DNA of 64,000 nucleotides from Cobetia marina (lineage in GTDB: Bacteria > Pseudomonadota > Gammaproteobacteria > Pseudomonadales > Halomonadaceae). Made by a program: the position numbers and the translations under genes. The stretch is taken from positions 3,658,001 through 3,722,000 of the forward strand of contig NZ_CP017114.1 of the NCBI RefSeq assembly GCF_001720485.1. Direction: 5' to 3'. This document shows, piece after piece, positions 1 through 64,000 of the stretch. The notes beneath the pieces were generated by a model. The model was not told where the DNA came from, made no database searches, and saw nothing but the letters and a program-made list of their open reading frames with translations. The stretch's first letter is position 1, and each line of letters begins with the position of its first letter.

Positions 1-1025
1 GACGCTGCCTGAGTTGCCGGGCGAGCATGCGGAGAGGCCCCGACGATGGCCTGCTGCGGGCCGCCGCCATGCTGGCCGGGCGCGCGCTTCGGCTCATCGC
101 CCGGATAGGGCGAACCAGCGTAGGCGGCATCGCTGCCACCGGCCATGCCCACCACCATGTCCTGGATCAGCTTCTTGGGATTGAGCGGCTGACCGGCCGC
201 GAAGGCCGGACACACCGCTTCACAGCGCCCGCATTGCACGCAGGCATCGAAGCCCAGCAGCTGACGCCAGTTGAAGTCGGCAGGCTTGCCGACGCCCAGC
301 GGTGCCTCGGGATCGGAAAGATCCAGCGGCAGCAGCGCGCTGTCGCGGATGCCAGCGCTGTCACGGGTGCTGAAACGTGCCGGACGCCGATGGAAGGCCA
401 GATGCAGCGCGCCCGCGAAGGCATGCTTCATCGGCCCGGTGATGCGCGAGCCGCCACCGGTCATGCCGACGATCATCTCGAGCAGCCCCCAGGCGATCCC
501 CGCCACCAGCACCAGCCCGAGGATACCGCCGGAGATCATGCCGCCGACGCCATCCGGCAGCACCAGTGACAGACTCATCACGAACAGGCTAGCGGAGAAC
601 GCCAGCAGGCTTTTTGGCAGACGCATCCACGGACCACGCGACAGGCGCGCCGGCGGGTCGAGACGACGACGACGCACGAACAGCGCACCAGCGAACATCG
701 CGCCACTGGCCAGCAGCAGCAAGACGCCCAGCCAGGCGGAGTCGATGCCGAAGCCGTAGACCACCACCATCAGCAGCGCTGCGGCCACGAAGCCACCTCC
801 GGTGGCGACGTGGGTATTGGCCATGTAGCGGTCCCGCGCGACCACGTGGTGCAGGTCCACCCCGTAGCGGCGCGGCACCTTGGCCAGGCTCGCGATCAGC
901 TCTCCCACGCTCATGGACGTGGCATCCGCCCGCCCCTGGCGCCACAGGCCGATGCGCTTGACCGCACCGATGGCGGCCAGCGCCAAGGCGGCGAAGATCA
1001 ACACCGACAACACTGTTTCGTTCAT
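1..1025 (-). CDS. dgcB: Dimethylglycine catabolism Fe-S protein DgcB (partial; C-terminus beyond window start)
   Basis: This gene reads leftward and runs off the window edge, so only about the first 341 residues are visible. The start ATG at 1025 has a GGGAGG ribosome site just upstream and lies 32 bases after the dgcA stop. The protein opens with a hydrophobic segment, followed by the conserved RRYGVDLHHVVARDRYM stretch and further membrane segments (DUF3483-type half). A ferredoxin-like cluster motif, CVQCGRCEAVCP, lies near residue 275. In Pseudomonas, DgcB works with DgcA in oxidative demethylation of dimethylglycine to sarcosine and is thought to pass electrons to a membrane carrier or electron-transfer flavoprotein. 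The family assignment is from recognised sequence features and the neighbouring dgcA; the second half cannot be assessed. Confidence 0.85.
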   Translation of the reverse strand, partial: MNETVLSVLIFAALALAAIGAVKRIGLWRQGRADATSMSVGELIASLAKVPRRYGVDLHHVVARDRYMANTHVATGGGFVAAALLMVVVYGFGIDSAWLGVLLLLASGAMFAGALFVRRRRLDPPARLSRGPWMRLPKSLLAFSASLFVMSLSLVLPDGVGGMISGGILGLVLVAGIAWGLLEMIVGMTGGGSRITGPMKHAFAGALHLAFHRRPARFSTRDSAGIRDSALLPLDLSDPEAPLGVGKPADFNWRQLLGFDACVQCGRCEAVCPAFAAGQPLNPKKLIQDMVVGMAGGSDAAYAGSPYPGDEPKRAPGQHGGGPQQAIVGASPHARPATQAA

Positions 1026-1057
1026 AGCCAAACCTCCCACCGATGTGTCAGACGCGA

Positions 1058-3136
1058 TCAGAAATCCTTGCACAGGCGCAGGGCGTCATAGATGGCGGCG
1101 TGGGTGTTGCGCGGTGCATTGCAGTCGCCGAGACGGAACAGCAGGTAATCATCCCCATCGGTGGCCTGACTCAGGCACGGCTGCGGCTTGATGGCGTAGA
1201 GCGACTCGACGTCGATCTGGCCCTTGTTGAGCGAGCCATCCTTGAAGGCGTAGTAGAGCGCTTCATCGGGGCGCACGCCGTTCTCGACCACGATCTGGTC
1301 GACGACGCGTTCTTCCAGCGTGCCGGTGTATTCATTCTCGAGCACCGCCACCAGTCCCTCGCCTTCGCGGTAGACCTCATGCAGCACCATGTCGGAGGTC
1401 ATCACGACTTCCTTGGCATACAGGCTGCGGTAATAGGTCGGGAAGGTGGTGCCGCCGACCGCCGCCCCCGGCTTGATGTCATCGGTGACGATCTCGACCC
1501 TGGCGCCCTTGGTGGCCAGATAATCGGCCACCGAGACACCGGAGAATTCGCAGATGCTGTCGTAGATCAGCACGTTGCTGCCCGGCGCGACACGCCCGTC
1601 CAGCACGTCCCAGGAAGAGACGATCAGGCTCTTGGCCGGGTCCTCGTCGTAGCCCCAGGATTCGAACTGCTCCATGAACGGACGGCCGCCCACCGCCAGG
1701 ATCACCACGTCAGCGCGCAGGTCACGGATGGTCGCTTCATCGGCGCGGGTGCCCAGGCGCAGGTCGACCTTCAGACGCGCCAGCTCCAGCTGATACCAGC
1801 GGGTGATACCGGCGATCTGGTCACGCTGCGGCGCCTTGGAAGCCGTGGTGATCTGGCCACCCAGCTCTTCCTTCGCCTCGAAGAGCGTCACGGCATGGCC
1901 ACGCTCGGCACACACGCGGGCCGCTTCCATGCCGGCCGGACCGCCGCCGACGATGACGACCTTGCGCACCGGACCGCTGGTCTTCTCGATCTCGTGCGGC
2001 AGGCCCATGTATTCGCGTGACGTCGCGGCATTCTGGATGCACAGCACATCCAGGCCCTGATACTGACGGTCGATGCAGTAGTTGGCACCGACGCACTGCT
2101 TGATCTGGTCGAGCTGGCCCATCTTGATCTTGGCGATGATGTGCGGGTCGGCGATGTGCGCGCGGGTCATGCCGACCATGTCGACATAGCCGCCTTCCAG
2201 AATGCGCTCGGCCTGATTGGGGTCCTTGATGTTCTGGGCGTGGATCACCGGAATCTTGACCACTTCCTTGATGCCGGAGGCCAGATGCAGGAAGGGTTCC
2301 GGCGGGTAGGACATGTTGGGAATGACGTTGGCGAGGCTGTTGTGGGTATCACAGCCGGAGCCGATCACGCCGAAGAAATCGAGCAGACCCGTGGCGTCGT
2401 AATAGGCCGCGATCTGCTTCATGTCGTCATGCGACAGGCCATCGGGATGGAATTCATCACCACAGATGCGCATGCCGACCACGAAGTCGTCGCCGACCTC
2501 GGCGCGCACCGCCTTGAGCACCTCGATACCGAACTTCATGCGACCCTCGAAGCTGCCGCCCCATTCATCGGTGCGCTTGTTGACGCGCGGGCTCCAGAAC
2601 TGGTCGATCAGGTGCTGGTGCACGGCGGACAGCTCGACGCCGTCCAGGCCGCCTTCCTTGGCACGCCGCGCCGCCTGGGCGAAGTCGGCGATGATGCGCT
2701 GGATCTCTTCGACTTCGATGGTCTTGCAGGTGGAGCGGTGCACCGGCTCGCGGATACCGGACGGCGACATCAGCGAGGTCCAGTCGAAACCGTCCCAGCG
2801 TGAGCGACGGCCCATGTGGGTAATCTGGATCATGATCTTGCCGCCATGCTTGTGCACGGCATCGGCCAGATTCTGGAAATGCGGAATGATGCGGTCGGTC
2901 GACAGGTTGACGGAGCTCCACCAGCCCTGCGGGCTGTCGATGGAGACCACCGAGGAGCCACCACAGATGCACAGGCCACACCCGCCCTTGGCCTTCTCTT
3001 CGTAGTAGCGCACGTAGCGCTCGGTGGTCATGCCGCCATCGGTGGCATACACCTCGGCATGGGCGGTACTGACGACGCGGTTGCGGATGGTCAGCTTGCC
3101 GATCTCGATCGGCTGGAAGAGTGCGTCGAATGCCAT
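1058..3136 (-). CDS. dgcA: Dimethylglycine demethylase flavoprotein DgcA (old-yellow-enzyme family)
   Basis: The 692-residue product starts at ATG 3136 (MAFDALFQPIEIGKL), preceded by GAGGAG; an in-frame start 39 bases upstream adds a basic tail without support. Residues 1-370 form an FMN-binding TIM barrel of the NADH:flavin oxidoreductase/trimethylamine dehydrogenase type (NRVVSTAHAEVY; HQHLIDQFWSPRVNKRTDEWGG). The C-terminal half carries an FAD/NAD Rossmann domain (VVIVGGGPAGMEAARV). Cysteines in CVGANYCIDRQYQG followed by CIQN fit the 4Fe-4S site of this family. DgcA oxidatively removes a methyl group from dimethylglycine during glycine betaine breakdown. It is followed by dgcB and preceded by a V4R-like gene and an M19 dipeptidase gene, the same order as PA5396-PA5399 in Pseudomonas aeruginosa. 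Trimethylamine dehydrogenase-like activity is the alternative, made unlikely by this context. Confidence 0.9.
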   Translation of the reverse strand: MAFDALFQPIEIGKLTIRNRVVSTAHAEVYATDGGMTTERYVRYYEEKAKGGCGLCICGGSSVVSIDSPQGWWSSVNLSTDRIIPHFQNLADAVHKHGGKIMIQITHMGRRSRWDGFDWTSLMSPSGIREPVHRSTCKTIEVEEIQRIIADFAQAARRAKEGGLDGVELSAVHQHLIDQFWSPRVNKRTDEWGGSFEGRMKFGIEVLKAVRAEVGDDFVVGMRICGDEFHPDGLSHDDMKQIAAYYDATGLLDFFGVIGSGCDTHNSLANVIPNMSYPPEPFLHLASGIKEVVKIPVIHAQNIKDPNQAERILEGGYVDMVGMTRAHIADPHIIAKIKMGQLDQIKQCVGANYCIDRQYQGLDVLCIQNAATSREYMGLPHEIEKTSGPVRKVVIVGGGPAGMEAARVCAERGHAVTLFEAKEELGGQITTASKAPQRDQIAGITRWYQLELARLKVDLRLGTRADEATIRDLRADVVILAVGGRPFMEQFESWGYDEDPAKSLIVSSWDVLDGRVAPGSNVLIYDSICEFSGVSVADYLATKGARVEIVTDDIKPGAAVGGTTFPTYYRSLYAKEVVMTSDMVLHEVYREGEGLVAVLENEYTGTLEERVVDQIVVENGVRPDEALYYAFKDGSLNKGQIDVESLYAIKPQPCLSQATDGDDYLLFRLGDCNAPRNTHAAIYDALRLCKDF

Positions 3137-3402
3137 GGTGAAAGCTCCTCGCCGGGGAGAGCGCCGCCTTGTCACGCCGGCCTGGCCTGCCCGCCGCCTC
3201 GAGTCGGGGCTCGTGGCGGCGGGCGGCGTCAGGCGTCTTGCATGTCAGGAAAGGCGGCGCTCAGGCGTTGCGTTGTCGTTGTTGTGTGTGTGGTGAGTGT
3301 CGTGACAGAGAGAGGATCGGGCAGCCGGCTGTTGCCTTTTGCCTGGGCCGGGCCTGGGCCTTGACCCGAGCCATGGAATAGAGAGTGGCGGATCTGAAAA
3401 CG

Positions 3403-3939
3403 TCACACTGTTCCGGGAGCGACCTCGAAATACCCCACATCACAGCCTTCCTCACCACCGCTCTGGGTCTGGACGGCGACGGTGCGCAGCTCGCTGCCAC
3501 GCGCGGCCAGAATCTGGTCCATCGCGCCGGCGAACCAGCCGGTGAACATGTACTCAAGCTTTGTGCCGGTCTTGCCCTGCTGATAGACGAAGCAGGAGTG
3601 CTCCAGGCGTACCTTGCAGGTGCCGCGCTCCAGATCGATCTCCTCGGTGATGAACAGACCCCAGCCGCGCTGTGACAGACGCTTCATGTAATGCTCGAAG
3701 ACCTCCACCCCTACCAGGCCGTGCAACTCGGCTTCCTTCTCGCACCAGTGCCAGGCGCTCTTGTAGCCGGCGTGGTAGAGAATCTCGGCGTACTTCTCCA
3801 CGCCCAGCGCCTCTTCCACCGCGACATGGTTGTTGATGAAGAAGTGACGCGGCACGTACAGCATCGGCAGTGCGTCGGAGGTCCAGACGCCGGTCTCGCT
3901 ATCCACCTCGATCGGCAGTTCAGGGGCCATCTTGCTCAT
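3403..3939 (-). CDS. V4R-like/DUF5943-type protein of the dimethylglycine cluster
   Basis: The 178-residue cytoplasmic protein starts MSKMAPELPIEVD and has no signal peptide or membrane segment. It resembles the conserved small protein encoded between the dipeptidase and dgcA in Pseudomonas (PA5397 position), which belongs to the 4-vinyl-reductase (V4R)-like group, often a small-molecule-binding fold. Cysteines occur in HWCEKEAELHG, HSCFVYQQG and GCDVGYFEV and could form a ligand or metal site. The gene is co-oriented with dgcAB, 266 bases upstream of the dgcA start and 123 bases after the dipeptidase stop, so joint transcription is probable. Its role in betaine catabolism is unknown to me; assignment rests on gene order and overall resemblance. 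Confidence 0.7.
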   Translation of the reverse strand: MSKMAPELPIEVDSETGVWTSDALPMLYVPRHFFINNHVAVEEALGVEKYAEILYHAGYKSAWHWCEKEAELHGLVGVEVFEHYMKRLSQRGWGLFITEEIDLERGTCKVRLEHSCFVYQQGKTGTKLEYMFTGWFAGAMDQILAARGSELRTVAVQTQSGGEEGCDVGYFEVAPGTV

Positions 3940-3954
3940 GTCGGTGTCCTCAAA

Positions 3955-4050
3955 AGGGGCTGAAAGGGAGATGCAAAAGAGAGTTCAAGAAAGAGATCAG
4001 GAGAGAGATCACGAAAGTGCGATCAAGAAAGAGCGAACCAGAAAAGGCCC
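3955..4050. repeat. Purine-rich degenerate repeats in the dipeptidase/V4R spacer
   Basis: The 123-base spacer between the dipeptidase stop and the V4R start is almost purely purine on the plus strand. It contains loosely repeated units built on GAAAGAGATCA, GAGAGATCACGAAAG and GATCAAGAAAGAG at roughly 13-15 base spacing. The leftward mRNA would therefore be pyrimidine-rich here. Function is unknown. Confidence 0.5.
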
Positions 4051-4062
4051 AGGCAGGCAGAC

Positions 4063-5076
4063 TCAGCCGCCCCAGACGTTTTCCAGCGTGCGCAGCCAGT
4101 TCTCGCCCATGATCTTGCGCACCTGATGCTCGCTCATGCCGCGACGCAGCAGCGCCTCGGTCAGATTGGGGAACTCGCCGATGGTGCGGATGCCTTCCGG
4201 ATTGACGATCTTGCCGAAGTTGGTGAGACGACGGGCGTAGCCCTTGTCGTGGGTCAGCCACTCGAAGAAGTCCTGACCGTGTCCCTGGGTGAAATCGGTG
4301 CCGATGCCGATGGCATCCTCGCCGACCAGGTTCATCACGTATTCGATGGCCTCGACGTAGTCATCGACGGTGGCGTTGACGCCGGCCCGGAGGAAGGGGG
4401 TGAACATGGTGACGCCGACGAAGCCGCCGTGTTCGGCGATGAAGCGCAGCTCGGCATCGGACTTGTTGCGCGGGTGGTCCTTGAGACCGGCCGGCGCGCA
4501 GTGGGAGTAGCAGACAGGGACTTTCGATTCGAGGATGACTTCCTCGGAGGTCTTCGAGCCGACGTGGGAGAGATCACACATCACGCCGACGCGGTTCATC
4601 TCGGCGACCATCTCGCGCCCGAAGCCGGACAGGCCGCCATCGCGCTCGTAACAGCCGGTACCAACCAGATTCTGGGTGTTGTAGCACATCTGCACGATGC
4701 CCACGCCGAGCTGCTTGAAGACATCGACATAGCCGATCTGGTCTTCATAGGCGTTGGCATTCTGGAAGCCGTAGATGATGCCGGTCTTGCCCGCGGCCTT
4801 GGCGGCGCGGATGTCGGCGGCGGTGCGCGCCACGCAGACCAGGTCACTGCTCTCGGCGATCAGCTGGTTGCTCTTGACGATGTTGTTGACGGTCGCCTGG
4901 AAGCCTTCCCAGACCGAGACGGTGCAGTTGGCCGCACTCAGACCGCCCTTGCGCATGTCCTCGAACAGCTCGCGCTGCCACTTGGCGATCACCAGACCAT
5001 CGATGACGATGCTGTCATCGTGCAGGGCGCGGGCCGCATCGGACCCACCGAAGGAGGAGGAGAATTCGGACATCAT
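4063..5076 (-). CDS. Membrane-dipeptidase-like protein (peptidase M19 family) of the dimethylglycine cluster
   Basis: The 337-residue protein belongs to the amidohydrolase-superfamily M19 dipeptidase family. Recognisable segments are MCDLSHVG and CYSHC (metal-binding histidines) and GIGTDF near the C-terminus. The N-terminal H-x-D zinc motif that normally follows the first strand is not present: the strand reads IVIDGLVIAKWQ. The usual bridging glutamate segment reads IIYGFQNAN. The family's two-metal site is therefore incomplete, which also seems typical of the betaine-cluster subgroup (PA5396 position). There is no signal peptide, so it is presumably cytoplasmic. It is the first gene of the leftward run dipeptidase, V4R, dgcA, dgcB. 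The substrate is unknown; hydrolysis of a betaine- or N-methylglycine-containing amide is a guess. Confidence 0.8.
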   Translation of the reverse strand: MMSEFSSSFGGSDAARALHDDSIVIDGLVIAKWQRELFEDMRKGGLSAANCTVSVWEGFQATVNNIVKSNQLIAESSDLVCVARTAADIRAAKAAGKTGIIYGFQNANAYEDQIGYVDVFKQLGVGIVQMCYNTQNLVGTGCYERDGGLSGFGREMVAEMNRVGVMCDLSHVGSKTSEEVILESKVPVCYSHCAPAGLKDHPRNKSDAELRFIAEHGGFVGVTMFTPFLRAGVNATVDDYVEAIEYVMNLVGEDAIGIGTDFTQGHGQDFFEWLTHDKGYARRLTNFGKIVNPEGIRTIGEFPNLTEALLRRGMSEHQVRKIMGENWLRTLENVWGG

Positions 5077-5257
5077 GTCGCTCCGGCGCTGGGCAGGCGG
5101 CTCTGGAAGTCAGGTCACTGCCCGTACCCGGCGGACAGGGTCTGCCGGAACACGATCTCCAGCAGGCTGTGCCAGCATAGTCCTGCCCTCTTCCCCCTCT
5201 GACGCCAGATGCGACGCGTGGCTACCGAATCGCGTCAGGACTGTCGTTTCTGAAACG

Positions 5258-5291
5258 ACGACGCCCCGACTCGAGAGAGCCGGGGCGTCGT
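5258..5291 (-). terminator. Rho-independent terminator after mtgA
   Basis: An 11-bp perfect stem (ACGACGCCCCG pairing 5281-5291) encloses a 12-base loop. Read leftward it lies about 30 bases after the mtgA stop and is followed by a short T tract. Confidence 0.65.
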
Positions 5292-5321
5292 GGGACAGCC
5301 GAGGGTGTACCGTCAAGCCGG

Positions 5322-6176
5322 TCAGTGCGCGGGAGACAGCTCCTTCAGCGAAGGCAGCAGGTCCCAGCTCAACCAGCCACGCGGCTGTTCCAGCCGCTTG
5401 AGATAGCCCATGCCGAGATTGTTCATCTGGCGCCGCGTCCAGCTGGCACGCCGCTGGATATAGGCCGAGGGCTTGCCGGCATTGAAGCGAATCGGATTGG
5501 GCAGTACCGCCGCCAGCAGGCTGGCCTGATAGGCGGACAGGCTGGCGGCATCGGTATTGAAGTGATGCTCGGCCGCGGCCTCGACACCGAACACCCCCGG
5601 CCCCCACTCGGCGACGTTCAGATAGACCTCGAGAATGCGCTCCTTGGGCCAGATCACCTCGATCAGGATGGTGAACCAGACCTCCAGCCCCTTGCGCACC
5701 CAGCTGCGCCCGTTCCACAGGAAGACATTCTTGGCGGTCTGCTGGCTGATGGTGCTGGCCCCGCGCAGCCGTTCACCGGCCAGGCGCGCATCGATGGCCT
5801 TGACGATCTGATCGACATCGAAGCCGTAGTGATCGGGAAATTTCTGGTCTTCCGAGGCGATCACCGCCAGCCGGGCATTGCGGGAAATCTTCTCCATCGG
5901 CACCCAGTCATGCTGGAGCGCCATCGGCGCCCCCGAGACCAGGCTGTAGCCCCACTTCTCCAGCATCACCATCGACACCGGCAATGGCACGAAGCGCAGC
6001 AACACCACCAGGCCGATGCAGGCGACCATCCAGCAGCCCAGCACCTTGATCGCCCATGTCGCCAGCCAGCGCAGACGCTCCATCGGGCGCATCTTCACGG
6101 ACGCCGCCGGCCTGCGTGTCGCGCCGCGGCGTGCCGATTGCCCATCGCGGGTCTTCTGCCCCTGTGTTCGTGCCAT
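5322..6176 (-). CDS. mtgA: Monofunctional biosynthetic peptidoglycan transglycosylase
   Basis: The product is a family GT51 glycosyltransferase that polymerises lipid II into glycan strands at the periplasmic face of the inner membrane. After a basic, Arg-rich cytoplasmic tail comes one membrane anchor (WAIKVLGCWMVACIGLVVLL). The GT51 motifs follow in order: ASEDQKFPDHYGFD with the catalytic glutamate, RGASTISQQTAKN, RKGLEVWFTILIE and ILEVYLNVAEWGPGVFGVEAA. From ATG 6176 the length is 284 residues; a GTG at 6215 and an ATG at 6050 are alternative starts, and the family norm of about 240 residues makes the later one possible. It separates the dimethylglycine genes from the GbdR-like regulator and is a single transcription unit bounded by terminators on both sides. 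Confidence 0.93.
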   Translation of the reverse strand: MARTQGQKTRDGQSARRGATRRPAASVKMRPMERLRWLATWAIKVLGCWMVACIGLVVLLRFVPLPVSMVMLEKWGYSLVSGAPMALQHDWVPMEKISRNARLAVIASEDQKFPDHYGFDVDQIVKAIDARLAGERLRGASTISQQTAKNVFLWNGRSWVRKGLEVWFTILIEVIWPKERILEVYLNVAEWGPGVFGVEAAAEHHFNTDAASLSAYQASLLAAVLPNPIRFNAGKPSAYIQRRASWTRRQMNNLGMGYLKRLEQPRGWLSWDLLPSLKELSPAH

Positions 6177-6311
6177 CCCTCGCCGTCCCCTGTCGCGCGT
6201 GTCGTGGCTGATCACGACGGGTCATCCCGTCTCCCAGCCCTTGTTGTCAGCTACTGCCTCATGCAGCGCTCGAGTGTACCAGAGCCCGCCGATGGCTCCT
6301 GTGAAAACCAA

Positions 6312-6339
6312 GATGCCCCGGCCGAAGGGCAGGGGCATC
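6312..6339 (-). terminator. Rho-independent terminator after the GbdR-like gene
   Basis: An 8-bp stem (GATGCCCC/GGGGCATC) is followed on the minus strand by TTGGTTTTC, 34 bases after the regulator's stop codon. Confidence 0.65.
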
Positions 6340-6372
6340 GAGGGGTCATCCCGTCACGCAGGTGTATGGCGA

Positions 6373-7662
6373 TCAGAGCCTGACGCTTGCGTAGGTTGGC
6401 TCGCCACGCGCATTGGCCAGCGCCAGGATCGCCGAGGACACCGGCGATTCGGCGGCGGTATGCAGCGGCGAGGAGGCAGTCGTCTGGCTCAGCGACTGAT
6501 GGATGGCACCATGCAGTACGCCTTCCAGACTGGCCACGCCGTGCAGCTGATGATCGACATCGGCACGACACGGCACGTCAGACACGCCGGGCTGACGCTC
6601 ACCACCGATACGCTCATCGCGCGGCGGCATGCCGAAGTACTCGCGGTAGCATTTGGAGAAGTGCGGCGTGGAGACGAAGCCACAGGCCGAGGCCACCTCG
6701 ATGATCGACAGCGCCGTCTGCTTGAGCAGCTGACGCGCCCGTGTCAGGCGCAGCTTGAGGTAGTAGCGCGACGGTGAGCAGTGCAGATAGCGCTGGAACA
6801 GGCGCTCCAGCTGACGGCGCGAGACATCCACGTAGTGGGCCAGCTCGTCCAGACCGATGGGCTCCTCCAGATTGGCCTCCATCAGCGCGACGATTTCCAG
6901 AAGCTTGGGCTGGGTGGTGCCCAGCACGTGCTTGAGCGGTACACGCTGCTGGTCCTGCTCGCCGCGCACGCGGTCACAGATGAACATCTCGGAGATGCCC
7001 GCCGCCAGCTCGCGGCCATGCTCGCGGGCGATCATGGTCAATACCATGTCCATCGGCGCGGTGCCGCCCGAGGCGGTGGCACGCTGCTGGTCGATGGAGA
7101 ACAGTCGCGTGGTCAGCGGTACGCGCGGGAAGGCCTCCTGCATGGCCGCCAGACACTCCCAGTGAATGCTGGTCTCGTGACCTTCCAGCAGCCCGGCCTG
7201 CGCCAGCGCCCAGCTGCCGGTACACACGGCGCCCAGCTGACGGCCAGCGCGCGCCTGGGCCTGCAGCCAGCTGACATGCGGGCGCTGCACCGCCCGCTGG
7301 ATACCGACGCCGCCACAGACGATGGCCATGTCCAGCGCCGGGCAGGTCTCGGCCGACACATCCGGCGTGACCTGCAGACCATCGCTGGCACGCACGGGCA
7401 TGCCTTCCAGGGTCACGGTGTACCAGCGATACAGCTCACGTCCGGCCAGCTGATTGGCCATGCGCAGCGGTTCGACCGCCGAGGCCAGCGAGATGAGCGT
7501 GAAGCTGTCGAGCAACAGGAAGCCGATGGTCTGCGGCTGGCGTGTCTCGCCGGCCTGAGGGCCCAGCGAGCGAGCCCCCGCCCGGCGGGAATCGGAGGAA
7601 AAGCCGGATGTCATGTGAGAGCGATCGTGCGGGCGATCAATGCGGCCACTGGTCAGTGCCAT
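6373..7662 (-). CDS. gbdR: GbdR-like AraC-family activator with DJ-1/PfpI sensor domain
   Basis: ATG 7662 is chosen as start because AAGGAG lies 8 bases upstream; the frame stays open further but without support. The 429-residue product has an N-terminal class I glutamine amidotransferase-like (DJ-1/PfpI) domain at about residues 45-220 (TIGFLLLDSFTLISLASAVEP; GAVCTGSWALAQAGLL). A C-terminal AraC/XylS double helix-turn-helix follows at about 250-350 (YVDVSRRQLERLFQRYL; CGFVSTPHFSKCYREYFG). GbdR in Pseudomonas senses glycine betaine and dimethylglycine and activates dgcAB, which lies close by here. The last 75 residues extend beyond the usual end of the family (P. aeruginosa GbdR has 367 residues). 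CdhR-like carnitine regulators have the same architecture and are the main alternative; the dgc neighbourhood favours GbdR. Confidence 0.82.
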   Translation of the reverse strand: MALTSGRIDRPHDRSHMTSGFSSDSRRAGARSLGPQAGETRQPQTIGFLLLDSFTLISLASAVEPLRMANQLAGRELYRWYTVTLEGMPVRASDGLQVTPDVSAETCPALDMAIVCGGVGIQRAVQRPHVSWLQAQARAGRQLGAVCTGSWALAQAGLLEGHETSIHWECLAAMQEAFPRVPLTTRLFSIDQQRATASGGTAPMDMVLTMIAREHGRELAAGISEMFICDRVRGEQDQQRVPLKHVLGTTQPKLLEIVALMEANLEEPIGLDELAHYVDVSRRQLERLFQRYLHCSPSRYYLKLRLTRARQLLKQTALSIIEVASACGFVSTPHFSKCYREYFGMPPRDERIGGERQPGVSDVPCRADVDHQLHGVASLEGVLHGAIHQSLSQTTASSPLHTAAESPVSSAILALANARGEPTYASVRL

Positions 7663-7724
7663 GGGGAACTCCTTCTTGCTATCTGCCTGAGTTGCAGACC
7701 GGAGCATGAATGCCCTCACCCGGA
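7663..7724 (-). promoter_or_regulatory. Leader between small protein gene and GbdR-like gene
   Basis: Only 62 bases separate the small upstream gene from the regulator start. The AAGGAG site for the regulator lies at its left end. No terminator is visible, so the two are probably co-transcribed. Confidence 0.4.
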
Positions 7725-7823
7725 TCAGTCGGCGATCAGGGGGTCCGCGATATTGTCGTTGTTGGCACTCAGCAGGGAATCGACCGGAAGGTTGGCGATT
7801 CCAGCAGTGATGACAGCCATCAT
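7725..7823 (-). CDS. Putative 32-residue small protein upstream of gbdR
   Basis: A short leftward reading frame begins with two consecutive ATG codons (7823 and 7820) preceded by GAGAG at suitable spacing, and ends with TGA at 7725. The peptide begins MMAVITAGIANLPVDSL and ends in an Asp/Asn-rich tail (NDNIADPLIAD). It has no Arg, Lys or Cys, so it would be strongly acidic, with a mildly hydrophobic first half. It lies 62 bases upstream of the GbdR-like start in the same direction. It could be a translated leader peptide or a small accessory protein. I do not recognise a family, and translation is inferred only from the ribosome site and sensible composition. Confidence 0.45.
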   Translation of the reverse strand: MMAVITAGIANLPVDSLLSANNDNIADPLIAD

Positions 7824-8057
7824 CGTGATCTCTCGCTTGAGCGACTCGGGATGCGACCCGAAGGAGTCCGATAACGTCAGGGGTGTCGTGAATCACTGCT
7901 TGGACGTCGTGCGTTGTCCACCTCTCGACAGTAAACCATCGCCCTGATACCGCGCAGCGATTAAATCGCCGCTGCACGGCAAATCATCGTTGCTGTACGG
8001 CACAGAATAACGCCGTGATTGGCTGACATCGACGCGATATAACCGCGAGCCACGAAA
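7824..8057. other. Upstream region of the gbdR unit
   Basis: About 230 bases without a recognisable gene. It should hold the leftward promoter for the small protein and gbdR; I could not assign -35/-10 boxes with confidence. Confidence 0.4.
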
Positions 8058-8092
8058 ACCGCCCTTCATAGCGAAAGGTTCTGAAAGGCGGT
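8058..8092 (-). terminator. Second hairpin downstream of the formaldehyde operon
   Basis: A 10-bp stem with one wobble pair (8058-8067 with 8083-8092) is followed on the minus strand by TTTTCG. It lies behind the stronger hairpin at 8111-8152 and may act as a back-up terminator. Confidence 0.45.
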
Positions 8093-8110
8093 GTCGCTCA
8101 TGACGGAAAA

Positions 8111-8152
8111 ACGACAGCCCCGACATCCTGTGATGGATGCCGGGGCTGTCGT
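8111..8152 (-). terminator. Rho-independent terminator of the adhC-fghA unit
   Basis: A 12-bp stem (ACGACAGCCCCG with 8141-8152) is extended by an inner CATCC/GGATG helix. On the minus strand it is followed by five T residues. It lies beyond the 55-bp repeat array, so the array would be part of the transcript's 3' untranslated region. Confidence 0.7.
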
Positions 8153-8233
8153 TTCTGTCTTTCACGCAGGTTCTCTGCTCGGGGAGCGATCCCCTGTGGC
8201 TGGCCATGTCACATCACAGCTCGAGGCTTCAGA

Positions 8234-8482
8234 CTCACCTCAAGAAAGAAGGTGTTTCGCATGCCTTTTCATCTCTACCGGCCACCACACTCACACCTCA
8301 AAGGAGGTGCTTCGCATGCCTTTTCATCTTCACTGGCTACCACACTCACACCTCAAAGGAGGTGTTTCGCATGCCTTTTTATCTTCTTTGGCTACCATCC
8401 TCACACCTCAAAGGAGGTGTTTCGCATGCCTTTTTATCTTCATTGGCTACCATCCTCACACCTCAAAGGAGGTGTTTCGCAT
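8234..8482. repeat. Five-copy 55-bp tandem repeat overlapping the fghA stop codon
   Basis: Units are exactly 55 bases apart: the GGTG anchor falls at 8251, 8306, 8361, 8416 and 8471. The three central units are nearly identical, the leftmost is degenerate and the rightmost is the authentic 3' end of fghA. Each unit contains the palindrome ACACCTC-AAAG-GAGGTGT, the plus-strand string AAAGGAGGTG six bases before an ATG, and the fghA stop codon on the minus strand. Because 55 is not a multiple of three, the plus strand is open through all three frames in turn. There are no unique spacers, so this is not a CRISPR array. Confidence 0.95.
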
Positions 8483-9329
8483 GGTAGGTCAGATGCTCAT
8501 CGATGAAGCTGGCCATGAAGAAGTAGCTGTGATCATAGCCGGGCTGGCGACGCAGGATCAGCGGGTGGTCCTGCTCGGCGCAGACCGCCTCCAGACGCTC
8601 CGGCTTGAGCTGCTCTTCCAGGAACTGGTCATTCTCGCCCTGCTCGACGAACAGCTCCTGACGCGCGGCACCGCTGTTGCCCGCCTGCTTGACCAGCTCG
8701 CAGGTATCCCACTGCGCCCACTGGGTGCGGTCATCGCCGAGATAGCCGCTGAAGGCCTTCTCGCCCCACGGGCAGGCCATCGGATTGGCGATCGGCGCGA
8801 AGGCGGAGACCGAGCGATAGCGCCCCGGATTCTTCAGCGCGCAGATCAGCGCGCCGTGGCCGCCCATGGAGTGACCGGAGATGGACTCGCGTTCGCCATC
8901 CACCGGGAAGTGACGCTTGACGAGCGCCGGCAACTCCTCGGTGACGTAGTCGTACATGCGGTAATGGCGCGCCCACGGCTCGCGGGTGGCATTGACGTAG
9001 AAGCCGGCACCGCTGCCGAAGTCATAGCTCTCGTCTTCGCCGGGCAGGTCCACGCCACGCGGGCTGGTGTCCGGGCAGATCAGGGCGATGCCCAGCTCGG
9101 CTGCCTTGCGCTGCGCGCCGGCCTTCTGCATGAAGTTCTCGTCAGTGCAGGTCAGCCCCGACAGCCACCACAGCATCGGCACCGGGCCCTGTTCGGCCTG
9201 CGGCGGCAGATAGATGGCGAACACCATGTCGCAATCCAGACTGCCGCTGCGGTGACGGTAACGCTTGAGCCAGCCACCATGCACCTTGTTGGCGCTGACC
9301 AGCTCGAGTTGTTCGGTCGCGGTCATCAT
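8463..9329 (-). CDS. fghA: S-formylglutathione hydrolase
   Basis: The 288-residue cytoplasmic esterase (alpha/beta hydrolase, esterase D family) hydrolyses S-formylglutathione to formate and glutathione, the second step of glutathione-dependent formaldehyde oxidation. The catalytic triad is visible: serine in SGHSMGGHGA near residue 151, aspartate in EQGENDQFLEEQ near 228, and histidine in GYDHSYFFM near 261. Family motifs LWWLSGLTCTDENFMQKAGAQ and PDTSPRGVDLPGE are intact. GGGAG precedes the tandem ATG start at 9329. It is the second gene after adhC, 130 bases apart, with a hairpin between them. The last codons and the stop form the right-most unit of the 55-bp array. Confidence 0.96.
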   Translation of the reverse strand: MMTATEQLELVSANKVHGGWLKRYRHRSGSLDCDMVFAIYLPPQAEQGPVPMLWWLSGLTCTDENFMQKAGAQRKAAELGIALICPDTSPRGVDLPGEDESYDFGSGAGFYVNATREPWARHYRMYDYVTEELPALVKRHFPVDGERESISGHSMGGHGALICALKNPGRYRSVSAFAPIANPMACPWGEKAFSGYLGDDRTQWAQWDTCELVKQAGNSGAARQELFVEQGENDQFLEEQLKPERLEAVCAEQDHPLILRRQPGYDHSYFFMASFIDEHLTYHAKHLL

Positions 9330-9358
9330 GCTCTCCCTTGTGATATCGCCTCATGAAG

Positions 9359-9382
9359 ACGGCGTCGGCAAGCCGACGCCGT
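9359..9382 (-). terminator. Hairpin between adhC and fghA
   Basis: A 10-bp perfect stem (ACGGCGTCGG/CCGACGCCGT) with loop CAAG lies in the intergenic spacer, followed leftward by GTCTTC without a full T tract. It may be a partial terminator or an RNA-stability element that tunes fghA relative to adhC. Confidence 0.4.
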
Positions 9383-9459
9383 TTCACGCTCCGAGCCCGC
9401 CCAGGCATCACGCTTGCCTGCCCGGCCCGGAGGCGTTTCAGCCAAAGATCGCTCGCGGA

Positions 9460-10728
<1,269 letters not shown>

Positions 10729-10772
10729 CTACGCAGTGACCTTGGCGGGATTAAGCCGTCAGCACTCAGATG

Positions 10773-10797
10773 ATTATTGTCACTCAACAACAATGAT
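10773..10797. promoter_or_regulatory. Inverted repeat in the adhC/lysR divergent region
   Basis: ATTATTGT (10773-10780) and ACAATGAT (10790-10797) form an inverted repeat with one mismatch and a 9-base spacer. It sits immediately before the LysR ribosome site and 204 bases from the adhC start. It is a candidate LysR autoregulatory site. Confidence 0.4.
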
Positions 10798-10808
10798 GAG
10801 GAGCGGGC

Positions 10809-11702
10809 ATGCAGCGTTGGGACCGCATCGAAGCCTTTGTGGAAGTCGTCAGAATCGGCTCGTTTTCCGGTGCCGCCCGTCATCTCGGGGTCTCCAGCTC
10901 ACATGTCAGTCGCCTGATCAGCCAGCTGGAAGCCCAGCTTGATACCCAGTTGCTCTATCGCACGACCCGTCAGACGCGTCTCACCGATGCCGGACAGGTG
11001 TATTACGAGCACTGCCATCACCTCTTCGATGGCTTCCGCGCCGCCGAACAGGCCATCGGCGACTTCCATGCCCGTCCCAGCGGCGTGCTCAAGCTGACCA
11101 GCGCCACCACCTTCGGTGAGCGCTACGTCGCGCCACTGGTCAACGACTTCCAGCTGATGCACCCGCAGCTGGAAGTGCAGATGCACTTCACCAATCGTCC
11201 GGTGGAATTGATCGACGAGGGCTTCGATGTCGCCATTCGCATGGGCGTGCTCAAGGACTCCTCGCTGATCGCGCGGCGACTGGTGGACCGCCAGGAGTAT
11301 GTCGTCGCCTCGCACGACTACTTTCAGCGTGCGCCGCGCCCGCACACGTTGGCGGAGCTCTCCAGCCACCGCTGCCTGGCGGGCTCCAAGCGTGAATGGC
11401 TGTTCGAGGTCGAGGGCCAGCGACGCGAGGTGCGCATCTCCGGCAGCTGGCAGGCCAATTCCGGGCCGGCACTGCTGGACGCCACGCTCAAGGGCCTCGG
11501 GCTTGCCCAGATTCCCGACTATTACGTCGCGCCTCACCTGGCCAGTGGCCAGCTGATCTCGGTGCTGGATGAGTATCAGGTGCGCGATACCGGGGTGTGG
11601 ATCGTCTATCCCCGCCACCGCCATCTCTCACCCAAGGTGCGCCAGTTCGTCGACTTCATGGTCGAGCGCTTCGAGGACGGCATCCCCGGCCTGGTGGGCT
11701 GA
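10809..11702 (+). CDS. LysR-family transcriptional regulator
   Basis: The 297-residue protein has the standard winged helix-turn-helix at residues 1-60 (FVEVVRIGSFSGAARHLGVSSSHVSRLISQLE). A LysR-substrate effector domain follows at about 90-290 (SGVLKLTSATTFGERYVAPLV; GLAQIPDYYVAPHLASGQL). GAGGAG lies just before the ATG. It is transcribed away from adhC, the typical arrangement for a LysR regulator controlling the divergent gene, so a role in the formaldehyde response is inferred. The effector cannot be read from sequence. Confidence 0.9.
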   Translation: MQRWDRIEAFVEVVRIGSFSGAARHLGVSSSHVSRLISQLEAQLDTQLLYRTTRQTRLTDAGQVYYEHCHHLFDGFRAAEQAIGDFHARPSGVLKLTSATTFGERYVAPLVNDFQLMHPQLEVQMHFTNRPVELIDEGFDVAIRMGVLKDSSLIARRLVDRQEYVVASHDYFQRAPRPHTLAELSSHRCLAGSKREWLFEVEGQRREVRISGSWQANSGPALLDATLKGLGLAQIPDYYVAPHLASGQLISVLDEYQVRDTGVWIVYPRHRHLSPKVRQFVDFMVERFEDGIPGLVG

Positions 11703-11750
11703 CGCCCAGGGCGCGAAGGCCTCAACCGGCTATCACTTCCCCTTGCCACG

Positions 11751-11788
11751 ACGACAGACGGGCTGCCGATGGGCAGCCCGTCTGTCGT
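11751..11788. terminator. Bidirectional terminator between lysR and the NCS1 permease
   Basis: A perfect 17-bp stem (ACGACAGACGGGCTGCC with 11772-11788) with a four-base loop lies between two converging genes and could serve both. Confidence 0.75.
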
Positions 11789-11827
11789 TGCACGTGACGT
11801 TGCGTTGCGAGCTATCCGCCAGCGGCG

Positions 11828-13354
11828 TCAGGCACGCTGCGCGCCGCCACCCGGTATCGCCTCCGGCAGATGCACCGGCGGTGCCTTGACCAGCAGCTTG
11901 CTGGCCACGAAGTAGACCAGCGCCCCCAGCAGCGAGCCGGTGAACCAGCCGTAGTCGTAGAACCAGGAAAGCCCGGGCTGCGAGAAGCTGATCACCGTCA
12001 GCCCCACCGGCACGAAGAAGGCGATGAAGCCCGCTGGATTGAAGGCCGGGTAGGTGCTGCCATCCAGATAGAGCGCCGGCAGATCGAAGGACTGGCGACG
12101 GATCACGAAGTAGTCGACGATCATGATTCCCGCGATCGGCCCCAGCAGACTCGAATAGCCCAGCAGCCAGTTGGAATAGAGGCTCTCGAGGCTCACGTCG
12201 GAGACGATCCAGCCCATCTTCTTGATCAGCTCGAAGCCCATCAGCAGCACCCCGACCAGCCCGGTGAGCAGCACGCCGCGCGTCTGGTTGATGAATTTCG
12301 GCGCGATGTTCTGGAAATCATTGGTCGGCGAGACGATGTTGGCGGCGGTGTTGGTGGAGAGCGTCGCGATGATGATCAGCACCATGGCGATGGCGACCCA
12401 GCCGGGGCTGTCGATGCGACCGATCAGGTTGACCGGGTCGGAGATGGTCTCCCCCACCAGCGAGCTGGAAGCGGCCGTCAGCACCACGCCGAGCGCCGCG
12501 AAGAAGAACATCGTCAGCGGCAGGCCGATGATCTGACCGACGATCTGGTCCTTCTGGCTCTTCGCGTAACGGCTGAAGTCAGGAATGTTCAGCGACAGCG
12601 TCGCCCAGAAGCCGACCATCGCGGTCAGGCCCGCCATGAAGTAGCTGGCCACGCCATCGCCTTCGGGACGATTCGGTGGCTGGGCCAGCAGTTCGCTGAT
12701 CGAGGTATGCGGCAGCGCCCACACCATCAGGCCGACCCCCACCGCCAGCAGCAAGGGCGCGGAGAGCGTCTCCAGCCACTTGATGGATTCCGCGCCGCGA
12801 ATCACCACGAACAGGTTGAGCGCCCAGAAGATGAAGAAGCCGATGACCTCGCCTACCCCGCCCAGCGCCTTCCAGTCGGCCGAGAGGCTCGACAGCAGCA
12901 GGTGAATCGCCAGGCCGCCGAACATCGTCTGGATACCGAACCAGCCACAGGCGACCACCGCCCGAATCATGCACGGCACGTTGGAGCCGATGATCCCGAA
13001 CGATGAACGCAGCACTACCGGAAAGGGAATCCCGAAACGCGTGCCGGGGAAGGCGTTCAGCGTCAGCGGGATCAGTACCACCAGATTGGCGACCAGAATC
13101 GTGATCAGCGCCTCGCCGACACTCAATCCGAAGTAGGCAGTGAGCACGCCGCCCAGGGTATAGGTGGGTACGCAGATCGACATGCCGACCCACAGTGCGG
13201 CGATGTTCCAGCGCGACCAGGTGCGCTCGGCACTCCTGGTCGGCGCGATATCCTCGTTGTAGCGCGGGCTGCGGGCGACGTCCTGCGCCACCACCAGCTC
13301 GATCATTTCCTCATTGCTGCGCACCATGTGCGAGCGAGTCTGTGTCGGGGCCAT
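11828..13354 (-). CDS. NCS1-family nucleobase:cation symporter (probable pyrimidine or hydantoin permease)
   Basis: The 508-residue polytopic inner-membrane protein has about 12 hydrophobic segments. NCS1 signatures are present: RTWSRWNIAALWVGMSICVP near the first helix, NAFPGTRFGIPFPVVLRSSFG, and NIPDFSRYAKSQKDQIVGQ. The family imports uracil, allantoin, hydantoins, cytosine or thiamine precursors with sodium or protons. The start follows GGTGAGG. It is divergent from the beta-ureidopropionase/dihydropyrimidinase/PreTA operon, so uracil, thymine or a dihydropyrimidine is the most likely substrate. Hydantoin remains a genuine alternative, because the neighbouring amidohydrolases also occur in hydantoin pathways. 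Confidence 0.85.
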   Translation of the reverse strand: MAPTQTRSHMVRSNEEMIELVVAQDVARSPRYNEDIAPTRSAERTWSRWNIAALWVGMSICVPTYTLGGVLTAYFGLSVGEALITILVANLVVLIPLTLNAFPGTRFGIPFPVVLRSSFGIIGSNVPCMIRAVVACGWFGIQTMFGGLAIHLLLSSLSADWKALGGVGEVIGFFIFWALNLFVVIRGAESIKWLETLSAPLLLAVGVGLMVWALPHTSISELLAQPPNRPEGDGVASYFMAGLTAMVGFWATLSLNIPDFSRYAKSQKDQIVGQIIGLPLTMFFFAALGVVLTAASSSLVGETISDPVNLIGRIDSPGWVAIAMVLIIIATLSTNTAANIVSPTNDFQNIAPKFINQTRGVLLTGLVGVLLMGFELIKKMGWIVSDVSLESLYSNWLLGYSSLLGPIAGIMIVDYFVIRRQSFDLPALYLDGSTYPAFNPAGFIAFFVPVGLTVISFSQPGLSWFYDYGWFTGSLLGALVYFVASKLLVKAPPVHLPEAIPGGGAQRA

Positions 13355-14121
13355 GAGTCCTCACCTGTTCAGCTGTTGTTATTGTTGAGGGTGATGCACG
13401 TCGCTTGTCCTGGCTTTGCGCTCTGTGGCGCGTCTTGCCGTCTTTGAAGATCCGTCCCTTCCTTCACCCTCCTGATTCACTTTTCACCCTGTTTCAGCCA
13501 AGGGATGCTCGAATTACCCATCATCATGAAGCGGTACCTTTCATGGGCAAATCGCATGCCGATGGCGGCATTATTGCCGTCAAATCAAACCTGTCACGCA
13601 AGACAACTTGAGAGGCAATGGCGCGGGTTTGACCGTCTGATGCCCATCAGGTGGCGACACGCCGTGTTCGCGCCAATTGTCAGTATGGTCAGGTTCCAAG
13701 CTGGTGCAAGGCGGTCTTGCACAGGGCTCATACAGACGGTCACAAGCCACTGATGTGCATTGAGTTTTCCTTTTAGTATCGCGTGAACCACGCTGATTCT
13801 TCTGGCACCACAATGGTGAATTCATGCGAAATCTTGACCGAAAATCCTTTTATAACAACAAGATAAATTCACGAGACTTTATTTGACACTTCGTCTTGCC
13901 GAACGCGGGAACACTGTCTAATGTTCATTAAGCTGACTGGTGAGACAGGATCTGCATCGGACCTTCCCTGACCCACGATACCTGCCGCGGGCATGCAGAC
14001 TTTCCGGACAGGCGGAGTGATTTTCCAGGACCCATTTCGCGCCATCCCGGCTCACCCGCTCTGCCCACCAGCACTCATTGAAGACAACAACAACCGGCGC
14101 CAAGCGCCCGATGAGGATGAC
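13355..14121. promoter_or_regulatory. Long divergent control region of the pyrimidine-catabolism cluster
   Basis: About 770 bases with no convincing gene lie between the NCS1 permease and the beta-ureidopropionase gene. The region is AT-richer than its flanks, especially 13790-13900. It contains two short perfect inverted repeats, CTGATG-CC-CATCAG at 13637-13650 and GTGCAAG-GCGGT-CTTGCAC at 13704-13722. It must carry both promoters; individual boxes are not assigned. Confidence 0.5.
13704..13722. promoter_or_regulatory. Inverted repeat, candidate operator
   Basis: GTGCAAG and CTTGCAC form a perfect 7-bp dyad with a 5-base spacer, about 350 bases upstream of the NCS1 start and 400 upstream of the beta-ureidopropionase start. 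Its geometry suits a dimeric regulator; its size and symmetry are the only evidence. Confidence 0.35.
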
Positions 14122-15024
14122 ATGTCGAACGACTCCCGCATCTCCTACCGCGAGGATGCCGGCAAGCTGCGCTGCGCCGTCATCCAGATGGGACTCAACG
14201 TCTCCACCGACCTCGAGCCCGCACAGATCCGCGATGCCATGAACGAGGCCCACCTGCCGCTGATCGACCAGGCCGGTGAGGCAGGCGTCAAGATCCTGTG
14301 CTTCCAGGAAGTCTTCAATCAGCCCTATTTCTGCCCGAGCCAGGATGCCAAGTGGTATGCCGCCGCCGAGCGCGTGCCCGACGGCCCCACCGTCACCCTG
14401 ATGCAGCAGTACGCGAAGAAGCATCAGATGGTGATCATCGTGCCCCTCTACGAGGAAGTGCAGCCGGGGGTGTACTACAACACTGCCGCCGTCATCGATG
14501 CCGACGGCAGCTATCTGGGCAAGTATCACAAGACCCACATCCCGCAGGTGGCGGGCTTCTGGGAGAAATTCTTCTTCAAGCCCGGCAAGTCCGACTGGCC
14601 GGTCTTCGACACCGCCTACGGGCGCATCGGCGTCTACATCTGCTATGACCGCCACTTCCCGGAAGGCTGGCGCGCATTGGCGCTCAACGGCGCCGAGATC
14701 ATCTTCAATCCCTCCGCCACCGTCGCCGGCCTCTCCCAGTATCTGTGGGAGCTGGAACAGCCCGCCTCCGCCGCCGCCAATGGCTGCTACATCGCCGCCA
14801 TCAACCGTGTCGGCCATGAACAACCCTGGGATATCGGCGAGTTCTACGGTTCCTCCTACTTCGTGAATCCACGCGGCCAGATCGAAGCCCAGGCCAGTGC
14901 CACCGAGGACGAGCTGTTGATCCACGACCTCGACATGTCAATGGTGCGCGAGGTGCGCAACAACTGGCAGTTCTTCCGCGACCGCCGTCCGGACGCCTAT
15001 ACCCGCCTCACCGATGGTGAATGA
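14122..15024 (+). CDS. Beta-ureidopropionase / N-carbamoyl-amino-acid amidohydrolase (nitrilase superfamily)
   Basis: ATG 14122 follows GAGGATGAC and gives 300 residues; the frame extends upstream without a convincing start. The nitrilase catalytic residues are visible: glutamate in LCFQEVFNQPYF, lysine in GKYHKTHIPQ, and cysteine in VYICYDRHFPEGWRALAL. Product segments such as KFFFKPGKSDWPVF and NRVGHEQPWDIGEFYG are typical of N-carbamoyl-beta-alanine amidohydrolases. The enzyme releases ammonia and CO2 from N-carbamoyl-beta-alanine, the last step of reductive uracil breakdown, giving beta-alanine. It is the first gene of a plus-strand operon with hydA, preT and preA, which together cover the full pathway from uracil. 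Confidence 0.9.
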   Translation: MSNDSRISYREDAGKLRCAVIQMGLNVSTDLEPAQIRDAMNEAHLPLIDQAGEAGVKILCFQEVFNQPYFCPSQDAKWYAAAERVPDGPTVTLMQQYAKKHQMVIIVPLYEEVQPGVYYNTAAVIDADGSYLGKYHKTHIPQVAGFWEKFFFKPGKSDWPVFDTAYGRIGVYICYDRHFPEGWRALALNGAEIIFNPSATVAGLSQYLWELEQPASAAANGCYIAAINRVGHEQPWDIGEFYGSSYFVNPRGQIEAQASATEDELLIHDLDMSMVREVRNNWQFFRDRRPDAYTRLTDGE

Positions 15025-15061
15025 CGGCCAGCACGATAACGACAACGACAACACGACCTGA

Positions 15062-16549
<1,488 letters not shown>

Positions 16550-16555
16550 CGGCCG

Positions 16556-16612
16556 ACGAACGACTCGAACAAGACAAGACCGGCACGACTGAACGACACG
16601 ACTGAACGACGG
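16556..16612. repeat. Short tandem duplication after hydA
   Basis: The 211-base spacer between hydA and preT begins with ACGAAC/ACGACT microrepeats, including the 13-base unit CGACTGAACGACA repeated with one change. No gene or terminator is apparent in the spacer. Confidence 0.5.
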
Positions 16613-16760
16613 CCTGGCAGCGCACCTGACGCGCTGCCGGTCCCGAAGCGCTGCCAATCAAGGCGTTGCCAAACAAGACGCTGCTAGCGCAAGACGATCT
16701 GACTCGCCTGCAAGACCAACAACAACGACCCCGCGCCTGAGCGCGGGCAGGAGCCACACC

Positions 16761-18152
16761 GTGACGACATCCTCCACTCCTTCCCACTGGGCCCCGTCCG
16801 GGCTCGCGGAAGAGGCGCTGAGTGCGCGCTTCACTGATCTGCATCCGGCGCTCACCAAGCGTCAGGCCTTCATCGAGAGTTCGCGTTGCCTGTATTGCTA
16901 TGACGCGCCCTGCATCAAGGCCTGCCCGACCAGCATCGATATCCCGACCTTCATCCGCCGTATCCACGATGACAATCTCGACGGCGCCGCCAGCGAGATT
17001 CTCGATGCCAATATCCTCGGTGGCAGCTGCGCCCGCGTCTGCCCCACCGAGATCCTCTGCGAGCAGTCCTGCGTGCGCAATCAGGGCGATGAGTGCCAGC
17101 CGGTGCTGATCGGTCTGCTGCAGCGCCATGCACTGGACAACGCCCAGTTCGAGGCCCACCCGTTCACGCGGGCAGCCAGCACCGGCCGGCGCATCGCCGT
17201 GGTCGGTGCCGGGCCTGCCGGGCTTTCCTGCGCCCACCGCCTGGCGCGTTTCGGCCACGATGTGGTGATCTTCGAGGCCGAGGAGAAAGCCGGTGGCCTG
17301 AATGAATACGGCATCGCTCGCTACAAGCTGACCGATGACTTCGCCGCCCGCGAAGTCGAATTCCTGCTCGAGATCGGCGGCATCGAGATCCGCCACGGCC
17401 AGCGCCTCGGCGACAATCTGGCGCTGGCCTCCCTGACACGCGAGTTCGACAGCGTCTTCCTGGGCCTGGGCCTTGGCACCAGCCATGCTCTCGGCCTGAC
17501 CGGCGAGGATGCCAGCGGCCTGATGGCGGCCACCGACTTCATCAAGGTGCTGCGTCAGAGCGGCGAACTGAACGCGCTGGCAGTGCCGAGGCACGCGGTG
17601 GTGATCGGCGCCGGCAACACCGCCATCGACATCGCCGTGCAGGCCAAACGCTTGGGCGCACAGACGGTGGATCTGGTCTATCGGCGTGGCGAGGAGCAGA
17701 TGTCCGCCACCCATCACGAGCAGGAAATCGCGCGGGCCAATGGCGTGATGATCCACACCTGGGCGCGTCCGCTGGCCATCGATGTGGCAAGCGACAGTGA
17801 GGATGGTGGTGACGCCGCGCTCAATGCGATGCAGTTCGCGCGCACACGGGTCGAGGATGGCCGACTCGTCGATACCGGCGAGACCTTCACGCTGGCCTGC
17901 GATGGGGTCTTCACCGCCATCGGTCAGGGCTTCGATGACGCGAGCCTGAGCGATGCGCATGCCGCGGGGCTGGCCCGCGAGGGGGCGAAGATAGAGGTGG
18001 ACGAGATGCTGCGCACCAGTCTGCCCGGCGTCTATGCCGGCGGTGACTGCATCGCCCGCGGACAGGATCTCACCGTTCAAGCCGTCGCCCACGGCAAGCT
18101 GGCCGCCGAGGCCATCCATCACGATCTGATGCTCAAGGTGGAGGCCGCCTGA
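16761..18152 (+). CDS. preT: NAD-dependent dihydropyrimidine dehydrogenase, subunit PreT
   Basis: The 463-residue protein starts at GTG 16761 after GGAG. The N-terminal domain carries two 4Fe-4S motifs (CLYCYDAPCIKACP and GGSCARVCPTEILCEQSC). An FAD Rossmann fold follows (VVGAGPAGLSCAHRL, residues about 147-180) and then an NAD(P)H-binding fold (VVIGAGNTAIDIAVQAK, about 280). A terminal FAD segment reads VYAGGDCIARG. It is the electron-input subunit of the PreTA complex, taking electrons from NADH to reduce uracil and thymine, or the reverse. Its TGA overlaps the preA ATG by one base, indicating translational coupling. GltD-like small subunits share this fold, but the partner gene settles the identity. 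Confidence 0.94.
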   Translation: MTTSSTPSHWAPSGLAEEALSARFTDLHPALTKRQAFIESSRCLYCYDAPCIKACPTSIDIPTFIRRIHDDNLDGAASEILDANILGGSCARVCPTEILCEQSCVRNQGDECQPVLIGLLQRHALDNAQFEAHPFTRAASTGRRIAVVGAGPAGLSCAHRLARFGHDVVIFEAEEKAGGLNEYGIARYKLTDDFAAREVEFLLEIGGIEIRHGQRLGDNLALASLTREFDSVFLGLGLGTSHALGLTGEDASGLMAATDFIKVLRQSGELNALAVPRHAVVIGAGNTAIDIAVQAKRLGAQTVDLVYRRGEEQMSATHHEQEIARANGVMIHTWARPLAIDVASDSEDGGDAALNAMQFARTRVEDGRLVDTGETFTLACDGVFTAIGQGFDDASLSDAHAAGLAREGAKIEVDEMLRTSLPGVYAGGDCIARGQDLTVQAVAHGKLAAEAIHHDLMLKVEAA

Positions 18153-19516
18153 TGACCATTCATACCCCGCTCAATGATGACAACGCGCGTCCGGCAGGCT
18201 CTGGTTCAAGTTCTGCAGCGGCTGACGATCACGTCGCCAGCTACAAGGCCGATCTGTCGGTCAACTTCGCCGGCATCCGTGCCCCCAACCCCTTCTGGCT
18301 GGCCAGCGCCCCGCCCACCGACAAGGCCTACAACGTGGTACGCGCCTACGAGGCCGGCTGGGGTGGCGTGGTCTGGAAGACGCTGGGGGAAGACCCGGCG
18401 GCAGTGAACGTCTCCTCGCGCTATTCGGCGCACTATGGCCCGAATGGCGAGGTCAGCGGCTTCAACAACATCGAGCTGATCACCGACCGCTCGCTGGAGA
18501 TCAACCTGCGCGAGATCACCCAGGTCAAGAAGGACTGGCCGGACCGCGCACTGATCGTCTCGCTGATGGTGCCGTGCGAGGAAGAGGCCTGGAAGACCAT
18601 CCTGCCGCAGGTCGAGGCTACCGGCTGTGACGGCATCGAGCTCAACTTCGGCTGCCCCCACGGCATGCCGGAACGCGGCATGGGCGCGGCGGTGGGCCAG
18701 GTGCCGGAGTATGTCGAGCAGATCACGCGCTGGTGCAAGACCTACAGCTCGCTGCCGGTGATCGTCAAGCTGACCCCCAACATCACCGACGTGCGCGAAC
18801 CGGCCAAGGCGGCCTGGCGTGGCGGTGCAGATGCCGTCTCGCTGATCAACACCATCAACTCCATCACCCATCTGGACCTCGACCGCATGGTCGCGCATCC
18901 CATCGTCGGCGACCGCAGCACCCATGGCGGCTACTGCGGCAGCGCCGTGAAGCCCATCGCGCTGAACATGGTGGCCGAGATCGCGCGCACGCCGGAAACC
19001 GCCAACCTGCCGATCTCGGGTATCGGCGGCATCTCCAACTGGGAAGATGCCGCGGAATTCATCGCCCTCGGCGCGGGCAGCGTGCAGGTGTGCACCGCGG
19101 CGATGCTGCACGGCTTCCGTATCGTCGAGGAGATGAAGGACGGCCTGGGGCGCTGGATGGACAGCAAGGGCTATCAGCGGATCGAGGAGTTCTCCCGCGC
19201 GGCGGTGCCCAACACCACCGACTGGAAGCAGCTGGACATGAACTACCAGGTGATCGCGCGGATCGACCAGGACAAGTGCATCGGCTGCGGACGCTGCTAC
19301 ATCGCCTGCGAGGACACCTCGCACCAGGCCATCCTGCATCTGGCCAGGGACAACGGCACCGCCCGCTATGAGGTGAAGGACGCCGACTGCGTGGGCTGCA
19401 ACCTGTGCGAGATCACCTGCCCGGTCGAGGACTGCATCACCATGGAAGTGCAGGACACCGGCAAGCCGTACATGAACTGGATGGAGGACCCGCGCAACCC
19501 GCATCGCGCGGCGTGA
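18152..19516 (+). CDS. preA: NAD-dependent dihydropyrimidine dehydrogenase, subunit PreA
   Basis: The 454-residue subunit contains an FMN-binding dihydroorotate-dehydrogenase-type barrel (ADLSVNFAGIRAPNPFWLAS; ELNFGCPHGMPERGMG; SGIGGISNWEDAAEFIALG). Two C-terminal ferredoxin motifs follow (CIGCGRCYIACEDTSHQ and CVGCNLCEITCPVEDC). It holds the pyrimidine-reducing site of the PreTA complex. Compared with the usual PreA of about 410 residues there is a low-complexity Ser/Ala-rich N-terminal tail of roughly 25 residues, and an internal start is possible. It is the last gene of the operon and is followed by a strong bidirectional terminator. Confidence 0.95.
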   Translation: MTIHTPLNDDNARPAGSGSSSAAADDHVASYKADLSVNFAGIRAPNPFWLASAPPTDKAYNVVRAYEAGWGGVVWKTLGEDPAAVNVSSRYSAHYGPNGEVSGFNNIELITDRSLEINLREITQVKKDWPDRALIVSLMVPCEEEAWKTILPQVEATGCDGIELNFGCPHGMPERGMGAAVGQVPEYVEQITRWCKTYSSLPVIVKLTPNITDVREPAKAAWRGGADAVSLINTINSITHLDLDRMVAHPIVGDRSTHGGYCGSAVKPIALNMVAEIARTPETANLPISGIGGISNWEDAAEFIALGAGSVQVCTAAMLHGFRIVEEMKDGLGRWMDSKGYQRIEEFSRAAVPNTTDWKQLDMNYQVIARIDQDKCIGCGRCYIACEDTSHQAILHLARDNGTARYEVKDADCVGCNLCEITCPVEDCITMEVQDTGKPYMNWMEDPRNPHRAA

Positions 19517-19593
19517 CCCTGACGTTGAGGACAAGATCCGGATGATCCGCACAGATTCCAGCGCATGACACCACGTTCAGTGGCGTGAAAACA

Positions 19594-19626
19594 GAAAGGG
19601 GCTGCCAGCAATGGCAGCCCCTTTTC
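19594..19626. terminator. Bidirectional terminator between preA and the TetR gene
   Basis: A stem of about 13 bp (AAAGGGGCTGCCA with TGGCAGCCCCTTT) has loop GCAA and is flanked by A and T tracts on both sides. Confidence 0.8.
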
Positions 19627-19699
19627 AATGGTCTCATGATCCATCAATGATGATCATTGTTAGCCTTAGGGTAATGTAATAATGACATCACCTGATGAC

Positions 19700-20320
19700 T
19701 CAGGCGGACAGGCCAACGCCCTTCAGCAGCACCCGCGTGACGTTCTGCACCGCCTGCTCGAATTCGCGATCACTCAGCGCCTTGCCCTGATTGAGCACCG
19801 TGATCTGGTGGTCGAAGTCGGCGTAGTGCTGGGTGCTGGCCCAGATCATGTACAGGTAGGCGGAAGCATCGACGTTGTCAATGCGCCCCTCACTGATCCA
19901 CTGGCGCAGGCGTGACTTCTTCATCTCGGCCCACTCGTCGAGCCACACCGTCAGCTCCTCGCCCAGCACCGGCGCGCCCTGCATGATCTCGCTGGCCCAT
20001 ACCTTGGAGCCATACGGACGCTGGCGCGAGTGCATCATCTTGGCGCGAATGTAGGTGGAGAGCACCAGCTGCGGGTCGTCATAGGCTTCGAAGCACAGCG
20101 CATCTTCCTTCCACAGCGCCAGCAGACCATCGAGGACCGCGCGATACAGCGCTTCCTTGGTGCTGAAGTAGTAATGCAGATTGGACTTGGGCAGCTCTAC
20201 CTCGGCGGCAATATCGACCATGCTGGCGCCGACATAGCCCTTGAGAGCGAAGATCTTTTCGGCGGCGAGCAGGATGCGGCCGACATTATCCTTGCGAATC
20301 TGAGACTTGCGAGTGGTCAT
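19700..20320 (-). CDS. rutR: TetR-family regulator, RutR-like
   Basis: The 206-residue repressor has an N-terminal TetR helix-turn-helix (ILLAAEKIFALKGYVGASMVDIAAEVELPKSNLHYYFSTKEALYRAVL, residues about 15-60). The C-terminal ligand-binding domain resembles RutR (SKVWASEIMQGAP; WASTQHYADFDHQI). RutR in E. coli binds uracil or thymine and controls pyrimidine degradation. Here it converges on the preTA operon from the far side of a shared terminator, supporting a role in that pathway. An inverted repeat immediately upstream (20341-20376) is a candidate self-regulation site. Ligand identity is inferred. Confidence 0.82.
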   Translation of the reverse strand: MTTRKSQIRKDNVGRILLAAEKIFALKGYVGASMVDIAAEVELPKSNLHYYFSTKEALYRAVLDGLLALWKEDALCFEAYDDPQLVLSTYIRAKMMHSRQRPYGSKVWASEIMQGAPVLGEELTVWLDEWAEMKKSRLRQWISEGRIDNVDASAYLYMIWASTQHYADFDHQITVLNQGKALSDREFEQAVQNVTRVLLKGVGLSA

Positions 20321-20340
20321 GCGATCCCCTGACGCGGTGC

Positions 20341-20376
20341 TGGCAGTGGGATGAGAATATCATAACCGCACTGCCA
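20341..20376. promoter_or_regulatory. Inverted repeat upstream of the RutR-like gene
   Basis: TGGCAGTG (20341-20348) and CACTGCCA (20369-20376) are perfect 8-bp arms 20 bases apart, starting 21 bases before the regulator's start codon. The position suits an autoregulatory operator, although the arm spacing is wider than in most TetR sites. Confidence 0.4.
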
Positions 20377-20514
20377 ACATGCCTGAGCCGACAGGTTTCG
20401 CGCTCGCGGGCGTCTTTTCTCTACCCCCTCCCCCCTCACCTCTCGCCTCTTGACTCGCTTCCCACTGCTCACCCCTCGGCTTGTCGCCTCACGCTTCAGC
20501 GCGCGCCAGCGGTG

Positions 20515-21732
20515 TCATTCGAAGACCGCCCCATCGATGAAGCCATCCGCCGGCATCGGCACCTGGCCCGCCTCTCCGCTCAGCCACCAGGGCGCCGGAT
20601 GCGTGCCTTCGCTGCGCTCATCCGCCACCGGCACCACCATGCCCAGCTTGCGGGCTGCGCTGCGGTAGAGGTCCGGGCGTACGCAGCGTGCCAGGGTCGC
20701 TTCGAGGTCATTGTCGCTGACTCCCTCGAGATGCCCCCAGCGCTGCATCTGGGCGGCATACCAGCGGGTCTGCGAGCGCCACGGGAAGTTGGCCGCATAG
20801 CGATGGAAGATGGTCCAGCCGGGATTTTCCCGCTGGAACGCCTCCACCGACTGCTCGACATCCACATCGCGCAGTCCACGCGCCACCACCGAAAGCGGCA
20901 CTTCCTGCATGCCTTCATCATGCAGCCACTGCGCGGCCTGCTCACGGTTGCCCGGGCGGTCCAGCCAGGCACAGGCCTTGAGCAGCGCACGAATCAGCGC
21001 CTGATGCGCCAGCGGGTGCTGCTCCGCCCAGTCCTCGCGCACGCCCAGCACCTTTTCCTGTCCGAAGCGCCAGATATCATGACTGCCCGCCACCACCTGC
21101 CCCATGCCCTGCACGGCGGCCAGACTGTTCCAGGGCTCTCCGACACAGAAGCCGTCCAGCGCGCCACTTGCCAGCTGGGCGGCCATCAACGGCGGGGCCA
21201 CCGCACGCATCTCGATGTCGCGATTCGGGTCGATCCCGCCGGCCGCCAGCCAGTAACGCAGCAGATAGCGGTGCGAGGAGAAGGGATGCACGCTGGCAAG
21301 CTTGAGCGCCGCCTCCCCACGCTCGCGGCGCGCCTGCACGTGCGCCGCCAGCGCCCGAGACACCGCCAGCGGAGAGCCCAGGTCATGCCCCTCCTCGGCC
21401 AGCGCCGCCATCAGGGCCCGCGACAGGGTGATGGAGTTGCCGCCCAGATTGAGCGTCATCGCGCTGATCACCGGTGTGGCGCGGCCATCCAGCCCCAGGG
21501 TCGAGGTCAGCGGCATCAGCGCCAGCATCTGCGCGCCCTGCAACACGCCGGTCTGCAGGTCATCGCGCAGTGCCGCCCACGACGGCTGCCACTTGAGCGT
21601 CACGGCCAGCCCCTCCTCACGGAAGAACCCCTGACGCTCCGCCACCACCAGAGGAGCCGCGTCATTGAGCGGCATCAACCCCAGCGTCAACTGATGGCCA
21701 TTGAGAAGAGAATCACTGAGCATCACATCCAC
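20515..21732 (-). CDS. nasS: Nitrate sensor NasS-like (CmpA/NrtA substrate-binding fold)
   Basis: The 405-residue protein has the periplasmic-binding fold of nitrate/bicarbonate receptors NrtA and CmpA (LTLGLMPLNDAAPLVVAERQG; LDGFCVGEPWNSLA; WTIFHRYAANFPWRSQTRWY) but no signal peptide, so it is cytoplasmic. That combination, next to an ANTAR protein gene, is the NasS hallmark. In Azotobacter and Paracoccus, NasS holds NasT inactive until nitrate binds. It is downstream of nasT with a 41-base gap and the same orientation. An alternative in-frame ATG lies three codons in. The neighbouring nitrate transporter makes nitrate the likely ligand. Confidence 0.9.
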   Translation of the reverse strand: MDVMLSDSLLNGHQLTLGLMPLNDAAPLVVAERQGFFREEGLAVTLKWQPSWAALRDDLQTGVLQGAQMLALMPLTSTLGLDGRATPVISAMTLNLGGNSITLSRALMAALAEEGHDLGSPLAVSRALAAHVQARRERGEAALKLASVHPFSSHRYLLRYWLAAGGIDPNRDIEMRAVAPPLMAAQLASGALDGFCVGEPWNSLAAVQGMGQVVAGSHDIWRFGQEKVLGVREDWAEQHPLAHQALIRALLKACAWLDRPGNREQAAQWLHDEGMQEVPLSVVARGLRDVDVEQSVEAFQRENPGWTIFHRYAANFPWRSQTRWYAAQMQRWGHLEGVSDNDLEATLARCVRPDLYRSAARKLGMVVPVADERSEGTHPAPWWLSGEAGQVPMPADGFIDGAVFE

Positions 21733-21773
21733 CTTTTGAACGATCGAAAGAGAAGGACATCACGAGACTCGGC

Positions 21774-22349
21774 TCAGTGCCGACGCGACGCCTTGAGCAG
21801 CTCATCGGCCAGCTCGTGCAATGCCAGACGCCGATTCATCGCGGTCTTGCGCAGATATTGGTAGGCCGCATCCTCCCCCAGTCCGCGACTCTCCATCACC
21901 AGCGCCTTGGCGCGATCCACGCTGCGCCGCTGTATCAGAGTGGTCTGGGTGCGATTGAGTTCGCCCTTGAGGGCACGGTGAGCCTCGAAGCTGGTGATGG
22001 CCACCTCGACCATGCTGCGCACCATCGCCGGCATGACGTGATCCACCACGTAAGCGGACACGCCGGCGCCAGCCGCCTGGCGCACCAGGTCCGGCGCGTC
22101 CTCACTGGCCAGCATGATCATCGGCTTGGGATAGTGACGCCCCAGCTGGCCGAGGTGCTCGAGGGTGTCACGGCTGGGCAGGTCGGCGTCGATGATCACG
22201 GCATCCGGCTGATGGTGCTGCACCAGCGCATGCAGGTCCTCGTGTTCATCGACCCGCAGCGCCACCTCGAAGCCGGCGCTCAACAGCGCCTGCTCCAGAG
22301 CGGCGGAACGCTCGCTGCGCACATCGACGATCAACACGGTCACGGGCAT
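21774..22349 (-). CDS. nasT: ANTAR-domain antiterminator NasT
   Basis: The 191-residue protein has an N-terminal receiver-like domain (VLIVDVRSERSAALEQALLSAGF; PDAVIIDADLPSRDTLEHL) and a C-terminal ANTAR domain (LIQRRSVDRAKALVMESRGLGEDAAYQYLRKTAM). NasT binds paired stem-loops in leader RNAs of nitrate-assimilation operons and prevents termination when released from NasS. It is encoded just before nasS. The divergent nitrate transporter gene has a long leader that could be one of its targets; other targets would be nitrate/nitrite reductase genes outside this window. Confidence 0.92.
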   Translation of the reverse strand: MPVTVLIVDVRSERSAALEQALLSAGFEVALRVDEHEDLHALVQHHQPDAVIIDADLPSRDTLEHLGQLGRHYPKPMIMLASEDAPDLVRQAAGAGVSAYVVDHVMPAMVRSMVEVAITSFEAHRALKGELNRTQTTLIQRRSVDRAKALVMESRGLGEDAAYQYLRKTAMNRRLALHELADELLKASRRH

Positions 22350-22500
22350 ATCAGGCTTCCTTGGCAGTGTGTCAGGCGGTGGTGCCGGGGTGTCAGGCGA
22401 CGCCTCGAGCGATCAGGCACCGACGTCCGAGATCAAGGACGACGGCGTCTTCGCAAGCGGGAGTCGGGATGGCGTCACGCCTCTGACACTGCAGGATTCA
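22350..22500. other. nasT upstream region
   Basis: About 150 bases of non-coding sequence immediately before nasT. No promoter box was assigned with confidence. Confidence 0.35.
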
Positions 22501-22517
22501 TGCCACAAACTGGTGCA
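22501..22517 (+). promoter_or_regulatory. NtrC-like enhancer site 1
   Basis: TGCCACAAACTGGTGCA matches the NtrC dyad TGCACC-N5-GGTGCA at 10 of 12 positions, with a perfect right half. It lies about 250 bases upstream of the sigma-54 promoter candidate. Confidence 0.5.
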
Positions 22518-22563
22518 GCGCTGGCCTTAAAGGCCTTCCGCAGTGCGCAAGGGCGCGCCCGGC

Positions 22564-22580
22564 TGCACAGCAATGATGCA
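22564..22580 (+). promoter_or_regulatory. NtrC-like enhancer site 2
   Basis: TGCACAGCAATGATGCA matches TGCACC-N5-GGTGCA at 10 of 12 positions. It is 63 bases (about six helical turns) from site 1, a spacing suited to cooperative binding. Confidence 0.55.
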
Positions 22581-22722
22581 TGGCGTGATCTGGCGATCTC
22601 TCGCCCGCCACGTGCGCCAGACTGGATCATCCTCACCCCGCCGCGCACCGCCACTGGGCATCGCCCTGATTACTCCCCACTGCTGCCTTGCCCGACATGA
22701 TGATTCCAAGCCCTTGATATGA

Positions 22723-22747
22723 CGGGGGTTGGACGCACAACACCCCC
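22723..22747 (+). other. G/C hairpin preceding the sigma-54 element
   Basis: GGGGG (22724-22728) can pair with CCCCC (22743-22747) around an A/T-containing interior. It lies directly upstream of the -24 element. It may be structural coincidence or part of a longer leader if transcription starts further upstream. Confidence 0.3.
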
Positions 22748-22751
22748 GCAA

Positions 22752-22769
22752 GTGGCGCGCTACTTGCTT
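22752..22769 (+). promoter_or_regulatory. Sigma-54 promoter for the nitrate transporter gene
   Basis: TGGCGCG-CTAC-TTGCTT matches the RpoN consensus TGGCACG-N4-TTGCW, with the invariant GG (22754-22755) and GC (22766-22767) ten bases apart. The predicted start near 22779 leaves an approximately 180-base leader before the transporter ATG. The same bases also form an 8-bp stem (22748-22755 with 22760-22767) followed by TTT, so a terminator reading is an alternative. Confidence 0.6.
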
Positions 22770-22958
22770 TGAGTCAGGCAATGGCAGACAAGCGTGCCAT
22801 GCATCATCCATGACGTGGACCAGGCTCCCGGGAGTACGAGTGCGTCGAACCAGGCCCCTCAATGACGAGGCGCCCCGCTGTCGTTCACAGCTGTTCGACC
22901 ACCCGTCGTGCGCCGAGACCCTGGCGTCCGGCACCGACGCTGTACCAGGAGCCCACTC

Positions 22959-24317
22959 ATGGATATTCGCAACAAGGCCAGCCGTATCCGGCTGTTCAGC
23001 TTCAATACCCCGCAGATGCGCGCCTTCCACATGTCGTGGTTCGCCTTCCACGTCTGCTTCTTCGGCTGGTTCGGCATCGCGCCCTTGATGGCCGTGGTGC
23101 GCGATGACCTCGGCCTGACCAAGACCCAGATCGGCAACACCATCATCGCCTCCGTCGCCATCACGGTGATCGTGCGACTTGCCATCGGCGTGCTGTGTGA
23201 TCGCATCGGGCCACGCAAGGCCTACACCTGGCTGCTGTGCCTCGGCTCTCTGCCGGTGATGTGCATCGGCTTCGCCGACAGCTTCGAATCCTTCTTCCTC
23301 GCCCGTCTGGCCATCGGTGCCATCGGCGCGTCCTTCGTCATCACCCAGTACCATACCTCCGTGATGTTCGGCCCCAACGTGGTCGGCACCGCCAATGCCA
23401 CCACCGCCGGCTGGGGCAACCTGGGCGGCGGCACCACCCAGATGCTGATGCCGCTGGTGATGGCCGGCCTGCTGATGCTGGGCGTCGAGCAGACCCTGGG
23501 CTGGCGTCTGGCGATGGTCGTGCCGGGCATCGTGCTGTTCCTCACCGGGATCGCCTACTACTTCTTCACCCAGGATGCGCCGGACGGCAACTTCAGCGAG
23601 CTGCGTGAGCGTGGGGAGCTGCCGAAAGCCGAGAAGGAATACAGCATGCGCGCCACCTTCGGCGCGGCGGCTCGCGACATCCGTGTCTGGGCCCTGTTCC
23701 TCGTCTACGGCGCCTGCTTCGGGGTCGAGCTGACCATCAACAACGTCGCCGCCATCTACTTCTTCGATCACTTCGACCTCGATCTCGCCACCGCCGGCCT
23801 CATCGCGGGCCTGTTCGGCCTGATGAACCTGTTCGCGCGCACCCTGGGCGGCGTCTTCTCCGACCTGTTCGCCCGTCAGTCCGGCCTCAAGGGTCGCGTG
23901 CGCTGGCTGTTCATCGCGCTGCTGTGTGAAGGCGTGGCGCTGGTCGGCTTCGCCCAGATGGAAACCCTCGCGGTGGCCATCGGCATCATGCTGGTGTTCA
24001 GCCTGTTCGTGCAGATGGCGGAAGGCGCCACCTTCGGGATCGTGCCCTTCGTCAATCGCAAGGCACTGGGCGCGGTGGCCGGTATCGTCGGCGCGGGCGG
24101 CAACGCGGGGGCTGTCGCCGCGGGTTTCCTGTTCCGCAGTGAAGAACTGACCTACCAGGAAGGCCTGATGTATCTGGGCATGGGCGTGATCGTGATCTCG
24201 CTGTTCGCCCTGCTGGTGCGCTTCAGCGCCGCCACCGAGGCCGAGGAAGGCCGCGCCTATGAAGCCGCCGTCGCGGAACGCAAGCAGCAGAGCGACCAGC
24301 AGCCCGTGTCTGTCTGA
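22959..24317 (+). CDS. Nitrate/nitrite transporter (NarK/NasA type, major facilitator superfamily)
   Basis: ATG 22959 follows CAGGAG and gives 452 residues with 12 predicted membrane helices. Family signatures are the nitrate/nitrite porter motif AGWGNLGGGTTQMLMPLV near residue 150, the MFS loop RLAIGVLCDRIGPRKAYT near 70, and a second nitrate-signature-like stretch GIVGAGGNAGAVAAGFLF near 380. It imports nitrate for assimilation, or exchanges nitrate and nitrite. The divergent NasTS regulators and upstream NtrC/sigma-54 signals argue for the assimilatory role. It stands alone on the plus strand and is followed by small direct repeats and a terminator shared with the lipoprotein gene. Confidence 0.93.
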   Translation: MDIRNKASRIRLFSFNTPQMRAFHMSWFAFHVCFFGWFGIAPLMAVVRDDLGLTKTQIGNTIIASVAITVIVRLAIGVLCDRIGPRKAYTWLLCLGSLPVMCIGFADSFESFFLARLAIGAIGASFVITQYHTSVMFGPNVVGTANATTAGWGNLGGGTTQMLMPLVMAGLLMLGVEQTLGWRLAMVVPGIVLFLTGIAYYFFTQDAPDGNFSELRERGELPKAEKEYSMRATFGAAARDIRVWALFLVYGACFGVELTINNVAAIYFFDHFDLDLATAGLIAGLFGLMNLFARTLGGVFSDLFARQSGLKGRVRWLFIALLCEGVALVGFAQMETLAVAIGIMLVFSLFVQMAEGATFGIVPFVNRKALGAVAGIVGAGGNAGAVAAGFLFRSEELTYQEGLMYLGMGVIVISLFALLVRFSAATEAEEGRAYEAAVAERKQQSDQQPVSV

Positions 24318-24359
24318 GCCTGTCTCTTCCTGAGACTTTCTCAAACCTCTGACACATGC

Positions 24360-24402
24360 AGCCCTGATATACGGAGCCCTGATACACGGAGCCCTGACAT
24401 GC
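24360..24402. repeat. Three-copy 15-bp tandem repeat downstream of narK
   Basis: Units AGCCCTGATATACGG, AGCCCTGATACACGG and AGCCCTGACATGC are adjacent and in the same orientation, just before the terminator stem. Confidence 0.8.
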
Positions 24403-24436
24403 AAAGGCCCCGCCTCTTGAGAGGCGGGGCCTTTGT
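24401..24436. terminator. Bidirectional terminator after the nitrate transporter
   Basis: A stem of about 14 bp (AAAGGCCCCGCCTC with GAGGCGGGGCCTTT) has loop TTGA and lies between the converging transporter and lipoprotein genes. Confidence 0.8.
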
Positions 24437-24487
24437 GCATTCACACCTTGCGGTTCGCCGTGCTCGCGAGCGAGTCACGGCCAGCCA

Positions 24488-24655
24488 TCAGCTGTCGGTG
24501 GCGTTCTCGACGCTGTCACCGGCGTCTTCCACGGCGTTGTCCATCTTCTCGCCAGCCTTCTCCATCGGGCCCTCGTCCTCGCAACCGGCGAGTGACAGGC
24601 CACCGAGACCCAGCATGGCAATCATCAGCGAACTACCCAGAGTCTTGAGCTTCAT
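24488..24655 (-). CDS. Small secreted lipoprotein
   Basis: The 55-residue product starts at ATG 24655 with AAGGAG upstream. A signal peptide (MKLKTLGSSLMIAMLGLGG) ends in the lipobox LAGC at about residues 22-25. The mature part is a short acidic amphipathic segment with repeated heptad-like units (MEKAGEKMDNAVEDAGDSV). This size and pattern resemble entericidin-like or hydrophilic stress lipoproteins seen in many proteobacteria. It is a stand-alone gene between two terminators or spacers. Function is unknown. Confidence 0.8.
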   Translation of the reverse strand: MKLKTLGSSLMIAMLGLGGLSLAGCEDEGPMEKAGEKMDNAVEDAGDSVENATDS

Positions 24656-24870
24656 GATGTCTCTCCTTGAATCATCGGTCGGGATAACGCCCCGGCCTGC
24701 ACACCAGTACAGACAACAGCGCGGGGATACACAGGACATGGAGCGGGTGTCGCGCGGTTTCAAGGGTGGCGCAACGCCGAGTTGCAAGGGGATGATCGAG
24801 TGACGAGGCACACCACAGGGCAAGCCCCTTCGAGGAGCCCGGCTCAGAGCGCGAATCTGCGCTCGAGCCA

Positions 24871-24896
24871 GAGGCCCAGGTCAGAGGCCCAGGTCA
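24871..24896. repeat. Perfect 13-bp tandem duplication on the GNAT stop codon
   Basis: GAGGCCCAGGTCA occurs twice in direct succession. On the minus strand each copy reads TGACCTGGGCCTC, and one of them supplies the stop codon of the GNAT gene (24881-24883). Confidence 0.9.
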
Positions 24897-25453
24897 GAGA
24901 AACCATGGTCGAAGAGCACCTCGCCTCCCAGCCCCGCCAGATAGTCCGGCACCAGCTCGATGGCCACGAAGGCGCCAGGCACATCCTCGTGATGGCAATA
25001 AAGGCCGTAATGGCGCGCCGGATGAAAGCCCAGATGTGCATAGAACTCGGCATGACCCGCCGCCACCACGGCGCCCGCTCCCAGCAGACGACAACGCTTG
25101 ACCGCCGAGATCACCAGCCGCTTGCCGATGCCATGACGCTGGTGCTGGGGCAACACCGCCAGAGGCGCCAATGCCATCAGCACGCGCCCCGGACAGCCGG
25201 AGAGTTCCACGCGCGAGGCCATCACATGCCCCAGCAGCCCTCCTTCGCCTTCACTGAGGTGACGCCCGCTTTCCGGGTCAGAGAAGCGCTCGGCCACCAG
25301 CGAGATCTGCGCCAGATCACTGCGACGCAGTCTGTCGCCCAGGCGAGCCTCCCGGTGGCCGGCAAACACGGATTCATGGATGCGGTAGATGCGCTCATGA
25401 TCGATGAGACGTTCTTCACGGATGCGAAGATTATCGGCGGGGTTGTCAGTCAT
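24881..25453 (-). CDS. GNAT-family N-acetyltransferase (YhbS-like)
   Basis: The 190-residue enzyme has the acetyl-CoA binding motif A region (LAPLAVLPQHQRHGIGKRLV, residues about 100-120) and a C-terminal motif B segment (HAEFYAHLGFHPARHYGL). These resemble YhbS-type acetyltransferases of unknown substrate. The ATG at 25453 directly follows a GTG codon that could also initiate; there is no strong ribosome site for either. The gene stands alone on the minus strand. Its stop codon lies inside a 13-bp tandem duplication. Confidence 0.85.
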   Translation of the reverse strand: MTDNPADNLRIREERLIDHERIYRIHESVFAGHREARLGDRLRRSDLAQISLVAERFSDPESGRHLSEGEGGLLGHVMASRVELSGCPGRVLMALAPLAVLPQHQRHGIGKRLVISAVKRCRLLGAGAVVAAGHAEFYAHLGFHPARHYGLYCHHEDVPGAFVAIELVPDYLAGLGGEVLFDHGFSDLGL

Positions 25454-25554
25454 CACGAGTTACCGGTTCAGCGCCCTGTCGATCAGGGCCGTCACCCCCA
25501 AGCTTAGCCACCGCCGTCATGGCCCGCGAGAGTCAATCTACTGCTCAAAAAGCA

Positions 25555-25581
25555 CGATGCCCGCCGAAGTGGCGGGCATCG
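25555..25581 (-). terminator. Rho-independent terminator after dbpA
   Basis: A perfect 11-bp stem (CGATGCCCGCC/GGCGGGCATCG) is followed leftward by GTGCTTTTTG. It lies about 100 bases past the dbpA stop. Confidence 0.75.
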
Positions 25582-25677
25582 AATGACGTGATGACAAGGT
25601 CGTGATCCAGATGAGAGACGTGGGACCTGCCATGTCACTCCTCTGCTGATTTCCACGCCATCAGGCGGGCGCCCCTG

Positions 25678-27078
25678 TCAGCTCTTGAGGCGACGCGCGC
25701 GGAAGGAACGGCCCTTGAGCTTGCCGTTCATCAACTGGGTCAGCGCGGCCTTGGCGACATCGCGCTCCACCGCCACGTAGGTGGTGCGGGCCAGTACCTT
25801 GATCTTGCCGATCTGGCTGCCCGGCAGGCCGCCATCGCCCGTCAGGGCACCGAGGATGTCGCCGGGACGCAGCTTGTCCTTCTTGCCGCCATCGATCTGC
25901 AGCGTCGCCATGCGCGCGCGGAAGGGTTCACGGGTCAGCATGCTCTTCGCCGGCAGCGGCTCGGCTTCCAGCGTCTGCTCGAGGAAATCTCCCAGCTTGG
26001 CCAGGCGATAGTCTTCCTTCTCGGTATACAGCGTACAGGCGATACCGGAGCTGCCCGCGCGACCGGTACGCCCGACACGGTGGACGTGGGCATCGAGGTC
26101 CCGGGCGATCTGGTAATTGAAGACCGCATCCAGCGCGTCGATATCCAGCCCGCGTGCCGCGACGTCCGTGGCCACCAGAATCGAGGTGCTCTTGTTGGCG
26201 AACATCACCAGCGTCTGATCACGCTCGCGCTGCTCCAGATCACCGTGCAGGGCCATGGCACTGAAACCGTGCTCATTGAGGGCATCGCTGACCTCCTGTG
26301 CCTCGCGCTTGGTGTTGCAGAACACCACGCTGGTGTCAGGACGATACTTGAGCAGCAGGATACGCAGCGCCTCGAAACGCGCCTCTTCATCCGCTACCCG
26401 ATGAAACAGCTGACGGATGCTGCTGTCATCGTGGGTGGAGGCGACCTCGATGCTGACCGGCTCCCGCAGGATGCGCTCGGCGATCGGGCGCACGCCATCG
26501 GCGAAGGTCGCGCTGAACAGCAGCGTCTGACGCGCTTCCGGGGTCTCGGCGATGATGGCTTCCAGCACCTCGGCGAAGCCCATGTCGAGCATGCGGTCGG
26601 CCTCGTCCAGCACCAGAGTATTGAGCTCGGCAAGGCTCAGGCTGCCCTTGCGCAGGTGCTCGTCCACACGGCCCGGCGTGCCGACGATGATATGCGCGCC
26701 GTGTTCCAGCGAGCCCAGCTGCGGGCCGAAGGGTGCACCGCCACACAGCGTCAGCACCTTGACGTTATGCAGGCCGCGCGCCAGACGGCGAATCTCGCCG
26801 GCGACCTGATCGGCCAGCTCACGCGTGGGGCACAGCACCAGCGACTGGACACGAAAGCGCGAGACCTTGAGGCGCGACAACAGGCCAAGGCCGAAGGCGG
26901 CGGTCTTGCCGGAGCCCGTCTGGCCCTGGGCGATGACATCGCGCCCTTCCAGCATCGGCGGCAGGCTCTGCGCCTGAATCGGCGTCATGGTGTGATAGTC
27001 GAGCGTCTCCAGATTGGTGAGCAGCTCGGGCGCCAGCGCCAGAGAGGCAAAGGCAGGGGTGGCGGTGGCGTCAGTCAC
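25678..27078 (-). CDS. dbpA: ATP-dependent RNA helicase DbpA
   Basis: The 466-residue DEAD-box helicase starts at GTG 27078 with GAAGGA upstream. Motifs are complete: Q-motif (TPIQAQSLPPML), Walker A AQGQTGSGKTAAF, PTRELADQV, TPGRV, DEAD in VLDEADRMLDMG, SAT in LLFSATF, and VHRVGRTGRAG. The C-terminal 75 residues form the DbpA RNA-binding domain (RPGDILGALTGDGGLPGSQIGKIKV). This domain targets the enzyme to hairpin 92 of 23S rRNA during large-subunit assembly. It is a monocistronic gene with its own terminator. Confidence 0.96.
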   Translation of the reverse strand: MTDATATPAFASLALAPELLTNLETLDYHTMTPIQAQSLPPMLEGRDVIAQGQTGSGKTAAFGLGLLSRLKVSRFRVQSLVLCPTRELADQVAGEIRRLARGLHNVKVLTLCGGAPFGPQLGSLEHGAHIIVGTPGRVDEHLRKGSLSLAELNTLVLDEADRMLDMGFAEVLEAIIAETPEARQTLLFSATFADGVRPIAERILREPVSIEVASTHDDSSIRQLFHRVADEEARFEALRILLLKYRPDTSVVFCNTKREAQEVSDALNEHGFSAMALHGDLEQRERDQTLVMFANKSTSILVATDVAARGLDIDALDAVFNYQIARDLDAHVHRVGRTGRAGSSGIACTLYTEKEDYRLAKLGDFLEQTLEAEPLPAKSMLTREPFRARMATLQIDGGKKDKLRPGDILGALTGDGGLPGSQIGKIKVLARTTYVAVERDVAKAALTQLMNGKLKGRSFRARRLKS

Positions 27079-27913
27079 GAGGACATTCCTTCAGTCGATG
27101 AACAGGCACGAGCCGAACAGGCATGCGTGCGGGCGCAGAGCATAACAGAGCCAGCGCTCGCTCGCCTGCACGCCTCCATCTGCGAATTCACATATCTGCC
27201 GGTTCCTGCCAGCGCGCCGGCCGCGTTCACGTTTGCCATCCTTTCCAACGACACGACAGCTGATCGACTGCTGGTTGTCAGTCCCTTCCTCGCACCAGTC
27301 GATAATCCCCTCGCATGAGGCAAACGATATCGCATTAATGGCAATGAATGATTTTCGTCATCAGCCGTTTTCAATCCTGATTCAGGTCATTTATTAATCC
27401 TGTCCGATTCACCAGAATACCCGTTGACGTTCCTGTCATTTCCCACGTCTTGCGCCACGCCACGAGTGATCGTGCGCGTGTGAGAATTGATTGTCATCGA
27501 TACCTATCGCCATGCCTCAAGCGTTGCATCAAGGGTGCGGACCTCAACGAAAAAGGGACGCACCGGCATCGAGTCTCGTCACTGATCATCGTCTGCATCA
27601 TCTGTGCAACACCCATGTCCCGTCATGAGAGCATCACCGCATCATCACGCCCATTACTCCGCTATCTTGTTGATTAAATTGATATCAATGAGAAATATCA
27701 ATGCCTTTTCATGAAGGCATGACAGCCCGAACACGCTCATACCCTCCGCGTGGGCCAGGGCCGACGACGCCAATGACGCCTTCACGAGCCAGCACAGACT
27801 GGCGCTGAATGGCCACGATCTTCTTGAGGAACAGGGGCTCCACTGGTCAGGAGAAACACCCCGTCATCAAGACAGTTTCAGGACGCAGCGAACCACAAAG
27901 GGAGCAGAACCTG
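27079..27913. other. 835-base intergenic region between dbpA and the flavoprotein gene
   Basis: No convincing gene is seen. The stretch from about 27300 to 27720 is AT-richer than its flanks and should contain both divergent promoters. Notable structures are the perfect palindrome ATTGATATCAAT at 27678-27689 and the stem ATGCCTT/AAGGCAT at 27701-27720. Short plus-strand frames here lack ribosome sites. Confidence 0.5.
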
Positions 27914-29443
27914 ATGAAGGATATTTCACGAATCACCGCCTACGGATGTGTCGTGGCCGGTGTTGGCCCAGCGGGCATGGGGTTTCTATTCAATGCCTTG
28001 AAAACCGGAAAACTGGCGCAACTCGCACGCCATGGTCTGCTGATACTGGATGCCGGAGGCATTCATCGGGATGCGCCCCTGGGGGCCGGACGGCTGGGCG
28101 AATATCGCATCACGGCCAACTCGGTGGGGGATGTCTTTCTCGATTGCCTGAGAGACCCGGCCCTCGCGGAAGTCTTCGCTCCGCTGGAAGGCGATCCGTG
28201 CCTGGAGAACATCCGCGCCCAGGCCTTAACCGCCCCGGCGCTCAGTGAAGTGGGCACCCTGCTGGAAGCGGCGTCCCGGCTGGTGCTGGAACACGCCACC
28301 CGCCTTGCCGGCGTGGAGCTGTGGTGCGGCACGAGTCTCGATGAGGTTGAGCGCATCGAGGATGACAATCTGCTGACGCTGACTCACACGCCGGAACACG
28401 CGTCTCGTCCGACACGGATTCGCACCTCCAACCTGGTGCTCAATCTCGGCGGCTATCAATGCCCGGAACACCTGACCCAGGACCTCTCGCGCCAGGGACT
28501 GTCCCTGTCACCGCGTGCGCGCATCTACAGCGGTGATGAACTGCTGCGCATGCCGGAAGGTCAGCTGCGCAGCCTCTTGCTGCCGCGCCTGCGGCGTGGT
28601 GGGCGTGTCTGCGTGGTGGGTGGCTCCCACAGCGCCTTCTCGATGCTGGATCTGCTCGCCAGCGCATTCCACAAGACGCGCATCGACGAGATCACCCTGC
28701 TCCACCGCTCGCCTGTCCGGCTGTTCTTCGAGAACGCCGAAGAGGCCAAGGCCGCGGGCTATTCCTATGATGCCGAGCGCGATGTCTGCCCCATCAGCGG
28801 ACGCATCAATCGCTCCGGCGGGCTGCGCTACCGTGCCCTGAGCATCGGCCAGCAAGTGCTTTCCAGCGGTCGGATAGCAGACTGCGACATGCAGGTCAGG
28901 CTCATCCAGACCGGCCCCGGCCCTCAGCAACGCCTGCTCGCGGCCAGCGAAGCACTGGCCGACGCGCCGGTAGTGGTGCAGTGCAACGGCTATCAGCCGA
29001 TTCTGCCGCGCCTGCTGGATGCGACGCGTCAGCCGCTGCCGCTCAGCCAGGTGAAGGGCGGACTGGATTCCGATGCCACCGGCAATCCCCGAGACCTCTC
29101 AGGCAACCTCCTTGAGGGCCTCTACCTGTTCGGACTCGGCGCCGGACTGGCGGCAGACCCCACCCTGGGGAGTGAAGCCGCCTTCGATGGCCGCATCTAC
29201 GGCGTCTGGCAATTCCACAACAACGCAAGCCTGCCAGCGCTGGAGACCATCCTCGCACGCCTGGAAACGCAGCATGTGGCAGCACCGGTGACGGACCCGC
29301 TGTCCGCCGCCACCCAGCTGGCCGAGCAGGCAGCGCCATCCTCTGGCGCACAACGCGTGAAGGAGGCCGAACGCGAGCTGACCACGGCGCTGAACACGCT
29401 GAGCGAGACTCTGTCCTCGCCACTGCGCTCCAGCATCGCCTGA
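27914..29443 (+). CDS. FAD/NAD(P)-binding oxidoreductase of unassigned substrate
   Basis: ATG 27914 follows AGGGAG by 9 bases and gives 509 residues; upstream in-frame codons look non-coding. The first Rossmann motif is VAGVGPAGMGFLF (residues 13-25) and a second lies mid-protein (VVGGSHSAFSMLDLL, about 235-250). This two-domain plan recalls flavin monooxygenases of the lysine/ornithine N-hydroxylase superfamily. The first glycine motif begins V-A-G-V-G rather than V-G-A-G. Later segments are LLHRSPVRLFFENAEEAKAAGYSY, VVQCNGYQPILP and YLFGLGAGLAADPTLG. There is no siderophore or other biosynthetic gene beside it. It stands alone after an 835-base non-coding region. I cannot name the substrate. 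Confidence 0.75.
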   Translation: MKDISRITAYGCVVAGVGPAGMGFLFNALKTGKLAQLARHGLLILDAGGIHRDAPLGAGRLGEYRITANSVGDVFLDCLRDPALAEVFAPLEGDPCLENIRAQALTAPALSEVGTLLEAASRLVLEHATRLAGVELWCGTSLDEVERIEDDNLLTLTHTPEHASRPTRIRTSNLVLNLGGYQCPEHLTQDLSRQGLSLSPRARIYSGDELLRMPEGQLRSLLLPRLRRGGRVCVVGGSHSAFSMLDLLASAFHKTRIDEITLLHRSPVRLFFENAEEAKAAGYSYDAERDVCPISGRINRSGGLRYRALSIGQQVLSSGRIADCDMQVRLIQTGPGPQQRLLAASEALADAPVVVQCNGYQPILPRLLDATRQPLPLSQVKGGLDSDATGNPRDLSGNLLEGLYLFGLGAGLAADPTLGSEAAFDGRIYGVWQFHNNASLPALETILARLETQHVAAPVTDPLSAATQLAEQAAPSSGAQRVKEAERELTTALNTLSETLSSPLRSSIA

Positions 29444-29492
29444 CCTGCATCGCCTGACATTCATCGACAAGGCATGCATTGACAAGGCATGA
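29433..29492. repeat. Tandem 14-15-bp repeats spanning the flavoprotein stop codon
   Basis: GCATCGCCTGACCT and GCATCGCCTGACAT are consecutive 14-base units, the first containing the stop codon. They run on into two related units built on CAT-TGACAAGGCATG (TCATCGACAAGGCATG and CATTGACAAGGCATGA). Confidence 0.8.
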
Positions 29493-29674
29493 GGGCTCAT
29501 GCCACGCCTTGCATCATATCTTACGTAATGATCTGGCGTCGTTATGAATACGCCAACAAGACGCTGCCAACCTCCACAACGTCATCATGATTATCACAAA
29601 GATAACAATAACGAGAAATGACACTCTGACACACTAGGCGAAAGACACACACGACACCCTGCTGAAAGCACATG

Positions 29675-29709
29675 AAAGGCCCGGCCATGCATCGCATGAC
29701 CGGGCCTTT
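29675..29709. terminator. Bidirectional terminator between flavoprotein and DoxX-like genes
   Basis: A 10-bp stem (AAAGGCCCGG with CCGGGCCTTT) lies between convergent genes and is followed on the plus strand by a further T. Confidence 0.7.
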
Positions 29710-29807
29710 TGGCTACTGGCGCTTGCTGTCAGCGCACGGGCAACGAGTGACTCACGAATCGCCTGCGCGCAACTGCCCTCAGGCGAGCGCATTCACGAAC
29801 CCGCGAT

Positions 29808-30248
29808 TCAGCCGGCCTGGGTCTGTGCTTGCGCGAGACGTGCCTGCTTGCCGCCGAGGGTGAAGCAGGTATCGATTTCCCGCAGCAGGAACAACGCCAC
29901 ACAGGCGGCCAGCATCGGCCAGGCGGCGAAGAACAGCAGGTGCTCCCACGGCGCGAGATACTGATTGAAGGCAGACAGCGTGGAGCCGGCATGCAGCACC
30001 AGCACCAGCCCATAGGTGAGGGTCTTCTTCACGCCTGCCAGGAACATCAGCAACAGCACCATCTCGATGGCGGCGATCACGATGACGATGCCTTCGCCGA
30101 CACCGCCGATGGAATAGAACTTCTCGAAGATGGCCGCGGCGTGACCGGGATTGAAGAACTTGTCCAACGTCCACATTGTCATCACGAGGAAGACCCCGAG
30201 GCGCAGCAGCAGCAGGGAAATGCGGATTCGATCGGCGTACTTCGTCAT
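29808..30248 (-). CDS. DoxX-like four-helix membrane protein
   Basis: ATG 30248 follows GGAGAG and gives 146 residues; the longer frame begins without a ribosome site. Four hydrophobic segments are visible. The first, LLRLGVFLVMTMWTLDKFFNP, and the following AAIFEKFY are typical of DoxX/SURF4-like proteins. Their activities range from oxidoreductase subunits to transport-related roles. Glu and Lys residues inside or next to helices (AAIEMVLLLMF; GVKKTLTYG) fit that family. It is a monocistronic gene. Function is unknown. Confidence 0.75.
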   Translation of the reverse strand: MTKYADRIRISLLLLRLGVFLVMTMWTLDKFFNPGHAAAIFEKFYSIGGVGEGIVIVIAAIEMVLLLMFLAGVKKTLTYGLVLVLHAGSTLSAFNQYLAPWEHLLFFAAWPMLAACVALFLLREIDTCFTLGGKQARLAQAQTQAG

Positions 30249-30543
30249 GTCAATTCTCTCCAGAGGAAATGGGCCTGTCAGGCAGTCAGCGCCGCCTCGT
30301 GCCGGGCACGTCTTCCTGTGTACGCACACCATTGAGGTCTGGTTGCATCCAGATCGACTTTTTTCTCGCGAAATAAACCACTTGGCAGTCCATCACGCGA
30401 TTGCGCTCTTCGGCGCAAGTCACTGCTGCGTCAGCGGTGATGCCGCCTCATCTCTGCTCTCCTGCCGCGACTGACAACGCTTGAATGCCTGTCCATCCTC
30501 AAGACACCTGTAGCACTGGCGCTTGCACACTGGAGTTATCCAC

Positions 30544-31003
30544 ATGGCCTCTCAACCAGACACGCCGACATCCGGCGCACCGCTGCGCCGCTGGCAGGCA
30601 CCCCGCGACGCTTCTGCCCACCCGCCGTGCACATCTCCCTCCCACCTGCCGCCCGCGATTGCCCAGGCACGCTTTCCCGCCCTGCGCAAGGCTGCTGGAG
30701 CATGCCGCGCGCATACAGGCCGAGCGTGAACGCGGCGAGATACTGGACGCCGCCTGCGCCATGAGCGCCGTGCCGACCGTGATGCAGGAGATCTGGTCTA
30801 CCAGTGGGGAGCTTGAGACATTCGCATTACATCACGCCATGCAGATCGAGACGCTTACGGAGCTGCTGGGCGAGCACACCAGAGCCCTCAGCCCTGATGA
30901 TTCGCCAGCGGTAGCCCCGCGTGACACCTTTGACTGGCTGCATCTGGCACTGGAATGCCTGCTGAAAACACATGAGGATAACCAACGTTTACACTCGAAC
31001 TGA
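30544..31003 (+). CDS. Hypothetical protein, possibly frameshifted
   Basis: Two overlapping plus-strand frames share this region. The frame from ATG 30544 has a good ribosome site (GGAG, 8 bases upstream) and reads MASQPDTPTSGAPLRRWQAP, but stops near 30729. The other frame is open from 30485 to 31003. Its second half, from about LLEHAARIQAERERGEILDA, looks like a genuine soluble helical protein ending CLLKTHEDNQRLHSN, while its first 70 residues are His/Arg/Pro/Cys-rich and unnatural. A one-base shift near 30690 would join ...RFPALRK to LLEHAARIQ. This suggests either a frameshift mutation or sequence error in one gene, or a short gene starting later in the second frame. No family was recognised. 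Confidence 0.4.
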
Positions 31004-31006
31004 TGT

Positions 31007-31049
31007 AACCCGGGCCCAAAACTCGTATGGTGAAGTGACGGGCCCGGTT
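31007..31049. other. GC-rich inverted repeat
   Basis: AACCCGGGCCC and GGGCCCGGTT pair across about 22 bases with one bulge, directly after the preceding stop codon. There is no T tract. It may be a transcript-end or stability hairpin. Confidence 0.35.
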
Positions 31050-31219
31050 GACGACAGTCCATGTCTCGCCGCCGCCCTCGTGGCAGATGCACGCGCACGA
31101 CGACCAGGAGCACGTCTGGAACGGACTTCCGGTACGAGAAACAACGCAAGACATCAAGCACAGCAAGCGGAGCAGAACATCACGATCGATCATTGAAACG
31201 ACCAGCCGAGGAGGTTCAC

Positions 31220-31534
31220 ATGAAGGTCTACAAACCTGAATGGCGCTGCACGCTCGACGTGACGGAAGGCCCCGACCCCACCGCCCGCTGGAAAACACGG
31301 CTTGCCTGGCGCCTGCGCGCCCTCGCCGACCGCTTTGATGGCGGTAGTCGTACGATGAAGATTGACTGCAATGTCACCCCGGCGCTCAGTCGCGAAGAGG
31401 TCGACACCTGTCTGGGCAAGGGCTTCGCCCTCAGCCAGAATCTGATGCTGCAACTGGCCAACCACAGCGCCTGCGAAGATGTCCTCCGCGACGCCAAGGC
31501 CGAGCTCTACGAAGAAGAGCAACACCCGATGTAA
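31220..31534 (+). CDS. Hypothetical 104-residue protein
   Basis: ATG 31220 has an excellent ribosome site (GAGGAGG, 6 bases upstream). The product is a soluble protein beginning MKVYKPEWRCTLDVTEGPD, with a basic middle (RWKTRLAWRLRALADRFDGG) and an acidic C-terminus (AKAELYEEEQHPM). Three cysteines occur (WRCTLD, DTCLGKG, SACEDV). It lacks signal peptide or membrane segments. It lies 216 bases after the preceding hypothetical gene and ends at a strong terminator that marks the edge of the AT-rich island. I do not recognise the family. Confidence 0.7.
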   Translation: MKVYKPEWRCTLDVTEGPDPTARWKTRLAWRLRALADRFDGGSRTMKIDCNVTPALSREEVDTCLGKGFALSQNLMLQLANHSACEDVLRDAKAELYEEEQHPM

Positions 31535-31598
31535 GACGATGATCTCAGTAGAAACCCGCAGATCATCCATCGGTGAACGTAGTCCGTAAGACGCAAGA

Positions 31599-31634
31599 AA
31601 AAGCCCTCCCGGCGATGCCGGGAGGGCTTTTTTA
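31599..31634 (+). terminator. Strong Rho-independent terminator at the island edge
   Basis: A 15-bp stem (AAAAGCCCTCCCGGC with 31617-31631) has loop GAT and is followed by a run of T. Sequence to the right turns AT-rich immediately. Confidence 0.9.
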
Positions 31635-31747
31635 AAGCTTAAAGATTATATTCTAAACTCCACGAAATAATAAAAATCAATTCATACATATATAAACCCT
31701 AAACCTATCGAATAGCCAAGCTGGACAACCATCTTAAGAGATGTGAT

Positions 31748-33478
31748 CTATTCTAGCTGATCTAAACTATTCCAATGGATACAGTTGTGTGGTAATACTG
31801 CATTTTCTGCACCCACCAAGTAGTCCAACAATGACTTTACACGACTTCTAGCTTCCGGATCACTATTTATTCTAACTAAAGCATTGTAAGGCTTATCGCT
31901 TTTAACCTCTTTATTAAATATAGCTGTTTCGAAACAAGTTTTACAAGCAACAAGATTGACATTTTCGTTATTTTCTAGCAAATCACCTATAGTCCTATTC
32001 ATTCCCCATGCTGGATTATTTGCCCCACTGTTAGTTAACTTTTTATCCGAATCATGAAGTATAAAGAAAGATTTAGAAAACTGATTCAAAACCTTAGCTA
32101 CAGATGGAATAATCCCCTTACCTCTAGCTCTTATAATTTGCACATCACTATATTCATCTGGATACATCTCTTTAATTATCGAAAATGCAGTATATTCTGT
32201 GTCTCCCTCAACAATCACTTGACGACCACCAAAGAAAAACTCATGAACATAAGGGTCACATATATTCATTAGTTTCAAATTTCTCTTATCATCTTCATCT
32301 AAACTAGCTCTTTCAGGACGATACAATGTAGTGCTTTTTACATCACTACGATCATCCCTAAAAACTCTAATTATTGTAGTATTGTCTTTCGACAAATCAA
32401 TAAACAAAGGTGAGTGAGAAGTAATCATTACTTGCCAGTTACCACTTTCTGGAAGCTCATATAGTACCCGCCTCGCTTCACGTATTGCCGAGGGGTGCAG
32501 ACAAATTTCTGGCTCATCAAGTAGTAAAACGTGAGGCCGCGAGCCTTTTTTATCTTGTGATTCAGATAAATATTTTAAAATTGCCCAAAGCAGAGTTTTT
32601 CTAGCCCCGCTCCCTTGATGCTCTATGGAAGAGAAATAGCCACCTTCTGGCCCCATCAACAAGTTAGTATTAGTTTTAAATGGTTGATAAGCCTTATCCA
32701 GATCTGCTTCAGGATTTGCATCAAATTTTATTTTATGATTAGGAAATAGTTGGCTAAGGTAGCTTGAAACCTTTCCTTCTATAACCTCAATTTCGTCATT
32801 AGTAGCTTCTACAACCTTTACTTGAAGATCTTTTATATTCTCAAGTACGATCTCATAATCAGAAAACTCTTGCTCAGGATCTGTTCGTATACTTGATAAC
32901 TTCTCTTTTAAAAGACCAGCAATAAGCTTAGTTATTTCTGTAGCTTGCTTATCTGGTGTAGCAAAAGCATCTATCCTGTGCGGCCATGGCCTTCTAGAGT
33001 TAGCAACATTTGGCGCCCCCCATGGCACTTGATCGTCCCAACTATTTTTTATAACATCATAACCTTGTCTTTTTGGATCTTTATTAGGATTATCCCAAGT
33101 CCATTTCTCACGAATCAGCCACTCATTCTCAGCAGTTCTTTCAATCCACCTACTACCTGGGGCGTCATTAAAAACTATAGTATGCAACTCAATAGTAGGA
33201 AGTGCATCAGCATTAACCTGTCCATTAGGAAAATCTTCAATAGTTAACCTCCCTTCTTTAGAACCGTGGGACATAACTGTTTCATAAGCACGCAATATAC
33301 TGCTTTTACCCACATTATTTGGACCTACGAGGACAACTATATCATCAAGCTCAATCTCAACTTCATTACTTCCAATAGATCTGAAATTTTTTATTATTAG
33401 CTTATGCAATCTAGGGCGTGATGCTCCTTCATCTAACACCAATGCAACTGTATCGCCTAGTTTATTCTTAGCAACCAT
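31748..33478 (-). CDS. OLD-family ATP-dependent endonuclease (ABC ATPase plus TOPRIM), solitary
   Basis: ATG 33478 follows GGAGAG and gives 576 residues; a GTG 21 bases earlier is possible. The N-terminal ABC/SMC-type ATPase has Walker A (VGPNNVGKSS, residues 51-60), a signature-like QGSGARKTLLWA (288-299), Walker B (HVLLLDEPEICLHPSA, about 316-331) and the H-loop ITSHSPLFID. The C-terminal TOPRIM nuclease domain shows VIVEGDTEYTAF (about 421-432) and the metal-binding ILHDSDKK (about 473-480). OLD proteins are phage-exclusion or repair nucleases. No UvrD-like helicase neighbour exists, so this is class 1 OLD rather than Gabija GajA. Base composition is far more AT-rich than all flanking core genes, with AT-ending codons, indicating recent acquisition. 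Confidence 0.88.
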   Translation of the reverse strand: MVAKNKLGDTVALVLDEGASRPRLHKLIIKNFRSIGSNEVEIELDDIVVLVGPNNVGKSSILRAYETVMSHGSKEGRLTIEDFPNGQVNADALPTIELHTIVFNDAPGSRWIERTAENEWLIREKWTWDNPNKDPKRQGYDVIKNSWDDQVPWGAPNVANSRRPWPHRIDAFATPDKQATEITKLIAGLLKEKLSSIRTDPEQEFSDYEIVLENIKDLQVKVVEATNDEIEVIEGKVSSYLSQLFPNHKIKFDANPEADLDKAYQPFKTNTNLLMGPEGGYFSSIEHQGSGARKTLLWAILKYLSESQDKKGSRPHVLLLDEPEICLHPSAIREARRVLYELPESGNWQVMITSHSPLFIDLSKDNTTIIRVFRDDRSDVKSTTLYRPERASLDEDDKRNLKLMNICDPYVHEFFFGGRQVIVEGDTEYTAFSIIKEMYPDEYSDVQIIRARGKGIIPSVAKVLNQFSKSFFILHDSDKKLTNSGANNPAWGMNRTIGDLLENNENVNLVACKTCFETAIFNKEVKSDKPYNALVRINSDPEARSRVKSLLDYLVGAENAVLPHNCIHWNSLDQLE

Positions 33479-33858
33479 TTGATTACTCTCCAAAGTCACT
33501 ATTGATAAAGACCATAAAAGAAAACAACTAACGAGGATTCAACTTTAATCATTAATACCCTCATCGTATTTATAGACGACTCAAATGATCGCAGAGCACT
33601 TAGCTATTAATTTAATCAAATCTGACCAATTCTCTCGAATCTCCTTTACTTCTCAACGTTAATAAGCTAGCGATAAGCCTAAGGAAATCAAGATTTCGGG
33701 ATGTTAACTGAATTACTGCTTCTATATTAACAACTTAGCTTATTATCCAAAAATCAATCTCAGCAGGTTTAATTTTCAATGGCAGGTATAAACTAGGAGG
33801 TAACTGAGAGAAGGTCATTGAAGGTTAGACTCAGCTACTTCGCCAACAATCTGTACAA
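33479..33858. other. AT-rich upstream region of the OLD gene
   Basis: About 380 AT-rich bases without a recognisable gene. It should contain the OLD promoter on the minus strand. The composition returns to normal exactly where the truncated pseudouridine-synthase copy begins. Confidence 0.45.
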
Positions 33859-34080
33859 TAGCCCTTTCTTCTCGCCTCCGTGATGCCTTCCATGTCCATT
33901 CCCGCCCGCCCCTCAAAGCTGAGCCTGCCTCAGGCCAATCCCGGTGTGACGACGGTGCTGGAGTATCTGCTGCTCAAGTTCCCGACGATTGCCGAGTCAC
34001 GTTGGCGCGAGCGCATGGCCGCGGGCAAGCATCGCGATGAGGACATGCAGGTCATCGCGATGGGGCAAGTAGTTATCTAA
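33859..34080 (+). pseudogene. Truncated duplicate of the RluA-family pseudouridine synthase 5' end
   Basis: From GCCCTTTCTTCTCGCC onward this stretch matches the start of the gene at 35720-35920, including its untranslated leader, at roughly 80-85% identity by eye. It encodes MPSMSIPARPSKLSLPQANP against MPSMSISARPSKLSLPQINP in the intact gene. Similarity continues through RWRERMAAGK and fades after HREDE/HRDED. The frame then stops at 34080 without the catalytic domain, so it is a remnant. It marks the right-hand edge of the AT-rich island. The divergence suggests the copy was imported from a relative with the island, or is an old duplication, not a recent local one. Confidence 0.85.
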
Positions 34081-34119
34081 CCAAAACGCAGCAGAACTAT
34101 AGATATGACAGTTTTTCAA

Positions 34120-34145
34120 AAGCCGTGGCTACTCTGCCACGGCTT
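34120..34145. terminator. Terminator downstream of the FAD-dependent oxidoreductase gene
   Basis: A 9-bp stem (AAGCCGTGG/CCACGGCTT) is followed on the minus strand by TTTTGAAAAA and on the plus strand by GTTTTG. Confidence 0.65.
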
Positions 34146-34161
34146 GTTTTGTTGTCAGCCT

Positions 34162-35442
34162 TTACCCACAGCTTGGCTCACACTGGCGTGATGCCTGATT
34201 GGCAGCGCTGCGGGTGGCGCCACACACCGGGGCGAGGGTGACGGCGTCGGGGTCCAGCAGTGCGGCGACGACGGATTTCACCTGGCGGTAGCCGGTGCGC
34301 ATCAGGAAGGTGGGTGCGCGACCGTAGCTCTTGATGCCGAGGATATAGAGGCCGGGTTCCGCGTGGGTCAGTTCGGCGGCGCCGTGTTCCGGCACGGAGC
34401 CACAGCTGTGCTGGTTGGGATCGATCAGCGGCGCGAGGCGCGCCGGGCTCTGGGTGGCGGGGTCGAGCGAGACACGCAACTCCGAGAGCAGCGCGAGATC
34501 CGGGCGGAAGCCGGTGGCGGCGATGATGCGGTCCACCGCCGGCAGGCGCTGGCCACCGCTTTCCACCACGAGGCGAGCACCCTGCTCTTCCTGTGGATGA
34601 ATCGCCTCGATGGCGAGATTGGTCACCACCTCGAATCTGCCGTCTTCCAGCCATTGCTGGATACGCACTTCCAGTGCCCGGCGCTCCTGCAGCTCATCGT
34701 CCTTTGGGGAGCGGATGACGTTGTCCAGCGTGGCGGAGCGCACGCCCCACAGGATGAGTGTGTCCGGGTTCTGCTCGGCCAGGCTGACCAGATCCTGCAG
34801 CGCGTTGAAGGCCGAATGCCCGCCCCCGACCACCAGCACCGTCTTGCCGGCATAGTCATCCCGCGCCTTGCCGGTGATATCCGGCACGCCGTAGGAGATC
34901 CGCTCTGCCGCCGCGAGTTCCCCCAGTGCAGGAATGCCATGCGCCCCGATGCCATTGGGGCACTGGAAGGTACCGGAGGCATCGATCACCGCCCGTGCCA
35001 GCACGTCGCGCTCGCCATCCGGCCCCGAGACACGCAGCACGAAGGGTGCCTCCTCTCGCCCATTGGAGCGCAGCACATCATGCTGCAGGCGACTGACATG
35101 CGTGACCCGTGTCGCGGTATACAGGCGGGAGGCGATCTCCGGCAGCGCGGCCAGCGGCTGGAGGTAGTCGGCGAGCAGCTCCGCGCCGGTGGGGAAGGCA
35201 TCCGCTCGTGGCGCCTGCCAGCCGGTGGACGTGAGCCATCCGGCTGCCACGGGGTCCACGTTGTAGGACCACGGCGAGAACATGCGCACATGCCCCCAGC
35301 GGGCCAGATGCTCCCCGACCTGCTCGCCTGATTCGAAGATGATGGGCTCCAGGCCCGAAGCCAGCAGATTGACCGCAGCGCTCAGCCCTATCGGGCCTGC
35401 CCCGATGATGGCAATCGGCAGGTGGCTGTTGGCATCTTGCAT
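34162..35442 (-). CDS. FAD-dependent NAD(P)-binding oxidoreductase (flavin-monooxygenase-like)
   Basis: The 426-residue flavoprotein has an N-terminal FAD motif (IAIIGAGPIGLSAAVNLLASG, residues 10-30) and a second Rossmann motif (VLVVGGGHSAFNALQDLV, about 200-215). An ATG-like flavin-monooxygenase segment (IIAATGFRPDLALL) and a C-terminal YILGIKSYGRAPTFLMRTGYRQV complete it. GHVRMFSPWSYNVDPVA is a characteristic stretch of the subfamily. Such proteins are annotated as pyridine nucleotide-disulfide or flavin-containing monooxygenases, some associated with arsenic resistance. No ars genes are near, so the substrate is open. It lies between the truncated and the intact copy of the pseudouridine-synthase 5' end. 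Confidence 0.82.
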   Translation of the reverse strand: MQDANSHLPIAIIGAGPIGLSAAVNLLASGLEPIIFESGEQVGEHLARWGHVRMFSPWSYNVDPVAAGWLTSTGWQAPRADAFPTGAELLADYLQPLAALPEIASRLYTATRVTHVSRLQHDVLRSNGREEAPFVLRVSGPDGERDVLARAVIDASGTFQCPNGIGAHGIPALGELAAAERISYGVPDITGKARDDYAGKTVLVVGGGHSAFNALQDLVSLAEQNPDTLILWGVRSATLDNVIRSPKDDELQERRALEVRIQQWLEDGRFEVVTNLAIEAIHPQEEQGARLVVESGGQRLPAVDRIIAATGFRPDLALLSELRVSLDPATQSPARLAPLIDPNQHSCGSVPEHGAAELTHAEPGLYILGIKSYGRAPTFLMRTGYRQVKSVVAALLDPDAVTLAPVCGATRSAANQASRQCEPSCG

Positions 35443-35740
35443 CGCGTCTTCGCTCCAGTCGTGGGGGGTGGGGATGAAAGCCTCGTCATGCGTGGCTTTC
35501 AGCGTAAGACGACAAGGGTTATTTGGCTATTTTCTTCTAAAGATAACCCGCATATCCGCAGCCACACACAGGCCGCGCTGGTCGCCTCGGCAAGCCTCTC
35601 GCACGCATCGCTCCACTCCCGCGCCAACCTCTCGCAAGGCCATCTGCCCCGACAGCCATGCGTCGCTCGGTTACACTGGGCCATCGCCATGAGGGTGAGG
35701 CTTGCTCGCCCCACGCTCGCCCTTTCTTCTCGCCACCGTG

Positions 35741-36640
35741 ATGCCTTCCATGTCCATTTCCGCCCGCCCCTCCAAGCTGAGCCTGCCGCAGATCAACCCC
35801 GGCGTGGCGACGGTACTGGAATATCTGCTGCAGAAGTTTCCGGCCATCGATGAGGCCACCTGGCGCGAGCGCATGGCCACCGGCAAGGTGCATCGCGAGG
35901 ATGGCGCATTGATCACCCCGCAGACGCCCTACCAGCCACATCTGCGCGTCTTCTATTACCGTGAGGTGGTGCGTGAGCCGAGCATCCCCTTCGCGGAGCG
36001 GATTCTCCATCAGGATGAGCACATCCTGGTGGCCTACAAGCCGCATTTTCTGCCGGTGACGCCCGGCGGCCTGTACGTGAACGAGTGCCTGCAGCAGCGC
36101 CTGCGCGACAGTACCGGAATAGAGGCGCTGCAGGCGGTGCATCGCCTGGACAGGGCCACCGCCGGGCTGGTGCTGTGCTCGCTGAATCCCGAATCGCGTC
36201 ACCGCTATCATGAGCTGTTCAAGTCGCGGAATATCCACAAGACCTATCAGGCCATTGCCGAGACACACAGCGAGGAGACCCTGGTGGGCCAGCAGTGGGA
36301 GGTGAAGAACCGCCTTGAACAGGCCGAGCAACGCTTCCGCTTTCAGGTCTCCGAAGGCGAGCCCAACAGCCACTCGTTGATCCGCTGTGTCGCGCAACGC
36401 GGTAGTCGGGCGCTGTTCGAGCTGCACCCCATCACCGGGCGTCGCCATCAACTGCGGGTGCACATGCAGTCACTGGGCTGGCCGATCCTGAATGACCGCT
36501 ACTACCCCGAGCTGCAACCGCTCTCGCCGGATGACTACGCGCGCCCCTTGCAGCTGCTCTCCAAGGGATTCGAGTTCATTGATCCCGTCAGCGGCGAGGA
36601 AAGGTGCTTCGAATACGACGGTGATCTGACGCTGGCGTGA
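35741..36640 (+). CDS. RluA-family pseudouridine synthase
   Basis: From ATG 35741 the protein has 299 residues; TTG 35702, GTG 35738 and ATG 35750 are alternatives and no start has a strong ribosome site. The catalytic motif HRLDRATAGLVLCSL (residues about 130-144) contains the aspartate nucleophile. Supporting motifs are LVAYKPHFLPVTPGG, KTYQAIAE and ITGRRHQLRVHMQSLGWPILNDRYY. It isomerises uridine to pseudouridine in rRNA or tRNA; which site is not readable. The N-terminal 80 residues lack a clear S4 domain. The leader and first 60 codons are duplicated at 33859. Confidence 0.9.
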   Translation: MPSMSISARPSKLSLPQINPGVATVLEYLLQKFPAIDEATWRERMATGKVHREDGALITPQTPYQPHLRVFYYREVVREPSIPFAERILHQDEHILVAYKPHFLPVTPGGLYVNECLQQRLRDSTGIEALQAVHRLDRATAGLVLCSLNPESRHRYHELFKSRNIHKTYQAIAETHSEETLVGQQWEVKNRLEQAEQRFRFQVSEGEPNSHSLIRCVAQRGSRALFELHPITGRRHQLRVHMQSLGWPILNDRYYPELQPLSPDDYARPLQLLSKGFEFIDPVSGEERCFEYDGDLTLA

Positions 36641-36782
36641 GGCGCGAGATAGCCAGTGGCTGTCGTCGCCAGCCGACGCACAGCCCACGGCATGTGCACA
36701 AAGAATTCATCTGGCGAAGGCTTCCTGCTCGACGTCAGGCGGGCTAAGGTTTTCTTCCTGTCCCCGGAAAATAGGCCCATCG

Positions 36783-37976
36783 ATGTCCCGACGTCTCGCA
36801 GTGACCGGAGGAGCCGCGCTGGCCGCGCTCCTGTCCTTCCCCGTCCTCGCACAACAAGGGCACGACGGGCCGCCGCCCGATCACGATGGCCCGCCGCCGA
36901 TGTCAGCGGAAGACCAGGCCTTGAGCGAGGCGCTGCGCGCGCGGATGGGCGATACCAGCACCCTGATGCAGAGCGTGCCTATCCCCGAGAGCGCCGCCGA
37001 GTGCGGCGACACGCCAGGTTATGAGCGCATGCTGTGCCTGATCGATCTGCTCAAGGCCGATATCTCCGACGATGACATCCTCAAGAACCTGCAGCATGAC
37101 TACTCCCTCGCAGAGGCCGAGAACTGGAGCAACCTGCCCGCTGGCGCCTTCCCGAAACGTCCCGGCGTGCTGTTGGGCGAGCTAAACATCAAGCAGCGCG
37201 GCCTCGTCAAGGCCATCATGCTGGAAGCCACCGGCCACGCGCCGGATGAAGGCTTCGACGAGATGATTCAGACGCTCAACGCCGATGACTACATCAACAC
37301 CGTCAGCACCGACTACAAGGCCGGTTACTCCTCCTACAACACCAAGTTCGCCTTCCTCGGCACGCCGGGTGAGAGCGGTACCTGGGAGCTGTACTACGGC
37401 GGCCACCACATGGCCTTCGCCAACACCTACACCGATGGCAAGCTGGCCGGTGCCACGCCCTCCTTCCGTGGCGTGGAACCCTTCCCGTATTTCGAGATGA
37501 ACGGGCGCGTGAACGAGCCGCTGACCCAGGAACGCGATGCCTTCGCCACCCTGCTCAGCTCGCTTTCCGAGGATCAAAAGGCCGAAGCGACACTGGAAGG
37601 CACCTACCGTGACATCCTCGCTGGCCCCCAGGCCGACGATGCCATCCCCGAGAGCTATGAAGGCATTCCCGTCTCCAAGCTGGATGATGACCAGCAAGCG
37701 CTGCTGCTCACCGCCATCGAGACCTACGTGGACGACATCTCCGCGCCGGAGGCCAAGGCCTACATGGCGAAGTACACCGCAGAACTTCCGGACACCTACC
37801 TCGGCTTCTCCGGCACGCCGCAGGTCAGCGCCGAGAACGATTACGTGCGTATCCACGGCCCCTCGCTGTGGATCGAATTCTCGTTGCAGTCGAACAAGTC
37901 CACCGACAAGGTCGGCAACCATCCGCACTCGGTATGGCGGGACCGCACCGACGACTACGGCGGCCAGACCGAATGA
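36783..37976 (+). CDS. Secreted DUF3500 protein
   Basis: The 397-residue protein begins with a signal peptide (RRLAVTGGAALAALLSFPVLAQQ) and a short His/Asp/Pro-rich repeat (HDGPPPDHDGPPPM). The DUF3500 core then shows AGAFPKRPGVLLGELN, WELYYGGHHMAFANTYTDG and the C-terminal YVRIHGPSLWIEFS. Conserved histidines in YGGHHMAF and in VGNHPHSVWRD suggest a metal site. Molecular function of DUF3500 is unknown to me. Its TGA overlaps the ATG of the next gene, so the two are translationally coupled and the products probably act together in the periplasm. Confidence 0.85.
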   Translation: MSRRLAVTGGAALAALLSFPVLAQQGHDGPPPDHDGPPPMSAEDQALSEALRARMGDTSTLMQSVPIPESAAECGDTPGYERMLCLIDLLKADISDDDILKNLQHDYSLAEAENWSNLPAGAFPKRPGVLLGELNIKQRGLVKAIMLEATGHAPDEGFDEMIQTLNADDYINTVSTDYKAGYSSYNTKFAFLGTPGESGTWELYYGGHHMAFANTYTDGKLAGATPSFRGVEPFPYFEMNGRVNEPLTQERDAFATLLSSLSEDQKAEATLEGTYRDILAGPQADDAIPESYEGIPVSKLDDDQQALLLTAIETYVDDISAPEAKAYMAKYTAELPDTYLGFSGTPQVSAENDYVRIHGPSLWIEFSLQSNKSTDKVGNHPHSVWRDRTDDYGGQTE

Positions 37977-38575
37977 GCCGGCGCGTTTCCTGGCGCACCG
38001 CCCTGCTCCCCCTTGCCGTGATCTCCCTCGGCCATGGGGCCAGCGGGGCGGGAGGCGGCCTCATCGAGACGGCTCACGCCCACGCCCTGCCCGGCAGCGT
38101 GCTTACATTCGAGCAGCAACCGCAGCACACGCTGCACCTCACGCTCCAGTTCCCGCGCGAAGACCTGCTGATCGCCGCGCCGGCACTGGCAGCCCTTGGT
38201 GAGCAGACACCAGGCCAGCCCCTGCCGAAGCCACTGGTGGATCAAATCGGCGACTACCTCAGTCACCACCTCGCACTCTCCGAGGATGGCGACACGCTAC
38301 CGATGACGCTCACCGAAGCGCATCTCGAATCGACCTATCAACCACAGCTCGGTGACTACGTGCTGGTCATCACCGAATGGAACGTCAAGACCGAAAAGCC
38401 CGAACCGGACTCCCTGCTGCTGAAATACGACGCCGTGATGCACGAAGTCCGCAACCACCGCGCCGATGTCTACTGGCAGACTCCCGACGGTGCCACCCGG
38501 CCACTGGCCGGTTTCGGCTTCTTCCACTCCGCCCACGGCGTCCGGCTGAACCTGCAGAAAGCCAGGCAGGAGTGA
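37973..38575 (+). CDS. Secreted protein of unknown function, partner of the DUF3500 protein
   Basis: The 200-residue protein starts at an ATGA overlap with the DUF3500 gene and carries an N-terminal signal-like segment (RRVSWRTALLPLAVISLGHGASG). The mature part is mostly beta-prone (TLHLTLQFPREDLLIAAP; LGDYVLVITEWNV; GATRPLAGFGFFHSAHG). It contains an Asp/Glu-rich middle but no catalytic motif I recognise. Tight coupling suggests an exported two-protein unit. It ends at the edge of the second AT-rich stretch. Confidence 0.75.
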   Translation: MSRRVSWRTALLPLAVISLGHGASGAGGGLIETAHAHALPGSVLTFEQQPQHTLHLTLQFPREDLLIAAPALAALGEQTPGQPLPKPLVDQIGDYLSHHLALSEDGDTLPMTLTEAHLESTYQPQLGDYVLVITEWNVKTEKPEPDSLLLKYDAVMHEVRNHRADVYWQTPDGATRPLAGFGFFHSAHGVRLNLQKARQE

Positions 38576-38766
38576 GTTAATTGGAATATGCTGACCAAAA
38601 CAAATTAAACAATAAGAAACTAGTATCACACCAATCATACCTATCACTACGAAACTCACACAGAGGATCCTCTACACGGAGTCATTACTCTTCAAAGACA
38701 AGCTTCAACTATGCTTTGAAGAGCATTCGTGCTATGTCAACAGAAACTTATCAAAACAAGACACAA
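38576..38766. other. AT-rich stretch after the DUF3500 operon
   Basis: About 190 bases at the left edge of the second AT-rich segment. A TTG-started 97-codon plus frame (38581-38874) crosses it and overlaps the nuclease gene antisense; I regard it as spurious. Confidence 0.4.
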
Positions 38767-39834
38767 TCAGCCCTTCTTTCCAAAAAAATTAGAAATATGA
38801 TAAAAAACCCCTTTTTTAGATTCTGCCTCAGAGATTATTCTTTCTTTTTCAGACAAAGTCTTCTTATATTCTAAAATAATTAAATTCAACTCATTAATTT
38901 CTTTATCTTTAGAATATATACAATCTTTTATTCGTGATATAGATTCATTTTTATTTGATAGCAGTCTTTTTTGTTCTGTAATCAGAGAACTTAATTCAGC
39001 CACCTCCTTTGACTTAAAGACTTCTCTAGAATGCGACTCTGCAATTACTTTATCTTTATTTATAAGTTCGTCTTTTATGAGTCTTAATTTATCCAACCAA
39101 AGTTTCTCTTCTTTAAAATGATATTCAGAAGACACAGGATCAGAAAGAATTTTACCGAAAACTTGCTTCCCGAAAACATGCACTAGATAATCGTAGTATT
39201 TTTCATAATCCTCGGGAGTATGGGGAGGGGTATTAATCTTTTTCTCTATAGACATGCTGGAAATATTTACTTCAATTATAGGTATACAGTGGCTTTTAAA
39301 ATCTTGGATTTTTTCGGGCTCACATGGATGTGTATGATTAACCTCTATAGCAATTTTCCCACCCCATTTTAGCGCGAGAGCTTCGGGTTTTTTGAAGAAA
39401 CAAATAAGATCAGGATAGTAGTATTTAAATTTACCTCTATTAGTTAATTGTATCTTTAAATCATCTTGACGGATTTCAGAAACTTCTATTTCATATGCCT
39501 TACCACCACACTTAAAGTTAATCCTATCCATCTCAGATAAGACTTGTATAGCAATAGTGTGTGATATTGAATCACCATCGTTTTTATTTTCATCAATACT
39601 ATTATTTGATTTCGACTTATATCTATAAAATCCTTTTTGCACAGGTATTACCTGCGATCGATTATTACGGTCTTTTTGCGTACTCATAAATTTAATCTTA
39701 TTGAATTCATGAATTTTTTCATCACGAAGCTTCAACGACTCCCATATATAAAATATCTTCAATGGGTGCTTATCGCCTTTAATGTAATCTCCGGAATCAT
39801 TAATCGCATAAGCCCAAATCTTTTTATTTGCCAA
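38767..39834 (-). CDS. Putative PD-(D/E)XK (CoiA-like) nuclease with coiled-coil C-terminus
   Basis: The 355-residue protein probably starts at TTG 39834, because AGAGGGG lies 6-12 bases upstream and an in-frame stop precedes it. A core at about residues 138-190 reads YYYPDLICFF, then GGKIAIEVNHTHP, then CIPIIEVNIS. This spacing of aspartate (142), glutamate (164) and a following polar residue resembles CoiA-like and other PD-(D/E)XK nucleases. Residues 250-345 are a Lys/Glu-rich coiled coil (KDKEINELNLIILEYKKTLS). The N-terminal 100 residues match nothing I know. The coding sequence is strongly AT-rich, unlike guaBA next door, indicating horizontal transfer. An anti-phage role is plausible but unproven. 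Confidence 0.6.
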   Translation of the reverse strand: MANKKIWAYAINDSGDYIKGDKHPLKIFYIWESLKLRDEKIHEFNKIKFMSTQKDRNNRSQVIPVQKGFYRYKSKSNNSIDENKNDGDSISHTIAIQVLSEMDRINFKCGGKAYEIEVSEIRQDDLKIQLTNRGKFKYYYPDLICFFKKPEALALKWGGKIAIEVNHTHPCEPEKIQDFKSHCIPIIEVNISSMSIEKKINTPPHTPEDYEKYYDYLVHVFGKQVFGKILSDPVSSEYHFKEEKLWLDKLRLIKDELINKDKVIAESHSREVFKSKEVAELSSLITEQKRLLSNKNESISRIKDCIYSKDKEINELNLIILEYKKTLSEKERIISEAESKKGVFYHISNFFGKKG

Positions 39835-40147
39835 ATCACTGCCCCTCTACTAAATGTCATTATCAATCATTTATACAAATAAAACCAAAGCAACAACTCA
39901 TATCAGGAAGAATACAAAACACATATTCATGTCCCGCCACATTAAATCATCCTTTAATTCTAATATATATTTCCTCTTGGATAGCTATTGACAGTAGCGT
40001 AGATAATAGGTGAAAAGTAGCTATATATAAAATATATCAATACCCTAATAGTATTAACATGTACGATGACAGTCAATTTTTCAGAAATTCGACCTCCACT
40101 GCATAATTCTGTTTCTTCTATAAATATGTGTAATGCACAACCCACAA
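39835..40147. other. AT-rich upstream region of the putative nuclease
   Basis: About 310 AT-rich bases without a recognisable gene. It should contain the nuclease promoter. Composition returns to normal at the guaA terminator. Confidence 0.45.
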
Positions 40148-40184
40148 AAAAAGCCCTTCCGGCCAATGGCCAGAAGGGCTTTTT
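40148..40184. terminator. Terminator after guaA
   Basis: A 17-bp stem with one mismatch (40148-40164 with 40168-40184) has A and T runs on both sides. It terminates leftward guaBA transcription and separates it from the AT-rich insert. Confidence 0.85.
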
Positions 40185-40270
40185 GCTTGCTGCGTTCTCG
40201 TCTCGATCGGTTCTAGAGACCGTCTCGACAGAGCGCTACGTCAGCTCAGCGAGGGGGGATCGTCAGGCGA

Positions 40271-41845
40271 TCATTCCCACTCGATGGTGGCCGGCGGCTT
40301 GCTGCTGACGTCATAGGTGACGCGCGAGACGTGCTCCAGCTCGTTGATGATGCGGTTGGAGACCTTCTCCAGCAGCTCATACGGCAGGTGCGCCCAGCGG
40401 GCCGTCATGAAGTCGACGGTCTCGACGGCACGGATACCGATGACCCACTCGTAACGACGGCCATCGCCGACGACGCCGACGGACTTGACCGGCAGGAAGA
40501 CAGCGAACGCCTGGCTGGTCTTGTGGTACCAGTCGAAGTTGTGCAGTTCTTCGATGAAGATGGCGTCGGCTTCACGCAGGATATCCGCGTATTCCTTCTT
40601 CACTTCACCGAGGATACGCACGCCCAGACCCGGCCCCGGGAAGGGGTGACGGTAGACCATGTCGTACGGCAGGCCGAGTTCGAGGCCGACCTTGCGGACT
40701 TCGTCCTTGAACAGTTCGCGCAGCGGCTCGACCAGTTCCATCTTCATGTCGTCCGGCAGGCCGCCGACATTGTGGTGGGACTTGATGACGTGGGACTTGC
40801 CGGTCTTGCTGGCAGCGGATTCGATCACGTCCGGGTAGATGGTGCCCTGGGCGAGGAAGTCGACGTCCTTGAGCTTGGCGGCTTCGGCATCGAACACTTC
40901 GATGAAGGTGTTGCCGATGGCCTTGCGCTTGGCTTCCGGGTCACTGACACCCTTGAGCTTGCCGAGGAAGAGGTCTTCGGCGTCTACACGGATGACCTTG
41001 ACGCCCATGTGGCGCGAGAAGGTTTCCATGACCTGGTCGCCTTCGTTCTTGCGCAGCAGGCCGTTGTCGACGAAGACGCAAGTCAGCTGGTCACCGATGG
41101 CCTTGTGCAGCAGCGCCGCGACCACGGAGGAGTCGACGCCGCCGGAGAGGCCGAGCAGCACCTTGCGGTCACCGACCTGGGCGCGAACGCGATCGGTCAG
41201 GTCTTCGATGATCTTGGCCGGGGTCCACAGGCGCTCGGACTGGCAGATCTCGATCACGAAGTGCTCGAGGATGCGCTGGCCCTGCAGGGTGTGGGTGACT
41301 TCCGGGTGGAACTGCACGCCGTAGAACTGCTTCTCTTCCCACGCCATGGCGGCGATCGGGCAGCTCGGGGTGGAGGCGGTGACGGTGAAGGTCTCCGGGA
41401 CCTTCGCGACCTTGTCACCGTGGCTCATCCAGACGTCGAGCAGCGGACGGCCTTCGTCGTCCAGGTGGTCCTTGATGTCCTTGAACAGCGCGGACTCACC
41501 ATCGACACGAATCTGGGCATAGCCGAATTCGCGCACGTTGGAGCCTTCGACCTTGCCGCCGAGCTGCTCGGCCATGGTCTGCATGCCGTAGCAGATGCCG
41601 AACACCGGCAGACCCATCTCGAACACGCACTGCGGCGCACGCGGCGAGTCCAGCTCGGTCACGGATTCCGGGCCACCGGCCAGGATGATGCCGTTGGGGT
41701 TGTACTCGCGGATCTCTTCCTCGGTGATGTCAAAGGCACGCACCTCGGAGAACACGCCCAGCTCACGCACGCGACGTGCGATCAGCTGAGTGTACTGGGA
41801 GCCGAAATCGAGGATCAGGATCTTGTGGGAATGGATGTCTTGCAT
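40271..41845 (-). CDS. guaA: GMP synthase (glutamine-hydrolysing)
   Basis: The 524-residue enzyme converts XMP to GMP. The N-terminal class I amidotransferase domain has its nucleophile in [13 protein letters not shown] (cysteine near residue 88) and the Cys-His-Glu partner in FHPEVTHT. The ATP pyrophosphatase domain has the P-loop [17 protein letters not shown], and the C-terminal dimerisation domain ends in TIEWE. GAGAGACTGAAG precedes the ATG. It follows guaB by 165 bases with a hairpin between, the conserved guaBA operon. Confidence 0.98.
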
Positions 41846-41959
41846 CTTCAGTCTCTCATTGGGGAGTCATGTGACCCGCTTCGGAGCTGCGAGGGAGCGC
41901 GGGGTCGACACAATCTGGCGCCGAGAATAGCCGAGACCAGAAGTTTCTTCGACCTAAGC

Positions 41960-41994
41960 AAAGCGGGAACCCGTGTAGGGCTCCCGCTTTGCAT
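41960..41994 (-). terminator. guaB-guaA intercistronic hairpin (attenuator)
   Basis: GCAAAGCGGGA pairs with TCCCGCTTTGC, with an inner CCC/GGG helix. It lies 17 bases after the guaB stop and 115 bases before guaA. There is no long T run leftward, so partial termination or RNA protection is likely. Confidence 0.55.
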
Positions 41995-42010
41995 CGCGCT
42001 TCGCTATGTC

Positions 42011-43678
<1,668 letters not shown>

Positions 43679-43733
43679 CTAGAGCCCCGTACGACGTGGC
43701 CTGCGGCGGGATGCGCCGGCGGATACGCTTGCG

Positions 43734-44828
43734 TCAGGGGGTCGGCGTACCGCCGGAGTAGGCATCGAACCAGCGGTCGAGAAAATCGTGACGACGCGCC
43801 GTGTCCAGCATGCTCAGAATCGAGGCGTCCAGAGGCTGCGGGTAGAGCCGCTGGCCGACCTGATCCCGCAGCGACTGGGCGGTGTAGGGGCCGGTGATAT
43901 CCGTGCGGATGCTGTAGAGCGGTGTCTCGCCCGCCAGCACATGCTGCCCTTGCCGTCCGATGAGGAAGTCCATGAAGGTTCGCGCAGCCTCCGGATGCGG
44001 AGCATCGCGGTGGATGAAGGCGGTGCGCATGGAGATCAGCGCATAGTCAGTGGGCATCTGCACGATGACCTCAGGGTGGGACTGTGCCCAGCGGATGGCG
44101 TAGGACCCCAGCAGGTTGTACCCCAGCCAGTAGCGGCCGTCGCTCAGGCCTTCCAGCATGCGCTGCGTGCTGGTCTCGAGAGTGGTGTCGACCTGTCCGA
44201 GCGCCGCGACCAGTTTCCAGAAGCGTCCTGAATAGTAGGAATCCTGAAGATGGAGCGCGTATCCCAGTGCGCTCTTCGAGGGCGAATAGGCCACGACTCG
44301 CCCCGTCAGTGTCTCGGCATGCTCCGTCAGCAGGTTCAGTACGTCGGCATGCGAGGATGGCGGCATCATTCTGGTCGCGAGATCCAGCCGGTAGGCCATC
44401 ACGATGGGCTCGAAGGTGAAGGCGAAGATTTCATCGCGCCACTTGGCCCACTCGGGCCATTGCCTTGCAGCCTCGCTGTCCAGTCGCTGGGCCAGTCCTT
44501 GATTGACCAGCGCCACCTGCCAGGGCATCGCCGAGCTGATGATGATATCGGCCCCCGCATCGTCCTGAACGGCCAGTGCATTGAGCGTCATCGTCGTGCG
44601 ATCGTGATAGACGATCTCGAAGGCGGGATACTGGCGCGCGAAGGCCGCCAGCAAGGGCGCCGCGACCTGGCGATCCATTGCCGCTTCAATGACCAGGCGG
44701 TCCTGTGCCGCCATGACTGGCCTGGCAGCCAGAAGGATGGCGAGACCTGCCCACAGGGCCAGCACCAGGCAACTCGTGACTCGACGGGCCCCTGGGGTGG
44801 CGCTCAGCCTGTCAGACATGAGGTTCAT
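43734..44828 (-). CDS. Periplasmic solute-binding protein of the TctDE signalling cluster
   Basis: ATG 44828 overlaps the tctE stop (ATGA), giving 364 residues with an N-terminal signal peptide (TSCLVLALWAGLAILLAARPVMA). The remainder is an iron/organic-anion type periplasmic binding fold (LVIEAAMDRQVAAPLLAAFARQYP; ADIIISSAMPWQVALVNQG; YWLGYNLLGSYAI; FMDFLIGRQGQHVLAGE). It is the third gene of the unit tctD-tctE-this gene, with no permease or ATPase nearby. It is therefore likely an accessory sensor that presents ligand to TctE, not a transport component. A metal or phosphonate receptor is an alternative from the fold alone. Confidence 0.8.
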   Translation of the reverse strand: MNLMSDRLSATPGARRVTSCLVLALWAGLAILLAARPVMAAQDRLVIEAAMDRQVAAPLLAAFARQYPAFEIVYHDRTTMTLNALAVQDDAGADIIISSAMPWQVALVNQGLAQRLDSEAARQWPEWAKWRDEIFAFTFEPIVMAYRLDLATRMMPPSSHADVLNLLTEHAETLTGRVVAYSPSKSALGYALHLQDSYYSGRFWKLVAALGQVDTTLETSTQRMLEGLSDGRYWLGYNLLGSYAIRWAQSHPEVIVQMPTDYALISMRTAFIHRDAPHPEAARTFMDFLIGRQGQHVLAGETPLYSIRTDITGPYTAQSLRDQVGQRLYPQPLDASILSMLDTARRHDFLDRWFDAYSGGTPTP

Positions 44829-46213
44829 GACGGCCACCTTGGAAAGCGGATGCGAATGCACAGCCCTCCCACATCGCGATTGGTGACCTGCAAGTCAGCC
44901 TGATGGCGCAGGGCGATCGTCTCGACGATCGCCAGCCCAAGACCCGAACCGTCGGTGTCCTGACGCCCTGCGCGCTCGAAGGGCTGACAGAGTCGCTCCA
45001 GCATCTCCTTCGGCACACCGGGGCCGTTGTCCTCGATGCTGAGCAGCACGCTATCGTCATGGGCGGCAAGGCGCAGGGTGACCTCGCTGCCGGGCGGGGT
45101 GTAGCGCAACGCATTCTCGATCAGATTGCCGATCAGTTCGCGCAGCGCCCACGACTCGCCAATCACGCAGACCGGCTGTGCAGGCAGTTCGGCCAGCCCC
45201 AGGTCATGCTGGCGCGCGAGATCGTGATCGACCCACTCCAGCACCACGCCGCGAAGCAGTTCACCGAGGTCCAGCGCATCCTGCTCGGTGGGCAATGCCA
45301 GGTGACGCAGCCGCGTCAGGTTCAACAACTGCCCCGCCAGGCGACTGGTGCGTGCAGCGCTGGCGTGGATATCCCCGAGCGCTGCGCGCCATTCGTCAGG
45401 TGATGAGCTCGTCAGCGCGAACTCCGCCAGATTCTGCACTCCCGCCAGCGGCGTGCGCAGCTGGTGGCTGGCATCGGCGGTAAAACGCAGCAACGCATCG
45501 CGGGATTCTCCCTGGCGGTGGAAAAGCTGCTCCAGCGTCTCGACCAGCTCGCGCATCTCTTCCGGCATGTTGCCCACCAGCGGCGTGGCATCCTGCGGCT
45601 GACGCCGACGCAACTGATGCCGCAGACGCTTGAGCGGTGTCAGCGCCAGCCTCAGCGTGATCAGGATCATCACCACCGCCAGCACCCCCATGATGAGCAT
45701 GCGGCCCGTGGCCCGAATCATCAGCTCGCGCGCCAGCTGCCGGCGCCCTTCGGTGGTATGTCCGACCCAGAGCTGCACACGAAATTGCCGCTCCCAGCCT
45801 GCGGAACGCACGCTGCGCGCGTGCAGCCGCCACGTGACGCCCTGATAACGGATGTCCTGCCAGACATCCCTTTCTCCAGCCTCGCGCAGCATCTGCGGGG
45901 TTAGCGGGATCTCGAGGTTGCTGGCCAGTACCCGCCCCTGATCATCCAGCAGGCGGTAGAAGACACGTTCCTGATGTCGTGTGGAGAGAATCTTGAGGGC
46001 AGCCGGCGGCATCATGATGCGCGGCTTGTCATCCTGCCACTGGATGGCTTCTGACATGGCCAGCAGCGCATCCTCGAGCTGATTGTCGAAGGCGCGCTGG
46101 GCCGAGCGCTGACTGGTGACCCAGGCATCGATCAACACGAGCCCGCCGACGATGAGCATCATGCTCAGCATCCACCCCAGCAGGCGATTGCGCAGCTTGC
46201 CGTGGATGATCAT
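44825..46213 (-). CDS. tctE: Sensor histidine kinase TctE
   Basis: The 462-residue inner-membrane kinase has one N-terminal membrane helix (LLGWMLSMMLIVGGLVLIDAWV) and a periplasmic 2CSK_N-type sensing region (residues about 35-165). A second helix (MLIMGVLAVVMILITLRLAL) leads to the HisKA box TADASHQLRTPLAGVQNL. The ATPase domain has N and G boxes (LIENALRYTPPGS; DNGPGVPKE; DGSGLGLAIV). It overlaps tctD upstream and the binding-protein gene downstream by ATGA junctions, so all three are co-translated. TctE-type kinases sense tri- or dicarboxylates and control divergent tctCBA. Confidence 0.93.
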   Translation of the reverse strand: MIIHGKLRNRLLGWMLSMMLIVGGLVLIDAWVTSQRSAQRAFDNQLEDALLAMSEAIQWQDDKPRIMMPPAALKILSTRHQERVFYRLLDDQGRVLASNLEIPLTPQMLREAGERDVWQDIRYQGVTWRLHARSVRSAGWERQFRVQLWVGHTTEGRRQLARELMIRATGRMLIMGVLAVVMILITLRLALTPLKRLRHQLRRRQPQDATPLVGNMPEEMRELVETLEQLFHRQGESRDALLRFTADASHQLRTPLAGVQNLAEFALTSSSPDEWRAALGDIHASAARTSRLAGQLLNLTRLRHLALPTEQDALDLGELLRGVVLEWVDHDLARQHDLGLAELPAQPVCVIGESWALRELIGNLIENALRYTPPGSEVTLRLAAHDDSVLLSIEDNGPGVPKEMLERLCQPFERAGRQDTDGSGLGLAIVETIALRHQADLQVTNRDVGGLCIRIRFPRWPS

Positions 46214-46881
46214 CCAGCGTCTGTCATCTCGAGACGATAGCCCAGCCCACGCAGGGTACGGATCTGTATCTCACTGCCTGCCAGGCGCTTGCGCAGCCGA
46301 CTGATGTAGACCTCCAACGCATTCGAGCCCACCTCGCCATAGCCGAATACCTTGCCTTCGATCACCTCCCGCGACACCACCTTGCCGGCATGCAGCATCA
46401 GGCTTTCCAGCAGCAGACGCTCCCGTGGTGGCAGATCCAGCGTCGCGCCCACCAGCGTGAAAGTGCCGCTGCGGGTCGACATGGCAAGCGGACCGAAGCG
46501 AAGCGTGTTGTCACTGCGTCCCTGACTGCGCCGCAGCAAGGCCCGCACACGGGCTTCCATCTCCACCAGCGAGAACGGCTTGGCCAGGTAATCATCGGCA
46601 CCAAGATCCAGTCCACGCACCCGGTCGTCCACCCCATCCCGCGCCGTGATGATCAGCACCGGCGTCAGGTCATTGCGCTGACGCAACTCCGACAGCAGGT
46701 CCATGCCCTGCCCATCCGGCAGGCCGAGATCGAGCAGGATCAGATCAAAGCCGCCCTGGCGCGCCGCGTCCCGTGCAGGTGCCAGAGTATCGAAGACATC
46801 GATGGCATAGCCCAGCGTCGACAGACTGCGCTGCAGGGTGCGGGAAATGAGGGGATCATCCTCGACGACGAGCAGGCGCAT
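46210..46881 (-). CDS. tctD: OmpR-family response regulator TctD
   Basis: The 223-residue regulator has a receiver domain with the phospho-acceptor aspartate in FDLILLDLGLPDGQG (residue 51), acidic pocket VVEDD and lysine in DDYLAKPF. An OmpR winged helix follows (LDLPPRERLLLESLMLHAGKVVSREVIEGKVFGYGE; LEVYISRLRKRLAGS). It is first in the leftward operon and divergent from tctC. The intervening 179 bases contain a perfect inverted repeat that is the obvious candidate binding site. Confidence 0.94.
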   Translation of the reverse strand: MRLLVVEDDPLISRTLQRSLSTLGYAIDVFDTLAPARDAARQGGFDLILLDLGLPDGQGMDLLSELRQRNDLTPVLIITARDGVDDRVRGLDLGADDYLAKPFSLVEMEARVRALLRRSQGRSDNTLRFGPLAMSTRSGTFTLVGATLDLPPRERLLLESLMLHAGKVVSREVIEGKVFGYGEVGSNALEVYISRLRKRLAGSEIQIRTLRGLGYRLEMTDAG

Positions 46882-46951
46882 GCATCCAAAGTCTCAGTAA
46901 GGGGAAGGGAAAGTGACAGGTTGATGAAAGGTCGCGCTCCTACCATGCCGG

Positions 46952-46973
46952 TATCGCAACTACCGCTGCGATA
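46952..46973. promoter_or_regulatory. Inverted repeat in the tctD/tctC divergent promoter
   Basis: TATCGCA and TGCGATA form a perfect 7-bp dyad with an 8-base spacer, flanked by GG and TACC. It lies 88 bases before tctC and 71 bases from the tctD start. The size fits a TctD dimer site controlling both directions. Confidence 0.5.
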
Positions 46974-47060
46974 TACCGATCAGACAGCGCCACCCTGTCG
47001 CCATGAACATAAAGCAAAAGGCGCTGTGAAGACAAAAACAACAGCCATCAGGAGCACACC

Positions 47061-48086
47061 ATGCGCCAGTCCCGACGCCTGCCCTCTTCCCTTCGCGACA
47101 TCACGCCGTTGCGCCTCGCCGCCGCCATGGCAGCGCCGCTCGCGCTGGCCGCGGCAAGCCTGGTCGCCATGCCCGCCGCCGCGGCCGACAAGAGCGAATG
47201 CATCGCCCCGGCCAAGCCCGGCGGTGGCTACGACCTCACCTGCCGCCTGGCCGCCAATGGCCTGCTGGAAACCGGCATCATCGACTCGCCGATGATGGTC
47301 ACCTACATGCCGGGCGGTATCGGCGCGGTCGCCTACAACCACGTCATCGGGGTACGCAGTGATGACCCCAATCTGGTCGTGGCCGCCAGCACCGGTGCCG
47401 CCGTCAATCTGGCGCTGGGCAAGTTCGGCAAGTTCAGCGCCGATGACGTCCGCTGGGTTGGCGCACTGGGGGTCGACTATGGCGCGGTGGTCGTCAATGC
47501 AGACGCCCCGTGGCAGACCCTCGATGAACTGATGCAGGACCTCAAGGCACATCCCAGCGAGATTCCCTTCGGCGCCGGCGGCACCATCGGCAGCCAGGAC
47601 TGGATGAAGGCCGCGCTGATCGCCAAGTCCATCGATGTCTCGCCGCGCAAGCTGCGTTACGTGTCCTTCGAGGGCGGCGGTGAAGCGCTGGCGGCACTGC
47701 TGGGCAATCACATCAAGGTCTATACCGGTGATCTGTCCGAGCTCAAGTCCCAGCTTTCCAGCGGCAAGATTCGCGTACTGGCCGCGCTGTCCGAAGAACG
47801 CATGGACGGCACCTTCGCCGAGATTCCCACGGCTGCCGAACAGGGCTATGACGTGACCTGGCCGATCTGGCGTGGTTACTACATGGGCAAGGACGTCAGC
47901 GATGCCGACTACGACGCCTGGGTCGAACGCCTCAAGCAGTTGAGCGAAAAGCCGGAATTCGCCGAGATCCGTGAAGCCCGCGGTCTGTTCCCGATCCAGA
48001 AGTTCGGCGCGGATTTTGACGATTACGTGAAAGGCCAGGTCGCCGACTTCAAGACCCTCGCCAAGGAAGTGGGACTGACAAAATGA
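47061..48086 (+). CDS. tctC: Tripartite tricarboxylate transporter receptor TctC
   Basis: The 341-residue periplasmic receptor has a signal peptide (LAAAMAAPLALAAASLVAMPAAAA) and the Bug/TctC fold. Typical stretches are CIAPAKPGGGYDLTCR, VTYMPGGIGAVAYNHVIG, IPFGAGGTIGSQDWMKAAL and TWPIWRGYYMGKDVSD. CAGGAG precedes the start. It captures citrate or a related tricarboxylate and hands it to TctAB. Its stop overlaps the tctB start. It is the first gene of the tctCBA operon. Confidence 0.95.
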   Translation: MRQSRRLPSSLRDITPLRLAAAMAAPLALAAASLVAMPAAAADKSECIAPAKPGGGYDLTCRLAANGLLETGIIDSPMMVTYMPGGIGAVAYNHVIGVRSDDPNLVVAASTGAAVNLALGKFGKFSADDVRWVGALGVDYGAVVVNADAPWQTLDELMQDLKAHPSEIPFGAGGTIGSQDWMKAALIAKSIDVSPRKLRYVSFEGGGEALAALLGNHIKVYTGDLSELKSQLSSGKIRVLAALSEERMDGTFAEIPTAAEQGYDVTWPIWRGYYMGKDVSDADYDAWVERLKQLSEKPEFAEIREARGLFPIQKFGADFDDYVKGQVADFKTLAKEVGLTK

Positions 48087-48523
48087 GACTCGCCGCCGAT
48101 CGCATCCTGGGCTTCGCCCTGATGGGACTGGCGGCGTTCATCGTCGCCCAGTCCCTGAATATCGAAGTGCCCTTCGCCTACGACCCGGTAGGCCCCAAGG
48201 CCTTTCCCATCGGCCTCTCGATCCTGATGGCCATCTTCTCGCTGGTGCTGATCCTGCGCCCCGGCCCGGAAGGTGACTGGCCATCCGCCAGCGTGATGCT
48301 GCAACTGGGGCTGGTGATGGTGATCCTGATCGCCTTCGCCTTCTTCTTCGTGCGCCTCGGCTACCCCATCACGGCCGTCGCCGCCATCACCGCCATCGCC
48401 CGCCTGTTCGGTGCCCGCTGGCGCGCTGCCTGCGTGACCGGGGTGCTGATGGCCGGCGCAAGCTACGTGCTGTTCACCGCCGTGCTGGAAATCTCGCTGC
48501 CGACCGGGCTGTGGTTTTCCTGA
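48083..48523 (+). CDS. tctB: Tripartite tricarboxylate transporter small membrane subunit TctB
   Basis: The 146-residue protein has four hydrophobic helices (ILGFALMGLAAFIVAQSL; FPIGLSILMAIFSLVLIL; LQLGLVMVILIAFAFFFV; GVLMAGASYVLFTAVL) and the small-subunit motif YDPVGPKAFPIG. It starts within an ATGA overlap with tctC and is followed by tctA after 18 bases. It pairs with TctA in the inner membrane. Confidence 0.93.
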   Translation: MRLAADRILGFALMGLAAFIVAQSLNIEVPFAYDPVGPKAFPIGLSILMAIFSLVLILRPGPEGDWPSASVMLQLGLVMVILIAFAFFFVRLGYPITAVAAITAIARLFGARWRAACVTGVLMAGASYVLFTAVLEISLPTGLWFS

Positions 48524-48541
48524 TTCCGAGAGGGCTTTCTC

Positions 48542-50044
48542 ATGTTTGATTTCATCCTCCAGGGCTTTGGCGTCGCACTGACGCCACTCAACCTTGGCCT
48601 AGCCTTCAGTGGCGCACTGCTGGGCACCTTGTTCGGTGCCTTGCCGGGCATCGGCCCCATCAACGGCATCGCCATTCTGATGCCGCTGGCCTATACCCTC
48701 GGCCTGCCGGCGGAATCGGCACTGATTCTGCTCGCAGGCATCTATACCGGTGCCGAATACGGCGGCCGGATGTCGAGCATTCTGCTCAACGTGCCGGGGG
48801 ATGCCGGCGCCGTGATGACCACCCTCGACGGCTATCCGCTGGCCAAGCAGGGCCTGGCGGGGCCGGCACTGGGCATCTCGGCGATCAGCTCCTTCGTCGG
48901 TGCCAGCATCGCGATCCTGGGTCTGACCCTGTTCGCCCCGCTGCTGGCCAAGGTGGCCGTGCAGTTCGGTCCGGCGGAACTGTTCACCATGATGGTGTTC
49001 GCCTTCGCGTCCATGTCGGTGATGATGGGCAAGGACCCGGTCAAGACGGCGCTGGGCGCCATTCTCGGCGTGCTGATCGGCACCGTCGGCGTCGATTCCG
49101 GCACCGGTATCCAGCGCTTCACCTTCGATATCCCCGACCTCTACGACGGCATCGACTTCGTGGTGCTGATCATCGGCATGTTCGCAATCAGTGAAATCCT
49201 GCTGATGCTGGAAAGCCGCCTGCAGCATGGCAAGACCGGCGCCCTGCCTGTCATCGGCCGCGTCTTCGTGACGATGAAGGAAATCCTCTACTGCAAGGGC
49301 GCCATGCTGCGCTCCGGCCTGCTCGGCTTTTTGATCGGTGTGCTGCCGGGTACCGGCGCCTCGGTGGCGGGGGCCGTCTCCTACACCACCGAGAAACGTG
49401 TCAGCGACAAGAACAACACCTTCGGTACCGGCGACATGCGCGGCCTGGCCGCGCCGGAAGCCGCCAACAACGCGTCCGCAGCGGGCTCCTTCGTGCCGAT
49501 GCTGACCCTGGGCATTCCGGGCTCCGGCACCACCGCCGTGCTACTGGGCGCGCTGATGCTCTACAACATCACGCCCGGCCCGATGATGTTCAGCGAGCAT
49601 CCCAAGGTCGCGGGCGGGCTGATCGCCTCGCTGTACATCGGCAACATCGTGCTGTTGCTGCTCAACCTGCCGCTGGCCGGCTTCTTCGCGCGCGTGCTGA
49701 CCATCCCGCGCTGGGCGCTGGTACCGGGCATCGTCATCCTGTCCTTCGTCGGGGTCTATCAGCTGCATTCCGACATGGGGGCCATCTATCTGATGCTGGG
49801 CATCGGCGTGCTGGGCTACCTGTTGCGCAAGCTGAACTTCTCGCTGGCCACCATCGTGCTGGGCTTCGTGCTCGGCGGACTGATGGAAGAGAATCTGCGT
49901 CGTGCCCTGGCCATCAGCGGTGGCGACAGCAGTATCCTGTGGCAATCGGGCATCTCGCAGGGCCTGTGGCTGGCCTCGCTGTTGCTGCTGCTCGGGCCTT
50001 TCCTGCTGTCACGACTCGGCAAGCGCAAGACGCGTACAGCCTGA
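48542..50044 (+). CDS. tctA: Tripartite tricarboxylate transporter large membrane subunit TctA
   Basis: The 500-residue integral membrane protein has about 11-12 helices. It carries the family's duplicated glycine-rich motifs (LGTLFGALPGIGPINGIAILMPLAY near residue 30; FVPMLTLGIPGSGTTAVLLGALM near 320). AEYGGRMSSILLNVPGDAG near 80 is also diagnostic. It forms the sodium- or proton-coupled permeation pathway. GAGAGGG lies upstream of the ATG. It ends the operon, followed by a hairpin terminator. Confidence 0.96.
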   Translation: MFDFILQGFGVALTPLNLGLAFSGALLGTLFGALPGIGPINGIAILMPLAYTLGLPAESALILLAGIYTGAEYGGRMSSILLNVPGDAGAVMTTLDGYPLAKQGLAGPALGISAISSFVGASIAILGLTLFAPLLAKVAVQFGPAELFTMMVFAFASMSVMMGKDPVKTALGAILGVLIGTVGVDSGTGIQRFTFDIPDLYDGIDFVVLIIGMFAISEILLMLESRLQHGKTGALPVIGRVFVTMKEILYCKGAMLRSGLLGFLIGVLPGTGASVAGAVSYTTEKRVSDKNNTFGTGDMRGLAAPEAANNASAAGSFVPMLTLGIPGSGTTAVLLGALMLYNITPGPMMFSEHPKVAGGLIASLYIGNIVLLLLNLPLAGFFARVLTIPRWALVPGIVILSFVGVYQLHSDMGAIYLMLGIGVLGYLLRKLNFSLATIVLGFVLGGLMEENLRRALAISGGDSSILWQSGISQGLWLASLLLLLGPFLLSRLGKRKTRTA

Positions 50045-50070
50045 TCAAGGCACCCCGTGTGGCAAACCCC

Positions 50071-50104
50071 AAGCCCCCGTTCTCCATCAGGAGTCCGGGG
50101 GCTT
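50071..50104 (+). terminator. Terminator after tctA
   Basis: A 9-bp stem (AAGCCCCCG/CGGGGGCTT) with a 16-base loop is followed by CTTGG, 26 bases after the tctA stop. Confidence 0.6.
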
Positions 50105-50205
50105 CTTGGTGGCAGGCTCCCCGCCTGTGGCATCATGGCCCTCTCCATCTACCAGACAAGCTCCGCCACGGATTCCCCCACAAGCCCTCACACAAGGATT
50201 GCCGC

Positions 50206-51576
50206 GTGTTCGAAACATCGTCTGCCGCCGATGCCATCAGCGTCACCCAGCTGAATCGTGAGTCCAAGCGCCTGCTGGAGCGGGGGCTGGGGGAGCTCTG
50301 GATCGAGGGGGAAATCTCGGGTTTCTCGCAGCCACGCTCTGGCCACTGCTACTTCACGCTCAAGGATGACAACGCCCAGGTGCGTTGTGCGCTGTTCAAG
50401 AGCCGCGCCCAGTTCCTGCGTGAGAAGCCCAAGGATGGTGACCGGGTGCGGGTGCGCGCCAAGGTGTCGCTGTTCGAGGCGCGTGGCGACTATCAGTTGA
50501 TCGTCGAGGCGCTGCAGCAGGCGGGGCTGGGGGAGTGGCTGGCGCGCCTGGCACGCCTCAAGGAGCAGCTGGCAGCCGAGGGCGTGTTCGCCAATCAGCG
50601 CGCCCTGCCCCACCCGCCGCGCCATCTGGGGGTGATCACCTCCGCGACCGGCGCGGCGCTGCAGGACGTGATCGCGGTGACCCGCAAGCGCTGGCCTCAG
50701 GCACGCCTGAGCGTGCTGCCGGTGGCGGTGCAGGGGCCACAGGCGGTACCCCAGCTGATTCGTGCGGTGGCGATGGCCAATCGCGACAGCGATTGCGATG
50801 CGCTGCTGATCACGCGGGGCGGCGGCAGTCTCGAGGACCTGTGGGCCTTCAATGACCAGCATCTGGCGCGCGCGATCTTCCACTCGCGCCTGCCGGTGGT
50901 GGCGGCCATCGGCCACGAGACTGACACCACACTGGCGGAACTGGCCGCCGACCTGCGCGCGCCCACGCCATCCGCCGCCGCCGAGGCGCTGTATCCGGAT
51001 CAACGTGCCCAGGTGCAGCAGCTGGCTGCCCTCACGCAGCGTCTGTGGCGCGCTCAGCGCGGACGGCTCGATCAGGCGGCACAGCGACTGGATCACGCCC
51101 GCTCGCGCCTGCGCCATCCGGCGCGCGAGCTGCAGGCCCAGCGTCAGCAAGCCCGTGAGCTGGAGCGCCGCCTGCACGCCGCAGTGCGCATGCGCATGAC
51201 CCGTGAGCAGCAGAAGGCCGACCAGCTGACCCGCCGCCTGCAGCAGGCCAGCCCCGCACGCGACATCCAGCGCCATCGCCAGCAGCTGGCGATGCTGACA
51301 CCACGCCTCGACAATGCCCTGCCGCGCCGGCTGGCAGCGGATCGTGAGCGACTGGAAGGCGCGATGCGCGCACTGAACGCGGTCAGCCCGCTCAACGTGC
51401 TCAACCGCGGCTATGCCATCGTCGAGCGCGTCGGCGGCAGCCAGACGCCGGCAGCGGACGACAGCAAGGTGATCCGCGCCGCCCATCAGACCCAGCCCGG
51501 CGAGATGCTCTCGATCCGCCTCGGCGAGGGTCGTCTGGCCGTCGAGGTCAAGCGCCGCTACAAGCCCAGGCCCTGA
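50206..51576 (+). CDS. xseA: Exodeoxyribonuclease VII large subunit
   Basis: GTG 50206 with AAGGAT upstream matches the family's N-terminus (ISVTQLNRESKRLLERGLGELWIEGEISG) and gives 456 residues; the frame's upstream extension is not coding. The N-terminal OB-fold (SGHCYFTLKDDNAQVRCALFK) is followed by the catalytic core (GVITSATGAALQDVI; ITRGGGSLEDLWAFND; AIGHETDTTLAELAAD). A long Arg/Gln-rich coiled coil and a C-terminal domain with LNRGYAIV follow. With XseB it degrades single-stranded DNA. It is monocistronic here; xseB is not in the window. Confidence 0.97.
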   Translation: MFETSSAADAISVTQLNRESKRLLERGLGELWIEGEISGFSQPRSGHCYFTLKDDNAQVRCALFKSRAQFLREKPKDGDRVRVRAKVSLFEARGDYQLIVEALQQAGLGEWLARLARLKEQLAAEGVFANQRALPHPPRHLGVITSATGAALQDVIAVTRKRWPQARLSVLPVAVQGPQAVPQLIRAVAMANRDSDCDALLITRGGGSLEDLWAFNDQHLARAIFHSRLPVVAAIGHETDTTLAELAADLRAPTPSAAAEALYPDQRAQVQQLAALTQRLWRAQRGRLDQAAQRLDHARSRLRHPARELQAQRQQARELERRLHAAVRMRMTREQQKADQLTRRLQQASPARDIQRHRQQLAMLTPRLDNALPRRLAADRERLEGAMRALNAVSPLNVLNRGYAIVERVGGSQTPAADDSKVIRAAHQTQPGEMLSIRLGEGRLAVEVKRRYKPRP

Positions 51577-51610
51577 GCACCTGATCGGCACTGATGCGCC
51601 ACCAGACCGA

Positions 51611-51647
51611 AAAAAGCCCCGCTACCGAAACCGGTAACGGGGCTTTT
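51611..51647 (+). terminator. Strong terminator after xseA
   Basis: AAAAAGCCCCGCTACCG pairs with CGGTAACGGGGCTTTTT with one bulge and is followed by the T run, 35 bases past the stop. Confidence 0.88.
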
Positions 51648-51750
51648 TCATGGGCGGTTCACGTCAGATACACCGAACCGCTCTTGATCACTCGCCTTGC
51701 GCACCACTCACACTGACACGCGTGAACGGCTACGCAGGTCTTGACCCTGG

Positions 51751-51871
51751 TCTTTCGCGTGACTTCGGACGCGCTGGATTGCTTTTGACCTTACGCCTTT
51801 CGCGCAGCTTCGGGCGCGCTGGATCGCTTTTGACCTTACGCCTTTCGCGCAGCTTCGGGCGCGCTGGATCA
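51751..51871. repeat. 45-bp tandem repeat (2.7 copies) starting at the glrR stop codon
   Basis: The anchor CTTTCGCG recurs at 51752, 51797 and 51842, exactly 45 bases apart. Two units are nearly identical and the left one is diverged. On the minus strand the first unit begins within the glrR stop codon (TTTTGATCCAGCGCGCCCG). Since 45 is a multiple of three, a 15-residue peptide repeat is open in the same frame. Each unit holds a small CGCGC/GCGCG stem. Confidence 0.9.
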
Positions 51872-53236
51872 AAAGTCAGGCGGTCCCTGCTCGGCGCCCG
51901 GCTTGAAGGCGCCCGGCTCCAGATCATGACGTCCCAGCAGCTTGTAGAAATCGGTGCGGTTGCGCCCGGCGATCCGCGCGGCCTGGGTCACGTTGCCTTC
52001 GGTGATCTTGAGCACCTTGATCAGATAGCTGCGCTCGAAACCGGCACGCGCCTCGGAGAAGGACGGCAAGGCGTTCTCTTCTGCGGCCAGCGCCTGGGAG
52101 ACCAGCGCTTCCGGAATCATCGAGGAGCTGGTGAGGGCGACACACTGCTCGACCACGTTGACCAGCTGACGCACGTTGCCCGGCCAGGCACTGGAGGCCA
52201 GCAGATTGAGCGCTTCCGGCGAGAAGCCCTTCACGAACGGCTTGTGGCGGGCAGCCGCCTGGCTGATCAGGTACTTGGCCAGCAGCGGCACATCCTCGGC
52301 ACGCTCGCGCAGGGCGGGCAGCTTGAGATTGACCACGTTGAGGCGGTAGTAGAGATCTTCGCGGAAGTCGCCGTCATGCATCGCCTTGTCGAGGTTGCGG
52401 TGCGTGGCGGAGATGATGCGCACATCGATGGGCACTGACGTCGTGGAGCCCAGCGGGCGGATCTGACGCTCCTGCAGCGCACGCAGCAGCTTGACCTGCA
52501 ACGCCAGCGGCATGTCGCCGATCTCATCGAGGAACAGGGTGCCGCCATCCGCCGCCTGGAACAGGCCCTGGTGCGCGCTGACCGCACCGGTGAAGGAGCC
52601 CTTGGCGTGACCGAACAGCTCGCTTTCCAGCAGTTGCTCCGGCAGCGCGCCACAGTTGATGGCGACGAAGGGACGCGAGGCACGCGGGCTGGCGTTGTGG
52701 ATGGCCTTGGCCATCAGCTCCTTGCCGGAGCCGGACGGGCCGGTGACCAGCACGCTGACATCGGAAGCCGCGACCATGCGTGCCTGCTCGAGAATCTGCT
52801 CCATCTGCGGGGAACGCGTGATGATGCCGGCACGCCAGGCATCGTCACCCTCCTTTACGGGCGGCGCCTGGGCCAGCGCCTCGTCGATGGCCGCGAACAG
52901 CTCATCCTTGTCGACGGGCTTGGTCAGGAAGCTGAACACGCCCTGACGAGTGGCACTGACGGCATCCGGGATCGAGCCATGCGCCGTGAGCAGGATGACC
53001 GGCATGCCCGGCTGACGCTTCTGCAGCTCACCGAACAGCGCCATGCCATCCATCTCGTCCATGCGCAGGTCAGACAGCACCAGGTCAGGACGCGCCGCCT
53101 CCAGACGGCTGAGCGCCTCACGGCCGCTACTGGCGGTGGTGACCTTGAAGCCACGGCTTTCGAGACGCATGCCGAGCAGCTTGAGCAGACTTGCATCGTC
53201 ATCCACGAGCAGAATATGCGCTTGAGCGTATTTCAC
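51869..53236 (-). CDS. glrR: Sigma-54-dependent response regulator GlrR (QseF)
   Basis: GTG 53236 follows AAGGAGAG and gives 455 residues; upstream codons are unsupported. The receiver domain ([29 protein letters not shown] with the phospho-acceptor; [10 protein letters not shown]) is followed by the AAA+ sigma-54 activator core. The core shows Walker [16 protein letters not shown], the GAFTGA-equivalent [26 protein letters not shown] and [15 protein letters not shown] Fis-type helix-turn-helix closes it ([21 protein letters not shown]). It acts downstream of GlrK in envelope-stress control; rpoE is its known target in enteric bacteria. Its stop codon opens a 45-bp tandem array. Confidence 0.95.
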
Positions 53237-53357
53237 ACTAACTCTCCTTGCGGGCCTGTCGCTCGGAAATCCCTCCGACGTCAGTCCCGCACAGTCTTGC
53301 GTCATGCAGCCGGTTGGGCCAATGACAGTTCGTGGCCAGACACGCCCGGCATCGGAT

Positions 53358-53924
53358 TCAGGGCGTGGTCTGACGGCGAGAATTGATGGCTTCCTCGATG
53401 GCGGTCAGCGCCTCGAGCTTCTTGCTGAGCTGGGCGTTCTCGGCACTCAGCTTGCGGCGGACGCCTTCGCTCTTGTCGCGATCCGCGATCAGGCCGCGAC
53501 GCTCCTCCAGCCCGTTGAGCCACTGGCGCAGCAGCGGCTGCAGACGACTCGGCGCGGTGGGCAGGTCCGCCTTGTAGAGGTCAGAGGCCAGTTCCCAATC
53601 GGACTCGTCTCCCCAGCTGAGCACGATGGCACGCGCCAGACGACGGTCATGGCGGTTGCCTTCCAGCTGCATCAGGGTGCTGTCGCGCCACTGATCGTTG
53701 CCGCGTTGAGCCTGCAGCGCAAAGGCGACCCACTCATCCAGCAGGCAGTTTCCTTCCTTGAAATCGGGCAGATCGCCCGCCCCATGACAGCTGTCCTGAA
53801 CGCTGGGAGTATCGGCGACGTGTTCGTTGCCCGGCAAGGTGATATTCGACAGGGCGCCACAGGCACTGAGCAAGCTGACCAGCATGCCGGTGGTGATTCC
53901 CGTCAACAGTCGTTGACCCTTCAT
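53358..53924 (-). CDS. qseG: QseG-like outer-membrane lipoprotein
   Basis: ATG 53924 with AAGGAAGAG upstream gives 188 residues. A signal peptide ends in the lipobox LLSAC at about residue 21. The mature part carries DSCHGAGDLPDFKEGNCLLDEW, then a helical region (LLRQWLNGLEERRGLIADRDK) and a C-terminal coiled coil. It lies between glrK and glrR in one leftward operon, the arrangement of qseE-qseG-qseF in enteric bacteria. There QseG is an outer-membrane lipoprotein that activates the QseE/GlrK kinase. Sequence similarity to enteric QseG is modest by eye; assignment leans on position and lipoprotein form. Confidence 0.78.
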   Translation of the reverse strand: MKGQRLLTGITTGMLVSLLSACGALSNITLPGNEHVADTPSVQDSCHGAGDLPDFKEGNCLLDEWVAFALQAQRGNDQWRDSTLMQLEGNRHDRRLARAIVLSWGDESDWELASDLYKADLPTAPSRLQPLLRQWLNGLEERRGLIADRDKSEGVRRKLSAENAQLSKKLEALTAIEEAINSRRQTTP

Positions 53925-53968
53925 CACTTCTCTTCCTTGCGTGTCTGATGGCACTCTCGGGTGCCATT

Positions 53969-55501
53969 TCATGTGGTATGGGGTGCACTGTCACCCCCCA
54001 GCAGGACCTGCTCACCTTCCTGACTAGAGGAGGGTGAGCGGCTGGGGGTCGGCAAGGTCAGGCGGAAACAGACGTCGGCCTTGGCGTCCTCCACCAGCGC
54101 CAGTTGACCAAACTGGGCGCGAGCACTGTCGGCGGCCACCGAAAGACCGATACCGGAGCCCTTGAGCGGCCCCTTGCGCTTCACCGCGCCCTGATAGAAG
54201 GGCTGGAACAGGTGATCGCGGTCCTTCGGAGCGATCGGTTCGCCGCTGTTGGCGACCTCGATCACCAGCTGGCGACGCTCCTTGCGCGCCCTCAGCCATA
54301 GATCGCCGCCATCTTCCCCATAGGCGATGGCGTTGGAGATCAGGTTGTCGAGAATCCGGCCGGTACGCGGACGATCCGCCTCCCAGCTGAGGCTGGCGGG
54401 TGGCAGGTGCACGCGCATGCCCTTCTTCTCCAGTGCCAGGCGGTGCTTTGACAGCACTTCCTTGAAGACTTCGTGCACATCGAAGCGGCTACGTTCGAGC
54501 CCCTGATTGTGTTGCAGCAGATTGTAGTCCAGGAGCTGCTCGATCAGCTTCTGCAATTCCTTGCTGGAGTCATCCAGCAGGCCAAGAATTTCCATCTGAT
54601 GCGGGCTGAGCGGGCCGGCGATCTCATCGATCAACAGCCCGGTGCCTTCACGGATGCTGGCCAGCGGTGTCTTGAGCTCATGCGACATGTGACGCAGGAA
54701 CTGCTGCTTCTGCTCTTCCAGCTCATCCAGACGCGCCGCCAGCCAGTCGAGACGCTCACCCAGCTGGACCAGCTCGGCGGGCCCCTTGATGAGCGGACCC
54801 TCTCGGTCGGTGCCGCTGCCGAGACCATTGATGCGCCGCTCCAGCTGACGGATGGGACGAATGATCAGCCAGGTGAAGAACAGCATCAGCAACAGACTGA
54901 TGGAGACGAGCGCGGCCGTCTGCCACCACAGTTGAGTCTTCACCTGGGAGGCGCGCGCACGAATGCCCTCGATGCGGGCATCGACGAGTTCACGGGTGGA
55001 GTTCAGAAGGCCGCTGGCCTGGATGGAGAAGGGACCGAAGTCCTCGAGATGACTGCTGACCTGCGCCACGCTCATCTCCGGCATGCGCTCGAGTTGCGAC
55101 AGCGAGCCCTTGAGTTCGCTTACGCGCGGGTCTCCCTCGCCCAGCAGGCGCGCCTGCTCGTCCAGCAGCTCGCGGAAGGCACTGGCCTTGTCAGCGTAGA
55201 TCTTCATCAGATCCGGATTTTCCAGCACCGCGTACTGGCGTGCGCTGCGCTCCATCTCGACGGCGAGATTGGTCAGGGTGCGGGCTCGGCGAGTCTGGTC
55301 AACCGCCTGGCGAGCGCTGACATCGGCCAGCTCCGAGAGCTCGGAGAGTGCCTGACCCGCCTGGAACATCAGCACTGCAATCGGCAGCATCACCACCATG
55401 AATGCCATCAATACCAATTGAAGCAGAGAGCGGGGGCGCCAGTGCCGTGTCACCTTGGAGGCCATTGAAAGAACTCTATGCAGGAAAGGGGTGGTCATCA
55501 T
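53969..55501 (-). CDS. glrK: Sensor histidine kinase GlrK (QseE)
   Basis: The product has up to 510 residues; an internal ATG at 55465 gives an N-terminus closer to known GlrK (SLLQLVLMAFMVVMLPIAVL). Two membrane helices flank a mostly helical periplasmic domain (residues about 50-180). The second helix (ALVSISLLLMLFFTWLII) leads to HAMP. The HisKA box is LRHMSHELKTPLASIREG and ATPase boxes are LDNLISNAIAYGEDG and KGSGIGLSVAADSA. It is first in the glrK-qseG-glrR operon and phosphorylates GlrR in response to envelope perturbation. No glmY-like small RNA gene was recognised upstream. Confidence 0.92.
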   Translation of the reverse strand: MMTTPFLHRVLSMASKVTRHWRPRSLLQLVLMAFMVVMLPIAVLMFQAGQALSELSELADVSARQAVDQTRRARTLTNLAVEMERSARQYAVLENPDLMKIYADKASAFRELLDEQARLLGEGDPRVSELKGSLSQLERMPEMSVAQVSSHLEDFGPFSIQASGLLNSTRELVDARIEGIRARASQVKTQLWWQTAALVSISLLLMLFFTWLIIRPIRQLERRINGLGSGTDREGPLIKGPAELVQLGERLDWLAARLDELEEQKQQFLRHMSHELKTPLASIREGTGLLIDEIAGPLSPHQMEILGLLDDSSKELQKLIEQLLDYNLLQHNQGLERSRFDVHEVFKEVLSKHRLALEKKGMRVHLPPASLSWEADRPRTGRILDNLISNAIAYGEDGGDLWLRARKERRQLVIEVANSGEPIAPKDRDHLFQPFYQGAVKRKGPLKGSGIGLSVAADSARAQFGQLALVEDAKADVCFRLTLPTPSRSPSSSQEGEQVLLGGDSAPHTT

Positions 55502-56434
55502 CGAATCACGTCTTCCAAGGATACCAGAGTTCGCCAGCGCCCATCGCGGTTGCCAGTTCGTTAATCAATATGATTCTGATTTAATTCATCCCCGCTCGAC
55601 GACAGAAACCGCGCCCGGGCAGGTGTCGTGGATGATTCACTTGACCCATCCTCGTGAAACGCACAAAAAGAGGGCCGGCAAGAGCCGGCCCAAGTACGCA
55701 GGGAACTGAAGGGTCAGTCATCACGACGAATGCCTGTTACCTGGAGAGCAGACCTCCATCGTGATTGCTGGGCCTGACAGGTGGTCTGCCTGTCGCTGGC
55801 CCGGGAGTCGCCAGTGCCACCTGGTGGTCGTTCCAGGTCAGTTGACACTCGCCTCGGACAGGGTCCGAGCTCCCTATCGGATACATCACAGGGGGGCGAT
55901 GCATCGCAATGCTTGCGGCGCTCGCCGGGCACTTCCCGGCGCTCACCTGAATTCCGGGGATGGCGGTGACGGATCAAGCATCACCGCATCCAGTATCGGG
56001 CATCCATGCCCGGGCATCCTTGCCCTAAAGATACTTTCCATGCCCTCTGGGGGCCGTACCTGTCTCATCGCAACCTGAAGTCACACATCGCGTGGAGCAG
56101 ACGCTTGGCCTGTCAGCGATCACGGAGCGCACAGGGTAGTGAGTACCGTCATCGCTGGAAGGCCGGAGAGAATGTCCATTTTCATGGGCACTCCCTCGTG
56201 CTCAACATGACTATTGCCAACGCCGTGCCAATAACCGCAAAACACATTCAAAAACAATGACTTGCAAAGATACAAAAACCGGCATCGGCGTGGATTCCCA
56301 CGCACGAGGCGTGAAACGATGAAATACATGTCCTTTTCGTCGCAAAATGCCAACAGTTATCGTTGGTATCCGATTTTCTCCTTCCATATCAATCAATTGA
56401 AACGTCTCCTTTGCAAGACATCGCGCCACTCACT
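55502..56434. other. Long region without a confident gene
   Basis: About 930 bases between glrK and the argA 3' region. Candidate frames on both strands (such as a minus frame at 55737-55946) have no ribosome site and unusual Pro/Arg-rich composition. The only clear signal is a minus-strand terminator at 55672-55691, implying a leftward transcript of unknown origin. The right part (56200-56420) is AT-richer. Confidence 0.5.
55666..55691 (-). terminator. Orphan minus-strand Rho-independent terminator
   Basis: A perfect 8-bp stem (GGGCCGGC/GCCGGCCC) with loop AAGA is followed leftward by CTCTTTTTG. No annotated minus-strand gene ends just before it, so it may close a small RNA or small-protein transcript. 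Confidence 0.65.
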
Positions 56435-56529
56435 GATCCAGAAGTGCGACATCGATCCAGAAGCGCGGCATTGATCCAGAAGCGCGGCATCGATCAAGAA
56501 TTGCGACATCGAGCCAGAAGCGCGGCATC
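56435..56529. repeat. Five-copy 19-bp tandem repeat
   Basis: Units of the form GATCCAGAAGCGCGGCATC begin at 56435, 56454, 56473, 56492 and 56511, exactly 19 bases apart, with a few substitutions each. The array lies just beyond the argA terminator hairpin. There are no spacers. Confidence 0.93.
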
Positions 56530-56559
56530 TTGCCGGAATTTCCCGCCCATCATGCACAA

Positions 56560-56603
56560 GACCCCCGTCAGTCACCTGAAAGTTCAGACGGCTGACGGGG
56601 GTC
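56560..56603 (-). terminator. Hairpin terminator after argA
   Basis: A perfect 12-bp stem (GACCCCCGTCAG/CTGACGGGGGTC) with a 20-base loop lies 55 bases after the argA stop. The leftward T tract is weak (TTGTG). Confidence 0.6.
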
Positions 56604-56657
56604 GAGAGTCTTGAGGGTGACGGCAAGCGCCTTGAGCGCCACGTGCTTGGGTCGTGA

Positions 56658-58019
56658 CTAGAGCGCCTTGATCAGCACCTTGGAATTGCGCGCGGAGTTG
56701 TAGATCTCTCGGCGCATCGGCGGGAGGTCATCCAGGCCGGCCGACACGAAGCCGTGCTCGATGAACCAATGCAGGGTATGTGTGGTCAGCGCGAACAGAT
56801 GCGTGAGGCCACCACGCCGTGCACGCACCTCGATCTCGGCCAGCAGCTGCTCACCCCGCTGGCCACGACGGTAGTCATCATGCACGGCCACGCAGGCCAG
56901 CTCACCCATGGCAGCGTCACGACTGACATGCAGGGCTGCACAGCCAATGATCATGCCGTCACGCTCGAGCACGACATAGTCGTCGATCTCGTGCTCGAGG
57001 CGTTCACGCGAGCGAGCGACGAGGATACCGCGCTGCTCCAGCGGCCCCAGCAATGCCAGCAATCCTCCGACATCCTCCAGGCGTGCCTTGCGCAGCTGTT
57101 CGTAGCCCTGGCGGGTGATCATGGTGCCGATCCCGTCGCGGGTGAACAGCTCGCCCAGCAACGCATCGCGATCCCGCCAGCTGAGCAGGTGAGTGCGACC
57201 GACGCCGCGCCGCGCCGCACCACAGGCCGCGGCCAGATGACGAGACAGTTCGCTGTCATCCTCACGTGGCGGTGCCAGGGCGGCGGCCTGTTCAGGGTTG
57301 AGCTGACGCAACAGTACGCCATGCTCATCGAACAGCCCCTCCCCTTCTCCCAGCAGGATCAGCTTGTCGGCGGCCAGCGCCACGGCCGCGTGCTCGGCCA
57401 CCTCGGCCGCATCGAGGTCGAAGACTTCGCCGGTGCTGGAGAAGCCCAGCGGCGGCAGCACCACGATGGCCTGCTGGGAAAGCAGCCCCTGGATGGCCTC
57501 GCTGCGCACCCGACGCACCTCGCCACCGTGCAGGAAGTCGACGCCCTCTCGCACGCCCAGCGGCTTGGCCATCACCAGATTGCCCGACACGGCGGAGAGC
57601 TCGACACCATGCAGCGGGGTATTGGGCAGCCCCAGAGACAGGCTGGCCTCCAGGCGCAGGCGCAACGTGGCGACCTGCTGCTCCAGATGCGCGAGGATGT
57701 CACGGGTGACGACCCAACGCCCCTGATGACGCTCGGCCTCGATTCCCACTCCCTCCAGTGCTTCCCTGACCTGCGGACGCACGCCGAACACCACCACCAG
57801 TCGCACGCCGAGGGTGTGCAGCAACGCCAGATCCTGAATCAACTGCGTTCGTCGTGAGGAAGACAGCGCATCGCCTTCGATCAGAATGACGAAGGTGCGC
57901 CCACGGTGAGCGTTGATGTAGGGAGAGGAGTTGCGAAACCAGTCCGCGAAGGGAAAACGCGTGTTCAAGAGCCAGCTCCGTGCAGGAGGGAGGGAAAATG
58001 GCATGTCAGGCATGCCCAT
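56658..58019 (-). CDS. argA: N-acetylglutamate synthase
   Basis: The protein has up to 453 residues; ATGs at 58019, 58013 and 58004 are all possible, with no clear ribosome site. The N-terminal amino-acid kinase domain aligns with ArgA (WFRNSSPYINAHRGRTFVILIEGDAL; LVVVFGVRPQVREAL). The C-terminal GNAT domain (residues about 300-440) has LACVAVHDDYRRGQRGEQLLAEIE and HWFIEHGFVSAGLDDLP. It makes N-acetylglutamate from acetyl-CoA and glutamate, the first step of arginine synthesis, and is normally feedback-inhibited by arginine. The gene is monocistronic. Confidence 0.95.
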   Translation of the reverse strand: MGMPDMPFSLPPARSWLLNTRFPFADWFRNSSPYINAHRGRTFVILIEGDALSSSRRTQLIQDLALLHTLGVRLVVVFGVRPQVREALEGVGIEAERHQGRWVVTRDILAHLEQQVATLRLRLEASLSLGLPNTPLHGVELSAVSGNLVMAKPLGVREGVDFLHGGEVRRVRSEAIQGLLSQQAIVVLPPLGFSSTGEVFDLDAAEVAEHAAVALAADKLILLGEGEGLFDEHGVLLRQLNPEQAAALAPPREDDSELSRHLAAACGAARRGVGRTHLLSWRDRDALLGELFTRDGIGTMITRQGYEQLRKARLEDVGGLLALLGPLEQRGILVARSRERLEHEIDDYVVLERDGMIIGCAALHVSRDAAMGELACVAVHDDYRRGQRGEQLLAEIEVRARRGGLTHLFALTTHTLHWFIEHGFVSAGLDDLPPMRREIYNSARNSKVLIKAL

Positions 58020-58090
58020 GAATCATCATATCAGCGCCGCAGCCTGCACGGCGAGCGACGCCCCTGACATCCATGCGGCCTAAACGAGAA

Positions 58091-58120
58091 AGGCGACCCG
58101 AAGGTCGCCTCTCTTTTTTT
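58091..58120. terminator. Terminator between pitA and argA
   Basis: An 8-bp stem (AGGCGACC/GGTCGCCT) has tetraloop CGAA and is followed on the plus strand by eight T residues. Leftward, the A run precedes the stem and TTTC follows, so it can end pitA transcription as well. Confidence 0.7.
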
Positions 58121-58121
58121 T

Positions 58122-58202
58122 CAAAAACGTTTTTTCAAAAACGTTTTTCAAGTGCGTCTTGCCGATACATCTTGCCGATGCGTCTTGCCGATGCATCTTG
58201 CG
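58122..58202. repeat. Tandem repeats downstream of pitA
   Basis: Two copies of a TCAAAAACGTTTTT block (58122-58149) are followed by 3.5 copies of a 13-base unit TCTTGCCGATGCA, starting at 58157, 58170, 58183 and 58196. Together they fill most of the space between the pitA stop and the terminator. Confidence 0.85.
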
Positions 58203-58269
58203 TGTTTCTCTCATGCAGCGCCCTGTCGCACACCCCGTCGCAAGCCCGGGCGCTGAGGCAGATGTCGGC

Positions 58270-59553
58270 TTAGCCGAACATGCCCTTGAACATGAAGAAG
58301 AACAGGATCGACAGGATCGCGCCGGCCGGCAGAGTGATCAGCCAGGACATCACGATGGTGCCGATCACGCGCAGGTTGAGCGCTGCCATGCCGCGTGCCA
58401 GACCTACCCCCAGCACCGCACCGACGAGGGTGTGGGTGGTGGAGATCGGCAGGCCGGTGCCGGAGGCCAGCACCACGGTGGAGGCCGCCGCCAGGGTGGC
58501 CGCGAAGCCACGAGACGGGGTCAGCTCGGTGATGCCGGTACCGACGGTGGCGATGACGCGGCGACCATAGGTGACCAGGCCGACGACGATACCGCCGCCA
58601 CCCAGCACCAGTACCCACCAGGGCATGCTGGCCTTGGCGCCGATCTGACCGGCGGAATCGACGACACTGATGATGGCTGCCAGCGGACCGACCGCGTTGG
58701 CCACGTCGTTGGAGCCGTGGGCGAAGGCCATGGCACAGGCGGTGAACATCATCAGCAGGCCGAAGACCTTCTCGACGCCGCTGAAGTCGAAATCATCACC
58801 GGTGGCGCGATTCTTCTCCTTGAGGCGAGAACGCGCGACCTTGCGCTCCATCAGCACGCCGATCCCCATCACGATGGCACCGATGACGACGGCCAGCAGC
58901 AGGCTGGACTCGAAGCTCAGGTGCAGCCCGACATGCTTGAGGCCCTTGACCATGGTCACCATCGAGATGATGAAGCCGACCAGGAACATGTACATCGGGA
59001 CATAGCGCTTGGCGGCCGCGAACGGGTCGTCATTGTCGAAGATCAGCGTCTGCACGGACTTGAACAGCACGAAGGCGATGGAGCCCGCCAGCAGCGGCGA
59101 GACCAGCCAGGAGGCCGCGATCTGACCGACCTTGGGCCACTCGACCGCATCCACGCCGAGACCCGCCGCCGCGAAGCCGACGATGGCACCGACGATGGAG
59201 TGGGTCGTGGAGACCGGCCAGCCCTTCATGGACGCGATCAGCAGCCAGATACCGGCGGCCAGCAGTGATGCCAGCATGCCGTAGACCAGGAACTGCGGAT
59301 TCTGGATCAGCAGTGACGGGTCGATGATGCCCTTGCGGATGGTATCGGTGACTTCACCACCAGCCAGCCAGGCACCGAGGAATTCGAAGATCACGGCGAT
59401 GACGATCGCCTGCTTGATGGTAATGGCCTTGGAACCAACCGAGGTACCCATGGCATTGGCGACATCGTTCGCGCCTACACCCCACGCCATGAAGAAACCG
59501 AATACGCAGGCAAGGATGACGAGCACATCGCCGTATTGAGCAATGATGGACAT
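58270..59553 (-). CDS. pitA: Inorganic phosphate transporter, PiT family
   Basis: The 427-residue protein has about 10 membrane helices and the duplicated PiT signature, GANDVANAMGTSVGSKAIT near residue 27 and GSNDVANAVGPLAAI near 285. A cytoplasmic loop lies between the halves (MERKVARSRLKEKNRATGDDF). It imports phosphate, probably as a metal-phosphate complex, with protons or sodium. It is preceded by a DUF47 gene 41 bases upstream in the same operon. Short 13-bp repeats follow it. Confidence 0.95.
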   Translation of the reverse strand: MSIIAQYGDVLVILACVFGFFMAWGVGANDVANAMGTSVGSKAITIKQAIVIAVIFEFLGAWLAGGEVTDTIRKGIIDPSLLIQNPQFLVYGMLASLLAAGIWLLIASMKGWPVSTTHSIVGAIVGFAAAGLGVDAVEWPKVGQIAASWLVSPLLAGSIAFVLFKSVQTLIFDNDDPFAAAKRYVPMYMFLVGFIISMVTMVKGLKHVGLHLSFESSLLLAVVIGAIVMGIGVLMERKVARSRLKEKNRATGDDFDFSGVEKVFGLLMMFTACAMAFAHGSNDVANAVGPLAAIISVVDSAGQIGAKASMPWWVLVLGGGGIVVGLVTYGRRVIATVGTGITELTPSRGFAATLAAASTVVLASGTGLPISTTHTLVGAVLGVGLARGMAALNLRVIGTIVMSWLITLPAGAILSILFFFMFKGMFG

Positions 59554-59594
59554 TAGGGAACTCTTGAGCAGATGGCAGGACGTCCTGACAGCGC

Positions 59595-60275
59595 TTAGCG
59601 CGCCATCAGGATCTGCAGTCGGGTACCGACCTTTTCAGCTTGATCGGCGACATCGCCGACCCAGTCGATAATCTTGTAGAGGAAGATCACGTCGACCGGT
59701 GGCAGAGCGGCTTCCAGCGAGAACAGGGTCTGGCGGATCGCGATCTGCTGTTCGTCGGACTGCTTCTCGAGCTCATGCAGCTCATTGATCAGCTTGTCGA
59801 CCAGCTCGCTCATGTTGCGCCCGAAGCCGGACTCGACAAGATCTTCCAGCTCGCCCAGCGCACGGCGCGCCTGGCAGACCGATTCGACCGCAGTCTTCAG
59901 ATACTCACGCATGGCGGGCACCAGCGCGGTGGGTATCTGCATGTGGCGACCCAGCATGATGCCGGCGATATCCTTGGTGACGTTCGCGATGGAATCCTGG
60001 ACATGGATCAGCTCGAGAAGGTCGGAACGGGATACCGGCAGGAACAGCGAATTGGGCAGATTGAGACGCAGCTGCGTCTTCAGTTCGTCCGCTTCACGCT
60101 CCAGCTTGCTGATGGTCTGACGAATGCTGGCCGCCTGATCCCAATCACCCTGTTCGCAGGCGTCGAAGAAGGTCAGCAAGTGCTGGGCACAGTCGTCTGT
60201 CTTGATGATGTGGGTGTGCAGCGCCTTGAAAGGCGAGCGCCCGAACATCGAAGAGAAAGGGTTGGTCGTTACCAT
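59595..60275 (-). CDS. DUF47 (PhoU-like) accessory protein of the PiT transporter
   Basis: ATG 60275 (MVTTNPFSSMFGRSPFKALH) gives 226 residues; the frame extends upstream without a ribosome site. The protein is all-helical, with PhoU-like heptads and metal-binding acidic/His motifs (DACEQGDWDQAA; KLEREADELKTQLRLNLPNSLFLP; LIHVQDSIANVTKDIAG; VGDVADQAEKVGTRL). TIGR00153/DUF47 proteins pair with PiT transporters and are thought to modulate them. It is the first gene of the two-gene operon with pitA. Confidence 0.93.
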   Translation of the reverse strand: MVTTNPFSSMFGRSPFKALHTHIIKTDDCAQHLLTFFDACEQGDWDQAASIRQTISKLEREADELKTQLRLNLPNSLFLPVSRSDLLELIHVQDSIANVTKDIAGIMLGRHMQIPTALVPAMREYLKTAVESVCQARRALGELEDLVESGFGRNMSELVDKLINELHELEKQSDEQQIAIRQTLFSLEAALPPVDVIFLYKIIDWVGDVADQAEKVGTRLQILMAR

Positions 60276-60513
60276 AGTGGCCGTCGGCGTTAAGGATTGA
60301 CGCGCGGAGTGTAGCAAAGCCTTTGTGACGATCACATAACTTTCATCGTAACGACACGATACCGCCATGCTGTTGTACTTCACGCAACATCAGCGGCAGT
60401 CGGGGGAACTCGAAGGATTCCAGAGGAGAGATTGTCATGTAGCGACAGGACGCGGGGTCGCTGACTGATTACATTGTTCATAATATAACCAAGGAGTTGG
60501 CGGCAGGCAATTC
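60276..60513. other. DUF47 upstream region
   Basis: About 240 bases without a gene between the DUF47 start and the Pho-box repeats. It should hold the DUF47-pitA promoter. No specific boxes were assigned. Confidence 0.35.
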
Positions 60514-60557
60514 ATGTCACACAAATGTCACGATACTGTCATATCACTGTGATTCTG
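60514..60557 (+). promoter_or_regulatory. Pho box: four 11-bp-phased PhoB direct repeats
   Basis: ATGTCACACAA, ATGTCACGATA, CTGTCATATCA and CTGTGATTCTG are consecutive 11-base units whose TGTCA cores start at 60515, 60526, 60537 and 60548. This matches the PhoB consensus of CTGTCAT repeats spaced 11 bases. It points rightward, toward the CYTH gene 198 bases downstream, and lies 239 bases from the divergent DUF47 start. Confidence 0.7.
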
Positions 60558-60754
60558 CTGACGGATCACCTTCCGTGGGAAGGCTGGCGACACGCTCCGC
60601 GCTTGCCTTGGCAAGGGACAGGCGCGAGCATGAAGCCGCCGGGGGCTGCCTGTCCCGGGATCTCGGACAGGCCGCCAGCGTCCTCGTATCGCTGTCGTCA
60701 TCCATGCCCGGCCATCTTCATTCTTCATCTTCTCGTACAGGGAGTGCCGTCGTC

Positions 60755-61762
60755 ATGGCGCAGGAAATCGAACTCAAGCTGGCGCTGACCCACAGCGGCC
60801 TCGGACGCACGGCGATTCTGGAACGTCTTGCGGACATCGCGGAACTGGCTGGCACCACGCCCCGTCGTCGCTGGCTGGCCAATACCTATTTCGACACGCC
60901 TGAGCATGCACTGGAACGCGCCAAGATGGCATTGCGCCTGCGCCGCAGTGGAGAGGATGCCGACAGTCCGGGCCCCTTGCGCCAGACCCTCAAGACCAGT
61001 GGCGAAAGCCATGGCGGCCTGCATTCGCGCGGCGAGTGGGAATGGGCGCTGCCCGACGGCCAGACAGGCCTCGATCTCGGTGGCCTGCGCGGCCTTCCCC
61101 CTCTGCAGGCGCTTGAGGAAGGTCCGCGTGAGCACCTGCTCGGCGCCCTCGCCCCTACCTTCAGCACGGATTTCGAACGTCATGCCTGGCAGCTGGAACT
61201 GACGGTGACGCAGGATGGCCAGACGGCGGGTGTCGGCGTCGAGATGGCGCTGGATCTCGGCCACGTGAAGGCAGCAGGTCGGGAGACGCACATCCGCGAG
61301 ATCGAACTGGAACTCACTGGCGGTGACGACCTGAGCGCCGAGCAGCGCGAAGGGGTGCTGTGGGCGCTGGCGGAATCCCTGGCCAGCCGACTGGCCCTGC
61401 GCCCGGCAGATGCCAGCAAGGCACGCCGCGGTGCCGCACTCAGAGATGGCGAATGGCACGAGAAGACGCTGGATACCACCGACACGAATGCCCTGCTCGC
61501 CGCGGCCATCGATGCCCTGGATGCACATGCCGACCGCCAGCAGCAAGATGACATGCGCTGGCACGATCACGCCCTGGCCGCCTTCTCGGCCCTGGCCTCG
61601 CGCCTGGCCGCCAGTCAGCATCCCGGTCATGTCCATGCGGTGGCGCTGACGGAGGCGCTGAGCGAATCCCGTGAGCAGGGCACGTCAGACAGCTGGATGA
61701 CAGCGGCCTTCGGTCAGCACAGCCTGTCGCTGCTGGCGGCATTGCGCAGCCGAGGCCAGTGA
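60755..61762 (+). CDS. CYTH-domain inorganic triphosphatase (YgiF-like)
   Basis: ATG 60755 (MAQEIELKLAL) gives 335 residues; the upstream open stretch spans the Pho box and is not coding. The N-terminal CYTH domain (residues 1-200) has the defining E-x-E-x-K motif EIELKL and further tunnel residues in NTYFDTPEHAL, MALRLRRSG, LRQTLKTSG and HIREIELELTGG. The C-terminal half is helical and His-bearing (DDMRWHDHALAAFSALASRLA), a reduced CHAD-like region. Such enzymes hydrolyse inorganic triphosphate or thiamine triphosphate. A Pho box upstream suggests induction by phosphate starvation. Confidence 0.88.
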   Translation: MAQEIELKLALTHSGLGRTAILERLADIAELAGTTPRRRWLANTYFDTPEHALERAKMALRLRRSGEDADSPGPLRQTLKTSGESHGGLHSRGEWEWALPDGQTGLDLGGLRGLPPLQALEEGPREHLLGALAPTFSTDFERHAWQLELTVTQDGQTAGVGVEMALDLGHVKAAGRETHIREIELELTGGDDLSAEQREGVLWALAESLASRLALRPADASKARRGAALRDGEWHEKTLDTTDTNALLAAAIDALDAHADRQQQDDMRWHDHALAAFSALASRLAASQHPGHVHAVALTEALSESREQGTSDSWMTAAFGQHSLSLLAALRSRGQ

Positions 61763-61831
61763 GGCAGCTCATTAAAAGCTCAGTGAGACAGCTCATCGAG
61801 AAAGCTCGTTGAGACAGCTCATTGAGAGACC
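61757..61831. repeat. Imperfect 24-26-bp repeat spanning the CYTH stop codon
   Basis: AGTGAGGCAGCTCATT, AGTGAGACAGCTCATC and GTTGAGACAGCTCATT begin at about 61758, 61782 and 61808. The first contains the gene's own stop codon and the copies repeat it. Confidence 0.8.
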
Positions 61832-61940
61832 CCGGTGAAATCGCTCGCTGAGCGCCAGGCCATCGCGCCCTCACCTGCCCTGCCCCCACCATCGCGTCGC
61901 AGCCCGCCCCGGCGCTGCGACGCCAGTCAAGGAAGCCTGC

Positions 61941-62981
61941 ATGCCTGAACGCCAAGGGCCGGCCAACGAATACGGCAGTACGTCACAATCCGCCACCGCC
62001 CCCCCTCGCTCCAGCGATTTCGAGCCGGCCAGCGGCAGGCTGCGCGCCCGGCTGTTCCACTGGATCTTCGAGTCCGACACCAAGGCGGCCAAGGCCTTCG
62101 ATATCGCGCTGGTCGCGATGATTCTCGCCAGCGTCGCCGTGGTGATGCTCGATAGCGTGCCATCGCTGAATGCCCGCCATGGGGAGCTGTTCCGCATCCT
62201 GGAATGGACCTTCACCCTGCTGTTCACGCTGGAATACGCAGTACGCCTCTATTGCCTCAAACATCCCGGCACCTGGGCGAAGGGCTTCTACGGCGTGCTC
62301 GACCTGCTGTCGATCGCCCCGACCTGGCTCTCGCTGCTGATTCCGGGGGCGCAGGCACTGCTGGTGGTGCGCGTGCTGCGCGTGCTGCGGTTGTTCCGCG
62401 TGCTGCGCCTGATGGCCTTCGTCGGCGAAGGTCGCATGCTGGTCGAGGCTCTCGCGCGCAGTCGTCGCAAGATCCTGCTGTTCTTCATCACCGTACTCAG
62501 CATCATCACGGTATTCGGTGCCCTGATCTATCTGATCGAACCCCCGGAAGCCGGCTTCACCTCCATCCCCAAGGCGCTCTACTGGGCGGTGGTGACGCTG
62601 ACCACGGTGGGCTACGGCGATATCGCCCCCATCACGCCCTTGGGCCAGTTCATCTCGGCGATGATGATGATACTGGGCTATTCGATTCTCGCCGTGCCCA
62701 CCGGCGTGTTCTCGGCCGAGGTGCTCAACGGCCTGCGCATGCAGCAGACCAGCGATGAAGCCTGCCCCGGCTGTGGCCGTGAGGGCCATGATCGCAATGC
62801 CAAGTACTGCAAGTTCTGCGGCACCTGGCTGGATGAAGACACGCGTGACCCACGCGAGCCTGAGCCTGAACCAGAGCCTGAGACAGACCCAGAACCCGGA
62901 CCTGAGCCCGACGCCGAGCCGCCAGCGAAGGAGGAAACCGCCTCCCCAGGCGACGACTCCCCCGACCGCGACCGCAGCTGA
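61941..62981 (+). CDS. Voltage-gated potassium channel with C-terminal zinc ribbon
   Basis: The 346-residue six-helix channel has an arginine-rich S4 (VVRVLRVLRLFRVLRL, residues about 140-156) and the potassium-selectivity filter TLTTVGYGD (near 222) between S5 and S6. After S6 (MMMILGYSILAVPTGVFSAEVL) comes a short cytoplasmic zinc ribbon with two CxxC pairs (CPGCGREG and CKFCG). An acidic Glu-Pro repeat tail follows. AAGGA precedes the ATG. It mediates gated potassium flux across the inner membrane. The zinc ribbon and Glu-Pro tail suggest an intracellular regulatory or tethering module. The gene is monocistronic. Confidence 0.93.
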   Translation: MPERQGPANEYGSTSQSATAPPRSSDFEPASGRLRARLFHWIFESDTKAAKAFDIALVAMILASVAVVMLDSVPSLNARHGELFRILEWTFTLLFTLEYAVRLYCLKHPGTWAKGFYGVLDLLSIAPTWLSLLIPGAQALLVVRVLRVLRLFRVLRLMAFVGEGRMLVEALARSRRKILLFFITVLSIITVFGALIYLIEPPEAGFTSIPKALYWAVVTLTTVGYGDIAPITPLGQFISAMMMILGYSILAVPTGVFSAEVLNGLRMQQTSDEACPGCGREGHDRNAKYCKFCGTWLDEDTRDPREPEPEPEPETDPEPGPEPDAEPPAKEETASPGDDSPDRDRS

Positions 62982-63021
62982 CGAGGCCGAGTGTCACTCG
63001 GCACACGGCAACGCCTCGGAA

Positions 63022-63065
63022 ATGACAACGCCCCCGAGACCGCAAGGTCCGGGGGCGTTGTCATT
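63022..63065. terminator. Bidirectional terminator between channel and acid phosphatase genes
   Basis: A perfect 15-bp stem (ATGACAACGCCCCCG with 63051-63065 region) lies between converging genes with loop GAGACCGCAAGGTC. Confidence 0.75.
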
Positions 63066-63085
63066 CAGCCGGAAGCCGGCAAGGG

Positions 63086-63895
63086 CTAGCGGTCAGAGAA
63101 GGGCTTGTCCCAGGCGGTCAGCGTGGCCTCACTCCAGCTGCCGTAGGAGGCATTCGGCAACATGATCCAATCCTTGCCGAAATGCTGCGCCTGCTCCGCG
63201 ACCAGCGCCTTCTGCTGCTCGGGCGTCTTGTCGGAGAAGTCATCCGCGAAATCATGCAGGCTGTCGCCCAGCTGCATCACGATGTCGTGATCCTTCGCGA
63301 TCGCCTGGCGACGCACTGACTTGCTCGGCCCCAGCAGGCGCACATGGGCGTCATCGACACCGGGCAGACCCAGGGCTTTCAGCGTGGTGACCGTGGCGTC
63401 CTTGTTCTCCTCGTAGCGATCCGACACGTAGTAGATCGCCACGCCACGCGATGCGGCAAGTTCGAGGAACTCTCTGGCCCCCGGAATCAGGGTCGGCTTG
63501 CCCTCTCGTTCCCACGCCTTCCAGGTGTCCCAGCCCGTGAAGTCATGACAGGCCTTCAGGTCACGCACCAGCAGCGCGGAGTTGTCGATCACGGTTTCAT
63601 CAAGGTCGGTCATGATCGCGGCAGGTTTCTCGTCATCACGAGATGCCAGCAGTGTCTCCAGCTGACGTGTCGCCAGCGCATAGCTCTGACGCTGCAGGGC
63701 CGCGACTTCCGCCGATTGCTGCTGATAGCGCAGTGCCATGGCATATGCTGCCGGCGGACACTGCGCTGCCTCGGGTGTCTCGGCCGCCTGACTGACGGGA
63801 GCGACTCCCAGGCCCATGATTCCTGCCAGTGTCGCGACCCTGGTGGCTCTCGCCAGCAATGAGACACGCGCTTGAGATGAAAACGTGATCGGCAT
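63086..63895 (-). CDS. Secreted class C acid phosphatase, 5'-nucleotidase e(P4) family
   Basis: ATG 63895 follows AGAGGATC and gives 269 residues with a signal peptide (LLARATRVATLAGIMGLGVAPVSQA). No lipobox cysteine sits at the cleavage site, so it is probably periplasmic and soluble, unlike Haemophilus lipoprotein e(P4). The HAD-superfamily DDDD motifs are present: AAIMTDLDETVIDNSALLV near residue 98 and MQLGDSLHDFADDF near 215. Related stretches are YYVSDRYEENKDATVTTLKALG and GKDWIMLPNASYGSWSEA. It dephosphorylates nucleotides or other phosphomonoesters for phosphate or nucleoside uptake. Confidence 0.93.
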   Translation of the reverse strand: MPITFSSQARVSLLARATRVATLAGIMGLGVAPVSQAAETPEAAQCPPAAYAMALRYQQQSAEVAALQRQSYALATRQLETLLASRDDEKPAAIMTDLDETVIDNSALLVRDLKACHDFTGWDTWKAWEREGKPTLIPGAREFLELAASRGVAIYYVSDRYEENKDATVTTLKALGLPGVDDAHVRLLGPSKSVRRQAIAKDHDIVMQLGDSLHDFADDFSDKTPEQQKALVAEQAQHFGKDWIMLPNASYGSWSEATLTAWDKPFSDR

Positions 63896-64000
63896 CGATG
63901 ATCCTCTGTGCATGATAGGTATGTCGTTGAATTATCAAGACAGCCGAATATTAACACTCAGCGTTATTGAATTCCTGTTCAACGACCTCGCCTGCCATGT

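Follow-up and report, generated by a model that had tools for sequence, protein, structure and literature searches.

The window, that is, the whole stretch of DNA analysed, comprises 64,000 nucleotides of the Cobetia marina genome (the own genome below), and all coordinates are positions within it. A sequence-only reading had reported tandem arrays at the stop codons of five genes, and all five were found in place by TRF and by-eye reading. The arrays (TRF and by-eye reading unless indicated) and the genes concerned (Pfam) are:

8245..8483, minus strand, fghA-end array, 55-bp unit
8463..9329, minus strand, esterase gene, fghA-like (PF00756)
24869..24899, minus strand, GNAT-end array, 13 bp x 2.4, 100% matches
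24881..25453, minus strand, GNAT acetyltransferase gene
29433..29466, plus strand, array at the stop of gene 27914-29443, 14 bp x 2.4, 90%
29458..29491, plus strand, second array directly after the preceding one, 15 bp x 2.3 (TRF)
51752..51870, minus strand, glrR-end array, 45 bp x 2.6
51869..53236, minus strand, sigma-54 response regulator gene, glrR-like (response regulator and sigma-54 domains)
60755..61762, plus strand, CYTH-domain gene (called start; ORF open from 60497)
61757..61823, plus strand, CYTH-end array, 26 bp x 2.7, 81% (alternatively 13 bp x 5.4)

The first copy of the fghA-end array consists of the last codons and the stop of the esterase gene, which we take to be fghA (Pfam supports an esterase). 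TRF counted 4.3 copies; by eye there were five, counting the gene end itself and a last, worn one. The glrR-end array shares just two bases with the stop codon. No Pfam match at E 1e-3 was obtained for ORF 27809-29443 (gene 27914-29443), which leaves its earlier label of flavoprotein without Pfam support. Four of the five arrays were imperfect (81-93% matches, TRF). No Rfam match was found in the window at gathering scores, which rules out a known RNA family as the identity of the arrays.

The window held 14 spacer arrays in all. Five covered a stop, compared with 0.7 expected for placement in any spacer or 1.4 in the same spacer; the other nine missed the stop and none covered a start. Spacer arrays apart from those above, listed without strand, are:

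3976..4044, 14 bp x 5.2, 18 nt after the stop at 4063 (minus strand); similar arrays occur in relatives G001, G004 and G005
16584..16610, 13 bp x 2.1, away from a stop
16648..16684, 15 bp x 2.5
24349..24397, 15 bp x 3.3
55997..56025, 14 bp x 2.1
56435..56529, 19 bp x 5.0
58116..58148, 14 bp x 2.4
58153..58201, 13 bp x 3.8

Because the window itself had suggested the idea, array placement was tested on an independent sample of 80 other 20-kb stretches of the own genome (1.6 Mb, outside the window), with gene coordinates from a home-made caller, whose gene starts are uncertain. In these stretches 114 spacer arrays were counted, two more being left out as they reached more than 1.5 units into a gene. 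A stop was covered by 21 arrays (7.8 expected, or 9.5 with each array kept in its own spacer) and a start by one (8.2 or 6.7 expected), so that the enrichment at stops over starts, proposed as a check by the sequence-only reading, was borne out beyond the window. The feature common to the stop arrays is, as had been claimed, their position, with the last codons and the stop multiplied downstream, although the gene-end likeness of stop-covering arrays follows partly from how arrays were picked. Real spacers of the sample held 106 arrays, whereas dinucleotide shuffling left a mean of 1.2 over 5 shuffles. Array coverage reached 0.050 of bases at 30-40 nt past stops and was 0.002 in the first 10 nt ahead of starts. 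Array density differed with spacer type (convergent 0.91, codirectional 0.36 and divergent 0.35 arrays per kb), and convergent spacers alone showed a weak stop excess (9 vs 4.9-6.2).

Unit sizes were narrowly distributed. Perfect duplications of at least 10 bp in the own spacers peaked at 12-16 bp (top 14 bp), and none occurred in shuffles. In their head-to-tail units of about 10-60 bp the arrays agree with the minisatellite/VNTR class. The unit was a multiple of three in all 19 duplications within genes, compared with 18 of 52 outside genes (Fisher 2e-7). In-frame duplications leaned towards the C-terminus (7/16 in the last 12%, a cut picked post hoc, two of them within one array), which fits either tolerance or a 3'-end mutational bias. 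Nearly every locus had a unit of its own: only 5 of the 114 arrays resembled any other part of the 1.6-Mb sample, two of these being tRNA-cluster repeats, only two of the 21 stop-covering arrays were alike (at 75%), and some common stretch was detected in 42 of 928 spacers searched against each other. This upholds the earlier statement that the arrays are not one mobile repeat family, and a dispersed repeat of the REP or MIRU type, with one family at many loci, is ruled out.

Relatives were compared with one genome per species. At a score of 50 or more, array density was 0.41/kb in the own genome and 0.26-0.91/kb in five congeners, the latter measured in the region orthologous to the window, where some arrays are common by descent. 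G015, from another genus of the family, had 0.45/kb (9 in 20.0 kb). At the same score, 12 other genera of the family, several of them represented by less than 15 kb of spacer (G008, G010, G012 and G016 by 1.4-7.1 kb), pooled to 5 arrays in 166 kb (0-0.14/kb in single genera), and E. coli had 3 in 47 kb; in some lower-GC genomes, among them G014 (where 80 kb yielded 30 called genes), the Cobetia-trained caller performed poorly, inflating spacers and understating densities. Among the genomes sampled, the arrays are therefore lineage-restricted. At the CYTH gene, a scan of 80 named loci for arrays scoring at least 60, with a unit not divisible by three, gave 2 arrays in 54 kb for Chromohalobacter compared with 1 in 14 kb for Cobetia, and the lineage border is therefore unsharp at these loci.

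Single loci differed between close relatives. In aligned spacers of G001 and G004, the closest species pair (4.5% divergence), 6 of 13 indels of at least 6 bp corresponded to one tandem unit (11-23 bp), all six being longer in G004. In other pairs tandem-unit indels made up a smaller share, with 7/41 (G001-G005), 3/39 (G004-G005), 2/114 (own-G001), 6/125 (own-G005) and 1/73 (G002-G003). Array recurrence at orthologous stops was treated descriptively. The fghA end had about two copies in G001, G004 and G005 and a single one in G003 (by eye), and 56 bp x 2.6 in G002 (TRF). At the GNAT stop, G005 and G004 carried a 23-bp array unrelated to the own array, and just past the glrR stop arrays of 45 bp x 3.6 (G005) and 36 bp x 2.9 (G002) were present. 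No array was found at the best match of gene 27914-29443 in four relatives (67-72% amino acid identity), or at the CYTH-gene end in five relatives. Arrays of single lineages were also seen elsewhere: the ortholog of 24317 had a 19-bp stop-covering array in G003 only, and the gene orthologous to the one that ends at 38575 had in G004 one more 15-bp unit, stop included, than in G001 and G005.

Short tandem duplication in Cobetia is probably a lineage-specific tendency that is filtered by selection, with stops as a permissive edge. A genome-wide mutational tendency would generate short head-to-tail duplications, mostly of 12-16 bp, which would then grow and decay as arrays, and selection would clear out-of-frame copies inside genes as well as copies in promoter and ribosome-site regions. 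Where a unit straddled a stop, the protein would be unchanged because the first copy would stay as the intact gene end; with a 3' flank that tolerates the insert, arrays would therefore gather at or just past stops and carry downstream copies of the last codons. The stop arrays appear to be one outcome of a broader duplication process, and we infer that most of the positional bias comes from selection and not from local mutation. The idea of a duplication process tied to stops did not hold up: 93 of the 114 arrays in the 80 stretches do not cover a stop, arrays starting past the stop showed no likeness to the gene end, and in-frame duplications of the same size lie inside genes.

Coupling of the duplication process to transcription termination or to replication-transcription collisions, which would favour gene 3' ends, is an unlikely account, although one with several observations on its side. 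When start avoidance was allowed for, by leaving out spacers longer than 400 bp and the 100 nt ahead of each start, 17 stop-covering arrays were left against 9.2 expected (about 1.8-fold; 16 of 2000 placements as high), and start avoidance is therefore not the whole account. Array coverage peaked 20-50 nt past stops, and the C-terminal lean of in-frame duplications points the same way. However, unit sizes are the same inside genes, divergent spacers hold arrays too (28 in 79 kb), and the arrays that start past the stop show nothing of the gene-end sequence. Leading/lagging counts were near background (stop-covering 9/12, within 40 nt 24/29, background 542/422), and no significant replication-orientation bias was seen, as judged by eye from the counts. 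A second coverage peak (0.050), at 150-160 nt past stops, is not accounted for by the tendency filtered by selection.

Selection for back-up stops or for RNA structure at the 3' end might instead maintain the arrays, as the sequence-only reading had suggested; we regard this as improbable. Stop triplets on the gene strand were indeed denser in stop-near arrays than in array-free flanks (0.063 vs 0.029 per base), and gene-strand TGA was also raised in 19 arrays lying 20-59 nt past the stop (0.043 vs 0.025). A next stop within 60 nt was, however, more frequent whichever frame was read (in frame 0.67 vs 0.44; other two frames 0.56 vs 0.43 and 0.62 vs 0.50), an enrichment that copying a stop would give without selection. 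Similarly, the fold z of -1.33 (n=39), compared with -0.50 in array-free windows (n=200), disappeared when the control kept the tandem architecture (the 21 stop-covering arrays then averaged 0.00, and the other 18 within 20 nt averaged 0.14). Units that differ or are missing at orthologous stops also argue against selected arrays.

A mobile element that duplicates about 14 bp of its target and is later excised might leave such arrays as footprints. This would match the narrow unit size, and 10 of 16 clean two-copy duplications had an extension of 0-1 bp (82% expected if homology is not needed). In the 38 perfect two-copy duplications, many of them within worn arrays, the mean extension was 3.6, compared with 0.75 expected. 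The near absence of similar stretches elsewhere in the sample (5/114) and the arrays of 5-7 copies, which require another process, make such an origin very improbable. Chance, given the intergenic repeat density, is ruled out for practical purposes by the placement nulls and the shuffles.

For the tendency filtered by selection, flap retention or staggered-nick fill-in may be the enzyme steps that make the units. Five repair-gene families were compared by Pfam across 19 genomes, and no difference matching array density was observed. Ku (PF02735) was present in two of the 19, G006 and G018, which had no arrays at a score of 50 or more in 14.6 and 9.7 kb of spacer; its absence from the six Cobetia and G015, where arrays are dense, excludes Ku-dependent end-joining duplications. 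Exonuclease I (PF08411), the PolA 5' nuclease domain (PF02739) and MutS (PF01624) were each present in 19/19, and their loss was likewise rejected, as was a differing number of Y-family polymerases (PF00817; each of the 19 genomes had 1-3 matches, with no evident link to arrays). It is conceivable, though doubtful, that Cobetia, together with one further genus of the family, possesses an uncommon activity, with a signature rare in the sister genera sampled, which duplicates 12-16 bp in tandem while needing little homology or none and acts more strongly at 3' ends, so that stops and C-termini evolve by copying their own last codons.

Bacterial VNTR or minisatellite loci are tandem arrays in spacers with a copy number that differs between relatives, and the Cobetia spacer arrays resemble them in this. 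Mycobacterial MIRU also lie at gene ends but form one dispersed family, unlike the locus-specific Cobetia units. In Beggiatoaceae, TAACTGA direct repeats are described in PMC4679880 as numerous in intergenic regions, with some overlapping stop codons, as in Cobetia; there the repeat is one fixed heptamer, mostly just ahead of start codons, whereas the Cobetia units are unrelated and starts are avoided. According to PMC9879509, tandem-repeat units of the archaeal Borg elements are nearly all unique per genome, recent and independently formed, lie in intergenic regions and in genes (with lengths divisible by three in genes), and are rare in the host genome; the units are perfect and A-rich, and the first may sit within a gene end. 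On that description, the Cobetia arrays share the locus-specific units, the occurrence in both spacers and genes, a first unit that can sit within a gene end, and the rule of three in genes (19/19 vs 18/52). They differ in lying on a bacterial chromosome (the window is part of a 4.18-Mb single contig) and not on an extrachromosomal element, and in being short, often worn and of about 14-bp unit, with four of the five stop arrays imperfect; stop enrichment and start depletion were measured in Cobetia beyond that likeness. What began as a local oddity thereby becomes a genus-level mutational signature that can be measured, marked by a preferred unit size and by a filter on frame, stop and start. 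As sister genera are mostly without arrays, setting Cobetia against its near relatives makes it possible to test why bacteria form short tandem duplications, and the arrays may serve as strain-typing loci.

The window spans bases 3658001-3722000 of a genome consisting of a single contig of 4,176,400 bases, and its nearest named relatives among the matches listed were Cobetia amphilecti N-80 and C. crustatorum JO1. All five of the tandem arrays described in the sequence-only reading as overlapping stop codons were recovered by TRF and by direct reading, at the ends of fghA, a GNAT gene, an ORF ending at 29443, glrR and a CYTH gene. The name "flavoprotein" given to the ORF ending at 29443 was not upheld, as no Pfam match was obtained. 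Fourteen spacer arrays with a score of at least 50 were present in the window, five covering a stop and none covering a start; the remaining nine missed any stop. Features of the window referred to by position are as follows.

8245-8483, + strand: fghA array, 55-bp unit, four of five units with AAAGGAGGTG, six bases and ATG, amounting to a tandem series of strong ribosome sites with starts
61745-61762: extension of the CYTH gene by three codons beyond the stop position in the relatives
61757-61823: CYTH array, opened by the TGA that is the CYTH gene stop
31535-33891 and 38576-40270: two stretches in which the trained model calls no gene, possibly acquired DNA
31748-33499, - strand: 583-aa ORF inside the first of these stretches

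The association with stop codons was assessed in an independent sample, made up of 80 stretches of 20 kb each that were spread evenly over the rest of the genome. The gene caller was a periodic Markov model for which 687 long ORFs from these stretches served as the training set, and arrays touching a spacer were identified by TRF (period of at least 10, score of at least 50; n=114). Compared with random placement in which no more than one unit could fall within a gene, 21 of the 114 arrays covered a stop (7.8 expected) and one covered a start (8.2 expected), so that the proposed enrichment at stops relative to starts also held outside the window; at a score of 60, the counts were 17 and 0 of 77. 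Chance did not account for the arrays, as dinucleotide-shuffled spacers yielded 1.2 arrays against 106 in the real ones. When the 100 nt next to starts were excluded, 19 stop-covering arrays remained (7.3 expected), and with spacers also limited to 400 bp there were 17 against 9.2, a number reached in 16 of 2000 placements. Convergent spacers alone showed a slight excess (9 versus 4.9 to 6.2 expected). Start avoidance thus explains part of the pattern, leaving a residual stop excess of approximately 1.8-fold. Array coverage was highest 20-50 nt past stops, with a second maximum near 150 nt. Leading and lagging orientations relative to replication were close to background. In the same sample, spacer arrays were denser in the terminus half (59 in 88.4 kb) than in the origin half (28 in 86.8 kb; score 50, spacers no longer than 600 bp; Spearman p 0.02, ranging from 0.02 to 0.37 across six settings), and coding duplications had no such excess (7 terminus, 12 origin).

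The suggestion that the last codons and the stop had been multiplied downstream applied to the stop-covering arrays (n=21), which matched their own gene end with a mean local score of 18.7 versus 9.8 for random gene ends, a likeness that partly follows from the selection criterion. It did not apply to arrays starting past the stop, which showed no resemblance to the last bases of the gene. The arrays are local: a similar stretch was found elsewhere in the sample for only 5 of 114, in agreement with the view that the five loci are not one mobile family. Separately, stretches of ~33-54 bp with 75-92% identity were common to several spacers (L123, L166, L181, L119, L172 and others of the sampled stretches) and may perhaps represent a small dispersed repeat.

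Perfect duplications of at least 10 bp in the spacers peaked at 14 bp (12 bp, 6; 13 bp, 7; 14 bp, 12; 15 bp, 5; 16 bp, 5), and shuffled spacers had none. The commonest length in the five other Cobetia genomes (G001-G005) was 15 bp (6 of 18, range 10 to 21 bp, partly shared by descent). Within 1.30 Mb of genes, all 19 perfect duplications of at least 11 bp were multiples of three (12 bp, 8; 15 bp, 9; 18 bp, 1; 57 bp, 1), compared with 18 of 52 outside genes, which indicates that duplications hit genes too and are filtered by the reading frame. In-frame duplications were skewed towards the C-terminus: of 16, seven lay in the final 12%, although two came from one array and the cut-off was picked afterwards. 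Examples in genes included ~three copies of an in-frame 57-bp unit in a called gene of 849 codons (L107:9098-9278) and a long Glu-Gln repeat made of 12-bp units (L112:10091-10185).

Neither of the functions proposed, back-up stops or 3' structure, was supported. Stop triplets were more frequent on the gene strand of stop-near arrays, but in all three frames, and array folding was stronger than that of dinucleotide shuffles but no stronger than that of arrays built of shuffled units.

The arrays differed between relatives. By eye, the fghA end had ~two copies in G001, G004 and G005 and one in G003; G002 had a 56-bp array similar to the end of its own gene, with units that, again by eye, lacked the AAAGGAGGTG-six bases-ATG pattern. 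The GNAT stop carried the 13-bp array in C. marina and an unrelated 23-bp array in G005 and G004. Units just past glrR were of 45 bp in C. marina and G005 and of 36 bp in G002, and the CYTH array was confined to C. marina among the six Cobetia. For the gene ending at 38575, the G004 ortholog had one extra 15-bp unit including the stop relative to G001 and G005, in which a degraded pair could already be seen; for 24317, a stop-covering array (19 bp) was present only in the G003 ortholog. Between G001 and G004, 6 of 13 spacer indels of at least 6 bp were one tandem unit, all six longer in G004. The corresponding numbers were 7/41 for G001-G005, 3/39 for G004-G005 and 1-6 of 73-125 for more distant pairs.

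No report of this pattern, whether in Cobetia, in Halomonadaceae or at bacterial stop codons, was found among the matches listed from the open-licence literature. Of the precedents found, the tandem repeats of Borg elements come nearest: they form independently, follow a frame rule and may have their first unit in the end of a gene (PMC9879509). The heptamers of Beggiatoaceae are of a different kind from the Cobetia arrays (PMC4679880).

At a score of 50, array density per kb of spacer was 0.41 in C. marina and 0.26 to 0.91 in the five other Cobetia (region orthologous to the window). Another genus of Halomonadaceae (G015) had 0.45 (nine arrays in 20.0 kb, most often with a period of 14), with two of nine arrays at stops, a sample too small for the stop test. 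In twelve other genera of the family, 166 kb of spacer contained five arrays (0 to 0.14/kb when genera are taken singly), and E. coli K-12 had 3 in 47 kb of spacer. Perfect duplications of at least 11 bp were absent from genes and spacers of E. coli (0.30 Mb) and four other genera (0.32 Mb); a further eight genera had two in genes and two outside. Ku was absent from Cobetia and G015, and exonuclease I, the PolA 5' nuclease domain, MutS and Y-family polymerases were each present in all 19 genomes searched. In a survey of the CYTH locus in 80 named genomes (score of 60 or more, unit not a multiple of three), one array was found in 14 kb of Cobetia, two in 54 kb of Chromohalobacter, none in Halomonas borealis or Bisbaumannia (6.8 kb each), and three in 444 kb of the others.
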